A DNA stretch of 64,000 bases from Tribonema minus. Lineage: Eukaryota; Sar; Xanthophyceae; Tribonematales; Tribonemataceae. Numbering within the stretch: position 1 is the stretch's first letter; each line of letters begins with the position of its first letter. The stretch lies in the NCBI GenBank assembly GCA_017506865.1, contig JAFCMP010000035.1, positions 1,054,001 through 1,118,000 on the forward strand, given 5' to 3'. The notes beneath the pieces are model-generated. The model worked only from the letters and a program-made list of their open reading frames with translations, ran no database searches and was not told the origin of the DNA. Made by a program: the position numbers and the translations under genes. Shown in pieces: positions 1 through 64,000 of the stretch.

Positions 1-660
1 GCCGTGTTTGATTCCTTGATATAGATCTGGAATATCCTGCATGGTGGAAGTGTCTGATGATGCACCTGCAGGTTTATTCACAACTGCTCAAATAGCGCAA
101 GCGCGCGCAGTGGCAAGACAGGAGTGTGTCACAATGCCAGACTGCACGTCTGGTGGAGGTTGCTGTAATAGCATCAAACAGGAAGACACACGTGCTGAAC
201 TACAATACTAGTAGATGCACCACCTGTTTTGAGCATCGTATTTTTGTCATGCCGCATTCTGCACACCTTTGTGCAAGCACGCATTGTTGAAATTGAACTC
301 TGGGCAGACAGGTCCGCGACATGATCTGACAATGTGAAGTGTCACATGTGGACTAGGTGTGGTAATGTGCATGTATGAGTGGGAGTGGAGGTGGGAGAAC
401 AAAATGATGATTTGCAGCGTAAGATGGTACTGTAAGTTCAGCGATGACTTTGTGTGAACCACTAGAAAAAAGAGTCGACAGTGTGCTCCCCACTGCTTGA
501 GATTTTTAGTCCCCGAACATTGCCATCAGGAGGCCCTTGTTCAAGACATGTGTTGAGGTATACGCAAGGCAAGCACAGTATACCGCACGCTGCCATGTTT
601 GAATTAAGGAGTGCTCACAGGCATGCTCCTCTGCAATCTTCCCATGTGCCTTGATGGCAG

Positions 661-3600
661 GCTGGAAAAGCTGCGGCCCGTGTTCAAGAAGGATGGCGTG
701 GTCACTGCTGGCAACAGGCAAGTTACTTCAACTTGTACTTTACATTGATGAGGTTGCAGGACTGCAAGTGGTTTGAGGCAGTGGAGTCAGAAAATCGTAG
801 CACCCCTTTCTGCAAACACCCTTCCTGTGCTACTTACGCACTTCTGACGCTGAACGCATCCCGTAAGCAGCGCCTGAAAGCAAATGTTGTACGTCGTTCT
901 GCACTCCAGATTTGTGTTGCTGTCCGCCATTGCAAAGGTAATTTACGATACAATGTTGTCGCAATTGGCAATCAAAGGGACACATGTGCCCTGGAGCAAC
1001 CTCCGACTCCTCCCTCAGGCAGGACAGATGGGCTTTTTGCGCGCTGCTTGACTACTCAATACTTCTGGTACCTGTCGCTGGCCGCCTTCGAAGACGCTGT
1101 GCAGGCTCGTGAAGCTGGCTTGGGGTCAGGGTCAGGGTTTAGTTGTTGCGTGTGTCTCATGCGGCAAACTTTACTTGCTTCTTCAGCGTCGTTGTCTGCA
1201 CACATCTCCGCTACAGCATTCATCGCCAGATTCAGTGCTGCACTGAATCTGCACTGCAGCTGAACGCTCATCAGCACTGATGTCCGCAATGGCGCTGGGT
1301 CAATGCTGGTGGCTAGCGCAGATGTCGTAAAGGGCTGATCACAGTTGAGATTCACTCGACCAGTCCTCATCTCAATAGTGGACATCACCTACGTTGCCGC
1401 TGCCCTGCAGCCAGATGCTGCTGATCCCCCAACGTCGGGGCGGCTTTGCTGCTGATGGCGAGTACAAACGCTGTCCATGACGCGCAGTTCAGAGCCGCTG
1501 GCACCCGCATCCTTCCCTGAGACATGCGCATGCATAGACACTTTCTAAATTTGATTACAGGATGTTGCCCTCTCAAGCTGCTGCCAGTAACTGATTTCGT
1601 GACCTACTGTAACGCACTCTATTCATGCTGCGCCGCACAATTGAACGTGCTTCAGCTCCGGCATCTGTGATGGCGCGGGCTCCCTGCTGGTGGCCAGCGA
1701 GGACGCCGTCAAGGACTTGAAGTTGGAGCCCCTCGCGCGCGTCGTTTCGTGGGGCATCGTCGGTTGCGACCCCAAGATCATGGGCATCGGTGAGAGCTCC
1801 CCCCCCGCAGTGATGATGATAGGGCAACAGCTGATGTATTGACGCCACACACACCACACATGGTGATTGATGGTTTAGGTAAAAAAGAATATGTACCTGG
1901 AGCGTCACCGATCCGGCATGGATAACTTCTGTGGTCAGCGCTGGGCGAACACCTGTGAAGCGATGACTGCATCCAGCCGCTGCTTCTGAACGGCATGGCG
2001 TGTGTGCCGTGTCACACGTGGCCTGAATACGTAGACCGGCTCAGAGAGGAAGCGGGTGCGGGGGCTGAGGGCTTGCAGCTGAGCTCATGACGCAGAGCAT
2101 TCAACTAACTTATGCAACTAACGCATGTGTCTGTGAACAATGTTGGTCGCGGAGTGCAGGCCCTGCCGGTGCTGTGCGCAAGGCACTGGAGGCAGCTGGT
2201 CTGACGCTCAAGGACATGGACCTCATTGAGGTCAACGAGGCGTTTGCCGCTCAGGTGACTACAAGCAAAAGCGGCAACAGCCGTGTATCTTTGGTTGAAA
2301 CATGAGTGTTTGGGTGCAGGTGCCTTTCACTGCTGTAGATGCCATCACTGGCTCTTTGCATAGTTTGAGAACTGTATTTGCTCTCTATGGTGGAAGTACT
2401 GACTTGACGTCCTCAACCTGACTGCAGTCAATATGAGCCGTCATGCTTTTGTGCATGCTTGCTCGTAAGCCGTGTAGTCATCGAGCGCAGCAGGAGTCAT
2501 GGTGAGAATGTGTACTTCAACTCTGAAAAATGATGCACACGCGCGCACGCGCAGTGCAGGCTCGTGTCACCAGCATGGTCACGGCGTGTCACCAGCGTGG
2601 TCATGACTTTAAAGCATCATCGGCAGAACTAGACAATTCTTGGCAAGGACTGATCCCCGCATAGAGCGGTCCCTCAAAGCTAGGATGGCCAGACGGCTTG
2701 TGAGCCTCATTTCACTGCTACCTAATCGACATGTCCAATCCATGCTTTGGTTGCTTGAGTCGCAATGCTCGCACAGCTTTGACGCGGCTCACACCTGGAT
2801 TGCTGGTATGCCTACGGTAGGGTGTATGGAGTGTTTGGATGCATGAAGTCTTGGCGTGAAAGACACGGCGTGAGAGACACGGTTGGTACCGCGTTGTCTA
2901 CAATTCCGCTGTTGTGTGTGGGCCCATTCCGGTCATGTTGGTGTGCAGGTCTCAGTCACGCTCATCCTCCTCTGCTGTTTGTGAGACTTGTTCGTGCCAT
3001 GCAAGCATCTGATCACTGCTTTGCTGTGCGCCTACTACGCCGTCCTGTGCCTCACCAGTACTTGGCGGTGGAGAAGGAGTTGGGGCTCGACAGGGACATC
3101 GTGAGCACCTGCGGTGAGTGCGTGATGAAAACTCATCTGCCCATAGCGCATTACCACACATGCTGTATACTGTATACCATGCCTACTGTATACTTGCGGA
3201 AGGAAATCTTTTTGAAGTACTGTACCAGTTGTCTGTGTCTCAGTATACAATCATTCTGGATACCCATACATTGAAGCAAGTACTTTCGATGTAGGTGAGA
3301 AAGTTACACCTCAAGGTACATGCATCCGCAAACTTCAAATCTGTGTGTCATTTTTCACTGTTGCTGATGACTGTTATCATAGGCTTGCATTGGGCGGCGC
3401 AGCGCCACGTCGCGCAGGGGGTGCCTCGCCAGAATATGCAATCTGTTGCAACACTGTTGGGCATGGTGGCATCTTCATGTATCGTTGCTTGCAGCAGCTT
3501 GCCCCCCACGCGCCATTCTCTTGTGAGATGCCATACTTGGCGCCCGGCAGCGCTCCCACAAGCATGTGTTTTGATGACCTCAAAACCGCTCTGTCATTCT

Positions 3601-4687
3601 GACAGCGCATTGACCATTGTGTCTTCCATTTTCGGATTGGCGCAGGTGGCGCCATTGCGCTGGGCCACCCCCTCGGCGCCAGCGGCAGCCGCATCCTTGC
3701 CCACCTCACGCACAAGCTCAGGCGCGAGAAGCTCAGGTCAGTTGCAAACTTGAACGCAACAGGGTTTAAATGAGGTTCGCAGTTCGGCTGGCTGGCATGA
3801 GAGGTCAATAATGGCTTGAAGTGCTCACGCGCGCATCATGCTCAAACATCGGTGCTTTCTGGAAGCGTCTCCTGAACTCCTTGCAGAGAAGACGATGTTG
3901 AGGCAAAAGGGCAGAAGAACCATTCTGAACAATGAGGGCTTGCACTAAATCTCACCCTGAGTGCAGTACCGAGACGAGAGAGGCCATTGTTACAGCGGTC
4001 AGGGGAGCGACATCACTTGGAAATCGGCGGTGCGCTCAAATAGTCATGCAGCGCTGCAGGCGGCCGGCCGCTTGTGCAAGCTATGCAGTCAGCGTGATGG
4101 GACCTTGACGACACATTTCAAAGTCCTGCACTTATCGTCTTGTGGCAGGCCGCTTGATCTAGTGTACATGTACCTGAAAAACTTCACGTCTGTAAACCTC
4201 CAGAAGCGCGAGGCACAAGTGCACGGCGGTTTGACAACGGCTTTGCACCTGGCGCTTCCCAGTTACGACATGAGCACACCTGTTGCGCTGACGCCGTTAT
4301 TCGATATGCGTCCACTACGTGCCTTTTTGGGTGCGGCAACCAGCCATTCAAAGTCACTGTAACTTGACTGTATTTTGGAATTCGCACCAAAAACAGTGGA
4401 CGATTCATAATCGTAGCTGTGCACTTCGCTTACATGTTGGCCACAGCGGCACGTGCACCAAAGCGCATTGTTCCCTCAACAGGTCCAACCCTTTGTCGAT
4501 TTACCATGCAAATTGCCAGTAATCTGCGCTGTGGTTAAAGTTTTTTGCCTCAATGTTTACTTACCATGTGTGCGGTGTTTGCCAACTATATGTGTCTTTG
4601 CGTGCACATTGCAGGTATGGCGTCGGCACCGCCTGCATCGGCGGCGGCCAGGGCATCGCCGTCATCCTGGAGAACACCTCCCTGTGA
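661..4687 (+). CDS. ACAA2-type 3-ketoacyl-CoA thiolase, 3' part (5' exons outside window)
   Basis: Six exons join in phase: about 661-717, 1656-1789, 2160-2254, 3059-3113, 3646-3736, 4615-4687 (stop TGA). They encode the last 168 residues of a thiolase. Visible motifs in order are [66 protein letters not shown] (catalytic His) and [15 protein letters not shown] (catalytic Cys). The first catalytic Cys would lie upstream of the window. The family cleaves 3-ketoacyl-CoA with CoA in beta-oxidation, or condenses two acetyl-CoA. Segments such as [12 protein letters not shown] fit mitochondrial ACAA2 better than peroxisomal KAT, and the C-terminus NTSL is not a PTS1 signal. The first intron has a GC donor (AACAG|GCAAGT at 718). 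The usual NVNGG before the His loop reads STCGG across the 3113/3646 junction. The start of the first exon is uncertain (621 or 661). Confidence 0.9.
1270..1500 (+). repeat. Two decayed echoes of the thiolase exon 1656-1789
   Basis: At 1270-1335 the sequence reads like [18 protein letters not shown] before a stop. At 1431-1500 it reads [19 protein letters not shown]. Both align with the functional [19 protein letters not shown] of the next exon but are diverged and lack intact flanks. They lie in the 938-nt intron before that exon, so they look like tandem copies left to decay. A further degraded copy of the preceding exon end (GCCCGTGTTCAAG..GGCAAGT) is visible at about 526-572. Confidence 0.6.
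2566..2608. repeat. 22-bp tandem repeat in thiolase intron
   Basis: The unit CGTGTCACCAGC(A/G)TGGTCA occurs twice back to back. No coding content is seen. It is one of many short tandem duplications in the introns of this window. Confidence 0.6.
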
Positions 4688-6331
4688 GCCCTGCTAAGCG
4701 CGTCTGAGAAACCTGCCTGTTGCTGGGCTCTCAGTGAACAACACACACTGATGACCCCCCCTGAGGACTCTTCCTGGCGAACTGGCAATGTGCGGTGCGG
4801 GGGCCTGCTGCTTCCAGTTTTTGTTTTTCTGAACGCCCCAATTTTGGGGAGAGCAAGCCTGTCAGAAGTCTTGGCCGGACATGGCAAAAGGGCGCGGCAA
4901 ATGTTGTTGCAACTTCCGAATGTGTTGGCACGGGAAAAAGGGAGGGATCCAGCGGGGAAGCTATGGGGAGCGGGGGCGGGGGGAGAGAGGGGGGGGTCAC
5001 ATTTTTGCCCAACTGACTGGGACTTGCATAGATTCATAGAGGGACAGCGAAGCACCAGATCGAATTGCACGTTGAGGGCTGGGGGATGCCCAATTTTGAT
5101 GGCACCAAATGAGGGGTGCGGGTAGAGATTCATAGAGAACTCGCGTATGAGAACGCTTCAGGGCTTTTGTTGTGTCACCACATGCTTGCTGCATGCTGCG
5201 CGTGTGTTGTCGCTGGTGCAGAAGGTACTTGCACATGGCGTTCTCAATGCATGCGCTGCAACCAGGGGCATGGCCCTCTTTGACCCACTTTGCAGTTCTG
5301 TCTTCACTTCAAGTTGACGCACCTCGTGCTGGCGGTGAGTCCTGACGATGCGCTGATGCACTTCCAGTTGGATGTGACCACAACTGTACTTCTACACGTG
5401 TCGAATTTGTCGCCGTCCACGCTTCACACACCGCCTTCAGGTTTACTTCAAGAAATTATTTCTACCATAACCTTAACCTACAAATTAGACAATGGTCAAC
5501 TTGATGACATGCATTATGCCTGCCTACCCAACGAAGGTGTTGGCAATGCACAGATCCTCGTGCATGGGAGTGTACGACGGTGCTGAAGGAAGACTGTCTT
5601 TTCATTGAAAGTTGCACTCAAACGAACAGGCTGATGTGCCAACGTACACGCTGAGCACATCGAAGCCCAGCATAAGTCTTGCTGACATGTCAGCATGCTT
5701 TGCCATCAATAGTCGTGTAACATGTGACTGCAGCATTGACGGACACGACGCATTCACCACACAGAGCAGGTGGTGCATCGCACTGACATGCTTTCTGTGC
5801 GTGGAATCTCCAGCGCACAACGGCAGAGCAGGCAAATGCGCTCAAGACAATGTGTTCCACGCAGCAGACAAATGTCATGCATCAGCGCGCAGCACACAGC
5901 AGGGCAAGCACTAAGAAAGGTGTCGCGAATTGCACTGACCGATTGTGAAAGCGGCGCAGCACCTGTATTAGAACAGCCGACAAACGCTGGGGCGTACCGC
6001 GGCGACGCTGCAAGGCGCAACTTCAACTCCTTCGCGCGTTGCACCGCACCATAACCGCACCTGCCCACGCATCTGTGGCAAGGGCAAGTGGACCCACGGA
6101 CCCACAGCTGGCTGGGCTGTGGCGGGGTCTCATCCTAGGGGGGGGCTCGAGGCAAGAGAGGGCGAGCCCCCCCATAGGATCAGTTAGGTACAGAGAAGTC
6201 AGGTGTGCTGTAACTCATGGTCTCAAGCACACCAAACTTCTAGAGTGTGATTGTGGGGACTTCGGCCAACGCCGCAAGACGCCCAAAAAGCCAACGAGAA
6301 ACGCGCGTATTTACACATGCGCCCCCGCGCC
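4688..6331. other. Intergenic region between convergent genes
   Basis: No gene is recognised. It lies between the 3' end of the thiolase gene (+) and the 3' end of the minus-strand glycine-zipper gene, so it should hold both 3' UTRs. The only structured element I see is the inverted repeat at 6132-6180. Open frames here show no family motif, and splice-joined alternatives were not convincing. Confidence 0.5.
6132..6180. repeat. G/C-rich 18-bp inverted repeat (hairpin)
   Basis: Arms at 6132-6149 (ATCCTAGGGGGGGGCTCG) and 6163-6180 (CGAGCCCCCCCATAGGAT) pair at 17 of 18 positions around a 13-nt loop. It sits 150 bp beyond the stop codon of the minus-strand gene. It could fold in the 3' UTR or readthrough transcript, or be a small foldback element. 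No target duplication is obvious. Confidence 0.7.
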
Positions 6332-8054
6332 TTAGTCGCTGGGGGATGCGGAGCGGGGCTCGCGACCCCCCTCCTCCGCCCCCTCGCCCTTGGGGGAAAG
6401 GGAGCGCGTCGCGCTGCGGCCACGGCCCTGGGGCTTCTCTGCGCTCTTGTCAGTGCGGCCGGCGCCGAAGAAGAAGCGGCAGACGACGCCGGTGATGGCG
6501 CCGACGCCGCCGACCACAGCGCCTGTGGTGTTCACGACAGCGCCCACCGTGTCGCCAGCGATGGCGCCGGCGGTGTTGACGATGGCGCCCGTTGTGTTGC
6601 AGACAATGGAGCCGGCGGTCTGCTGCGCGGCGCAGATGACAGCGCCGGTGAGGCCGACAACCGCGCCAACCGCATCCTGGACCAGACTTGACTGGCGCCG
6701 ATGGTGCTGCTTGGGGGAGGGAAGGGGCTGCGGCGCAGCAGCGGCGGCGGCGGTGGTGGCGGCGGCGGCGATGGCGGCGGCAGCGCGGCGTGCGCAGTAC
6801 TCCGCGTACTTTTCCCGCAGTTGCTGCGACTGGAAGTACTTGAGGCGAAACTGCGTAGGTAGGTATGCAAGACAAGCAAGAGAGGCATATGAGAGGTGTG
6901 CACGTGTGACAGTTGTTGGAATATGAGATGGTCCAATACTTAGTGCATACCCTAGTGGTAGGGCACGGTCCAGTTCTAAGGGTTTATCCAGTAAGTTCTA
7001 GCAAGTTCTTGAAGGTTCTGGTGCCCCTACGGAACGGAAGGTTCCCGCTGGCCCTTGTTTTGTGTCAGCGATAATATCACTTCTTCTTCTCCCAGCTCGA
7101 GGCGCCTGCGGGCGGCCTGCGGCCAGGGCATGGCTGCTCTCCTCTCTCTCTGCGCACCCCCGGTTTTCCAATACAGTGATTCACAGAGACTCTACCAGGC
7201 AGTTGGGCACGCTATCAAGTCATTCACGTCGCTGCACACAGCACCACAGATGTATACTGCTATCACGGCATCATGTATGCAGAAGGTCGTGCGTCTGAGT
7301 GCACTGACGCGTGACAGTGCTCACCTGACCGATTGTGCCGGTCACATTGCCGCTCTGATCCATGAGCAGCACAGCAACTGGGGCCGGTGCGCAGGTGTCA
7401 TCCCCGGGCAGCTCGGCAAAGGATGCCACAGTCGCCGCCACACGCTCGCACTTGTTTGTGTCGCGCATGATGGGGGGAGGCATAGCAGCGTCGCCGGGCA
7501 GCTCGTTAAAGAGCGCGACGCTCACACTGTATGCCCTTGCGAATGGAGAGCGGCGCCTGTTGCGGCGGTCACGCAGCACCTCCTCCATGATCCACCTTTG
7601 CAGCGTGTCGCGGGCCTCTGCGGGAAGACAGACACAGAGGTTTGACATGTTGGTACATGGCGATTTACAGTGGTTTACGTGCATAAAGGTCACTTGCACA
7701 CCTGCTTGAATGCATGTGGTCGCAGAGACCGTAGCCCCCAGTTGTGCAGTGCAGTGATGCTTCAGCAGTCAGCATGCAGCTGGAGCCTAATGCAGCTGGT
7801 GAAAGCCAAACCTGAGGGAGGCACGTACGAGTTTCTGTGCATGGCATTTCGTCCTCAAGCGAGCGTGCGGGTCGAAGGTACAGTGACTACATCAGCACGT
7901 GGAGCTTTGACTTACCGCTCAGGTGCTCCTCCGCTTGGGCGAGCATCCACAGCAGGTGCAGGCGCGCATCCCCGATGGCATCGACGAGGCGCTGATAGAT
8001 TTGGCCGACGAGCTTGGCGAGCTGGTCGATCACGTTCTCAACAAAGTCGCTCAT
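6332..8054 (-). CDS. Unrecognised 316-aa protein with glycine-zipper repeats (three exons)
   Basis: Exons 8054-7916, 7617-7325 and 6850-6332 join with matching phases (1, then 0) through clean sites: AGCG|GTAAGT, CCCGCAG|AG, CAG|GTGAGC and ACGCAG|TTT. The ATG at 8054 opens MSDFVENVIDQLAKLVGQIY, an amphipathic helical start. Exon 2 encodes a basic stretch and an internal duplication (ALFNELPGDAAMPP and ASFAELPGDDTCAP). Exon 3 begins with a charged helix (YFQSQQLREKYAEYC) and an Ala-rich run. About eight tandem 7-8-residue units of the type T-x-G-A-[IV]-[VA]-N follow, for example TTGAIVN, TVGAVVN, TTGAVVG and GVGAITG. The tail is basic then acidic and ends SASPSD. The repeat is a typical glycine zipper that could insert in or lie on a membrane; that role is inference. 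I recognise no family. The gene is convergent with thiolase and divergent from SMC1. Confidence 0.8.
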
Positions 8055-10988
8055 GATTGCTATCTGCGCGGACAGCAGCAGGGCAGCAAGAAGAGGCGGC
8101 GTCAGCGCGATCGCGGCTGTGGTAGCAATGCAAAGCTGACATCGTCCTGGCAAATTGCAGCCGTTGCCAGCAAGGCCTGTCCTGCCTGGAGGCTCTAGTG
8201 GCTCTTGACGATGCTCACGTGCTGCTGTACATCGCATTACGCCAGAGGCGCACTTGCTAGCGCAGGCAAGGCTGCCTTTCATCACCAGTAGGGTGTGCAC
8301 CTGTGACAAGACGATGATCAAGTGTTCCTACTCAGGCATTGCAGCGATATATCACTGCAAGCCGACCACGAAGAGCGTGCTCGTGAGCGCCGTCTGATTC
8401 TGTCCAAGGCGGTGCGTACCTGCCGATGTCATCCCTGTCGTCACTGCTCGTTGCCCGATGTGGTGGCAGCGGTGTTGGTGATTGCTGGCGGCGGTGTATG
8501 AGCAGGAGTGAGGTGGTGCACGTAAGTCCTGTCGTGAGAGCCTTGCCGAGAGCTTGCTCTGGCCCCCGCCGCGAAAGGCCAATTGCTCAAAAACGGTTAC
8601 AAAAAAACGGTTGTTGATAGGTGTCATTGCCAGCAGTTTTCACACACGCAAGCAAGCAACGAAAGCGTTGATCCTTCTCTAAGTAGAAACAGGATTAATG
8701 CATGGCGCGAACACCTCAATAGTGTCTCCATGCGCTTTGCCGATCACTTCACTGTCTGTACTTTTATTATATTCCACTTGTGGCTGTGGAAATGCCATGT
8801 TGTAGGTGTGTCGCCTTGTTCTCACTCTTGGATGTAGCATGCAAAGCTTGCACGCCACACCCCGCCCCCCACATCACCCCCAACAAGGCACCCGCAAGCG
8901 ACTGTCCCCCACATACTAGCAGGGATACCAAACAAAGCTACAAGACTCTCCCCCCACAGACAGACCCGTCTTAGGGTCACCCAGCTCCACGCAGACTCCA
9001 TCTCAAAGTTTTCATGCAGGCCAAGGTCACCATAACTGTCTGTACTTTTATTAATTTCGGTTCGCAAGGGGTGCGAAAAGCCCTCTCTGTACTACAGCAG
9101 TGCCTGCTGCGACTGCTTGGTTGGCGTAAAAGGCTTAGGGTAATAGAGTCATTGTTGTGCGGTGCCCTGGATCAGAAAGAGAAGATTTGCACGGCGAACT
9201 TCAATGTGCAACTTAGATACCTATGTACGCACCAATGTGCACGCAAAATCTCATGTCTCATGAAAGACAAGAAGACTTGAAGCTCTGAAACACACTCATC
9301 GTTGAGTGGTGCTCTGAAGACGTGCTTCTCGGCACAACTTCAAATGCAACTTCATTCATGAGGAGTCACATACGTGCCGTATGTACACATTTGCTTTTGG
9401 CGCGAAGGAAAAACTCAGAAAGAAAAACACATAGCTAGGAGCAGGAGCAGCGAGAGCACGGGACGCGGCGGGAGGGCAAGTTATTGAACGAAAAGCAGCA
9501 GCTTTCTCAAGTACAAGCAGCGGCCGGTGTGCTGGACGGGCAAGCTCAGCACAAACCGATCATCGTCCTGTTTTTGAATCGCAGCCTGCTAGCTTCGGAG
9601 CCATGGAGAGCGTGAATGGAGATGAAGAAAGGTGAGTGTCGTAGTCGAAATTGAATGGCAACAGCAGCAGCATGTGCGCGCAGCAGGCCCGCAAGCTGCC
9701 AGTACACCTTGTGGTGAAAGCTGAAATTGGTCCTCTGCTGACTGAAGATCTAGCGTGCATGTCGTAGCGACAACTGCAGTGTGGTGCCAACAAGGCAGCA
9801 CCACCCTGCTGTGCCATAAAAATCACAAAGCGTCACTAGGCTCTGGATCATGATTGGCGCGCGGCGTTCTGGTAAAGTTGTTCCGTCTTCACCTGAAGGC
9901 TCAGGTCAGCACGGCTGATTCCACACATAGCAACACGGCGTCTATGCTCTTAAATTGAAAGAAGTTAGACTGGAAAGCTTTTGATTCCACCCTGTGTGCG
10001 CACGTTCTGCAGGGGTTAGTGCTGATGAACGGGCGCTTGTTGAACCATGAGAAGAATTCACGAACGTAATCAGCAGGTCCTTGACAGAATTAATCTATTT
10101 ATCGTGGACCAGATGACCAACCATGCTGCTTTCGTATTCATTGCGTCCTAAGAGCAAAGTTTCTCACTCAAAACAATTAATTTCAGTGTTTGATGCTGGT
10201 GATGGCTTGTGATGGCACGTTGGCCGCTGAACACCTGCTGGTCGCAGCAAACATCTGACTGCTACACCAGGGAGACCTAAAATCGGCGGCAGAGTATATG
10301 ATCAAGCGGTGGTGTGCTGCAAGCACCCGCAGGCCGATGTCCAAGTTGGCGTTGTGCGCATGCAGTGCTGTTTCTGTGGCGCGCACTCACAATTCACATG
10401 AATGAATGTGCATAGCCCCAGCAGCAGCAGCGGAAGCGGCCTATGCATGCATACCCTGCTCTGGACATTGACACCGAAACCGTGGTCAAGTGAGGGTGCT
10501 GAGTAGTTATTCCTATGGATGCTTGCAGGTGCAGCAGGTACATCTATCATGTCGCTGCAACTGCGAAAGTGGTGCAGCGATGCCACCTGGCCAAGAGCCA
10601 ATCTGGCCTTTGTGGCTGCACACACGAATCATACAAAAACACACTTTCACAAGTACTTGAGTCTGCTGGAATTCTTGTCTTTCATCAAGGAAGCACCTAC
10701 ATATATTTATGAAGTGATGTGTTGCGCAGACCCACTTGATTTGTGGATGCTGCTTGAAACTCCCACTGACACAAAGGCATGTAAAAATGAAAATCCAGTT
10801 CTGGAGCCCCCTATGCGACTTGTTCTCATGCAAGCCGCTACTCAGTGCTCTGTACAATTACAGAATGGCACGCGTGCAAGGGTGGGGGTTCAGGGTGAGT
10901 GCTGAAAAGCACATCCTCAACGAAAGCGTTCCTGTGTGTTTTGATTCAAATCTGGGCTGATGAGTTTGCCAACGTATTGCCTTCTTCC
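8055..10988. other. Intergenic region between divergent genes
   Basis: It lies between the start of the minus-strand glycine-zipper gene and SMC1, so both promoters should be here. I see no clear core promoter. An isolated ATG at 9602 opens MESVNGDEER and runs into a good donor (AAAG|GTGAGT at 9631). It could be a short first exon or upstream ORF, but I found no partner exon. The phrase ACTGTCTGTACTTTTATTA occurs twice (about 8750 and 9035), a short direct repeat. Confidence 0.4.
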
Positions 10989-11000
10989 ATGAGCAGAGGA

Positions 11001-14000
11001 ATGGGGAGACTGGTGCGCATTGAGCTGGAGAACTTCAAGTCCTACGCCGGCAGCCAAACGATCGGCCCGTTTCGCGACTTCACAGCTGTCATTGGGCCCA
11101 ATGGCGCAGGTACACCGACACTATATGTTTGATGACGTGCCCATTGCTGTTTTTGTCATGACAAGCTGCGCCCTGCTACAGGCACTTGTTAAAGGGGGTG
11201 ATTGGCCTCATAGCCATGGCATCTATTGCATGGCACTTTTGTACTGCTGGAAGTGGAATGCGCTGCGTGCCACAACTGTGACAGTCGTCACCTCTCACAA
11301 ACCATGTATATGTGATGTACTTCAAGTATGAGTATCACACCACTCAGCAGGGATGCACCCACGTGTCGCCGCTGCGCCGTGCCTCTTGCAGTACCGCTGG
11401 CGTGACCTTCGCATGGGCGCTCGCCATCAGGGTGCAGTTGCGGTTCAGCAATGTGCATGTACATTTCGCTGAGTGCAGGGCCTTCGGCATCAGTCCTGTC
11501 TTCAGTATCTACGCGTTTCATACTGCCACTGCAATGCACCTGTACTTCACCTCTACGCCTGATGACGGCCGGCAAGACCTAGCCTGCGCACCAGCGCTCA
11601 CCATGAGGGTTCGATCGCGCTCCAGCAAGTGTTCAACCGCATCGCCGCCGCTCCTGTGCGAATGGCGCATCCTGCAGGCAAATCAAATCTGATGGACGCC
11701 ATCAGCTTTGTACTGGGAGTGCAGAGTCGACACCTGCGCAGCCAGAAGCTGGAGGACCTGGTTTTCAGGTGACAGTGTGTTCATGATCTTTGTAGACTTC
11801 AGAAGTCAAAGAAACTAGTGATGCACATGCTGTCGGGCACCTGAAATGTGCTTCTCTGTACTGCTATACAGTATTACTTGCGACCACGCTTATAGGTGGA
11901 AGGCACTTGCGGCTAACCACACCTTGTCATTCAGAGCTGTACGATCTTTTGATTTCGTTTCCATTACTATTACAGTGTGTACAATGGATTCTGGAAGTAG
12001 TGCATACGTATGTTCTGTGAATGTATATTCTTCTTTCACAAGATATCAGACATCTAGCAAGCTCTGCAGCACCTCGGGGCATGGCTTGCACAGACTCCAG
12101 GGTCAAAGTTGACTGTCTCCATTCATTCAGTCGCCAGCTCGGTGATGGTTTAAGCTCCAGGTCAGGGTCATGAGTGCGCTGAGGGGTGCAAAACCTTGAA
12201 GGCGGTGGTATGGTCATGTTGTCACCACAAGGCGTTACCGAAACTCTAGTTTGTTTGTTCATGTGCTGCAGTTGGCAGCAGCGCGCACCAGCCACGCCTC
12301 AACCTGCAGCCACACACATGCAGCGCTTGCGGTGAAAGTGTGTTTTCGTCGCATATGCTGACGCCGGCTAACGCAGGATGCTTTGATCGTGAGCATCACA
12401 ATGTGGTGGTGTCGTGCGCGGCTGGCTACTACAGTGACTAAGAACTCAAACGGAAACAGCTGCATTTCTGCAACGAGAGCGCCGTCGTTGCAGCCGCGGT
12501 GCTGTCCCCTCGTACCCCATAATTACTGCGCATACAGGCTTTCCTAGCAGTGCATGTATCCGTCGTGATCATAAGAGCAGTTGGAGTGTCACCCTGCTCA
12601 CTGTGCTGAGCAATGCTGACTTGTAGTGCGTGCGTACTGCGTGTTCCTGTGCGGCGCCGCTGTCACAGGGCGAGCGGGGGGTCTGCGTCGCGGCGGCGGG
12701 CCATGGTGAAAGTCGTCTACCAGGTGAGAAGCGGCCTATGAGAAGTGTAGTAGTGTATGGCATTTTTGTTGCAAGCGTGCATTTCGTCAGCAGCACGTGA
12801 GTTCCGGACAGGTGAGCTCGAAAGTCGTTCAACAGGTGACAAGCGGCCTGTTAGGGGATGGTGCCCTTGTTGCAAGCACGCATCTGCACAACAGCAGCAC
12901 CAAGTCTCCTGCAGATTATCTTAACAGCAGTGCCGACTTAGCTGTTGCAGAAGCGGATTGCTTACCATTTTTGTCGGCTCGCCTGAACTCAAGTGTCTTG
13001 TGCGTTTGTCGCCCGTCATTTGTGGCGTGTTGGGCACGCTCAAAATGGGCGCTCGCAGGACACATCAATTTTCTTTGTTGTACAGGTGCTGCTGCCGCGG
13101 AAGGCTCGGGTTGTTCTCCAAGCTTGTCGCTGTGACTGTGGCCGGGCACACCATTGCGACTAGCGCAGCACATGTGCCTCACCCATGAGATGACATACTT
13201 CAACTTCAACTTCAGCAGGATCATCTGCACGAATGTAGATGCTATATGGCCCATTGAAACGCACCAGCAGCTGGGCGTGGAGCTGCACTTCAGCAGGTCA
13301 TCATCACATATCAGCAGTAGCCAGTTTTGACCCCACTCCTTGCCGCATTTTCGCACAACCATCGTCACATGCCAGCAGTGGCCGAAACAGACCGCAGTCA
13401 CTGACCAACAGGTCTGCCGCTGCCATATCTGCAACAGGATGGCGAAAACGAGGTGGACACTGGTGAGGACCTGCACTTCATCAGGGTCATCATCACATAC
13501 TTCTTTGAAGTACTAGCAGTAGTCAGTTCAGACCGCTTTTACCGATCGATCTGTGGCTGCCATCTTTGCAACAGGTGGGCAAAAACGAGGTGGAGGGAAT
13601 GGATGCTGGCGAGGAGCTGCACTTCAGCAGGGTGATCAGCGCGGGCGGCGCATCCAGCTACAGGCTCAACGACAAGGAGGTTCCCTGGAAGGTAACGCAC
13701 GCGCGTGTTCTCATAGTCAAGTGCTGTGTTTGAGAATGCGTGTTCTCGTAGTCAAGTGCTGTGATTGAGCATCAGCTACAGGCTCAACGACAAGGAGGTC
13801 TCTTGGAAGGTGACGCATGCACGTGCTCTCGTGGGTCAAGTGCTGTGTTTGACATTAGTTACAGGCTCAACGACAAGGAGGTCCCCTGGAAGGTAGCGTG
13901 CATGCACGTGTTCTCGTAGGTCGCGTGCTGTGTTTGAGAATGAGGTACAGGCTCAATGACAAGGAGGTCCTGTGGAAGGTAACACGCACGCGCATGTTCT

Positions 14001-17000
14001 CATAGTCAAGTGCTGCGTTTGAGAATCAGCTGCAGGCTCAACGACAAGGAGTCATCCGGAAGGTAGCGGGCGCATGTGTTCTCGCAGTCAAGTGTGATTG
14101 AGGATGCACGACTTCGCCTCAGGGCACTGCGTGCTTCATTCTGGTACGAGGTTGCTTTCATGATGCTACAGCAATCATCCCAGCACCGCGAACGCTCAGC
14201 GCGTGCGATGATGTCAGCAAAGCGTGCCTGCGCTTGCATCGCTTCATAGCGATGCCCTGCGGCAGTGCTCAGTTCTCAGCGCGCCATTGCAGTTCGCCCC
14301 GACTGTTATTATTGCTCGTACCTGTACTCCCCATGGTGTGGTAGGGTGGGGCCGCTGTATGTTGTCCACATATGAAGGGGGGGGGGGAGGGGGCGTGTGC
14401 TGCAACGATGACTGGCAGTAGCTGGACACTATAAAACAGCATGCAAATATTCAGTCTTGCTTCTCGCCAACCAAGTATGACGCTCAGCATGCCCTCTCCT
14501 GCACAGGTGTCAAAGCATGTAAGAGACAAGCACATCAATGGTATGAAACAATGCCAGCAATTCACATACTTGTGTTTGCTCACCTACACCACGCCCCTGT
14601 CTGTGAGCGTTGCAGAAGTACGAGGAGAAGCTGCAGGACATTGGCGTGCTCGTCAAGGCCAGAAACTTCCTGGTCTTCCAGGCAAGTGTTTCGTCGCTCG
14701 CGCTGCCCACATCGTCGATAATTCTCCGCAACACTTTGTGTTTCGACGCTCGCGCTGCCCACATCGTCGATAATTCTCCGCAACACAATGCATCCGCTAT
14801 CCTGCAAGTAGGGCCTGACTTCGTGAGCATTTTCATGCACTGCCCTTCACACGACGTCAACGGCAAACCGCACTGCGTATTGCCCCTCAATCCGCCATTG
14901 AGATAAGCTGTCACGGGACTGCTCGGTGACCTTGAGTTCATCCGTGCGCATAGCGCTGGTCGCCTGAGTCCCCCTGGTGCGCAGTACGACCCCCCGCTAT
15001 CTGTTGAGCCTCTGTGTGTTTGGCACATAGGGCGTCACTGCCTTGGTGCGCGCATGTGCTGAAACGCGTCGCCGGCCCAGGAGCAAGACGATGCCATCGT
15101 TGCGTGTGTTGCTCACCCTGTTTCCCTGCTCGTGTCTGTGGCGTGCGCAGGGCGACGTGGAGAGCATCGCTGCGCGCAGCCCCAAGGAGCTGACGGAGCT
15201 GTTTGAGCAGATCAGCGGCAGCGACGCTCTCAAGGTGAGAACATGAGCTACTGACCTTCAGACCTGATTGAACCAATACTTTGAGTACAGAACTTGCGCG
15301 TCACGCAGGGGCGGCTTATGGCGTTTCACTCTGACATTCACCGCTGAGTGCACAACGTGTGGTCCATCGTCAATGTCTCAATGTGTCAGTTCCTCATATC
15401 TACACGTGTACATGCAACAGCGGCAGCGACGCACTCAAGGTGAGACGGTGCCGTGGAACGCGCGTTTGAGTGGGCGGAGCGCCGCCTTTTGCGTATGCAA
15501 TTAGCTTGTCTTATCGTCGAACAACGATCATCTTAGGACTAGTCATCTGCCAAAGTGGTAATTCAAAGTCTGGTCATCTGTTGCCTGGTGGCCCCGACGG
15601 TTGTGCAGAACGCGCACTCCTGTTTATTTATAAAGTTGCAGATTGCTAAAACCTTGCCCTTGTCTCGTGCATTTGATGGTGATGCTCAACCCCGCAGAAA
15701 GAGTACGATGCCTACAAGCGCGAGATGGAGTCTGCCGAGCAGGAGGCGCTGTACAGGTGAGGTGACATGCCAACTTCAAAGTTCAAGTTGAGCGTTGGTG
15801 CTTTTTTTCGTGCACTTCGACTGTGGTAGTACGGTCTGCTCCATGGCAGCACTACCAGTGACAGGGTGTTACAATGGCGGCGTAAATTGGCTGTGCGCTT
15901 TCACGTGAGAAGCATACGCAGGCATTCGTGTTAGTGAGCTCACCGTGAAGGTCCTTGCTAAATTGAGCTAGGTATTGAAGTGAATGACGCGACCCTGACT
16001 GTGTGAAGACGTGGATCGGATGGCAGATTTGATGACGACACAAGAGTCTGCAAGTTGCTCAAGGTCTCCTTGTTCCTATCCACACACAATGTGCTGTGCC
16101 ATCTTTACTTGACCTCTGACCATCTGTCGTACGGTCACTTACTCAATGAATTGTGCCCTCTGCGCTGCACTTCGATCCGACAGTATGCAGCAGAAGAAGG
16201 CCAGCGCTGCCGAGAGGAGGGTGGTAAAGGAGCAGAAGGAGGAGGCAAGTTCACCTTGTGTAGCTTGAACCTCGGAAGACTATACAGAATCAATTGTTCG
16301 TTTCAGCAGCTTCTGGATTATTCCAACATTGTGCATGACTGTTGGTATTTCCCTTATACTGGCAGGTCTGTGAAAGCTCAGGCGATGCATGCGACCGATA
16401 GGCGACACGCGCAATATGCAGCTCAAGATATAGTTCATGCCCTCTATATGTGGGAATGCCGCAGAGGATTTGTCCCTGTTACGTCGCTCGCTGTAAGCGT
16501 CTCCGGGCTTGCTTCATGCTTGCTGTCGCCTGCGCATCATACATAGGGGCGCGTCTGGCTAAGAACGCCAAGGGAAACCAATCTGCGATCTGCTAGACCT
16601 CAGACTGTCCGTTGATGTGTGTATAGTACAGTAAACCATCAACGGCTGACAGTACAAAGGTTTCATAGTACAATAAAGCATCAATGGCTGACGGTACGAA
16701 GGTACTGAAACTGTGATTCCCGGGGACCGATGAACGTGTTGATCTCTGTCTCTGCGTGGCTGGTGCAGGCGGAACGATTTGAGGAGAAGCAGGCCGAGCT
16801 CGAGGCCATCCGGCGCGAGTACTTCCTGGTGCAGCTGTTCCACCTGCACAAGTGAGTGCTTTCATTTGGCTGGCTCTCGCGATTCAACACAAAGAACCTT
16901 GTTCACGGTTGCTATGTGTAGCGCTGATGAATGCTGAGCAGCTTTTTCCCCCCAATGCAACAGCTGTGGTATTTGCTGCCGGGGGCACAGTTTTCAACAT

Positions 17001-20000
17001 TGAGAACATTTAACATTTGACACAAAGCTGCGATATTTGAAATTTGTGCTTGGTTTGGCCGGTCATGCGCCTCCTCGCAAGCGCTTCACAATCGACACCT
17101 TCCGGCCGTGGCTATTGCATTGCTGCAGGGACGTGGATGAGAGCGAGCACAACCTCAAGCTCATGGCGGAAGAGCTGGACGGGGTGCAGGAGAAGGAGCA
17201 GGTGCGTACTTCAACATGAAACTTCAACACAGAACTTCCCACAGTACATTGCGTCGCGGCGAAAAGAGCGCCAAGCACGTTGCCGCCGAATGGCTGGCTG
17301 ACAAGCACAATGCTTTTCAAACTGTTATGAGGAAGCGTCTTGTGTCTTGTGCAATTAAGGCCATGTAGTTGCTGTCAGACAGCGCTCCATAATGATGGAA
17401 GAGACAAACTGATTTTTTTTTTTACCGACCACTTCTAGATGATCTTTCTATGTTGACTGCTACTGTGTTGTGAACTGCAGCAGCAGGCCATGCAGTTGAG
17501 TTGTGTGCGATGCGCGCAGTGCGCCCATGGCAAGTTGGCACTTCAGCTTTTAGCAAAGCTCATATGCAGTGCTACGATACCACGCATTATTGCGCCAGTT
17601 GCGGGTTGCTCGAGCCCCCCCAAACCATTGTTGTGGCTCACAGTCATACCTCACGTAATATCGTCAATGAGCAGTTGTGAGTCACAAATGCACTAGCAAC
17701 ATGCCACGATTGGCGTCGAGGCATGTGCTGCTGCCACTAGTGCGCAACTGTCACCAGTGTGACTGCCACTACACCCCCCCCCCCCCCCTGATGCTCTTTG
17801 TGCGTCAAACAGGAAGTGGAGCAGGAGCTCAAGGGCCAGAAGAAGGAGCTCGCTGTGCTCAACAAGCACCTGAGCAAGGCTGAGGTGAAGTTTAACATTC
17901 ACAATTCAATATTATCACGGTTGTTCAGTGATATGTTCGCTGAAGTACTCAGTGGCATGACCTCCATCGGCAGTCAATGCTCACACTATGGAAGCCAAAT
18001 GAAAGCATTCCAGGCCATCAGCTGCGCGAATGCTAACTGGCTCCTGCTGCACGTGCTGAGCACTTTTGCCACAAAATCAACTTGTCAGCCGCCAGGGTTG
18101 AGCCGTGGTCACTGCCTCTGGTATATCCCCCCTGAGCAGCTCCCTGGATGTTGCGTTATGTTGTAGCTAGCACAGGACAAGGTGTCAATGGTCGTCAGTG
18201 TAGGGGTGAACAGGCTACCCCTCTGCCTCTGGCGTACGCTCCCCTTGGCTCCCTCTGTTGCTATTGCGTAACATCCATGATATACCCCTTGGTGCAACAA
18301 ATATCGGCGCTCATCCACGGCATATTCTTCACCTACTACATACTCGACGCTGTGCTGCGCTTCACCGCCTTTGGAGTGACTCACATGCTGCTTGCTTCTT
18401 GTGAAAATTCTTCACTTGCAGGCGGAAGCGGAGAAGGCGCGCCGCAAACTGGCGGAGCTGGGCCCCACATCCATAAAGGTCTGTCATACGAAGCTTGTCG
18501 CTGTTTTTTTTAAAAGTGAAGTGCAGTTCTTCAAGCAGAATGAGTCATTGCTGGCCCCACTCTACTCAAGCCTTTTTTTCCCCCGCTTCGTCAGATAAGA
18601 CTCGGGTGGATGAACACGGCAATAAGTATGTCATTATGCCTAAAGTCTATACGCAATCGGCGCGCCAGCACACTGTCAGCTCTTACTGGTCTGTATGGTA
18701 CTCATGTCTTGAGATAAAAAACGATCGCTGCAGGTCAGTGGCAGGGATGATCGTCCTTTAAATGTGGTATTGTTTTTGTGTTCTTTTGAAATACATACCA
18801 GCATACGCAAAAACTGTCACCTATGAATGTGCGAGCGGTCAAAAGTAACTTATTGCAAGCTCCTTTTGTTAGCCTATACTTTGTACCTTGAAATTATACG
18901 GTGACGTATGTGAATGATACTTCTAGTTTTTTCTTTTGCGGGGAACACAGGCCCGTTGGCGCACGCAAGGGTGTTTGGCTTTGAACAGTCAGTACGCTTG
19001 ACTTGATTGAATGCATCGTCAGGCTTGACTTACTGTAGCAAATGATGTGCATGCTTACCTCCTGAGCCAGGGATGTTTGACATTTTGTACACGGCCATTT
19101 TGCCTATGCTTCTATTTCACATGTACATGCAGGATTCATGCCATTTCGATGTTTGCTGCCATTTTGCAGATACTCCTACTTCACATGTACATGCAGAATT
19201 CATGCCATCTCCACGTCTCATGCCGCTGTGTTTCGCTGCATGGTCTAATGCAGCTGCGCGAGGAGGTGAGGGCCCTGGAGCGGCAGGTCGCTGACTGCCA
19301 AAAGGCGGCCACGGAGATGAAGACCGACAAGCAGAAGCAGGTGGGTCAGTGATGATTCCATTTTGATTGAAGTTGCAGTTTGGAGGGGGGGAGGCACCTT
19401 TGTGAGCGCATCCTGCTGTCTCTTAGGAGGAATTCTGACACATAGGCCAATGCTGACTGTGTTTGTAGGTCGCTTTGTACGCTATGAAGCACCCATCATG
19501 CGCTTGAGCTGAGGCCATTTTTGTGGCAGTGATGTGAATGCATGTCATGATATCGTTGTGCGGGCTTGTCAACGCGATTATCCACGGCACCTTCTGGCCA
19601 AAGTGCAGCCGTGTTGCATGCACTTTGATATCGTGACATCTGTCTTGATGAGTTCATTGCGGCGCGCTTTGGCAAGGAACTTATTGAAGAGGCGAAGAAC
19701 AAGGTGAGCAGGCACCAAGCACATGAACAAATCCCGCCATTGCGGCAGAGATGAAAATACACATACTTCGAAGTACTTGAAGTATGTTGTCATCATCTGT
19801 CTGGACCTGAAAGCGTGGATCATACAGAGCTCCTGGCCAAACTGCAGCCGCGTCACCGTCACGTCAATGCCTTGACCGCCTGTCAGGAGGAACACACTGC
19901 GGGCCTGGAGGACATCCAGAGCTCCTGGTCAGACTGCAGCCGTGTCTCCGATGCACTTTCAATGTCTTGGACGCCTGTCAGGATGAACACATTGCGGGTC

Positions 20001-23000
20001 TGGAGGACATCCAGCGCTTCTGGCCAGACAACGGCCGTGTCACTGACGCATCGATGTCCTCGGTGTTTGTCAGGACGAACACATTGTGGGTCAGGATGAA
20101 CACATTGCGGTCAAACAGAGGCCGTGTCACTGACGCTCAATGTGTCTTTGGGGTTTTGTCAGGACGAACACATTGCGGGATTGGTGGAGGACATTGAGGA
20201 GGCCAAGGAGAAGGAGGCGCAGCTGGCGCGGCGCATTGAGTCGGAGGGGCAGCACGAGCAGCTCAGCGCGGGGCGCATGAAGGAGTATGAGACTCTCAAG
20301 GCGGAGGCTCGGCGCACCACGCAGGCCAAGGTATGTATGCACATATTGCTGGATGCCACAACGTCATGTGACAGGGAGTACTTTCAAGTACATACTTCTT
20401 CTTTGAAGTGTATGCATATTGAAGTACACTTAGTGGGAATCTGCAATCAAGTTCGAGTACGAGGCCCTCAAGGCGGAGGCGCGGCGCACCACGCAGGCCA
20501 GGGTATGTACACATGTGATGCTGTATGCTTCAATGAGTAGTTGAGTTGTGTAATTTTCAGTGTATGCATGTTGACGTATGTTCGATGGCATCTGCAATGG
20601 AGTCTGAGTACGAGACTGGCAGGGCGGGGGCGTGGCGCACGACGCAGGTATGTATACATGTGATGCATTTCCACAACTACCACATTTGATCCTCTCCACA
20701 CGTGTGCGGTAAGCCAACTGCATTTGGCCGTCCGGCAAAGTATTTGCGCAGAAGAACACTGGAGTGCCTGAAGCCCAACGTGCGGTGCAGGCTGCGGTAT
20801 GTACTCATGCAATGCAGATGTAACGGATTTTGCAAGCTTGCGCCTGCTGGCAGGCTTTGGCCAGCCGACAAGCACCTGTGTAGACCGTCATTAAGGTACT
20901 TGAGGTTGGGCGCACAACGCAGGTCAAGATGGGTGTGCACACAATACAGCCAATGTTATTGTTAGGGTTAGGGTTGGGCCTAGGGTTTGAAGTGAATTGC
21001 GCGGGCACGACACAATCAAAAGCAAAGCTTTTTGCGTGCCATATATTATCCCCCGGCTGTTGTACGCTGGGCCTGTTCGTGATGACTGCTGCCAATAATC
21101 TTGTGTGCAGAAGCGCGGAAACTTGCTTGCGCTCATGTGGGTCTGCGCTCAAGGTAGAGTCAATGCTGTTGTCAGGGGTAGGTTGGGGCTAGGGTAGGAA
21201 GTGCACGCACGGGCAGGACACGGTGCGCCGCATCCACGAAACTTGCGAGAGCTTGCGGAATCTTGCCTACCGTCTGTGGGTCTGTGCCGACTGCTGACTT
21301 AAAGTTGTAATTGAAGTACCACGGACGTCACTATACCCATGCCTACCTGCCTCTGTGATGTGCTGTCTTGTGCAGAGGGACGAACTGGAGGGCGCGCGGC
21401 GCGAAGTGGCGGCAGCAACGGTGAGCACTGATGCAGCATCTGAGCAGCGCTGCTTCACTCCCCCAGATGTAGAGACTTTGAAATGTATGACACCAGGTCC
21501 GACGGCGTGCACATTTCTACAAGCTCTTATGAGATCAAGTCTTTTGCCCCCATTGGCAGCGGGTCGCAAGCCTGCTGCCCACTGGAGTGCAGCTTTTGGT
21601 TTGTGTTATGGTAAGCAGCAACTTGTGCAACGCTTGGGTTTGAAACTTCCATGTGCATTCATCTTCTCTTGATGTACATGTGCATATACTCGGATGTCTT
21701 CAAATGTCCATCAGATCTCTTGGTTCAGCTTTGTTCGTCAAGCTCTGTTGCAGGCGGCTGCGTTGTCTGTGCGCGCATGCGCCGCAGCCGCCCTCACGGT
21801 CGCGATTTCTACGCATATCTGCGTGCACTGCCTCTGCCAGCGTCAGTCAAAGCTAGAGGTTCAGCCAGCATCGAACTGCAAGGCAGTATCAGGCAAATGG
21901 CCCACGGCACTGCTTAGCGCACGAGTCAGCCTACAAGCGTCAACATCAACTATCATCACAGGATGTTGTCCATCTGTCTGCGTTCACGCGGTGGACTGCA
22001 TTTGCACACGACTTGCAGTCAGCTTGTGATCAAGATTATCAAGTGTTTCAAGCACTTTGGGCATGTAACCATGCTGCTGTGCCCAAGTTGAGCATACCTT
22101 TGTGACCAGTGAAAGCTGACATGAGTTCATCGCTGAACTGTGAACTGTGCGCAGGCCACGCTGGATGCTGCGGAGGCGGAGCTGTCCGCGTTGCAGCAGC
22201 GGCTCAGCAACATCAAGGAGAACCAGCAGCAGTACACTCAGGTATAGCGCGGCGTTCACCGCTCTGTGCAACCGTTTCACTTCTTCAGCAACTGTAAACA
22301 GTCAGGACGAGTACAAGTAACGAGTACTCGAGTACTACTCCCCGAAAAATTAAAAATTTAAACGAGTACTCGAGTACTACTCCTCGAAAAATTGAATTTT
22401 TAAACGAGTACTCGAGTACTACTCCCCCAGAGACTGAAAATTTACCCGAGTACGAGTACTTACTCGAGTACTTGACGAGTACTCGAGTACTTGACGAGTA
22501 CCAGGAGTACTCAACATGGAGGAGGACGTGGGGGAGGACCCCAAGATGCCATTTGGCGGCGGCGGCGTTTGAGTGGTTGTCGTTGCGACACTTTCAGACT
22601 GTCATACGACATGTAGATTCCTTACAGCTAGATGCCAATCATCTGGGCTTTTTCGCGTCCTGAGCTAGAATTAACAAAAAGTACTCAACGAGTACAAGAG
22701 TACTCGCTTAAGTATAGTACAGCCTGCACACGAGATGCGGATAGGTATGTAGCTGTAGCATGTAGCACCATGGCGTAGCAGAGATCATGAATAGAATATC
22801 ATGGCGGTGGCGGGAGGCCCGTATTGCCAACTCTGAATCAGCGCAGAAATGCAAGGAATCCGATCTAGCGTGCGCACAAGCGCAGGACATTAGCACCAGT
22901 GCTGCAGATGGCAATGGCGCTTGTCAACAGGACGATGGCACGAGTGGCAGCAGCAGAGCAACTGGAGACGGACGCGCAGCGCACAAACGCAAGAGGGTAC

Positions 23001-26000
23001 AGAATGACGGTTGGTCAATTTCCGATCACACAGGCGAAGGGGAGCACACGGGCGGGCAAAGTGCAGTCAAGCGCTCTAGAACAGGTCATAACAGTCTGGA
23101 ACAGCAACGTCTGATGCTAGACGACGAAGCTGGAGGTGGAGGCAGTGCGGACCCGGAGTACAAGTGCAACTTATGCGACCTCGTGGTGAAGAAGGGCATG
23201 TCGCTGCTCTCGTTACAGCAGAGGTTAAACGCCCACATCGCGGCGAAGCACCAGCGCGAACACCACAGTGGGACAGCAACAACGTTCCTGGAGCGCTCCG
23301 ACCTCAGCACCTCGCACTTGCAAACCATCTACACCGAGTGTGCCTTGCGCAAAAACCTGTTTCATGCCAACAAGACATTCAGGGTGGACAGCAGCGATGC
23401 CAGCGCGGGCAAGCGCTGCCGCAACTGCAGGCCTATCACTTCACCCGCTGCAGTAGGGGCAACATTGTCAACAACAGCATCAGCAGCACCGCTAGCACCT
23501 GATGCATCGACGGCATCAGCTACCACGTCACTGCCACAGCAGCAACCGGCGTGCACACCCATCGGCAAACCCTACGCAAAGGGACCAGCGCACGCGCAGC
23601 AGGCACCTGCTGCTCAGGCTGGTGGCAGCAGCTCCTCCGGCAGCTCAAAGAGGCCGGAACGCGGGGGCAGCAGTGCTACACGAGGGGGTCGGGGTCGCAG
23701 TGGAGGGCGCGGACGTGGCAATGGAGGACGCGTTCGCAGCCGCAGCAATGATGCAGACATCAGCAGTAGCAGAGCGACTAGCGGCAGCAGAACCGGAAGC
23801 GGCAGCAGCAGCGGTGCCGGCGGCGGCAGTGCAGCCGGTACTAAGGACAGCGGCGCTGGCAACGGCCGCAGCAGTGATGCCAGCAGCCGCAGCGGCGGTG
23901 CTAGCAACAGCGGCAGTGGCGCGCGAACTCAAAACGGCCGCGGCGGCCGTGGCAGCGGTCGCAGCAGCGACAGCGGCGGACGAGGCTGTGGTCGTGGCGG
24001 CCGCGGCGGCGGCGGAGGGGGCCCCAGAGCGGCAGGTGCGGCGACAGCAGCGGCAGCGCCAGGCCCTGCAGGCGCAGCAGGTGGGGCAGGTGGGCTTTTC
24101 ACATGGACCATCTCAACCCCCGCTGTCGCAGCAGTGCTTGACAGCATCAGCCTCGATGAGCTGTGCAAGCTGCAGTTTGCGACAACTAGAAGCCTTACTA
24201 GACCACGCAATCGTCGCTATGTGGGAGCTGCACTGGAGAACGCAGCAACACATCTGTTGGCAAACACAATGACGATGTTCGTCAATGCGGCGCGGGAGCC
24301 AGATTCCGCAGGGCGGGTGCAGCGACTGCAAAGATCCACGATTCTACACCACCTCATGCCATCACTCATCACCTCCACCGATGGCGCACCTGGCATCACT
24401 CGCTCCGACAGAATCAGAATGTTGGCACGCGGTGAGCTTGACCGGTTGGTGCCAGCGCTCCTCGCACACGCGCGTGCGCACCGGCGCTGGCGCGCGCGCC
24501 AGCAAACGGAGGCAGCGATCAACGCCTACGTCCTACAGTGCATGGGCACACGGGGGGGGCTACAGCAGGCAGCGCGTGTCCTTCAGCCCAAAACGGTGGC
24601 GATATTTGATGATGACTGCTTTGCCGCCATGCAGTCCAAACACCCCCCCGCTGCGCCAGGGGAACAACTCCATGAGCTATCCGGCATGGTTGATCAGCTT
24701 GTGGCGAAAGCAGCCGACATGCCAGCAGAACTCAGCCTGTTACAGGGGGAGGGAATTGAGCCAGAGACGGTTGCCAAGCTCATCCAGCGAGCTAGCCCTT
24801 ACAGTGGAGCAGGCCCATCGGGGCTGCGCTACAGCCACCTGCAGGATGCGCTACGCACAAGCTGGGGACGGCATGAGTTTGCTGCTGTCCTCACGCGGTG
24901 GCTTCAGACCGTTATGCGGGAGGCTGCGCGGCTGCCGGATGCCTTCTGGCAGTTGCATGGCGCGGGGCGCCTGACGCCACTTGCAGAACAACAGGAAGAT
25001 GGTACAGCTAAGCAGCGGCCCATCGTTTGCGGCGAGGTGCTGCAGCGACTATGCACTTCGGTGTACGTGGCAGACCGCAAAGACTTCCTGGCGGAGCTCC
25101 TTGAGCCAGACGGGCAGTATGGGGTAGCCGTCTCAGCAGGAGCGGAGAAAGCGGCCATGGCCGGCAAACTCGCGTATGAGCTCGGTCACTGGCAGTTCAT
25201 GCTGGACCTCAAGAATGCCTTCAACATGGTGTTCGTCCTGGCGGCAGCGGAATGGGTAGCAGCACAGCTGCCGGACTTCCTCGACTACTTCATCGGCACA
25301 TACGTTCGTTCGCACTCGGCCACGCCTGCTGTTCCAGCACGTCGACGGCTCCACGCGCATCATCATGTCTCAGCGCGGGTTTAAGCAGGGGGACCCCGCG
25401 GCACCGATGCTCTTCTGCGGCGCTATTGCTCAGTGCTTGAAACGGTTCAATGAGGCGGCGGCCGCGCAGCGCGCGCGGAGGCGGATGGGCGCCTACATGG
25501 ACGATGCCAACGTTCGAACAGGCGCTTGCACGCTGACTCAGGATGACATACAGGCGGTGGCGCAGCTAAAACAACACTTTGCGGAGGTGGGGCTGGAGCT
25601 AAACCTCACCAAGTCACGCGCGCTGCCTGGCAGGGGGCATGTGGTGACAGACCACGAGCGGCAACTGCTGCAGCAGCTGGGCGTTCAGCTAGTGGGGAAA
25701 ATGGATGAAAATCAGAACCGTGGAGCTGTGTTGCTGGGGGTGCCGGTGGGCCACAGCAGCTTTGTGAACGCATGGCTGCGCAGGGAAGCGGGTGCAGGCG
25801 GGGCAGGGGCTCGATTCGCAGAGCGATGCGCGCGCCTGACATCTCCGAGGGCTATGTTCAGGTTACTGCGCTACTGCGTGGTGCCTCGCATGACGTACTG
25901 CCTGCGCACCATTCCCACTACACAGACAGCGCCAGCCGCCAAGGAGTGGGATCGTGTCACGCAGTGGGTGCTTGAGCACTCAATGGGCCTGCAGCCACCA

Positions 26001-29000
26001 GGCCAGACCTGGCACCAGTTTGAGCAAAGTGGGGCCCACTTCCATCTGGCAGCACACGGCCCAGCCTTACAGCAAGCGCGACTCCCAACACGGCATGGCG
26101 GCCTTGGCATTACCAGCGCCTGCGACATCGCTGATGCTGCGTATGTGGCGGGCACGTTGCAAGCGCTGCAACCAGCACTCTCTGGATGGGCGGGGGTGCT
26201 GCAGCAGGCGGCTCCTCAAGCGGCTGCAGACGACGCTGCTGAGGATGCGGCAACACAAGCGGCACCGGCAGCAGCGGCAGCAGCACCAGCACCAGCAGCA
26301 TCAGCAGCGGCAACTGCATCAGCGGCTGGCCGCGCTTATGGCGCAGCCATTCCGGCAACACACGACGCAGCTGCCGCTGGATCAGGGGCCGCGGCGGCAG
26401 CATAGGCGGCACCAGCAGCAGCAGCAGCGGCGGCGCACGGCGCAACTACTCCGGCGGCAGCAGCAGCGGCGGCAGCAGCAGCTGCTCCAGCATCAGAGGC
26501 TGCTGCAGCAGCGGCAGCACATGTTGAACCTCAAGTGGCCTCGGCGGCATCACTGACTGCAGCATCAACAGCAGCGGCTGCGGGCATAGGCAACACAGCT
26601 GCTCCAGGCCCTACTAGCCTAAGGGCTGCTGCAGCACCTGCAACAGGAGCAGCGTCGGCAGGCGGCGCCGCAACCGTGCCGGCTGCGAAAGCGGCAGTGG
26701 CGGTGGCAGCGGCCAATGCGGCAGGTGCTGCACCAACACCTGCGGCAGCAGCAACACCACTGGCAGCAGCAGCAACGGCAGGCGGCGCAGCTGCAGCACC
26801 AGCGCACGCAGCAGCGGCAGCCGTCAATGCAGGCGCTGCGCGTTCCACACCAGCAATGCTACAAGGCGCAGCAGCAGCAGAGATGGCGCGCCTGCCCCTC
26901 ATGCGGACGATCGCCACAGCTGCCGCATCTCTACGTGCAGCAACAGGTGACAAGCTGGAACATATACTGCCACCAGCGCTAACGCCACTGCAGCAGCAAC
27001 CACCTACGCAGCAGCCGCCGCTGCGGCCGACAGCAGGAGGTGGCACTGGTGCGGATGCTGCTTGCGTACTTGACGCCAGTGCTCTGCAGTTGCAGTGTAG
27101 CCTGAAGCGCCCCAATCAGAGTGCGCTTGCAGATGCCGTCGCTACCGAGCTTGCAGATAAGGTGGAGGCGGACCTGCAACAGCTGCCGCAGGGCACGCAA
27201 CGCACGCAAGCACTTGCTCGATTCCGGTCGCAGCGCCACATGCACTCGATCGGCATGGCATTCCTCAACGAGCCCATGTACTCTACAACGGCTTCGTTCG
27301 ATGGCCTATCCTGGCAGCTGGCCGTCAAACGCGCCATCGGAGTAGAGGAGCAGACGGCAGGCTGCAAGCTGTGCGGGAAGTCGCCGGGCGGCACCCTGCA
27401 TGCACGACTGTGTCAAGCGCCACGCGTCAAGGCGCACGACACCATCGTCCACAATAGCGTCAAGAGGGCCACGCAGCGCATCCTGCAGCAATACCTCAAA
27501 ACGGGACTGGTGGACGAGGACTACACGCCATTTCTAGGATCCGCCGGGCCGCCGGGGAGTCGCAGGATGGACATCGTGCTGCCTGCCGACGCCTTCCCGG
27601 TGACCGGCTACGACGACCCGACACGCCACCTACCGCTCATGGTGGACGTTACCTGCTTCGAGGCACAGGTGGCGTCGCGGGCGGCGAAGACTGCAGCAGA
27701 CCCCGAGCGATGCTGCCGCGACCAGGAGGCCGCCAAGACTACCCACTATTCTGGTCATTATGATCAGAATTGCTACAAACTTGCCACTTTGGCAATAGGG
27801 TCATTTGGCAGCATCGGGGAGCAGGGGCGGAAGCTGCTGGAGGCTGTGGCGACGGAGTATGCCAGCAGGATGTCAGTGCCCGGAGGAGCGCGCCCTGAAG
27901 CTCTCAAGGGCATCGCCCTGGCGCGCTTACGCTCGGCACTGTCGGCAGCGCTCCACATGGCGTACTCTGGCCGTGTCATGACACACATGGCAGAATCCAG
28001 GGGGGGGGGCACATGGAGGAGGACGTAGGGGAGGACTCCGAGATGCCATTTGGCGGCGGCGGCATTTGAGTGGCTGTCGTTGCGACACTTTCAGACTGTC
28101 ATACGACATGTAGATTCCTTAGAGCTAGATGCCAATCATCTGGGCTTTTTCGCGCCCTGAGCGAGAATTAATAATGCGCCCTGAGCGAGAATTAATAAAA
28201 AGTACAGGAGAACTAAACCAGTACTTGGAGTACTAAACGAGTACTAAAATTGCGACGAGTACTTCACGGCAAACAGTAATAAAGTACATATATGTTGTTG
28301 TTACAATCATGTATGACTTGAAGTTCATACACAAGCCCTCACAACATCCATGCGTGCAATGCCATGATATCTGCGCTGCCATATGTCCTCCAAACGTGCG
28401 CCTGATCAGCGAAAGGATGCAAGATCATGGACAGCATCTGTGTTTGAGGAAATAAACATGATGTATCATGCTTTCTCTTGTAAAAGAATAACTTCAACAT
28501 CAGGAAGGCTCTCTAAAGCAAAAATCAGCTCTGGGTATGCCAGCTGATGCCGCAAGAGTCAAATTGTCTCAGACAACCTGCTACCTCACAAGTTAAAGTG
28601 TATGTTTTCCTCATAGCAGCACTGCAATGTGAGGCGCCAGGCTCCGGGGCTGCAGCACGAGATATCGCATCCCTATTGCCAAGTCGCAGCAGTTGCGATA
28701 CATTCAGCGAAGGAAGGCCCAGTGAAATAGCCGCTCGCAGCACAGACAATAACCCAAGTTGCTTCATGAAAGCAACTTATAAGGCCTACATTAGTATGCT
28801 CGTGCGATCGATGTCCCACACCTGCTCTCCTACTCTCGCTCGCTGATCGTTCTGCGAGCGGAGAACTCAAGGTTCACCGCGGTGCTGCATAGCTCGTGCT
28901 GCAAGCTGGGTCGTATCAGCACAGCACCGCGACATCTCCAGTACAGTGTAGAGATCTTGCATCAATATCAGTACCTTGATGCCAACAGCAATGCACCATG

Positions 29001-32000
29001 CGCCCCATGCACGAGACGCAAAAAGCCGAGGCCTCTTCGGCGCATCACCGTCGAAAAGGTACTCGTCAAGTACTCGTACAGTACTCGTGCAGTACTCGTT
29101 TTCCTTGAAAGTACGTATGGACTTGTATTTATAAAGGCCCAAGGGAGGCCGGGTTGCCTATGCAATCGAAAAGCTTGCGTCAACGCAGCAGCCTAGTCTG
29201 CGCTGTGCCCTAGGAGTTTGGATACCGGCGCCGCAACACAGCCCAGCATTCGCGCTCCACGTGTGTATGCCATGACGCGCTCCGCCAACTCCCGCGCCAG
29301 CGATATGCTCAGCTCAATGTGGATCTGACGCTTAGCTAACCCGGCCTTGCGTAACACATCTGCCTTCCCCCCCCCTGAGCACAGTGCTGAGTGCATTGCC
29401 AACTCCTTAACAAAAAGGCTTGTTTGCTTGCCCAGCCGTCCGTACGACTCCTGCACGAATGGCACGAAAGCCCAAGATGACGTCAAGGTGCCGGTGTGGT
29501 GCTTGACCTTCGCGTCCTCCCCCACCCCAGCAGCATAGCCGTCCGTGTTCGAGGCATTTGTTTTGCCCGTCAGGTACGAGCTCGCTGTGGGCGCGCGCAC
29601 ACTTGTGTCTAGCACTATTCCCTTGTTACGGTATGCACTGCTAAAGTGCAGACACCCTGGGTCAATGACTGTGTCCGCCCGATACCCCGGTACCTTGAAG
29701 ACGCTAGCGTCCTCATTGCGGACAATAGAGACATGGTGCTGTCTCAAGATGCGCTGTAGGCACCGCTTTTGGGCAGTGTGTGTCGCGTTGTGCCCCCGTA
29801 TGTGCTGGCTGGGGCAGCTGATCGCATGCGTGGAGGTGGGGCTCACGTCACTGCACCGCCATGGGCACACCTCGCCCTATATGCCCCACCCGTCTATAAA
29901 GATCGCAACCAAAATCATCGTGGCTGCTGCCATACTGGACATGGGCGCCGCACCCGGGCGGTCATTGGCAGCGGGCGGCACGCTCATCCACGCCATTGCC
30001 CCGGACGCACGCTGGCTGCGCAGCTGCGCCAGGACCCGCGCGCTAGCCTGTTGGCGGCGGCGGCTGGTGTCACGCGAGTCACCAATAAGTGTAGCCTGCG
30101 TCGGCTTGCCCACGGCACCAGCCGAGGCGGCCTCTAGGTCCTCCACCAGGCAGTCCTCGTATTGACGTCGAAGAACATTTGAAAGGCCGGCTTGTAGTCC
30201 GTGCGTGAAGTGACCGCGCTGGCGGCGGGGCACTACCTTCCTGCAGATCTCGTCAGCATAGGCCTCCCAGTCGTCGTCGTCGTCCTCCTGCCCGCCGCTG
30301 CAGCTGCTTTCTTCCGCGCTAGTTTGTGTTTTAGCGGGCGTGGAAGAGGCAGCCGCGGCAGCGGCTTGAGGGCCAGGTACGGTCGCCGCCGCAGCGGCCG
30401 CCTCGGCGCCAGGCACAATGCCGTGGGTGTGTGGGGCTGGCTCAGTGGTCCCCGTCTCCGTGACGGCAGTTGCGGCGTAGATCGCTTGCACCGCAGTGGG
30501 GAGCGTCGACGCTGCGGCCGTCGTATCTGCTGCCCACCGTAGCAACGATGCTGGGAGCTGCTCGGCCACAGCTGTGCGTGATTTTTCGCCGCCATCAGCT
30601 GTCAGCGCTCGCGTAGAGCGTCGCACGGCCTCGATGATTGGCGGCAGTCCCTGGTCCTCGCGTATTGCGCATGAGTGCTGCGCGAACCAGGTGACTGCGC
30701 CGTGTTCGTCAGTGCCGAGCCTCAGGGCCCCTGCTGCCACAGTGGCATGAATTATTGGAAGTACTCGTACAGTACTCGTGCAGTACTCCTTTTCCTCAAA
30801 GTACTCGTCAAGTACTCGTGTAGTACTCCTTTTTCCTCGAGTACTCGTCAAGTACTCGAGTACTTACTCGTTTTAGGTGTACTCCCGGTGCCTGTCGGAA
30901 AAATGCATGAGTACTCGAGTACTACTCCCGACATTTTTGAAAATTTAAACGAGTAAAAGAGTACTACTCCTTGTCTTAAAACGAGTTGTACTTTTTATTA
31001 ATTCTCGCTCAGGTCGCGAAAAAGCCCAGATGATTGGCATCTAGCTGTAAGGAATCTACATGTCGTATGACAGTCTGAAAGTGTTGCAACGACAACCACT
31101 CAAACGCCACCGCCGCCAAATGGCATCTCGGGGTCCTCCCCTACGTCCTCCTCCATGTACCCCCCCCCCCTGGATACTGCCATGTGTGTCATGACACGGC
31201 CAGAGTACGCCATGTGGAGCGCTGCCGACAGTGCCGAGCGTAAGCGCGCCAGGGCGATGCCCTTGAGAGCTTTAGGGCGCGCTCCTCCGGGCACTGACAT
31301 CCTGCTGGCATACTCCGTCGCCACAGCCTCCAGCAGCTTCCGCCCCTGCTCCCCGATGCTGCCAAATGACCCTATTGCCAAAGTGGCAAGTTTGTAGCAA
31401 TTCTGATCATAATGACCAGAATAGTGGGTAGTCTTGGCGGCCTCCTGGTCGCGGCAGCATCGCTCAGGGTCTGCTGCAGTCTTCGCCGCCCGCGACGCCA
31501 CCTGTGCCTCGAAGCAGGTAACGTCCACCATGAGCGGTAGGTGGCGTGTCGGGTCGTCGTAGCCGGTCACCGGGAAGGCGTCGGCAGGCAGCACGATGTC
31601 CATCCTGCGACTCCCCGGCGGCCCGGCGGGCCCCAGAAACGGCGTGTAGTCCTCATCAACCAGTCCCGTTTTGAGGCATTGCCGCAGGATGCGCTGCGTG
31701 GCCCTCTTGACGCTACTATGGACGATGGTGTCGTGCGCCTTGACGCGTGGCGCTTGACATAGCCGTGCATGCAGGGTGCCGCCCGGCGACTTCCCGCACA
31801 GCTTGCAGCCTGTCGTCTGTTCCTCTACTCCGATGGCGCGTTTGACGGCCAGCTGCCAGGATAGGCCGTCGAACGAAGCCGTTGTGGAGTACATGGGCTC
31901 GTTGAGGAATGCCATGCCGATCGAGTGCATGTGGCGCTGCGACCGGAATCGAGCAAGTGCTTGCGTGCGTTGCGTTCCCTGCGGCAGCTGTTGCAGGTCC

Positions 32001-35000
32001 GCCTCCACCTTATCTGCAAGCTCGGAAGCGACGGCATCTGCAAGCGCACTCTGATTGGGGCGCTTCAGGCTACACTGCAACTGCAGAGCACTGGCGTCAA
32101 GTACGCAAACAGCCTTCGCACCAGTGCCACCACCTGCTGTCGGCCGCAGCGGCGGCTGCTGCGTAGGTGGTTGCTGCTGCAGTGGCGTTAGCGCTGGTGG
32201 CAGTGTATGTTCCAGCTTGTCACCTGTTGCTGCACGTAGGGATGCGGCAGCTGTGGCGATCGTCCGCATGAGGGGCAGGCGCGCCACCTCTGCTGCTGCT
32301 GCGCCTTGTAGCATTGCTGGTGTGGAACGCGCAGCGCCTGCATTGACGGCTGCCGCTGGTGCGTGCGCTGGTGCTGCAGCTGCGCCGCCTGCCGTTGCTG
32401 CTGCTGCCAGTGGTGTTGCTGCTGCCGCAGGTGTTGGTGCAGCACCTGCCGCATTGGCCGCTGCCACCGCCATTGCCGCTGTCGCAGCCGGCATAATTGC
32501 GGCGCCGCCTGCCGATGCTGCTCCTGTTGCAGGTGCTGCAGCAGCCCTAGTAGGGCCTGGAGCAGCTGTGTTGCCTATGCCCGCAGCAGCTGCTGTTGAT
32601 GCTGCAGTTAGTGATGCCGCCGAGGCCACTTGAGGTGCAACATGTGCTGCAGCTGCTGCAGCAGCTTCTGATGCTGGAGCAGCTGCTGCTGCCGCCGCCG
32701 CTGCTGCCGCCGGAGTAGGTGCGCCGTGCGCCGCCGCTGCTGCTGCCGCTGGTGCCGCCTGTGCTGCCGCCGCGGCCCCTGATCCAGCGGCAGCTGCGTC
32801 GTGTGTTGCCGGAATGGCTGCGCCATAAGCGCGGCCTGCCGCTGAAGCAGTTGCCGCTGCTGGAGCAATCGCGCCTCCACTGGCAACCGCCGCTGCCGCT
32901 GTAACAGTTGCCGCTGCTGATGCTGCTGGTGCTGGTGCTGCTGCCGCTGCTGCCGGTGCCGCTTGTGTTGCCGCATCCTCAGCAGCGTCGTCTGCAGCCG
33001 CTTGAGGAGCCGCCTGCTGCAGCACCCCCGCCCATCCAGAGAGTGCTGGTTGCAGCGCTTGCAACGTGCCCGCCACATACGCAGCATCAGCGATGTCGCA
33101 GGCGCTGGTAATGCCAAGGCCGCCATGCCGTGTTGGGAGTCGCGCTTGCTGTAAGGCTGGGCCGTGTGCTGCCAGATGGAAGTGGGCCCCACTTTGCTCA
33201 AACTGGTGCCAGGTCTGGCCTGGTGGCTGCAGGCCCATTGAGTGCTCAAGCACCCACTGCGTGACACGATCCCACTCCTTGGCGGCTGGCGCTGTCTGTG
33301 TAGTGGGAATGGTGCGCAGGCAGTACGTCATGCGAGGCACCACGCAGTAGCGCAGTAACCTGAACATAGCCCTCGGAGATGTCAGGCGCGCGCATCGCTC
33401 TGCGAATCGAGCCCCTGCCCCGCCTGCACCCGCTTCCCTGCGCAGCCATGCGTTCACAAAGCTGCTGTGGCCCACCGGCACCCCCAGCAACACAGCTCCG
33501 CGGTTCTGATTTTCATCCGTATGCCCCACTAGCTGAACGCCCAGCTGCTGCAGCAGTTGCCGCTCGTGGTCTGTCACCACATGCCCCCTGCCAGGCAGCG
33601 CGCGTGACTTGGTGAGGTTTAGCTCCAGCCCCACCTCCGCAAAGTGTTGTTTGAGCTGCGCCACCGCCTGTATGTCATCCTGAGTCAGCGTGCAAGCGCC
33701 TGTTCGGACGTTGGCATCGTCCATGTAGGCGCCCATCCGCCTCCGCGCGCGCTGCGCGGCCGCCGCCTCATTGAACTGTTTCAAGCACTGAGCAATGGCG
33801 CCGCAGAAGAGCATCGGTGCTGCGGGGTCCCCTGCTTAAACCCGCGCTGAGACATGATGATGCGCGTGGAGCCGTTGACGTGCTGGAACAGCAGGCGTGG
33901 CCGAGTGCGAACGTATGTGCCGATGAAGTAGTCGAGGAAGTCCGGCAGCTGTGCTGCTACCCATTCCGCTGCCGCCAGGACGAACACCATGTTGAAGGCA
34001 TTCTTGAGGTCCAGCATGAACTGCCAGTGACCGAGCTCATACGCGAGTTTGCCGGCCATGGCCGCTTTCTCCGCTCCTGCTGAGACGGCTACCCCATACT
34101 GCCCGTCTGGCTCAAGGAGCTCCGCCAGGAAGTCTTTGCGGTCTGCCACGTACACCGAAGTGCATAGTCGCTGCAGCACCTCGCCGCAAACGATGGGCCG
34201 CTGCTTAGCTGTACCATCTTTCTGTTGTTCTGCAAGTGGCGTCAGGCGCCCCGCGCCATGCAACTGCCAGAAGGCATCCGGCAGCCGCGCAGCCTCCCGC
34301 ATAACGGCCTGAAGCCACCGTGTGAGGACAGCAGCAAACTCATGCCGTCCCCAGCTTGTGCGTAGCGCATCCTGCAGGTGGCTGTAGCGCAGCCCCGATG
34401 GGCCTGCTCCACTGTAAGGGCTTGCTCGCTGGATGAGCTTGGCAACCGTCTCTGGCTCAATTCCCTCCCCCTGTAACAGGCTGAGTTCTGCTGGCATGTC
34501 GGCTGCTTTCGCCACAAGCTGATCAACCATGCCAGATAGCTCATGGAGTTGTTCCCCTGGCGCAGCGGGGGGGTGTTTGGACTGCATGGCGGCAAAGCAG
34601 TCATCATCAGGTATCGCCACCGTTTTGGGCTGAAGGAAACGCGCTTCCTGCTGTAGCCCCCCCCGTGTGCCCATGCACTGTAGGACGTAGGCGTTGATCG
34701 CTGCCTCCGTTTGCTGGCGCGCGCGCCAGCGCCGGTGCGCACGCGCGTGTGCGAGGAGCGCTGGCACCAACCGGTCAAGCTCACCGCGTGCCAACATTCT
34801 GATTCTGTCGGAGCGAGTGATGCCAGGTGCGCCATCGGTGGAGGTGATGAGTGATGGCATGAGGTGGTGTAGAATCATGGATCTTTGCAGTCGCTGCACC
34901 CGCCCTGCGGAATCTGGCTCCCGCGCCGCATTGACGAACATCGTCATTGTGTGTGCCAACAGATGTGTTGCTGCGTTCTCCAGTGCAGCTCCTACATAGC

Positions 35001-38000
35001 GGCGATTGCGTGGTCTAGCAAGGCTTCTAGTTGTCGCGAACTGCAGCTTGCACAGCTCATCGAGGCTGATGCTGTCAAGCACTGCTGCGACTGCAGGGGT
35101 TGAGATGGTCCACGTGAAAAGCCCACCTGCCCCACCTGCTGCGCCTGCAGGCGCTGCCGCTGCTGTCGCCGCACCTGCCGCTCGGGGGCCCCCTCCGCCG
35201 CCGCCGCGGCCGCCACGATCACAGCCTCGTCCACCGCTGTCGCTGCTGCGACCGCTGCCACGGCCACCGCGGCCGTTTTGAGTTCGCGCGCCACTGCCGC
35301 TGTTGCTAGCACCGCCGCTGCGGCTGCTGGCATCACTGCTGCAGCCGTTGCCAGCGCCGCTGTCCTTAGTACCGGCTGCACTGCCGCCGCCGGCACCGCT
35401 GCTGCTGCCGCCTCCGGTTCTGCTGCCGCTAGTCGCTCTGCTACTGCTGATGTCTGCATCATTGCTGCCGCTGCGAACACGTCCTCCATTGCCACGTCCG
35501 CGCCCTCCACTGCAACCCCGACCCCCTCGTGTAGCACTGCTGCCCCCGCGTTCCGGCCTCGTTGAGCTGCCGGAGGAGCTGCTGCCACCAGCCTGAGCAG
35601 CAGGTGCCTGCTGCGCGTGCGCTGGTCCCTTTGCGTAGGGGTTGCTGATGGGTGTGCACGCCGGTTGCTGCTGTGGCAGCGACGTGGTAGCTGATGCCGT
35701 CGATGTATCAGGTGCTAGCGGTACTGCTGATGCTGTTGTTGACAATGTTGCCGCCACTGCAGCGGGTGAAGTGATAGGCCTGCATTTGCGGCAGCGCTTG
35801 CCCGCGCTGGGATCGCTGCTGTCCACCCTGAATGTCTTGTTGGCATGAAACAGGTTTTTGCACAAGGCACACTCGGTGCAGATGGTTTGCAAGTGCGAGG
35901 TGCTGAGGTCGGAGCGCTCCAGGAACGTTGCTGCTGTCCCACTGTGGTGTTCGCGCTGGTGCTTCGCCGCGATGTGGGCGTTTAACCTCTGCTGTAACGA
36001 GAGCAGCGACATGCCCTTCGTCACCACGAGGTCGCATAAGTTGCACTTGTACTCCGGGTCCGCACTGCCTCCACCTCCAGCTTCGTCGTCTAGCATCAGA
36101 CGTTGCTGTTCCAGACTGTTGTGACCTGTTCTAGAGCGCTTGACTGCACTTTGCCCGCCCGTGTGCTCCCCTTCGCCTGTTTCATCGAAAATTGACCAAC
36201 CGTCATTCTGTACCCTCTTGCGTTTGTGCGCTGCGCGTCCGTCTCCAGTTGCTCTGCTGCTGCCACTCGTGCCATCGTCCTGTTGACAAGCGCCATTGCC
36301 ATCTGCAGCACTGGTGCTAATGTCCTGCGCTTGTGCGCACGCTAGATCGGATTCCTTGCATTTCTGCGCTGATTCAGAGTTGGCAATACGGGCCTCTCGC
36401 CGCCGCCATGATATCCTTTTCATGATCTCTGCTACGCCATGGTGCTACATGCTACAGCGACATACCTGTCCGCATCTCTATAGTGTACTTGTTTACGAGT
36501 AGTACTCCTACAACTACTCCTCAAAAGTAATCGTACTCGTCCTGACTGTGAACTGTTTCAAGTGGTCGAAGTAGGGTTAGGGTTAGGGTTAGGGTTAGGG
36601 TGTAGGGTTATATTGCCCCCCGCCTGAAGGGGGGTCTGGGGGCGATTGACCCCCTGGACTGAGCGATGTGACAGTACTGATAGAAAAGCCACAATATGTA
36701 TGAGATGAGCCTGCACCTTGCCAGCAACATAGATGTCCTTGCCGACTTCCATGGGAGCAGATCTTGGCCCTTGTTTGTGAAGCGCAGGAGGCACCGCAGG
36801 CCCCCGTCCCACTTCAAAGGCACAGTAAATCATGTACGCAGGGCTAATTGAGTTGATGATCATGCATGATCATGGCTGTAACTGCACTTTTTCTAAATCA
36901 CCGTGATCGTTCCTAAATCACAATTAAGATGACTTGCCTGCATTGCGACCTGAGACACACTCGGCGTAGTGCAGAACCACGATGAGTGAATCAAGTCGTG
37001 GTGAACATGAAGTGGCCATGAATGTAGTCTTTGTACTCCAAGCATAATTTGAAGTTCACGTCCAAAACACTTATCACTTGGTTTCCTTCTCAACTGTATG
37101 TTCTCCCTTTGGCACGCTCTCCTTCTCTCCGCCATCAACTCTGCTGCAGCGCCGAACGGCGATGGACGCAACAGTGCGCACGGCTCAGGACGAGCACGCG
37201 CGAGTGGAGGCCGAGATGAAGGAGCTCTCCGACAAGGAGGTGGGCCCCAATTACTGTGACTTATATTGAAGTATTACGTACTACTGACATAAGCCTCGAT
37301 GTGTGAGTATAAAATCCTGCATGCTCACGTGGAGGCTGAGATAAAGGAGCACTCCGACAAGGAGGTAGGTTTCAGTTCCTGAAGTTCTACTAGGAATTCC
37401 TTTGCAGTATCACATTGTGCTGACCTGTATATCGATGTGTGGATATAAATTTCTGCACGGTCGCGTGGAGACCGAGATGAAGGAGCTCTCCGACAAGGAG
37501 GAAGGCCCGACTTACTGTGACTTATATTGAAGTAGCGTGATGTATCGCGTAGTTCACACCTGTACTTCAGTATCATGTACTACTGACCTGCATCTCGATG
37601 TGTGAGTATGGAGTACTCGTTTTGGATTAATTGAGGTCGCAGACGAGGAGGCGACGTTGCCTCAAGCATGAGAAGGTCATGAGATTGGAGGTCATATACA
37701 GATGTCGACTGTGTTGCATCGGCGGCGCTGGCTGATTGTACGACAAAGCATCTGTGCCATGCTCCGCCGAGCCTCCTCTCGTAAATGCCATCAGGTTTAC
37801 TCATTGGCAAAGCAGACATCAAAGGTCGGCGCTCGCTGACTGCACTCTGCCATGATCCGTGATGGCTGCCTGCAGCGGCAGAACGAGCAGGTCGCTGCCA
37901 ACTTCACTCAAAGGAGAAGCCGGTGTTGACTCTGTCGCGTCGCCGTTGCCGCTTGCGCATTGCGCGACGCCACAATTGTCTGCGGTTGCTATGAGCGCGA

Positions 38001-41000
38001 GCGCGAGCAGTCTAGCAGCGCCTGGAGGCCGAGGCGGCCATCCAGAACTTGTCCATAAACAATACACGCCAAGTGTGCCATTCCCAGCACCAGCCTTCAA
38101 GCAAAATTACCCTCAGCTTGCGCCAGTATTGTTTCTTTCTTGCGCCTGGCGGCAAACTGACGTTGACTGTGCCACATTGGTGCTCGCTGCCTGCACGGTG
38201 CCATCGTTGTTTGTGGCTATTAGGAGCGGGACCGCGAGCAGGCGCAGCGCCTGGAGGCGGAGGCGGACATCCATAACTTCTCCATAAAAATTCACTCCAA
38301 GTTTGCCCCTTCCAACACCACCATTCAAGGAAGAGTGGCCTCACCATGCGCTAGTCTTTGTTCGTTCTTGCGCCCGGCGGCAAGCTGACGTTGACTGTGT
38401 GCCTGCACGGTGCCACCGTTGTTGACGATCGCTGCCAGGAGAGGGACCGCGAGCAGGCGCAGCGCCTGGAGGCGGAGCTGGCGGATGTGGACGAGAGGCT
38501 GCGCGACGCGCGCGCGGGACGGCGCGAGACCAACCACGAGGTGCGTCGTCACTTGAAGTACGGCAGCGGGCGTGCCGTTGAAGTATTAGACCTGTAGCAC
38601 CCATCACTTGAAGTACGATGGCGAGCGCTGTACGACTAGCGAGAGGCTGCGCGACGCGCGCGCGGGACGGCGCGAGACCAACCACGAGTTGCGTCGTCGC
38701 TTGAAGTAAGACAGCGAGCGCGCCGCAAGGGGATGAAAGGTTTGTGAACCCCGGTCCAATCAACACTGCATGTTGGTAGGCCGTATTGTATGGCGTTCAG
38801 ATTGGACGCGAAGAATTGGGGCTCAAGCGCCCCTTAAACTGTGTGATGCACGCGCGGGCCGGCGCGAGACCAACCACGAGGTGAGTCATCACTTGAAGTA
38901 TGGCATTTGGCTGTCACATGTCTGTGCTGTTCATTGAAGGCGCGATGTCAGAATAGCGTGGCGATGGTGAGCTCGCCTCTGCGTCATATTTGCCAGGCGT
39001 CTGCGCGGAGCAGTGATGTCATCCAACGTCTTGTGCGTATTTTGTACGTGTACGCAGGCGCGCATGGCGGAATGCCTGGACACCCTCAAGCGACACTTCC
39101 CTGGGGTGAGAGACGTTCAGTGTAACAGTGCACGACATGCTCTGGAACATGCAGGCATTGGTTACATGCCGCCTGCGTTGCTTGTGCTTGTGCTTTGAAG
39201 TTTCTCAGAATAGAATGCCACGTATGCAACAGCCAATATTGTACTTCAAGTTTTGTGCAGAAGGCGTGTGTTTCCACAGGGTGGGCACAAGGTTACAACG
39301 AATGTGAGAATGGCATTTTCCTAGCTGAGTGATATGCTATGCGCATTGTTTCTTTCGAAGCAGCACTTCATGTACAATGGATCGTCCAGGTGCCCTCAAG
39401 TCCATTTTGTCTGGAATGCACGACTGACTGTACAGCGCTGGTTCCAGCCATAGGCTCGGAGGCACAAGGTCATATTATAGGCTCTTGCCTATCAGAGTAC
39501 CCCTTGTTCGTGATGCTCGCTTTTGGTGGGTAGAAGCTCTTGCCTGCACGCGCACTCCGCCCCAATGCCTACTTGACCCCCCCCCCCCCCCCCTCGTGCG
39601 CCGTGAAACCACCTCTCTCACGCAGGTGCGCGGCCGCCTCAGCGCGCTCTGCAAGCCCGCGCAGCGCCGCTACAACGAGGCCGTCGCGACCGCCGCGGGG
39701 CGCCACATGGACGCCATCGTCGTGGACACGCGGGCGACGGGCTTCGAGTGCGTGCGCCACCTGCGCGCGCACCGCCTCGGCGCCGCGTCCTTCATACCGC
39801 TCGACGGCATCCGCCCCGCGCCCGTGGGCGAGCGGCTGCGCGCGCTGGGGCCGCAGTTCCGCCTCGCGATCGACGTCATCCAGGTGAGTCAATGACTTGT
39901 AGAGTTGGTGAGTCATCAAGTAAGTGACTAGGTGTACCTGCGCGCGCACCGCCTCGGCGGCAGAGCAACCGTCGTTCTTAGAGCTGAACAGCGTACATTC
40001 CGCGCCCATTGGCAAGAGGCTGCGCGCGCGCTCGGCCCACCGTTCCGCCTCGTGATCGACGTCATCCAGGCAAGTCGGCGAGTCATTGAGTGAGTGAGTA
40101 GGTGTGCACCTGCACGCGCACCGCCGTGGCATCCGTCATTTTTGTGGCGCTGAACGGCATGTGCCCTGCGCGCATTGGCGAAAGGCTGTGCGCACGCTTG
40201 ACCCGCTGTTCTGACTCGCGATCAATGTTGTTCCAGTGAGTCGGCGAGTCGCTGGGCATCAGCTACGCCATCTAGGCGCAGCGCGGCGCGGCGATCGCTG
40301 TCATTTCGCCCGGCGGCATACGGCCGGTATGTACGCGTGGTCTGCGGTATCGCCTCGAGATCGGTGTCATTCACGTCATCCAGTGATGTAGGGAGTCGTT
40401 TTCTGCTGCCTTGCATGTGCCATTCATTGTCGTCGCTGTTCTGCTCGCTGCTCCCATTTCATGAATCGCTTGTGCTTGGAAGCCACGTCTCATACTAAAT
40501 GATCTACACTCATGCCATACACATGTGTACACACGCTGGCTTCGCCATCCCCTCTCGACGTGTGCGCGTCTCTTGCAGTGCGACGATGACATCCGGCCTG
40601 CGGTCGCGTTCGCCGTGGGCAACACGGTGGTGGCAGAGTCCCTGAATGACGCGCGCGACCTGCGCTTCCGCCGCAACGAGCAAGTCAAGGTACGCGGGTC
40701 AGAGTCAGAGTCACAGTGTCTTTCTGTGCTCTTCCAGAATTTTGGAACCGCTGCGGCAGTGTGTCTTGCCTCGAACGGCGAGCGTGACCTGCGCTTCAGG
40801 CGCATTGAGCACACTTGTTTTCCCCGTGATTGTGGCGATAAGATCAGGGCATGATTTTTCATCATGAGCCGTTTACGGTGCTGTACAGTAAAACAACACG
40901 TACCGTCAGAACAACAACAGCTGCAGTATTCACATCACAACGCCATGCGCTGGTCGCAACACACTGGCGGTCTTACGCGCACAACGCATCGTTCAACACT

Positions 41001-44000
41001 TGTCGTTGTATCGCTTTTGTGTGTGCAGTGCGTGACCATCCAGGGCGCCGTCATCACCAAGGCGGGCAACATCACGGGCGGCACCACGTCCAGGGACAAC
41101 AGCAGCGCTCACCGCTGGAACGAACAGGAGGTACATGCATACTGTAACCGCTTGCTTGCGAACCAGGCTGCAGCTTCAAATACAAACATGAGGCACATAT
41201 TGTAACCGCGTGCTTAACAGCATGTCGCAACTTCAGATACACTTCTGCGCCCAGGGTGCGCAAGTAACTCTTTATGGCCAGGGCCTTGCGCTGCGCTGTT
41301 GCCTGTACATGCAATGAAATTGTGTGCATCAGAACTGCTGTTGCTGGGCTATGAAAATGTGAAACAATTGTGCGGTTCAGCACGTCAAAGCGTGCAGATA
41401 CATTAGCGCAGCAGGGTGTTGCGCTCGGGCGCATGCACTTTTGTTGAAGTTGCTGCGAGTGGCATTGCTGAACATGCAATGTTGATGTTGTTGCTCCAGG
41501 TCCAGGAGCTCAAGAAGAGGCGCGAAGACCTGAGGCTGGAGCTGGCCTCTCTCAACAGGTATGTGTACCGCACATGCTGGCCTCCATCATTATGAAGTGC
41601 TTGTCTTGAAGTATGAGGGTCACTTTGCGGTATGGGCAGGGCGGCCTGGGCGTTAGCTTGGCCCTGCGAGTCTCTGCAAGTATCCACTCAACTCAGCCAT
41701 CACTGATTTTGTGTGCCTGCGTCTACTGCAAGGCGACAGTCACCACACGGCTCAGTTGGGCACCAGGTAGCGCAGGAGTGTGTGCTCGGGCAACTTGTGA
41801 CGTGTAGTTGCGGTTGAACTAGCGCTGCAATGCGCTTCCGCCTTGATTGATCTATCAACCTCAATTTGAACTTGTCACAGGTCGCACCGACACGAGAGCG
41901 CGCTCTCCGAGCTGCGCACGCGGCTGCAGGGCCTGCGCAACAGGCAGTCCTACAGCAAGGCCGACATGCAGGTGTGCGACGGGCATCATGTACTTCAACT
42001 TGAAGTTCAGTGTTGCAGTGTTCACGCTTCCGATAGAGTCAACATGTCCACTGCTCTCCATGCTCAAGGATTTTTGTTTAACAATTCTCATGCAGGCTGA
42101 CAGAGGTGTTGAGGTTGCACAATGGCTTTAACTGAATTGCACGTGGCTTCAAGGTCAGCTCCGGGTCGAATGAAGGTGCGCTGTGTAGCCTTCGAGAAGA
42201 TTCTTCAGATGATGGATGCCTTCAGGGGCAAGCAGCTCCTCTCTGATGTCAACGATTCGTGAAGTGCTGCTACTGAACGATTTGGACTTCACTACTGCTG
42301 GTATCGGTACATAGTGAGCACTGCTGCCACTAGACGAGAAGGCGCTCGACCACATGGCTGACTGAGCGTACAGACGAGAACCTGTCATCACGTCAACCTC
42401 ATGTTTAGTTTAGCTCACGCTTTTAACGGCATGGTGCTTCCAGTGCTTCCGGACACTTCCCCGAGTGTTTTCAACGATGGTGTTGCTTGCACTCACTTGT
42501 TGTACTTGCGGACTCACCTGTGCCACTGGACTGCTGCCGTTGCTGCTGCATTGGGGCAGGTCTGTGATGACAAGCTGTCATCGCTCAACAAGCAGGAAAA
42601 GCTCATCACCGCGCAGGTCGAGGCGTCGAGGAAGGCCAGCACCAAGGTGAAGTTTGTAGTATTGGAGTTTGCAGTGTTGAAGTAGTGTGTAGTGCTGAAG
42701 TAGTTTGTAGTGTTGAAGTTACTACTAGCATCTGGATCGCTCGGTCGTGCATCAGGCGGTACCAGCATGGCTGACAGAGCTGCGCTGCATGGGGTTGCAG
42801 GGCAGGCTGGCAGCAAGGAACAGGCGCATCTAGAGAGAAGTTTGGGACACGAGTTCGTAACGGTCTTCGTGCCGTACTTGAAGTACCAGCTGCTGCTCCC
42901 GCCGGACGTGGACCAGCTTATGTCACATGATCGGTGCTGTGCATGGGTCAAGAGTCCAAGTGGAAGAGATTCGTGTGCACCCTGAGAGTCCAAGTGGAAG
43001 TGATTCGTGCTCACGCATCGCATCCGCTCGATACTTTCAGTTGGCTCCCGCGCTTGGCGGCACACCATCCTCATGCAACAAAGCACTTGTGAGTGCGCAT
43101 TTCTGCTGATCTCAGGTCACGCGCAACGGACGCCCCCTGTTGAAGTTCAGCATTGAAGTGCTGTGGGCGACCTTTTGCCATGATTGTGCCCCTGTCCTTC
43201 CAGTGATGCTGCGGTCCAAACCCCTCTAGGCACCCATCACCATGGACAGTAGGTATGATGGTATACCCCATGAACGGTGATTGGCGCAGGCAAAGGATGC
43301 GCTGTCGAGCCTCGAGTGGTTGGTAGGTAGGATGGTATACCCCATGGCAAAGCACTGTCATACACACCTGTGTTCTTGGCGCAGGCAAAGGATGCACTGT
43401 CGAGCCTGGAGAAGGGCGTGGCCAAGCTGGAGAGCAAGCTGCAGAAGGCCGAGGACGCCATATTTGCTGACTTCTTGAAGGAAGTGGGCGTCTCGAGGTG
43501 AGCAGCCCGCACTCCAGTGCGCAGAAAGCCAGTGCATCCCATGGAGTGATGGTCTGACCCTGTGCATGCTGAGGCCATGATTGTCACGTGTATATATGTA
43601 GACATGATGTCAACTTAAAGAGGTATGCTCAGTCATTGCCGCAGCGTGCGCGACTTGAAGGCGCGTCTGATGCACGCGGTCCTGGGCCTCGAGCGCCAGC
43701 GCCTGCGCCTAGTCGACCACCTTTGCAATACATGATGACCATGTGTTTGACTTTCAACAACACTTAGGCTTGTCTGTCGCCGCAGTGTATGCATGCACCC
43801 TCTTCCACTTTGACACCCACCAGCATAATGTTCTTCCACTTTGACACCCACCATCATAATGTTCAAACGCGATGCTCGCTCGTGCATCGGTGCGACGTGC
43901 CGCGACATTGACGGGGGGCCAATGCACGCAATGCCCGACCTCATGCGCAAACTATGGAAAGTCCAGAAGTTCCTCCGAGAATGCGCTTCCACTTGCTGCT

Positions 44001-47000
44001 TGCATTCTTTTACGCAACACAATGTATGCGCGTGCGCCGCTGCAGCGTGCGCGACTTTGAGGAGGGCCCGATGCGCGCAGTGCGCGGCCTCACGCGCGAG
44101 CGCCTGCGCCTGACCCAGCACCGTGCCAAGCTGGAGGCGCAGCTCGAGTACGAGCGCGGCCGCGACTTCCAGAAGCCCCTTGATAAGGTGAGCGCGCGTG
44201 CACATAAGCCCACACGTCCTACAGCTAGTACTTCTTGGCAACTACTTGAGCAAATACTTGAAGTAGCAGTGGTGTTGATGGTAGGATTCTGATGTGGATG
44301 GATCAGGACTTGGGATTTGTACGGTCAAGCGCCGTGCCAAGCTGAAGGCCTCGGCTCAAGTGATGGCCTTTTTTCAGAGACTGCTACAAAGGATGGTCAT
44401 GTTGTAGTTCAACAGTTCAACCTCTCATGGTACCGAGCACCGGTGAGGGCAACCCCCAAGACAGGTCCGCAGCAAACACTTTTGTAGCCAGCTACAGGCG
44501 CAGCGCTAGCATGAGGGTTGGCGACTGCTATGAGCGCGTTAACCAGGGTCACACACCTCATCTCACATAGAGTCTGGTGAAGGCTCTCCTTGTGTCGTCT
44601 TTGTACACATCTAAGGAAGTACAATATTCCGGTACTTTTAGATTCAAAGTTGCAGATTCTTTTTGTGCCTCTCCATTCAGATTTTTAATAGAGAGGTAGC
44701 ACCAGAGGCTGTTTTTGTCAACTTGTCAACACGGTATGCGCTGCGCGCGTCAAGCCCCCCTCCACCGCCACTGAGCACTGACACACAAACACACGTGAAG
44801 CTGTAGCTGTGCCAGCTTCTGCATCTCATTGTCTGCTTGTGCGGCTCGCCAGCTTCTGCATCATCTCATTGCGAGCTTGCCTTCGTGACCTGGACAGATG
44901 ACGGCATGAGTTACACAATCAGCCGCCACTGACTGAGCTTTGACACGGGGGAGCATGTTGAAATTGTACCAGTGCCAGCTTCTGCATCTCATCGTCTGGT
45001 TGCCGCATTTGCCAGCTTGTGCATCTCATTGCGAGCTTGCCTGCGTGACCTGGTGTTGGACAGATCACTGCGAAGGCGGCGGCGAAGCGCGCTGCAGCTG
45101 TGGAGGCTGAAAAGAAGGGCGCCGACCTCAAGGAGAAAGAGGAGGTATGCTGGTATTATTCTGTTGTATTACTGGCAGTACCATTTTGCAATGCATAGGC
45201 AGAACCATGACGGTCAATGTCACCTGCTGTGCTGTTGCATGGACAAGCGTATGCATATGCGTGCACCTGAATGTACCTGGAAGACAGAGGAGGTGCGCTG
45301 GTGGTCATGTACTAAGCAATTCGCACAACGAGTCGACGCAGAACCGTGGTGGTCGAGTCCTCCTCAAAGCATGCTGTGTTGTGCATGGACGACTTCATGC
45401 ACACATGCGTGTACATGACTTATGTTTTTGTACAATGGACCCATTGCGGCGCATGCTGCTACACTCGCGACGGCCAATTGTCACTGCAAACATGAGATTT
45501 CCAGTGGGGTATGGGGCGGCTCCTTCCGGGGCAAGTAGGCCCTACATAGACGTTTCATGCCTACATAGACGTTTCATGTCCCAGCAAACCCTGGCATCAA
45601 ATGCTTCTAGTTGCATCGATTTGTATACTGCCATGCATGTGCACATCCCGAAGAGCACAGAGCATGCAGATGGCGGACATCCCTTGATGCCGAACCGCAG
45701 CCTCTGTGGCCGTCGCTAACATGAAAAACGAATCAAAAGATTGTTGAGCTCTAGGTGACAAGGGATGGTTAGCCGCGAGTGCCTTCCACCAATAACCGTG
45801 GTCGCCGCTGCTGCAGTCATTGGCCACGAGTCGAACAGTGCCACCGTATCCAACAGTCAAAAAGACTTCTGTGTGCAAGCTTTTAGCGTTCGAGGCATGG
45901 GTGTTCAGTAACATATTTCTTGTGTAAACGCATCGCTGCAGTGGCCGCAGCTGTCGATGAAACGCATCGATTGCGCTTGTATGCTTGTTGCACGAACATG
46001 TGCGCAGATGCTCTGGTTGATTGTGCTTGTACGCTTGCTGCACGAATGTATGCGCAGACGCTCATGCGCAACACTGTTTTCTCGTGAAAGCGCATTGCCG
46101 CAGCGGCCGCGACTGTCGATGAAACATATTGATGGTGCTTGTACGCTTGTTGCACGAATGTATGCGCAGACGCTCATGCGCAAGGCCGAGGAGCTGGATG
46201 GCGTGGTGAAGGAGCGCAAGGAGGCGGCTGGCGCGAAAGAGAAGGAGGTATGTATGTATGTAGATATGTATGCTGGAAGGGGGGGGGGGTAATGTATCGG
46301 CGCAAAGGGTGTTTCAGGGTGGATGCTCCGAAGCCTGCATGGGTGCGATCACGAGGCTTGCAGCGCATATGCAAGCGCTCATGCTCAGTAGGGACTTGAA
46401 CCTTCGGTGTGGTCCTTGCCACTTTGGTGGTGCGTATCATTCGCATGCGGCGTAGACGGGCTCGATGTTGCTCCATTGATGTGCATTGTTGCACTTAACT
46501 GAAAACTTCTCAAAGGTCGACCGCACTGGTGTCTGCCTGTAGCATCAGCCAGATCTCAACACATTAAAAGACGGCACTAGTACAAAAAAACACTTCACAA
46601 AACTGGCAACAAAAAGTCACAGTTTGCCAGCCGTGATTCTCTCCATTTGCCTCCATGCGTCTCGGTTCCTGCACACATGCTAGCCCTTGCAATCGCCGTG
46701 TGCAAGGGCTGGCAACAAACAATTGCAAACGACTGCCCATCATCAACTTGTGATCGTTTGTTCTTCTTTTTTTTTTTCGGTTCGCTAGGTGCGCGAAATT
46801 TATAGAAGTATGCAAGTCCTTGCACCACACATTGCAAGCGACTGCACATTATCACGAGCTGCCCATTCATTGCCTGCCATTCGTAGGTGCGGGCGGTGCA
46901 GTCGGAGCGCCAGAAGCGCGCCAAGGAGCGCGCCTCTATCGGCAAGAAGACGACTGCGGAGGAGACCGCGCTGGAAAGACTTCGCGCGCGCCTGCACGAG

Positions 47001-50000
47001 GTACAGCATCACCGCTCATCGCTATTTTCTGATTGAAGCCAAAATGAGCTTAGGGTTAGATGAGGGCTGATTCGGGGTTTTAGGGTTAGGGTCACGGTAA
47101 GGGCACCGCTCCGTGCACGCCTGCACATCGTACAGCAACACTGACCACGTGCTGTGTACAGCATGTTGCGCACAGGTGCACTTGTCGAACAGTGCTGCAG
47201 TGGCAAAGACAGATCTGCTCACGACAGTCATGTGAAACTGCTGCACCTGCGTGACTGCACTTCAGCATGGCATTGACAGCCGCTTTGGCGCACCGCAGGA
47301 CCTCAACTGCTCCTGTCCTTGACATGTTCTGATACTGCAGTACTCTTGCATGGCACTGTACTTACTCGTGACAGCGCGCATCACTACGACACTCCCTTCA
47401 TGTCGGTGACTGATGCTCCGTATTGTGTGTTGTGCGCTGTGTGCTGTGCCTTCCGATGAGCAGGTGCTGCAGCGCGCCGCAGTGGAGGAGGTTGATTTGC
47501 CCATGAAGGACCAACCTGAAGACGCCGACGGTGATGTGAGTCTGCTGCATGAGTCTAGCCCTAGCCCTAACCCTGGCCCCAAACCTACCCCCCACAGGTG
47601 TGAGCCTAACTTCAACCTTTCAACTAGCCTTACCCTAAGTGACTCCGCCACGTGAGCCTGAGGATGCTGGTGGTGATGTAAGACCGCTGCATCAACCTAC
47701 CCCTACCCCTACATGCTTATCTTACCCTGAGTGAGTCGGCGGCAGAGTCGTAACCCTAGCTTCAAGGTACCCTTACCTCAAGCGGCTCCAGCACCTGAGC
47801 CCGACCCTGGCTCGAATCCAAATTTTACCCCTGATTTCAATCCTGTTGCAGCAACACGGTGCACTGCAACACATCTGAGCGGGTGGCACATCTTATGGAC
47901 TCTGAAGTGGAGTTTGAAAGAGCCCGTATGCGACCGTTGCCAATCAGAATTGCCGAAGATGCGGGCTTTCCCCTAATGACTGATGCCTGGAAGTTGCGCC
48001 GAAAAAGACTTCGTCTGCGTCTTGCCAGTGAACCTTCACGATTGGTGCTCTCTCACTCTCTGTCTTTTGTGCTCTGGCGGCAGTCAGGCAGCATATGCTG
48101 AACGACGCTAGCGGTAGCTTTACACATGACAAATAGTTTAAATGCCACTGAATATGGTTAGATTGTTGGTGCGTTGCACTCACCCGCTCCGATCGCTCCA
48201 ACACGCATTCACCCTGTAACTGACAGCGATCCACGCCGTTGCCGCTGCCTCAGGAGGCGATGAGCGAGGCGAGTGGCAGCACGCATTCGCGCAGCCGGCA
48301 GCTCTCGGCCGACACGTCACAGGTGAAGATTTGCTCTGACCTTCAACATGAAGCCCATATGGTGTGGTTTGACGCCTTGAAATCGCAATGTGCAGCCCCT
48401 GCAGGGTTGCATGCGCTGCAGAAGCGTTTTTTTGTTGCACTTTTTGAGGTGCTTAGTGCTTGTAAACAATTCGAGTGTGCAGTTCTGTGATTGCATGTAT
48501 GTGCGCGTCTGGGCGTTCAGTCACGTCTGCCAGTGCACAAGCCTCGTCAACACCCGCGAGGATGCTTCTCATGACTTACAATGTACTTCACGTATCGGGT
48601 GGCTCTTTTGTAGAAAGTCTGTGCTGAACAGTCGCCATTTGGAGTGAATCTGAGGTCAACCCCCCGCCCCCTTTCCCACCCTTGCCATCTCATGGCCCCA
48701 TGGCTGCCCCCGGCCCTAATCAGGTTCCTCTGCATGCAGTGCACACAAATGTATTTCCATACTGCATCACACTCAACCGCTAGAAGTGTTTGAGCAACCA
48801 TCTTCCCTCGCTGATGCCCCCCCCCTCCCCCCCTCCGCTCCCCCCGCATTTGCTCCGCGACACAGTCTCAGCAGGAGTCCGGCCCCCACTTCAGCCAGGC
48901 GGAGAGCCGCACTGTGCAGAAGGACAAGGAGGCTACAGCCAGGGTGGATCTGGACCAGCTCAAGAAGCATAGACGCGTGTCTAGCGCTCATGAGCTGCAA
49001 GAGGTATGCATGTACCGTACTGTACTGTACTGTACTGCACTGTACTGTACTTCCGCACTTCTTCTCTAAAGGTGTGTGTACAGCGCACCGAGAAGTTTGC
49101 AAACACACACTAACTTGCAGTTGCACAGTCGTAGTACATGATTTTGAGGAGCACTTCAACGTATGCGCAACGCACCATGACGTGCGCAAATACGACCACA
49201 ATGGATTGCAACAGTGGCAGCACATGAACACGACAAATGAGTGTACAAAAAGGCACATCAGTGTTGCCTTGAAGTTTTTGAAGCATGTGAACAAGAGAAT
49301 GCTATCTGGGTCATACATTGAGGCCCTACTGGATGTGCCCTTGGTGATGCTATTAGTATGAACATGTCGCAAGCAGTGTTCCAGAGCAGGCTTTGCATGG
49401 CTGCTGATTTCATGCAGTACTTGGAGCACTCCCGTGCTGCAGGAGCTGCTGAGCCAGCACACCACAATATCTACGCAAGGGCATATGCAAGGGCATGCCG
49501 GGGTAGGTAAACTACCAGAAAATAAGTTATTAGGCCAGGTGCCATGGTGTAGATGCGCCAGTGTGTGTTCTGAATCACGTAAGGGAGGCCAGCATCTTCC
49601 TTCTGCGGTGACTGCTCTCATCTTCCTCGTAAATAAGTGTTTGCGAAAGCGGCATGCGCCCATCAGCAGCAATTCAGGAGATTTACTGATGGTTTGTTTT
49701 GGATTTAAATTTTCAACTACTCCACAATGTGCAAATATCACGTTACCAATCGCTCTTCATCGCGGCGAACTCTGCAGATTCTTGGCCAGTACACCACCAA
49801 GATTGCGGCGCTGCGCACGGAGCTGCAGCGCATGCAGCCCAACCTCAAGGCGCTGGACCAGTTCCAGGCTGCACAGGCAAGTTGAAGTTGCTGATGCGCT
49901 GTCGTAGCAGCGCTCATGCATGTGAGCAAGTGGCATGCATTCAGTAGCGCTTGCCTTGTAGTTCGCACCGCAGATTGGCACACCACCTGTGACAGCACGC

Positions 50001-53000
50001 AGTGGTGGCACACTGTGACCAAACAGGCTGTGCTGCTGTATGCCATCACTGCTGGACAACCAGCATAATCTTCTCTTTTTGTCAAGAAGGGAGGGGGGCT
50101 AGTAGAGGCACAGGGCATGCCGTATTTGACTGCCATGTAGAGTCCATAGCTGCAGTGAGGAATGATGCATTCCTCTCGGCCGTCCTCCTGAGCACTGCCA
50201 CCCTGCTGAGCAGTGGCCTGTCGTGGTGAAACGAGGCGTGCAAGCGCATGCGTTCGGGCGCGATCGCTGGCGAGCTTGCTCCACCAGTGCCGAACTGGCA
50301 CCATCTGCCGTCATCGCCTGGTGCTCCTTCTGTCTGCACAGCTTGCTGATGCTTGCTGCCCTTGGGAGTATGCTCCGTATGACATGCTTCTTGTAGAGTG
50401 ATGGCAAGTGCTAACTGCTCCAGAAACTTCTCCCTACGCTACGGCGGATTCGCCATACATAGTACTCTGAGAGCGCCGACAACCCTGATTTCAAAGGCTT
50501 CTGGGGTATACTTCGAAGTACACATTATGAGGACCCTATGAGAATAGTGCGCTGGTGCGCATCGTCGCTTTTCTGAAGCTTGCACGTGTACTGCCCACCT
50601 TGCACGCGCTTCGGCTGCAGGAGAAGCTCAAGGAGAGCGGCGCGAGCTTTGAGGCCGCCAAGGGCAGATCCAAGACGGCTGCGCAGAAGTTTGATGACAT
50701 CAAGGACAGGTAATGCTGCATACTTGCGCGCAGTGCTCAGTTTTCTGTGTAGGTGCACTTCTGGGCTTCCTGGTACCCAAACTCAAGGCGTCATTGCAGT
50801 TTTTGAATGATGTAGGGTGAATTGTTTTGGACAGGTTCACTCCTGGGCCTGGCCTGCTAGCCAAACCCAACTGTGTTACTGCATCCGCATTGCACTGTCT
50901 TGCACTATCCTTGGGTTAAACTACTGCAAAGCGGCCGCACGGAAGGTCAACGCCGTGTTACAAATGAAGCTTCTGGCCACAAAAGCTGTACTGCAAAAAT
51001 GCAATCGAGGCATTCACGGGCACACACTGCATACGCTACTTCTGGTGTAACGTTGCGTACCTCAATCAAATCCACTCAAATCGGTTGTCGTCTTTGCGCA
51101 CTGAAGGCATGCTTGAGGATGGCGGCGCTCATGCACCCGATGACGACACAGTCAAGCACCTTGTTCTCCGCAACGAACATGACACCAGCATTTGGTGAGA
51201 CTGCAGCAGTCAACCACATGGCACACATACAGTTAGAGCAGAAGCAAAAAATGTGCATGTACACCTTCAAAAAGTACAGTAATGCGCTTGTACTCTGTTG
51301 ACTCTGACTCACCCAATTCTGTTGCTCTTACCTCTTGCTGCACCGGAGTGCAGGCGGCGCGACCTGTTTGAAGATGCCTTCAACCACATTGCCAAGGAGC
51401 TGGTCGTCATCTACAAGGTATGTATGCACGCATGAGCGCGGCGCCCATGCACTGTGACACCTCGCCATCACGTTTACAATCGTCTGGCAGCATTTTGGCA
51501 AACCTGATTGATCGGTCTCTGCTGCTAGCAGACCGGCATGCTTGCGTTTGCGCTGTTGCGGTGGATGCAATGTGCCCACAGGGATAAGGGTTGGGGTGAG
51601 GGTTAGCTCATGCTGCACCAGCACTCACAGTCCGCACCGAGCCGCCCCCAAACGAGACTTGCTTCTTGCAGAACAATGCACATCATGGAATGCCCTGTTC
51701 GCTGCCTATATGTCATATCATGCGACTTGCTTGCTCACTTGAATGTCATTTCATCTGCGCACGAACAGGAGCTCACGCGCAGCAGCAAGCACCCCCTTGG
51801 CGGTCAAGCGTCGCTGAGCCTGGATGACCAAGAGGTGCGCAATTGTTATTTTTCAATGTTGCGTGATGAACCGGTGTGCAATTGGAATGCGCTGACCGAT
51901 GCGTTGAACCAGGCTCTACAGGGTAATGATATGGGAATGTAGAGATGAGTGCGCGCGTATCGAGGGCTACTTAGGTTTAGTGTTGAGCTTAGGCCATTAT
52001 TAACCGTAGCTCTTCTGCCACTTGACTGGCGTATGCGCTGGAACTCATAGACATCAAAGATGGGGCCATAAGACCCTTTTTTAACTGAAGTTTGTAGCTT
52101 TTCTTGCACGCCCTCTCTCGTAGCTGCCTGCAAGTTCTGCTCAACTACATCCTGAGTGGGGGCAGAATGCACCTGAAAAAAAACCTGCGTTTGATTGACA
52201 TTGGCCAGCAGGGTGAAGTTTTCAAAGGCATGCATGCAGCCATATCGGCAGCGGAGGGAGAACAGGCCGCCAACACTTCGTGAGCTGATGCCCATCACAG
52301 AGGCAGACGCTGCTCGTGTTGCTGTAGTTGGCGTGTCCATATGTACTCAATCTCTCGCCAACACATCTGTACCACGCGCCTTTCTTCAAGTTGCCCTGCC
52401 CTGGGCATTGTCCAACTGCAACAACATCGCTGACGGGCTCATGCATTCACCCACATCCCGTGGTCATGCGCTTAAGGGCAGCAGGACACGCGCTGCTGTG
52501 GCAGTGCTCACGTCTGCTCCAAAGCTTTGACCGGACAAGCGCAAAGTGATGTTCAGCGCACTGATCGTTGCCATGTATCCCCCTGGTGTACCTGCTTCAG
52601 GAGCCCTACAACGGCGGCATCAAGTTCAGCGCCATGCCGCCCGGCAAGAGGCTGCGCGACATGGACCAGGTACATCAACCCTAGATGGCCCAAAACCCCA
52701 TCTCCGCATTTTGCCGGCCCCTTCTATGTAATCCGCATCACTCCTGCTGTTCCAATCCCTCGAGCCTCGAAACCACAGGAAGTTCAGTTAACGCCATGCC
52801 AGGCTGCGCGACATGAACACCTCAAAGCGTGTGAATAAATGTTATTTTAACGACTCAGGAATGGTGCATGCGTTGCTCATAGCTGGCGGTCTCATGGCCC
52901 CTCGCGCTGCACTACAGGAAGCCATTGGGTCTGCAGGAAAGGTTGATGCTTGTCATGCTGCCAGCCAGCAGCACCACCGCTGTGACCACTCGCGCGCCAA

Positions 53001-55023
53001 TCAATGCACATTACACGCAAAGTCGCTGGTTTTGTACGTCTGCCAGAAAGTGAAAAGCGCTGCGTCAGCTGTTTGCCACTGTTCATCTCGCCGACATTGG
53101 CGTTGTGCGTTTCTGATGTGAAAGAGAGTCTCCATGGCCAGGCGGACACCGCTGTGCGCATTTGTCTGAGCGCATGCAGTTGTCCGAATGTGTTGTGTTG
53201 CAACGTTATACTCTGAGGTACATGCAGTGTGACCCCTGCAGCACCAACAGTCTAACCACGCACGTCCAGCACTGCGTTGCTGCGCTTCCGTTTGTGCTCA
53301 GTCGTTTGTGCTCAAAGTAGTGGGTCTAGCCAGTTCGAATCAGAAGAAAGGTGCCATACGTATCAGAGACGGGGGCACCTATACACTATCTATGCCTATC
53401 TTGTTGCACACATTACCTGCTTCAGCAGCGATTCTGCGCGTGCGCATCACACCTGCTCTTTCATTCGTATGCCCGTGCAGTTGTCGGGAGGCGAGCGCAC
53501 TGTGGCAGCGCTCGCACTGCTGTTTGCGATACACAGCTACCGCCCCGCGCCGTTCTTCGTCATGGACGAAATCGATGCTGCTCTGGACAACATCAACGTC
53601 AAGAAGGTGCGCACGTCCCCTTTTGAAGTTGAAGGCATGCGCCATAAAGTTAGGGGCAGTAACAGTAGTTGAGTCAGCGTCAGGGTGAAGCGTGAGGCAG
53701 CTCTTGCCCTGCTTTGGATCACACTGTGGCGCAAATGACCCTCACCCACACACCTCTTGGTCAGAGATGGTTTGATGCTGCTGCGTCTCACATCAATGTC
53801 AGGAAAATACGCATGCACGCATGTATCGACAGCACACTGCGGGCGGTGCGTGAATGAACATTGCTGCACGCGCACACAATGAAGTTGTGCCACCTCACGG
53901 ATTGCTGCGCAGTGCAGGGCACCTGTAGCATTCGCTTACGCTTACGCTGTCCAGTGTATTCTCCCTGCAGTACTGCTTACTCCAAGAAGGATGTCACACA
54001 TGCAAGGCCTACCCAATCTCTTGGCCCTTTGTGTACCGCAAGGGGTGGGCATGAACTTGAAGATGCTGCGCTCATAGGTGCACGTTTGCTGCTACATTGA
54101 CAAACAGGGCGGCACAGCGTGCTTCATATCTACCGCTGAAACCTGCATGCTCATAGTCACATCCAGCGCACGACCTCTCACAGTGTTCTCTGCTGGTGTG
54201 GCACAACGGCATGCATGTCGCAAAACCCTTCATCATGTGATATCACTGCTGACGCACAAGCGAACATCAACATCAACATTGATGTTGTGTGTGCGAATGG
54301 TGCAGGTGTGCCACTTCATCGAGTCACGCGCCGCGCAGGGAGCATTCCAGAGCATCGTCATCTCTCTCAAGGACATGTTCTACGAGCGGTCGGAGGCGCT
54401 CGTTGGCATCTGCCGAGACGCGTCTACCAACAGGCAAGGGGCTGATGCGACGGCACAAGTTGAAGTTTGTCAAACGACTTGAAGCTTGGAGCACATGTTA
54501 CAATGTTCACTGTGCGCTTGCGACCCGGAGGCAGCTGTGTTGTGCACTGACGCAGTAACGGTGAAAGCAATCATGTGCCGTACAGATTGCAGATGGGACC
54601 GCTCCGCAAAGTCTTGAACTGCCACATTGTTTGCTTCCAGGTATCAGGGGTAGGACACAATTGCAGCTGGCTCAACACAAAGCGCTGAACTGGCTTGTTA
54701 TTTGCTTTGAGGTATCGGGAGTAGGACTCAATCGCAACTGGCTCACGTGACCAGTAGGTATATGATGCTCTGCCGATGTCGCGCCTCTGCATTACGGTAC
54801 TGATGCAGCACTGACGTACAGACGATCAACCTTGCACACCAAGTTGCCACAACCAAATGCACGCAATGTTTGAGCTCAGCACGTTTCCTGGCAGCATTGG
54901 CGACTTGATTCCAGAGGCTCTTGCCGATGTTTGCTGATGCAAACACCTCCGATGCGTTGCCTGCGCAGCTCACGGACGCTGACGCTGGACCTGACGCAGT
55001 ACGACGACAACGCAAACGAGTAG
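11001..55023 (+). CDS. SMC1: SMC1, cohesin core ATPase subunit (41 exons)
   Basis: The spliced product is 1,252 residues, the usual SMC1 size. It is a rod-shaped ABC-like ATPase that pairs with SMC3 at the hinge and with kleisin at the heads to entrap chromatin. Visible motifs: start [17 protein letters not shown]; Walker A GPNGAGKSN (residues 32-40, split by intron 1); [18 protein letters not shown]; hinge with [26 protein letters not shown]; signature [19 protein letters not shown] (1151 on); Walker B FFVMDEID (1175-1182); and terminal TLTLDLTQY. Exon coordinates are given in the four sub-entries. All junctions keep phase and there is no in-frame stop. Donors after exons 5, 8, 34 and 40 are GC. 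Intron 16 is 14.9 kb because of a transposon nest. Many introns hold tandem decayed copies of adjacent exons. An in-frame ATG at 10989 could add four residues. Every key residue is intact, so the gene looks functional. Confidence 0.95.
12808..12905 (+). repeat. Donor-side echo of SMC1 exon 3
   Basis: The end of exon 3 and the intron behind it (AAAGTCGTCTACCAGGTGAG..) recur as AAAGTCGTTCAACAGGTGAC, followed by a matching GCGGCCT and TTGTTGCAAGC stretch. The copy keeps a GT donor. Confidence 0.75.
13255..13565 (+). repeat. Two acceptor-side echoes of SMC1 exon 4
   Basis: At about 13268-13310 and 13432-13500 there are copies of the exon 4 start, around GAGCTGCACTTCAGCAGG. Each is preceded by a copy of the pyrimidine/CAGCAG intron end (CATATC or CATCTTTGCAACAG). 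The copy at 13432 keeps CTGCAACAGGATGGCGAAAA, next to the real TTGCAACAGGTGGGCAAAAA at 13575. Confidence 0.75.
13651..14104 (+). repeat. Five-unit tandem array of the SMC1 exon 4 end and donor
   Basis: The segment CTACAGGCTCAACGACAAGG plus a GT donor and about 45 nt of intron occurs five times, with anchor positions 13660, 13778, 13861, 13947 and 14032. Spacing is 118, 83, 86 and 85 bp. The first is the functional exon end. Copies 2-4 still read [11 protein letters not shown] and keep GT. Copy 5 is frameshifted (GAGTCATCCGG). Use of a later donor would keep an in-frame stop (TGA) from the first intron unit. Confidence 0.92.
14687..14787 (+). repeat. About 50-bp near-perfect tandem duplication in SMC1 intron 5
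   Basis: CGCTCGCGCTGCCCACATCG plus TCGATAATTCTCCGCAACAC occurs twice in a row directly after the GC donor of exon 5. No coding role is seen. Confidence 0.9.
15415..15447 (+). repeat. Donor-side echo of SMC1 exon 6
   Basis: AACAGCGGCAGCGACGCACT plus CAAGGTGAGA copies the end of exon 6 (ATCAGCGGCAGCGACGCTCT plus CAAG|GTGAGA) 190 bp downstream, donor included. Confidence 0.85.
16626..16708 (+). repeat. About 42-bp tandem duplication in SMC1 intron 8
   Basis: ATAGTACA(G/A)TAAA(C/G)CATCAA plus (C/T)GGCTGAC(A/G)GTAC(A/G)AAGGT occurs twice in tandem upstream of exon 9. Confidence 0.8.
19085..19215 (+). repeat. Tandem duplication before SMC1 exon 13
   Basis: A unit of about 58 bp containing GCCATTTTGC, ACTTCACATGTACATGCAG and ATTCATGCCAT occurs twice. 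Both units contain an AG that could act as an acceptor. Confidence 0.75.
19575..20162 (+). repeat. Acceptor-side echoes of SMC1 exon 14
   Basis: GTCAGGA(G/C/T)GAACACA(T/C)TG plus the exon start (reading DEHIAGL..DI) occurs at 19882, 19976, 20068, 20089 and finally in the functional acceptor at 20160. Main spacing is 92-94 bp. Intron sequence between units (GCCGTGTCACTGACGC..) is copied too. An older copy of the intron part lies at about 19585-19640. Each unit keeps the CAG acceptor. Confidence 0.9.
20448..20940 (+). repeat. Donor-side echoes of SMC1 exon 14
   Basis: The exon end (TACGAG..CTCAAGGCGGAGGC.., CGGCGCACCACGCAGGCCA) and its donor GTATGTA recur at 20453-20516, then more decayed at 20606-20660, about 20780-20815 and 20890-20935. 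With the upstream array, exon 14 is flanked on both sides. Confidence 0.85.
20950..21300 (+). repeat. Duplicated intron block with telomere-like GGGTTA tracts
   Basis: A block with TTAGGGTTAGGGTTGGG, a GGGCACGACAC stretch, GAAACTTGCTTGCGCT and TGTGGGTCTG is repeated in diverged form about 215 bp later (GGGGTAGGTTGGGGCTAGGG, GGGCAGGACAC, GAAACTTGCGAGAGCT, TGTGGGTCTG). Confidence 0.65.
22298..22515. repeat. Left terminal repeat and GAGTACTC array
   Basis: After the 17-bp end comes an array of (A)CGAGTACTCGAGTACTACTC units separated by A/T-rich CGAAAAATT..TTTAAA spacers. A denser GAGTACTTGACGAGTACTCG run then abuts the 3'-end fragment. The unit is palindromic and could form hairpins. Confidence 0.85.
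22514..22684 (+). mobile_element. 5'-truncated copy of retrotransposon family A (3' end only)
   Basis: From ATGGAGGAGGACGTGGGGG to AATTAACAAAAAGTAC it matches the 3' end of element A (28013-28205), including the stretch with GACACTTTCAGACTGTCATA. It is 5'-truncated, as expected of target-primed reverse transcription, and both ends abut GAGTAC units. Confidence 0.88.
22724..28205 (+). mobile_element. Non-LTR retrotransposon A, near-full length
   Basis: The 5' end is about 22724, where similarity to copy B begins after the GAGTAC units. The 3' end is AATTAATAAAAAGTAC at 28205. There is no LTR and no long poly(A) tail. The last 24 bp of the 3' UTR (GCGCCCTGAGCGAGAATTAA..) are duplicated in tandem at about 28153-28199. 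Flanks are GAGTAC-type sequence on both sides. Confidence 0.85.
22787..28028 (+). pseudogene. Element A polyprotein: zinc finger, reverse transcriptase, CCHC, PD-(D/E)XK-like nuclease (broken)
   Basis: One long frame from ATG 22787 is broken twice. N-terminal part: C2H2-like finger (CNLC..H-x4-H), a Cys cluster partly lost here (CALR where copy B has CALC), then a Gly/Ser/Arg-rich region. RT motifs follow: [26 protein letters not shown] (catalytic Asp), [20 protein letters not shown] (catalytic Asp pair), [11 protein letters not shown] and AVLLGVPVG. After an Ala/Gln-rich linker come [17 protein letters not shown] (C-x2-C-x8-H-x3-C) and [18 protein letters not shown], a PD-(D/E)XK-like core. 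Breaks: a 4-bp duplication at about 25304-25311 shifts the frame just before QGDP, and TAG at 26403 replaces a Gln codon. Domain order is that of R2-type elements. Not active as it stands. Confidence 0.85.
28200..28262. repeat. GAGTAC units at the 3' junction of element A
   Basis: The sequence AGTACAGGAGAACTAAACC, CAGTACTTGGAGTACTAAACG and GAGTACTAAAATTGCGACGA continues with GTACTTC. It is a looser version of the array on the left side and marks the point where the element joined its target. Confidence 0.7.
28263..29054. other. Unassigned spacer between elements A and C
   Basis: About 790 bp without a recognised gene or repeat. It might be original sequence of the outer transposon or remains of another insertion. 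Short open frames here show no family motif. Confidence 0.4.
29055..30985 (-). mobile_element. Retrotransposon C, 5'-truncated, second related family, with GAGTAC arrays at both ends
   Basis: Coding sequence at 30755-29193 on the minus strand lies between arrays GTACTCGTCAAGTACTCGTA.. (29056-29108) and the same type at 30757-30860. Array continues to about 30985, where element B begins. The encoded protein lacks an RT and starts within the linker, so the copy is 5'-truncated. The 3' UTR is short (about 80 bp) and ends TTTCAAGGAAAACGAGTAC. Confidence 0.75.
29193..30851 (-). pseudogene. Element C polyprotein remnant: linker, CCHC knuckle, PD-(D/E)XK-like domain
   Basis: Two open stretches in the same minus frame are separated by one TAG at 29877. 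The first holds an Ala-rich linker, an acidic run ([17 protein letters not shown]) and [18 protein letters not shown], which matches [18 protein letters not shown] of element A. The second has [18 protein letters not shown] (C-x3-C-x8-H-x3-C), then [22 protein letters not shown] and KGIVLDTSV, corresponding to RRMDIVL and MVDVT of A. It ends with [17 protein letters not shown] sequence. The first 30 residues of the upstream frame are just translated GAGTAC array. It is clearly a different family from A and B. Confidence 0.7.
30986..36483 (-). mobile_element. Non-LTR retrotransposon B, near-identical inverted copy of A
   Basis: It runs on the minus strand from about 36483 (5') to 30995 (3' end AATTAATAAAAAGTAC). 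Differences from A are scattered substitutions, a 57-nt longer Ala linker (near 32850-32910) and poly-G length near the end of the frame. The high similarity suggests recent movement or a recent inverted duplication. Confidence 0.85.
31100..36423 (-). pseudogene. Element B polyprotein: zinc finger, reverse transcriptase, CCHC, PD-(D/E)XK-like nuclease (one frameshift)
   Basis: Two overlapping frames cover the protein: 36423-33781 and 33814-31100. The N-terminal Cys cluster is intact ([18 protein letters not shown]), unlike in A. RT motifs [12 protein letters not shown] and AYMDDANV, the knuckle [17 protein letters not shown] and the MDIV/MVDVT core are present. The only break I see is one missing G in the run before ACCCC at about 33826-33834, inside QGDP. 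The Gln codon that is a stop in A is CAG here. Because A and B are broken at different places, an intact source copy must have existed, or may still exist elsewhere. Confidence 0.85.
36484..36549. repeat. Right GAGTAC array and terminal repeat
   Basis: TGTACTTGTTTACGAGTAGT, AGTACTCCTACAACTACTCC and finally GTACTCGTCCTGACTGT, the inverted copy of the left end. It is much shorter than the left array. Confidence 0.8.
36572..36609. repeat. Interstitial TTAGGG telomere-like tract
   Basis: About four and a half TTAGGG units lie 22 bp outside the right end of the transposon nest, followed by GTAGGGTTA. The next 20 bp (TTGCCCCCCGCCTGAAGGGG) contain a small C/G inverted repeat. Related but looser tracts occur at 20957, 47047-47098 and 47553-47600. 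Confidence 0.85.
37240..37615 (+). repeat. Donor-side echoes of SMC1 exon 17
   Basis: GTGGAGGC(C/T)GAGAT(G/A)AAGGAG..TCCGACAAGGAG plus intron start occurs at 37204 (functional), 37329 and 37465; spacing 125 and 136 bp. Copy 2 keeps the donor (GAG|GTAGGT). In copy 3 the donor is lost (GAGGAAGGC). The intron part (ACTGTGACTTATATTGAAGTA, CTCGATGTGTGAGTAT) is repeated with each and once more alone. Confidence 0.9.
37840..38438 (+). repeat. Acceptor-side echoes of SMC1 exon 18
   Basis: The exon start (GAGCGGGACCGCGAGCAGGC, CAGCGCCTGGAGGC) is copied at about 38010-38045 and 38223-38275 before the functional copy at 38439; the shared CCTGGA sits at 38021, 38250 and 38465 (229 and 215 bp). About 150 nt of upstream intron (TTCTTGCGCC(T/C)GGCGGCAA(A/G)CTG..) is carried along. 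The AG acceptor is kept in the nearest copy (ATTAG|GAGCGG). A still older one lies near 37870. Confidence 0.9.
38615..38900 (+). repeat. Donor-side echoes of SMC1 exon 18
   Basis: GAGAGGCTGCGCGACGCGCG plus GGACGGCGCGAGACCAACCA recurs at 38640-38690 with the donor mutated (GAG|TTGCGT). It recurs again at 38845-38885 with a donor (GAG|GTGAGT). Both are followed by the intron phrase CACTTGAAGTA or CGCTTGAAGTA. Confidence 0.9.
39920..40390 (+). repeat. Three decaying donor-side echoes of SMC1 hinge exon 20
   Basis: The last half of exon 20 (CTGCGCGCGCACCGCCTCGG to GACGTCATCCAG) is copied at about 39938-40071, 40110-40236 and, much eroded, 40270-40385. Spacing is about 175 bp. The first copy ends ATCCAG|GCAAGT, so the parental GT donor has become GC. 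The second ends TTCCAGTGAGT. Decay increases with distance from the exon. Confidence 0.88.
40776..40832 (+). repeat. Donor-side echo of SMC1 exon 21
   Basis: GACCTGCGCTTC(A)GGCGCA..GAGCA repeats the end of exon 21 (GACCTGCGCTTCCGCCGCAA plus CGAGCA) about 110 bp downstream. Confidence 0.75.
42647..42725 (+). repeat. GAAGTAGTTTGTAGTGTT minisatellite after SMC1 exon 25
   Basis: Four to five imperfect units of about 18 bp (GTGAAGTTTGTAGTATTG, TTGAAGTAGTGTGTAGTG, CTGAAGTAGTTTGTAGTG..) start at the donor itself, so the first unit contains the splice site. Confidence 0.8.
43245..43384 (+). repeat. Acceptor-side echo of SMC1 exon 26
   Basis: TTGGCGCAGGCAAAGGATGC plus GCTGTCGAGCCT at 43283-43315 copies the functional acceptor and exon start at 43378-43415. 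The intron phrase GGTA(T/G)GATGGTATACCCCATG is also duplicated. Unit about 98 bp. Confidence 0.9.
43633..44040 (+). repeat. Acceptor-side echoes of SMC1 exon 27, with a 31-bp tandem repeat
   Basis: GCCGCAGCGTGCGCGACTT..GCGCC at 43638-43715 is a copy of the exon 27 start (functional at 44046), now frameshifted. A more decayed copy is at 43885-43970. Between them CTTCCACTTTGACACCCACC(A)..CATAATGTT is tandemly doubled (43800-43861). A short downstream echo (CGCCGTGCCAAGCTG) is at 44330. Confidence 0.82.
44808..45063 (+). repeat. Duplicated intron end before SMC1 exon 28
   Basis: CAGCTTCTGCATCTCAT, GCGAGCTTGCCT and CGTGACCTGG..ACAGAT occur in two blocks (44811-44905 and 44970-45066). The first carries a decoy acceptor (GGACAG|ATGACG) matching the real one (GGACAG|ATCACTG). 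Confidence 0.85.
45539..45577 (+). repeat. 19-bp tandem repeat in SMC1 intron 28
   Basis: CCTACATAGACGTTTCATG occurs twice in a row. No other feature is seen around it. Confidence 0.9.
45935..46169 (+). repeat. Acceptor-side echoes of SMC1 exon 29
   Basis: GTATGCGCAGACGCTCATGC is present at 46048 and in the functional acceptor at 46160 (112 bp apart). A more diverged copy is at 45999. The preceding intron (CGCATTGCCGCAGCGGCCGC, GTCGATGAAAC, TGTACGCTTG) is duplicated with it. Confidence 0.9.
46620..46886 (+). repeat. Acceptor-side echo of SMC1 exon 30
   Basis: TTGCAA(A/G)CGACTGC..CATCA..GAT then TTCGCTAG|GTGCGCG at about 46725-46795 copies the intron end and TTCGTAG|GTGCGGG of the functional acceptor at 46887. 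A short downstream echo of the exon end (GCACGCCTGCACATCGTACA) is at 47115. Confidence 0.75.
47650..47690 (+). repeat. Donor-side echo of SMC1 exon 31
   Basis: CCTGAGGATGCTGGTGGTGA plus TGTAAGACCGCTGCATCA resembles the exon end CCTGAAGACGCCGACGGTGA plus TGTGAGTCTGCTGCATGA. It is followed by the same CCCTA-rich intron start. Confidence 0.8.
49014..49052 (+). repeat. (TACTG)n microsatellite
   Basis: Six to seven TACTG units (with one TGCAC variant) lie 10 bp after the donor of SMC1 exon 33. Confidence 0.9.
49425..49485 (+). repeat. Acceptor-side echo of SMC1 exon 34
   Basis: GCTGCAGGAGCTGCTGAGCC plus AGCACACCACAATATC reads [10 protein letters not shown] next to the functional [10 protein letters not shown] at 49778. 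It keeps a CTGCAG acceptor but is 300 bp too early and loses the frame. Confidence 0.65.
52782..52834 (+). repeat. Donor-side echo of SMC1 exon 38
   Basis: GTTCAGTTAACGCCATGCC..AGGCTGCGCGACATGAACA copies GTTCAGCGCCATGCCGCCC..AGGCTGCGCGACATGGACC, with an internal deletion and no donor. Confidence 0.8.
53766..53826 (+). repeat. Donor-side echo of SMC1 Walker B exon 39
   Basis: GATGCTGCTGCGTCTCACAT plus CAATGTCAGGAAAATACGCA is a diverged copy of GATGCTGCTCTGGACAACAT plus CAACGTCAAGAAGGTGCGCA. Confidence 0.75.
54590..54760 (+). repeat. Tandem duplication in the last SMC1 intron
   Basis: GAACTG(C/G)C..TTGTTTGCTT(C/T)..AGGTATC(A)GGGG/AGTAGGAC(A/T)CAAT is present twice, about 70 bp apart. No coding content is seen. 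Confidence 0.7.
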
Positions 55024-56632
55024 TCGACTTCACCTTCAACGGAAACCATATCAACATCAAGACGACAGGCATCTACCAGCCAGTTGCTGAAATGCGCTGC
55101 GCACGAATTGCAAGTGCTGGAATGAAGAACGGGCATCGAACGAAGCAACCGGGATGCGCAGAGGCAGCACGTGCCAACGGTCGGGGACAGACTTGGATTC
55201 ATGACTTGGATTCATGCCACAAGTGTAGGCCCCACTTCACTGCGGCGCCCCGTGGTGGATTTGTGCCAAAGCAACACACTTCGCCTCCTTTTGTAGTTGC
55301 AACAGTCGACTGGATGGCATGTTTCGCAGCAGGGGATCGGCACCGGAGAGAGTGCAGTACGTGGGTGCTTTCACGCAGCTTTCTGCAGACACTGTAGCGA
55401 AGGCTTGCTGGAGTTGTCAGCTGTGCAGGCTTCTGCATTCATACCGCCAGGGGCCAAGTGCCTTTTCGACATAGCTGCCCGCTTGTACAAAGTGCTCCAT
55501 GTAGCAGCAGCAGCAGCTGCCTCCAGCAGCTGCAAATGCAATTGTTCCTTGCATCAAATTCACAACGTCTTTTGCGCATGTTGTCTTTTGTGCATGTTGT
55601 GGTTGCCGCTTGTGACGTATCATCATCAGTGACAACAGAGCAAGCGACCGTGTTCAAACTCGTTCCATTGGTGTTCGAACAAGCAGATTGGGGGGATGAG
55701 AATCTTCGCTGAATCATTGACACAGCCAGCTCCACATGGCCAACAGAATGAGCGAGTCGCCATTGACGCGCGGCATGCATTCCACCCATGGTGGTTCCGT
55801 GTCGACGCTGAAATGTTGTAAACATCAAGAATACACTGGACAACTTCGCAATGAATGGGCTCATAGGCCGCAGCGTTCAGGATGCTCGCAGTAAACGAAA
55901 TGAACATTCAGGCCCCAAATGACGACGAGTCTAAATGCAGAGGGTAACGGCGCTGCAAGCATTGTTCATTGCCATCCAGCCACGGCCAGCAGACACATTC
56001 AACAAGAGCATGCAAACAATGTGTGCAGTACATGTCATTTACAACAAATGTTGTGTTGGTTATAAACTCATTGGCCGCTTCATGGGCAGCAGATATGTGC
56101 TGTGGAATTGACACACTGTGCTGGTGCAAGCGCGGCAACAGTTTTTGTGCAATGTGTTCAGGACCGCTCTCACCCTTGGGCTACAGGCACGATGCGGGGG
56201 ATTGTGTGATGCACAGTGTTTGTCACACCGACGGGTGTGCACTCTCGATGCAGCAACAGGGAACTCTGTGGGCTTGTACGCTTTGGCGCACTGCATAGTG
56301 TGCGGCAGCACGAGTACCCTTGGCCATGTGTGCAGAATCAAACTGCGCTCACACCACATACATATAGGAGCGTTTGGGGCTGCGCCGCATACGCTTGCGG
56401 ACGGCGGCGACTGGGGCAGACAGGTGAGGGGGAGGCGGCTGTTGCTATTGGGATTTGAAGCACAGGCCCAGAGTACGGGAACACCAACGCAAGAACGCGT
56501 CATTACAAGCATCACTGCCCGCCTTGGCGCGCATGATGCACACAACTGTCTGGTATCCACTCCGGTCGGACACGAAGGAAAGGAGTGGGTGCGATGTAAT
56601 GGCAACCCGATACCTCACGCCGCTCGAACGCC
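55024..56632. other. Intergenic region between convergent SMC1 and transporter genes
   Basis: It should contain the 3' UTRs of both genes. I see no additional gene; the open frames on both strands lack family motifs and splice-consistent partners. No clear terminator structure is visible. Confidence 0.5.
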
Positions 56633-59600
56633 TTAGCGCTTCTGCTGGCGGCGCATGAAGCAGGCGCCGGCAAACAGACCAGCGGTCTCAAGGCACGCTG
56701 CCACTATGAAGGATGCGGCCGGGCCCGCCGTGCTGTCGATGCCTGCACACACAAGCAGAAAAAAAGGCCATGAGTCGGCGCGCACACTTCTGGCTTTGGC
56801 GTTTGTGTTGGAGTGCACTCTGAAGGCAGCGCATCGGAAGTCACAATGCAGCAGATGCACGCACGATGCTGTGTGCCCAAATGGCGTCTCTGCGCGCGCA
56901 CGCGTAAGCCTGGGCACCATCTAGCAGGACGGCACTGCCATAGAGTTTCAACGTTGAACGCGTCTGGCACCTTTGCGACTCTGAATGCATTTGCTCAGAA
57001 ACCGCATCATGCGTGCATGTGCGTACAGGGCGTTGCATGAGAGCTCTGACAAGTGCTTAGCACTTGCTATGAGTGGGAACATAAATAAGTCTACAAAAAG
57101 GTGGTAACTGTGACCGCTGGTTGTGAGCAGGGGTTCAGAACTCTGCGAAAGTGTGGACTTTGTGCCGGGAACACGACTTGCGCGGTTGTAGTCTTGACCT
57201 CACACCTGCCAACAACAAGATCACGGCGTTGGCGCGATGAGAGCTCTGACTCACCGTTTGCTATGAGCGGGAAGATGACCTTGGCGGTGGACCCGGTGGA
57301 ACTGAACCACGACAGCATCACCGCCTGACCGCCCCCCGTCCTCCCCACCACCTTGGAGAAGTAGCCCAGTACAGCCGTGTTGCCAATTGGGAAGGCGGTG
57401 CCGTACACCACGCATGAGCCGAGGAAGAACGTGAAGAGGCCCAGGCCGGAGCGACCTTCGGCGGTGCCGATGGTGACGAGCACAGCTGCGATGATCATGC
57501 CCTGCGCAGCGGCGCCGAAAGGGGGATAGGGGGTGTGAGAGTGCGGGGGACATGGTGATGCACGATCGGTAGCAGCAGTCGTGCTGAGGGCTATGGCGCG
57601 TGCTTCTGAGGTGCATCAAGCAATGCAAGATATGCACTATGCAGGGATTCAAAGACACATGAGGAGAATGCGCCTGGCGGTTTGTAGGCGCCGATGGTCA
57701 CCCATACAGACCCTGTTAGGCTGCCGACTGTGTAACACGCTCAGTGTTTCACAGCCTCTTGAGCTCATGTCTAAACCATGTGTCCTGTGCATGTACATGT
57801 TTTCACTGCAGCACTTTGCCTTGGTAATGGACACAACAGCGCCTCTATGTATGTCAATTGCTGACTCGTTGGACTAGCAAGACGCCGGCACGAACGTGAA
57901 GAGAATATGCAAGTCCACTATTTGTGCAACGCTGTTTAGAAAATGAACAACATACTTCTATTACAGATTGTACCACAATGTGCCTGTCGCTCAAGGTAAA
58001 TCACAACCTCCGCACTCACCACGAGGCCCCAGATAATCAGCTTGACGTCGCTGTAGCGCTGGCAGAGCACCCTCATGTACAGCAGGCTGACGACGCCGAT
58101 GACGCCAAACAGAGACATGATGACACCCGTGACCTCCGCGCTGGCGCCGAGCGACATGGCCAGCTGCAGCGCAGCAGAGAGCAGATGCCAAATGCACTTG
58201 ATGTGATGAGTGAAGAGACATGCATGCTGCGCAGGAAGTTGTGATGTGCAGGGCCTGCGAGGGCGGGCGTGGTGTGATGTGCCTTGTCGGGGGCGCATGT
58301 CAAGAAGAGCAACGGTGACACAAGATCTTCTAGATGAGCAGCGGGGGCGGGCGTACGCAGAGAGGTGCGGGGTAATGCACAAGGCAGATTTCGTCGGATA
58401 GGGGTACAGTACATCTGGGGGGGGGGGGGGAGGGTAGGGCGACTTGGCATGGGTTGAACATCCGGCTGCGAGCGTCGCATGCCAGCCTGCCAGCTTCAGC
58501 CCATCCGATCCACAGCAGTGACACTTCACGTGCATGATTGCATGATGCATGGACGCAAATGATGAGCAAGCAATGCTGACACCTGGCCGCTGCACGCATT
58601 GCATGCCAAGTACGCCACCGACCCGACCGCCGCTTTGCGCACTGTGCATCGAGCGCATCACTCACTGCCAGTTACTGCTGTCGCACGCAACGCATCGCGC
58701 GCCAAACACAGTGGACCCACCTGACTGCCGAGCGTCTCGTGCCAGCTCATGCCGGCCCTGGTGAGCACGTTGAGCGCCAGCAGCGACACCAGCAGCGCCG
58801 TCTCCTTCACTGGCCCCCTGACATCAGAGAGGGGGTCGCTGCTGCCGGCGCTGCCATCGCCGGACGCGGCGCTGTCGCCGCGCAGCAGCGACTCGCGTGT
58901 CGGCGTTAGCGGCTCCTCGTGCTGCAGCAGCCGCTGCCCGTGCTGCTGCTGCTGCTGCTGCTGCGCCGCGTCTGTGGGTACGCCGCTGCTCTTGGCAACG
59001 CCAGCTTGAAGCTCAATGAAGCCGGTGTCGTACGCCTTGGGCGTCACGGGCGGCGTCGCGTTGTGGTCCCCGGGGCCCTGCTGCGGCTTTTCAGGCTCCA
59101 GCCCGCTCTCTACATCGCCGTGCCGGGGCGTCGATGGACGTACAGCCGCTGCTGCTGCTGCAGCCGCCGGCGTTACGGGGGTCTTGGGTTTGACGCCCTT
59201 GGAGTCGACGTCCTCGAAGTGGTTGCGCAGCAGGTAGCTGCCGAGCGCGCACAGCGCCATGAGCACGTAGGCCGGCGTGGTGAACTTGCTTGCGGAGAGC
59301 GCGCCCCACTCGTGCTCCCTGCTGCCCTGCGTGGCGCTGATGAACGAGCCCAGCAGCGGCGTCACCGTGAGCCCCGCATACTGCACAGTGAGAAAAGGAG
59401 AGGAGGGGTAGGCGGCCAGGACAGGGGGAGGGTTCAGGGTCACATGAGACTTCGAGACAGCACAAGTAGCGGCGTCACCGTGAGTCCTGCGTACTGCACA
59501 ATGAGGAAGAGAGAGGAGGGGTAGGCGGCCTGCGTTGGGTGTTGTGCTTCAGAGGCCAGGGCAGGATTAGGGTTCAGGGGTTCAGGTGAGGCTTGGAGAC

Positions 59601-61277
59601 GGCGCATTTGAGCACGAGCGTGTAGCACATGGTCCCTGATGGTCTCACAGTGCGCTGACGAACAAGGCTACTCGCAACTCATTTTTATTGTGGTCTCCGC
59701 ATACCGTGCAGTGGTGGAGAAGGAGACGAGGCGAGGCCCGTCGGGGCTGATCCTACTGTGAACATAATTCAAACAATGCTTTACAGGCCAGCGGCTCTTG
59801 TAAGTCTCCACCGTTTTCTTCGTTGAGCATCACAAAGGACAGCAGCATTCAGTCATACTGTGAATAGGCCACCGCAGTCAGTATGGAACGCTGAGCAGCC
59901 TTGAAGAGGAGAACGAGGACCAGTAGCTACAAGGCCAGCCCTTACTCTGCTCAGTGTACTAATGTGCGTTGACAATGCAAAGTGATTAGCAAGCACAGAC
60001 TTTTGAGTAGTACCTGTAGGGCGGTGAGGTGCGCAAGGCGGCTGGTTCTCTCGCTGGGAGGCGACCGCTCCGCCACATAGGCGCTGCAACCAAGAACAAG
60101 GAAAAAATGACTTGTTAGCAACAGTGCATCAAGGGTAAGACAACCTCAGCTGCTGTTCGGAGAGCAGCAGGTGCCATCAGGTGCCCGGCGCAAACCTGAC
60201 AGTAACGCGGGGGGGGCCTTGCTGTGATGCGTAGCACTTGAGCACCATGCTCGTTGGCTTAAGGTGGCAGCACAAGGCGACTTTGCATACCATATTGAAT
60301 CAATGTCATCTTGCAGCAATGCTCTCTTGCAGTGGACCAAATGTTATGTGTACGTCCACAATGGTGTACTCATGTAAATAATTTACAGACTGGGTTGCGT
60401 TCCGTTGCCGTCGTGTCATGCATGATGTGGAGGCCGGACTATAGCGTCATGCACTTTATGCAGCAAGTCAAAGACGCCATTCATGAGTGTATCCCACTGA
60501 AAGCAATAAAGGCACTGGATGCCTGACACAAGCAGAATTTACGAGCCCTTATTGCCCCCCAGTTGAGGCAAGTCAACATACCAAGCGCCTACGGCAATGC
60601 GCTGGAATGGTGCAGATCAACTCACCGGCAGACACCAAGGTTGGCGGTACCGAGGCCCATCACTAGCTGTCCAGTTATCATAAGGCCCATGATGTCCTCG
60701 CCCTGTTGACAACCAGCAGCACAGCACCAGCAGCACCAGCAGCAGCAGCCATCTTGAAGATCATAATTGCATGTGGTTGTGCCTGACAGCTGCAAGTGGT
60801 GTCATCTACGTCGTCCTCTGTCTTTTGGAGACTTGAACGTTGTGCGTGCTGCATTCGGTGCTTGTTTATGCTTTTGCTTCTACAATGACACTGTTGCAAG
60901 GCACGCATCCCACACACGTGAGTCACTGCTCTGCTGCTCACCAATGCATAGAACAGAGCGCCGATGGCGAAGACCGCCAGAGAGCTTTGCAGAGACTTGC
61001 GCACTCCGTAAAGCTGGGCAATGTAGCCGAGCACTGGCGAACCCACGATGCGTCCGATGTAGAAGGCGGCGACACTCCAGCCCACAGTCATGCTGCTCCC
61101 TCCCAGCTCGACAATCAAGGGCACAAGAGTAGGCCACAGAATGCCTCTAGCCGTGCCGCCTATCAGCACGACATACACTACTATCAAAAAGGAAACGTCA
61201 AGACCTGCGCACGCGGTACCGCACCGAGTCATCCTCCTGCGGCAGCATGGTGGAACGAGCACTTGTAGAGTACCCAT
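56633..61277 (-). CDS. Major facilitator superfamily transporter (seven exons, about 547 aa)
   Basis: Exons: 61277-60942, 60702-60626, 60083-60014, 59380-58721, 58163-58020, 57501-57255, 56742-56633 (TAA). All junctions keep phase. Twelve hydrophobic helices can be placed, from FLIVVYVVLIGGTARGILWP near the start to SFIVAACLETAGLFAGACF at the end. The helix 2-3 loop GYIAQLYGVRKSL is the MFS signature position, and GLGTANLGVCRAYVAE matches helix 4. A central cytosolic loop of about 140 residues (Ala/Pro/Ser-rich, poly-Gln at 58945-58965, basic C-end) splits the halves. WFSSTGSTAKVIFPLIA near helix 11 recalls MFSD8/CLN7 and SPX-MFS proteins, but the substrate cannot be told. The start is uncertain: 61277 and 61232 are in-frame ATGs, and an acceptor-like GCGCAG at 61205 allows an upstream exon. 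Confidence 0.85.
57037..57082 (-). repeat. Donor-side echo of transporter exon 6
   Basis: On the plus strand GAGAGCTCTGACAAGTGCTT..GCTATGAGTGGGAA copies GAGAGCTCTGACTCACCGTT..GCTATGAGCGGGAA at the exon 6 donor, about 200 bp further into the intron. The donor is destroyed. Confidence 0.75.
59455..59600 (-). repeat. Acceptor-side echo of transporter exon 4
   Basis: GTAGCGGCGTCACCGTGAGT plus CCTGCGTACTGCACAATGAG copies the exon 4 start and acceptor at 59350-59395. The following GAGAGGAGGGGTAGGCGGCC and GGGTTCAGG intron stretches are copied too. Unit about 113 bp; acceptor AG kept. Confidence 0.88.
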
Positions 61278-62261
61278 GGTAGCCGAATGTGTGGTGGTGC
61301 CTCTGCCGTTGGTTTGAAGCACAGCGAGCACGGCGCTGCTGCTGCTGTCTGCTGCTGTGGTATCACGTGGGCAAGAATGCAGTGTGTACGGGTTGCTGGC
61401 CGGGCTGCGGGAGCACCTGCGGGTGATGCAGCAAGAAATACTGTTACGAAAATAGGTGAATGAAGAGCTAAGCGGGCGTGGTTGATGCCTAAGAGTGTGC
61501 GTGTATCTCTCCAGGCTGCTGTGCGTGCTCTGCTTCAGCAGCAGCAACGCAGTGCGCCAGTGCGTCAAGAAAAGGACATTGGCCAGTTGGGATGTTCTAC
61601 TGGCAACGTGAACAGAGGTGCAATGGTAGCGTTAGCGGCATGTGTTCTTGTTGAAGAACAGAGCGCTGCGAGGACATCATCGCCATTTAAAAAAGAAACA
61701 GTTACGCCGCTCTCTTTTTTTATTCGGAGCAGTGGATGACATAAGTGCAACTAGCACCTGCACATGGTGACACAAGTGCAACAAGCAACTGAGAACCGTG
61801 TAGCGGGGGCGAACCCCATCCTCACGGGAAAACGCATTAGCCGCAACGCCCCGTCCCCTTCCCCTTTCTAACCCCTATGATCTGTGTCTACCAGCTATCG
61901 CCTCTACGGCAGCTGTGCCAACACTCGTTGGCTGCCTGTCAGCACGAGGTGTCATTTGGCACACTGCCGGCTTCCCCCGGGGGCTCGCCAAAAGCTCCCA
62001 TTCTACGCCTGGTCGCCTTCTAACCCCTATGATGCCTTGCAGAATGCAGTGCGCCGTTGCCGCCGGTGACAGCGACTCATTGCACTACTGCAACACCTTC
62101 AAGGTCAACGAAGACACGCGTGCCAGTGCGTTCACGCCATGTTCAGGCCCACTTTACAGGCTCGTCAAGCACTTGCAGAGACAGCACAGTCAAGGGTTGC
62201 AGGCGTTTCAACGGCGACCAGAACAAATTGTCCATTAAATGTGTTGATGGCGAATGTGATG
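61278..62261. other. Intergenic region (possible promoter of transporter gene)
   Basis: It lies between the transporter start and the stop of the next minus-strand gene. A phrase TTCTAACCCCTATGAT occurs at about 61867 and 62019. A sequence resembling part of a tRNA T-arm lies near 61805 but does not fold as a full tRNA. No gene is recognised. Confidence 0.4.
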
Positions 62262-64000
62262 CTACGCCTTCTTTGAACGCCGCGCTTGAAGTGCCTCCAG
62301 CTTGCGCTGCATCTCCGCTAGCTTTGCCGCCTGCATGCAGAGATGCGAAGCACCACGTTGAACGCATAAGCTCTTTCTCTTGAAGAAAGACTATTTCTTA
62401 AGGCATCAATGATCATTCAAGAAAAGGATCAAGCAGGCATGCCTGACCGGTAATCATGACCACAGATGGGATCTGATAAAGCAAGGCGGATTCCATAATT
62501 TGAAGTACTCCATATATTGCGAAATGTGTGCAAGACTGGAGGCGTAATCATGACAATCGATGACGATCACAACCAGTCGGCCGACCAGTTTAGTTGCGAC
62601 TTTTGTGACGCAACACCCCGCTGCACCTTAGCGACTTGAACACACACGTGTCAATATTATCATATCATTGATGTTGCATGGGCTGTCGCTGTCTGCGCAA
62701 ACATGGGTTTGATAATCATATCTGGTGCTAGTTGAAGAATGATGAACTTTCTTGATGAGAAGAAGGCAGCTGCAAAGCAGCGGCAATGTTCATACTGCTT
62801 CAGTTGCTTGATGTGTTGAAGCTGCACACAATTCTGAGGTACTCATACACTTGCAAGTGCAGCCAAGTACCATGCTGAAACACTGCTGCCACACCAAAAG
62901 ACTATTCTTGCCCGCTGCCAAAAGTGCCACTGGGCATGACCTTTGAAGATGTATCGACGTGTGCCTGACGCCATCATGACACTTCCTGGTCCTGTAGCAC
63001 TAACTTATGGTGCCAACAAAGGCATCTATCTATGCATAAGCTAAACCATGCACAAGCAACAGCGGGCATACCATGTTGCCAAAAGGTCTTCACCAACGAG
63101 TGGAAGTGTACTTGCCTTTCTTTCAGCTTCCTTGGCCTTGTCTCGCTCTGCTTGTAGAGCTGCATCATGGACCTGTAGAAGCAAAGCAGAAAATGGAAGT
63201 GATCAACCTGTTGAGCGACAACGATTTAACAGTGAAAGGCGTAAACAGTCGAGCCTGTGCATCCTGCTTCCTCATTCAAATCGCAGTGCGCAACCCACAC
63301 TGCTGCCTTTTGCACACTGATGTGGCCAGCGAAGTAAATCATCACCATGTTCGGAACATCACATTTGGCAATCCAGAGCTGAGACACTACGGCACTTGCA
63401 CAGAATAGTGTTGCGATCACGTGCGACATTCTTGCATGTAGTGGGCTGATGGCATCCTTGAGAGCATGTATGGAAGCGACTTCAAGCGCTGAACACCACA
63501 GCAGTGCATCAGGTGCCTGCATCACATGTTGGTCTTGGAGTGCTGCAGTTGCCACTTCACAAGCACATCAGTAAGTATCATCAGCACCTGCTACACATAT
63601 GTCTGCTAGCAGCTGCGCACCTGCACGCCCTGCTTGTTCTTTGGCGGCATTGCACTTTGTGCGTCGCTGCGTCTTGCATACGGTGCGTCAACGACGATTC
63701 CCACGGCTGTCACGGCAGCGTTTGCGGCATCCACATCGTCTGCTGCGCAGATCTGCCAGGCAGAGACAGGAATGCAAGTATAAGCACAGACACAGTCAGG
63801 AGCATCATTGAGGACAATATATAAGTCGTGTGATGTGCACTTTGCAATGCTGAGGAACTACCGTAAACAAAGCTGCCAAGAGGTCGTTTGTGGTACCAAT
63901 GCAACAGCCGTGCAAGCGCTGGAGTAACACATGGTCAAGTGATGTAATCACATGTCACTTACTGCAGACAAAAATAGTTGCGTACGGCACGTGGTCGCTG
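62262..64000 (-). CDS. Unrecognised protein, C-terminal exons, coiled-coil tail (5' part outside window)
   Basis: Exons: beyond 64000 to 63963, 63742-63621, 63172-63116, 62330-62262 (TAG). Donors are TGCA|GTAAGT, GTGCAG|GTGCGC and a GC donor (AAAG|GCAAGT); acceptors CGCAG, TACAG and TGCAG. Phases match throughout. The visible protein reads DHVPYATIFVCT, DDVDAANAAVTAVGIVVDAP, a Ser/Pro/Lys-rich stretch, then a charged helix VHDAALQAERDKAKEAERK continuing AAKLAEMQRKLEALQARR and ending SKKA. The last 40 residues fit a coiled coil. I do not recognise the family. An alternative acceptor at 63753 exists but breaks phase with the upstream exon. Confidence 0.65.

Follow-up and report, generated by a model that had tools for sequence, protein, structure and literature searches.

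The window analysed here is a stretch of 64,000 nucleotides from the genome of the yellow-green alga (xanthophyte) Tribonema minus, corresponding to bases 1,054,001-1,118,000 of a contig of 1,537,782 bases (C35) in an assembly of 158 Mb and 554 contigs. It contains the gene for the cohesin subunit SMC1, which has homologues and which we modelled by hand as 39 exons in a single open frame, the last of them starting at 54969 and ending with the stop codon at 55023. A sequence-only reading had counted 41 exons; our model has 38 between 12669 and 54433, and 39 up to the stop. Three further N-terminal exons were placed from P0002, a published T. minus model named 'structural maintenance of chromosomes 1 protein' (Table 1). 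For the 27 introns between exons 12 and 39, alignment to the genome of P0001, a transcript-derived SMC1 protein of 878 residues from EukProt, gives exactly the junctions of the hand model, all of them at the exon-proximal sites. P0001 differs from the hand model in six residues and, to judge by these, may come from another strain.

Four of the 38 introns in the SMC1 model are of the GC-AG type (at 14681, 16244, 49876 and 54433, the ends of exons 3, 6, 32 and 38), and phase-0 introns are in strong excess (61/87) when SMC1 is taken together with five other gene models described below. The large insertion in intron 14 consists of a 5.5-kb element that occurs twice in opposite orientation (22698-28174 and 30995-36507, 96% identical); five of its nine long ORFs were scanned, and the one at 25365-26405 contains a reverse-transcriptase domain. 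Adjoining the inserted element at 36572-36610 is a telomere-like short repeat of the TTAGGG type, and TAGGGT stretches resembling it recur in introns near 20960 and 47040.

Table 1. The SMC1 locus and the copies of its exon edges (positions in the window; identities are those between copy and original)
Feature	Position	Strand	Remarks
SMC1 (cohesin subunit) gene region	12669..55023	+	39 exons; hand model with single open frame; homologues
Three further N-terminal SMC1 exons	9603-9631, 10997-11109, 11678-11768	+	placed from P0002
Large inverted-repeat insertion in SMC1 intron 14	22300..36550	.	excluded from echo counts
Donor copy of exon 1 (12669-12723)	12820..12896	+	67% identity
Acceptor copy of exon 2 (13575-13691)	13374..13492; exon-only piece 13274-13303	+	70% and 90% identity
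Four head-to-tail donor copies of exon 2, period about 85	13773..14107	+	79-89% identity; TRF period 85
Donor copy of exon 4 (15151-15234), 28 bp	15418..15445	+	96% identity; unit continuation undetectable
Two acceptor copies of exon 12 (20163-20330)	19835-19912, 19991-20082	+	70% and 75%
Three donor copies of exon 12	20455-20533, 20606-20677, 20902-20941	+	73-82%
Two donor copies of exon 15 (37150-37239)	37320-37454, 37455-37534	+	67% and 90%
Two acceptor copies of exon 16 (38439-38540)	37961-38038, 38133-38262	+	72% and 77%
Two donor copies of exon 16	38640-38725, 38839-38905	+	93% and 88%
Three donor copies of exon 18 (39626-39883)	39970-40130, 40148-40242, 40307-40391	+	66-73%
Copy of part of exon 19 (40579-40689)	40773..40811	+	80%; ends before donor
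Acceptor copy of exon 24 (43385-43497)	43281..43304	+	96%; left flank duplicated too
Two acceptor copies of exon 25 (44046-44187)	43623-43728, 43866-43948	+	72% and 74%
Two copies of last part of exon 25	44328-44361, 44490-44547	+	82% and 67%; not junction-spanning
Acceptor copy of exon 27 (46170-46247)	46017..46071	+	96%
Donor copy of exon 28 (46887-47000)	47109..47141	+	79%
Donor copy of exon 29 (47464-47535)	47657..47711	+	76%

The introns of this gene contain copies of the exon edges that adjoin them, hereafter termed echoes. Their presence is confirmed by an alignment of every SMC1 edge against its own intron, a comparison that the sequence-only reading had proposed. Up to 60 nt of exon and 60 nt of intron per edge were aligned by the Smith-Waterman method, and z was scored against the other SMC1 introns, the reverse complement and the wrong-side intron with a cut-off of z>4; the donor side of exon 14, which adjoins the transposon, was left out. 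The similarity of the edges to their own intron is higher than that to other introns: the cut-off is passed by 14/37 of the donor and 10/38 of the acceptor sides, so that 19 of the 39 exons are touched, while the reverse complement gives 0/75 and the wrong side 2/71. The donor-side match of exon 3 is not junction-spanning, and a strict test for junction-spanning copies finds them at 12 of 40 internal exons (including two of the three added upstream exons). The earlier figure of at least 20 of 41 exons is thus approximately right at the sensitive setting and not under the strict test, and the statement that most exons are so flanked was too strong at either. The clearest cases are the donor side of exon 2, both sides of exons 12 and 16, and the donor side of exon 18. 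As many as four copies per junction occur in SMC1, and seven in another gene. Chance as their origin is ruled out by the controls of the edge test and by a Markov control, in which ten first-order sequences of 10 kb gave 0 pairs at permissive scoring settings.

The earlier reading had also called for a scan of further multi-exon genes, and five were modelled from T. minus or transcript-derived proteins. They were picked by the retrievability of a protein and not by their echoes: ten query pieces were taken from nine loci and led to proteins for six, one of which is a single-exon gene and contributes no intron. Two annotated segments of the gene on contig C18 (5375-5593 and 8188-8265) were dropped before counting because of their overlap with donor copies; in the gene on C2, 13202-13300, absent from the transcript P0123, was dropped and 11073-11216 added. 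Four of the five genes show echoes, and the fifth gives one intron, without an echo. Over the six genes a junction echo is present in 46 of 86 introns (SMC1 21/40, the others 25/46; the transposon-bearing SMC1 intron 14 is the one excluded from the total of 87), which rules out a peculiarity of SMC1. The spanning test finds 84 copies at 32 of the 81 internal exons; they belong to 40 families, 24 of donors and 16 of acceptors. In a genome sample of twenty 10-kb stretches, 18 of them from contigs other than C35, local direct pairs were found in 15 of these 18 at permissive and in 13 at stricter scoring. The sequence covered amounts to about 0.3 Mb of the 158 Mb of this single eukaryotic genome. 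Introns with echoes are longer than those without (median 834 vs 562.5 nt, p=0.0008), which fits growth by duplication and could also reflect the greater room in long introns.

Intron interiors are full of like duplications, with 26.9% of 804 interior 60-mers having a partner on either side. Edges and interiors were compared in the 72 introns that are 410 nt or longer, where all detectable copies together give 40/144 for edge-adjacent intron sequence and 319/2020 for the interior; when stratified by intron, 38 of 130 edge-adjacent stretches have a copy where about 18 are expected. The strong, younger matches, which form a small class, give 2/144 at the edges vs 48/2020 in the interior (p=0.77). 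Over all loci, with introns and intergenic sequence separated by a home-made gene finder (35/49 exons exact and 47/49 overlapped in leave-one-out trials) that probably over-extends genes, the share of all matches in successive classes of distance from the exon is 18.5, 20.0, 16.3, 10.6, 10.2 and 8.2%, and that of strong matches 1.6, 2.4, 2.0, 1.6, 1.6 and 0.9%; within 300 nt of exons there are 28/1371 strong matches and beyond it 31/2203, a 1.46-fold difference (p=0.18). Older, weak copies are enriched beside exons, and strong, younger ones are not detectably so, in what are small numbers. In our reading, duplications arise roughly evenly and survive better next to exons, since there one member of the pair is safe from loss; a modest bias of formation towards exons is possible. 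A process aimed at the junctions themselves, such as nicks or R-loops at exon edges or pre-mRNA-templated repair, would duplicate them repeatedly, and it could account for the twofold excess beside junctions and for the gradient over about 150-300 nt. With strong matches showing no detectable excess at the edges and the interiors duplicated too, we regard such a process as unlikely, and the aim at splice junctions implied by the sequence-only reading is unsupported.

The local pairs within 2 kb of each other in 310 kb of sequence comprise 173 direct and 10 inverted ones, with a median offset of 186. Fifty of the 118 usable non-redundant pairs are contiguous, and in 35 of the 68 spaced pairs, against 2/68 in the control, the remaining part of the unit has been duplicated as well, marking these as head-to-tail units broken by later indels. 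In all, 85 of the 118 pairs fit head-to-tail units, and most pairs are of tandem origin. In the other 33 pairs, some of them above 93% identity (among these 97.7%, 96.4% and 95.7%), the copies are separated by a spacer with no match to either flank; simple head-to-tail duplication does not account for everything, and these pairs may carry filler at the join or have arisen by local template switching. They are also what recommends templated insertion during break repair, by a polymerase-theta-like or template-switching route, as a source of all the copies: segments would be pasted nearby with a spacer, and the spacers of the 33 pairs indeed bear no relation to the stretch of the unit that should stand there. 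Templated insertions occur in both orientations, however, and the bias of 173:10 towards the direct one, the uniform polarity of the spanning copies (84/84) and the 85 pairs that fit head-to-tail units make this origin quite improbable. The earlier claim that introns grow by repeated tandem duplication of junctions thus retains its tandem source and its extension to several genes, and is compatible with the greater length of introns with echoes, but it loses the aim at junctions. The two cleanest recent duplications, at L013:4982-5565 and 7056-7239, have units of 291 and 92 bp that are 99.3% and 98.9% identical, and would be useful for a study of breakpoints.

The polarity itself is without exception in the six genes: donor-spanning copies lie downstream of the exon in 53/53 cases and acceptor-spanning copies upstream in 31/31, just as had been described from the SMC1 sequence. 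Tandem geometry requires this and no special rule is needed, since duplication across a donor leaves the first copy, and duplication across an acceptor the last copy, joined to the exon. The same polarity rejects the idea that the copies are left over from the birth of introns through duplication of exonic AGGT segments (the tandem genomic duplication model). Tandem duplication is the mutation in both cases, and an intron of a potato gene was made by a duplication across an intron-exon boundary (PMC4974935); but such births predict intron 5' ends that resemble the following exon and 3' ends that resemble the preceding one, whereas all 84 spanning copies have the opposite arrangement and the wrong-side searches gave 2/71. 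Although ancient births would be invisible, we hold this origin to be very unlikely. An artefact of assembly is scarcely credible: near-identity is seen in a few pairs (99.3% and 98.9%, both in L013), but most copies are 65-90% identical and stand in serial arrays of differing divergence, which misassembly does not create, and the exon structure matches the independent transcript-derived protein P0001.

The copies take in little of the exon (median 41-46 nt, at most 100), and this exon part has an identity to the original of 0.856 for donors and 0.845 for acceptors, against 0.761 and 0.754 for the intron part. The Jukes-Cantor ratio of intron part to exon part is 1.80 for donors and 1.72 for acceptors, close to the value of two that would follow from constraint on the exonic original and drift everywhere else. 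Of the 53 donor copies, 40 retain the decoy GT, with 38.9 expected at the rate of the exon part, and 23 of the 31 acceptor copies retain the decoy AG, with 22.1 expected. This shows that the decoy dinucleotides are neither purged nor kept, their loss keeping step with the divergence of the copied exon sequence. Intact decoys are common: the dinucleotide (GT or GC; AG) is intact in 44/53 donor and 23/31 acceptor copies; by a matrix derived from real sites, 31/53 donor and 19/31 acceptor copies reach or exceed the 5th percentile of those sites; and 17 donor and 9 acceptor copies equal or surpass the site from which they were copied. Many decoy sites are left, as the sequence-only reading had stated, and its companion claim of a single usable junction per exon does not hold if it is read as a loss of signal. 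Nor are the copies nearest to the exon the best preserved, as it had supposed, this being the case in 12 of 25 multi-copy families where chance predicts 10.1. Within the transcript-confirmed part of SMC1 the dinucleotide is intact in 9/12 donor and 4/6 acceptor copies, and P0001, one transcript-derived protein covering 27 introns, follows the exon-proximal sites despite these intact decoys. Splicing seems to ignore the junction copies.

A separate feature of these introns is the heptamer TTGAAGT/ACTTCAA, which occurs 112 times in 67.8 kb of intron sequence from SMC1 and the five other genes, against 8.5 expected from dinucleotides, and four times in 13 kb of exons. Its density falls from 6.2 per kb within 60 nt downstream of the donor to about 1.0 per kb beyond 300 nt, with examples after SMC1 exons 5, 8, 16, 22, 23, 32 and 38; over all loci it is present 270 times vs 32 expected. 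Its distribution suggests that it is possibly an intronic splicing signal.

The search at the 81 internal exons of the six genes found no copies of complete exons. Random placement with all the observed unit lengths predicts that 33% of exon-touching events would duplicate a whole exon; with the nearest-copy units of the 40 families the expectation is 19.5%, and P is about 1.7e-4 if the families are independent. We think it probable that the echoes result from frequent, roughly neutral tandem duplication that is filtered by exon definition, with one-sided copies being tolerated and whole-exon copies removed. The T. minus genome would, by this explanation, undergo frequent short local tandem duplications, in units of mostly about 100-400 bp and at a rate for which a single genome supplies no yardstick; most would land in introns and then decay. 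When a duplication crosses a single exon edge, the copy attached to the exon would keep working and the other would become an intronic echo, presumably a harmless one. This echo would mutate freely, its exon part, whose original is under constraint, diverging at a single neutral rate and its intron part at about twice that. The constraint would double the time for which a piece of exon remains recognisable and so yield more echoes at the edges, where, in addition, the original can probably be neither deleted nor scrambled, which would make echoes over-represented there. As the half-rate argument is inapplicable to intron sequence next to the junction, it is protection from deletion that would have to explain the twofold excess (38 vs 18) in that sequence. 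Short exons are probably defined by the pairing of acceptor and donor, and a lone decoy, having no partner, would be tolerated. Duplication of a whole exon would bring both sites, and the copy would be spliced in and removed by selection, which would explain why none was found. More tentatively, we envisage as a possible wider picture that the introns consist largely of decayed material from their own ends, duplicated time after time, with an unusually high rate of short tandem duplication lengthening them, strict exon definition hiding the duplicated junctions from selection, and the genome holding great numbers of real and decoy sites paired by a known shared origin, at all stages of neutral decay.

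The echoes have left traces in the available protein models. P0002 holds several stretches absent from P0001: it extends exon 27 upstream to 46104, and the added 46104-46169 lies inside the duplicated array before that exon, while its stretch 14682-14807 covers an intronic 52-bp duplication. Ordinary intron sequence makes up its remaining extra stretches, and it lacks exons 17 and 32. The additional residues RSTPLPLPQ in P0002 were considered as a donor echo of exon 29 and rejected as such, for they map to 48227-48253 and extend exon 30. In P0125 (L014/L023, contig C18), the residues from C18:5375-5593 and 8188-8265 overlap donor copies and face mostly gaps in six relatives; these segments are possibly misannotations or new exons. 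A paralogue, P0244, shows, at the protein level, two duplicated peptide stretches in the alignment with relatives. As a practical warning, published T. minus protein models contain stretches from echo arrays.

Local tandem duplication inside genes is reportedly the subject of Hellsten 2011, which is said to belong in this respect with Ma 2016 and Lehmann 2010. The potato study reports an intron gained by tandem duplication across an intron-exon boundary and mentions internal gene duplications (Ma 2016, PMC4974935); a Drosophila study reports intron gain by tandem duplication (Lehmann 2010, PMC2891723), and a review is among the nearest literature on the subject (PMC3488318). The T. minus echoes are akin to such gains in being local intragenic tandem duplications, the potato unit as described likewise crossing an intron-exon boundary (PMC4974935). 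Unlike them, the echoes create no intron so far as our tests show; what is duplicated is a junction already in place, whose copies go into its own intron, time and again and in many genes.

Three further comparisons place the echoes among familiar phenomena. They have their class of mutation in common with tandem exon duplication but consist of one-sided edges only, with no whole-exon copy at the 81 internal exons. Like introner elements they are repeated sequences with splice sites in introns, yet they are specific to the exon and not members of an interspersed family; such a family is rejected, since edges are more similar to their own intron and a 1-kb stretch searched against the genome matched, among the matches listed, itself and a local copy (at least two matches). 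As with pseudoexons and cryptic or decoy splice sites, intact splice signals lie in introns, seemingly unused, but the T. minus decoys descend from the adjoining real site, which fixes how strong they were at the outset and makes their decay measurable. The ingredients of the explanation that we favour are already known, and it is the scale of the junction echoes for which we found no description. The search covered open-licence literature, with subscription papers mostly outside it, and is weak evidence of novelty; it returned no account of systematic junction echoes at such scale, and yielded no result on T. minus introns and tandem duplication.

The echoes provide a traceable route by which introns lengthen, and a donor copy combined with a chance acceptor could give rise to a new exon. 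They also amount to a natural experiment on the choice of splice sites, in which one transcript carries real sites and, at distances of 100-500 nt, decoys that were initially identical to them and have since decayed to varying degrees. Should intact decoys be ignored, a rule by which the site nearest to the exon wins, that is, exon definition, would become measurable in an organism far from animals and plants.
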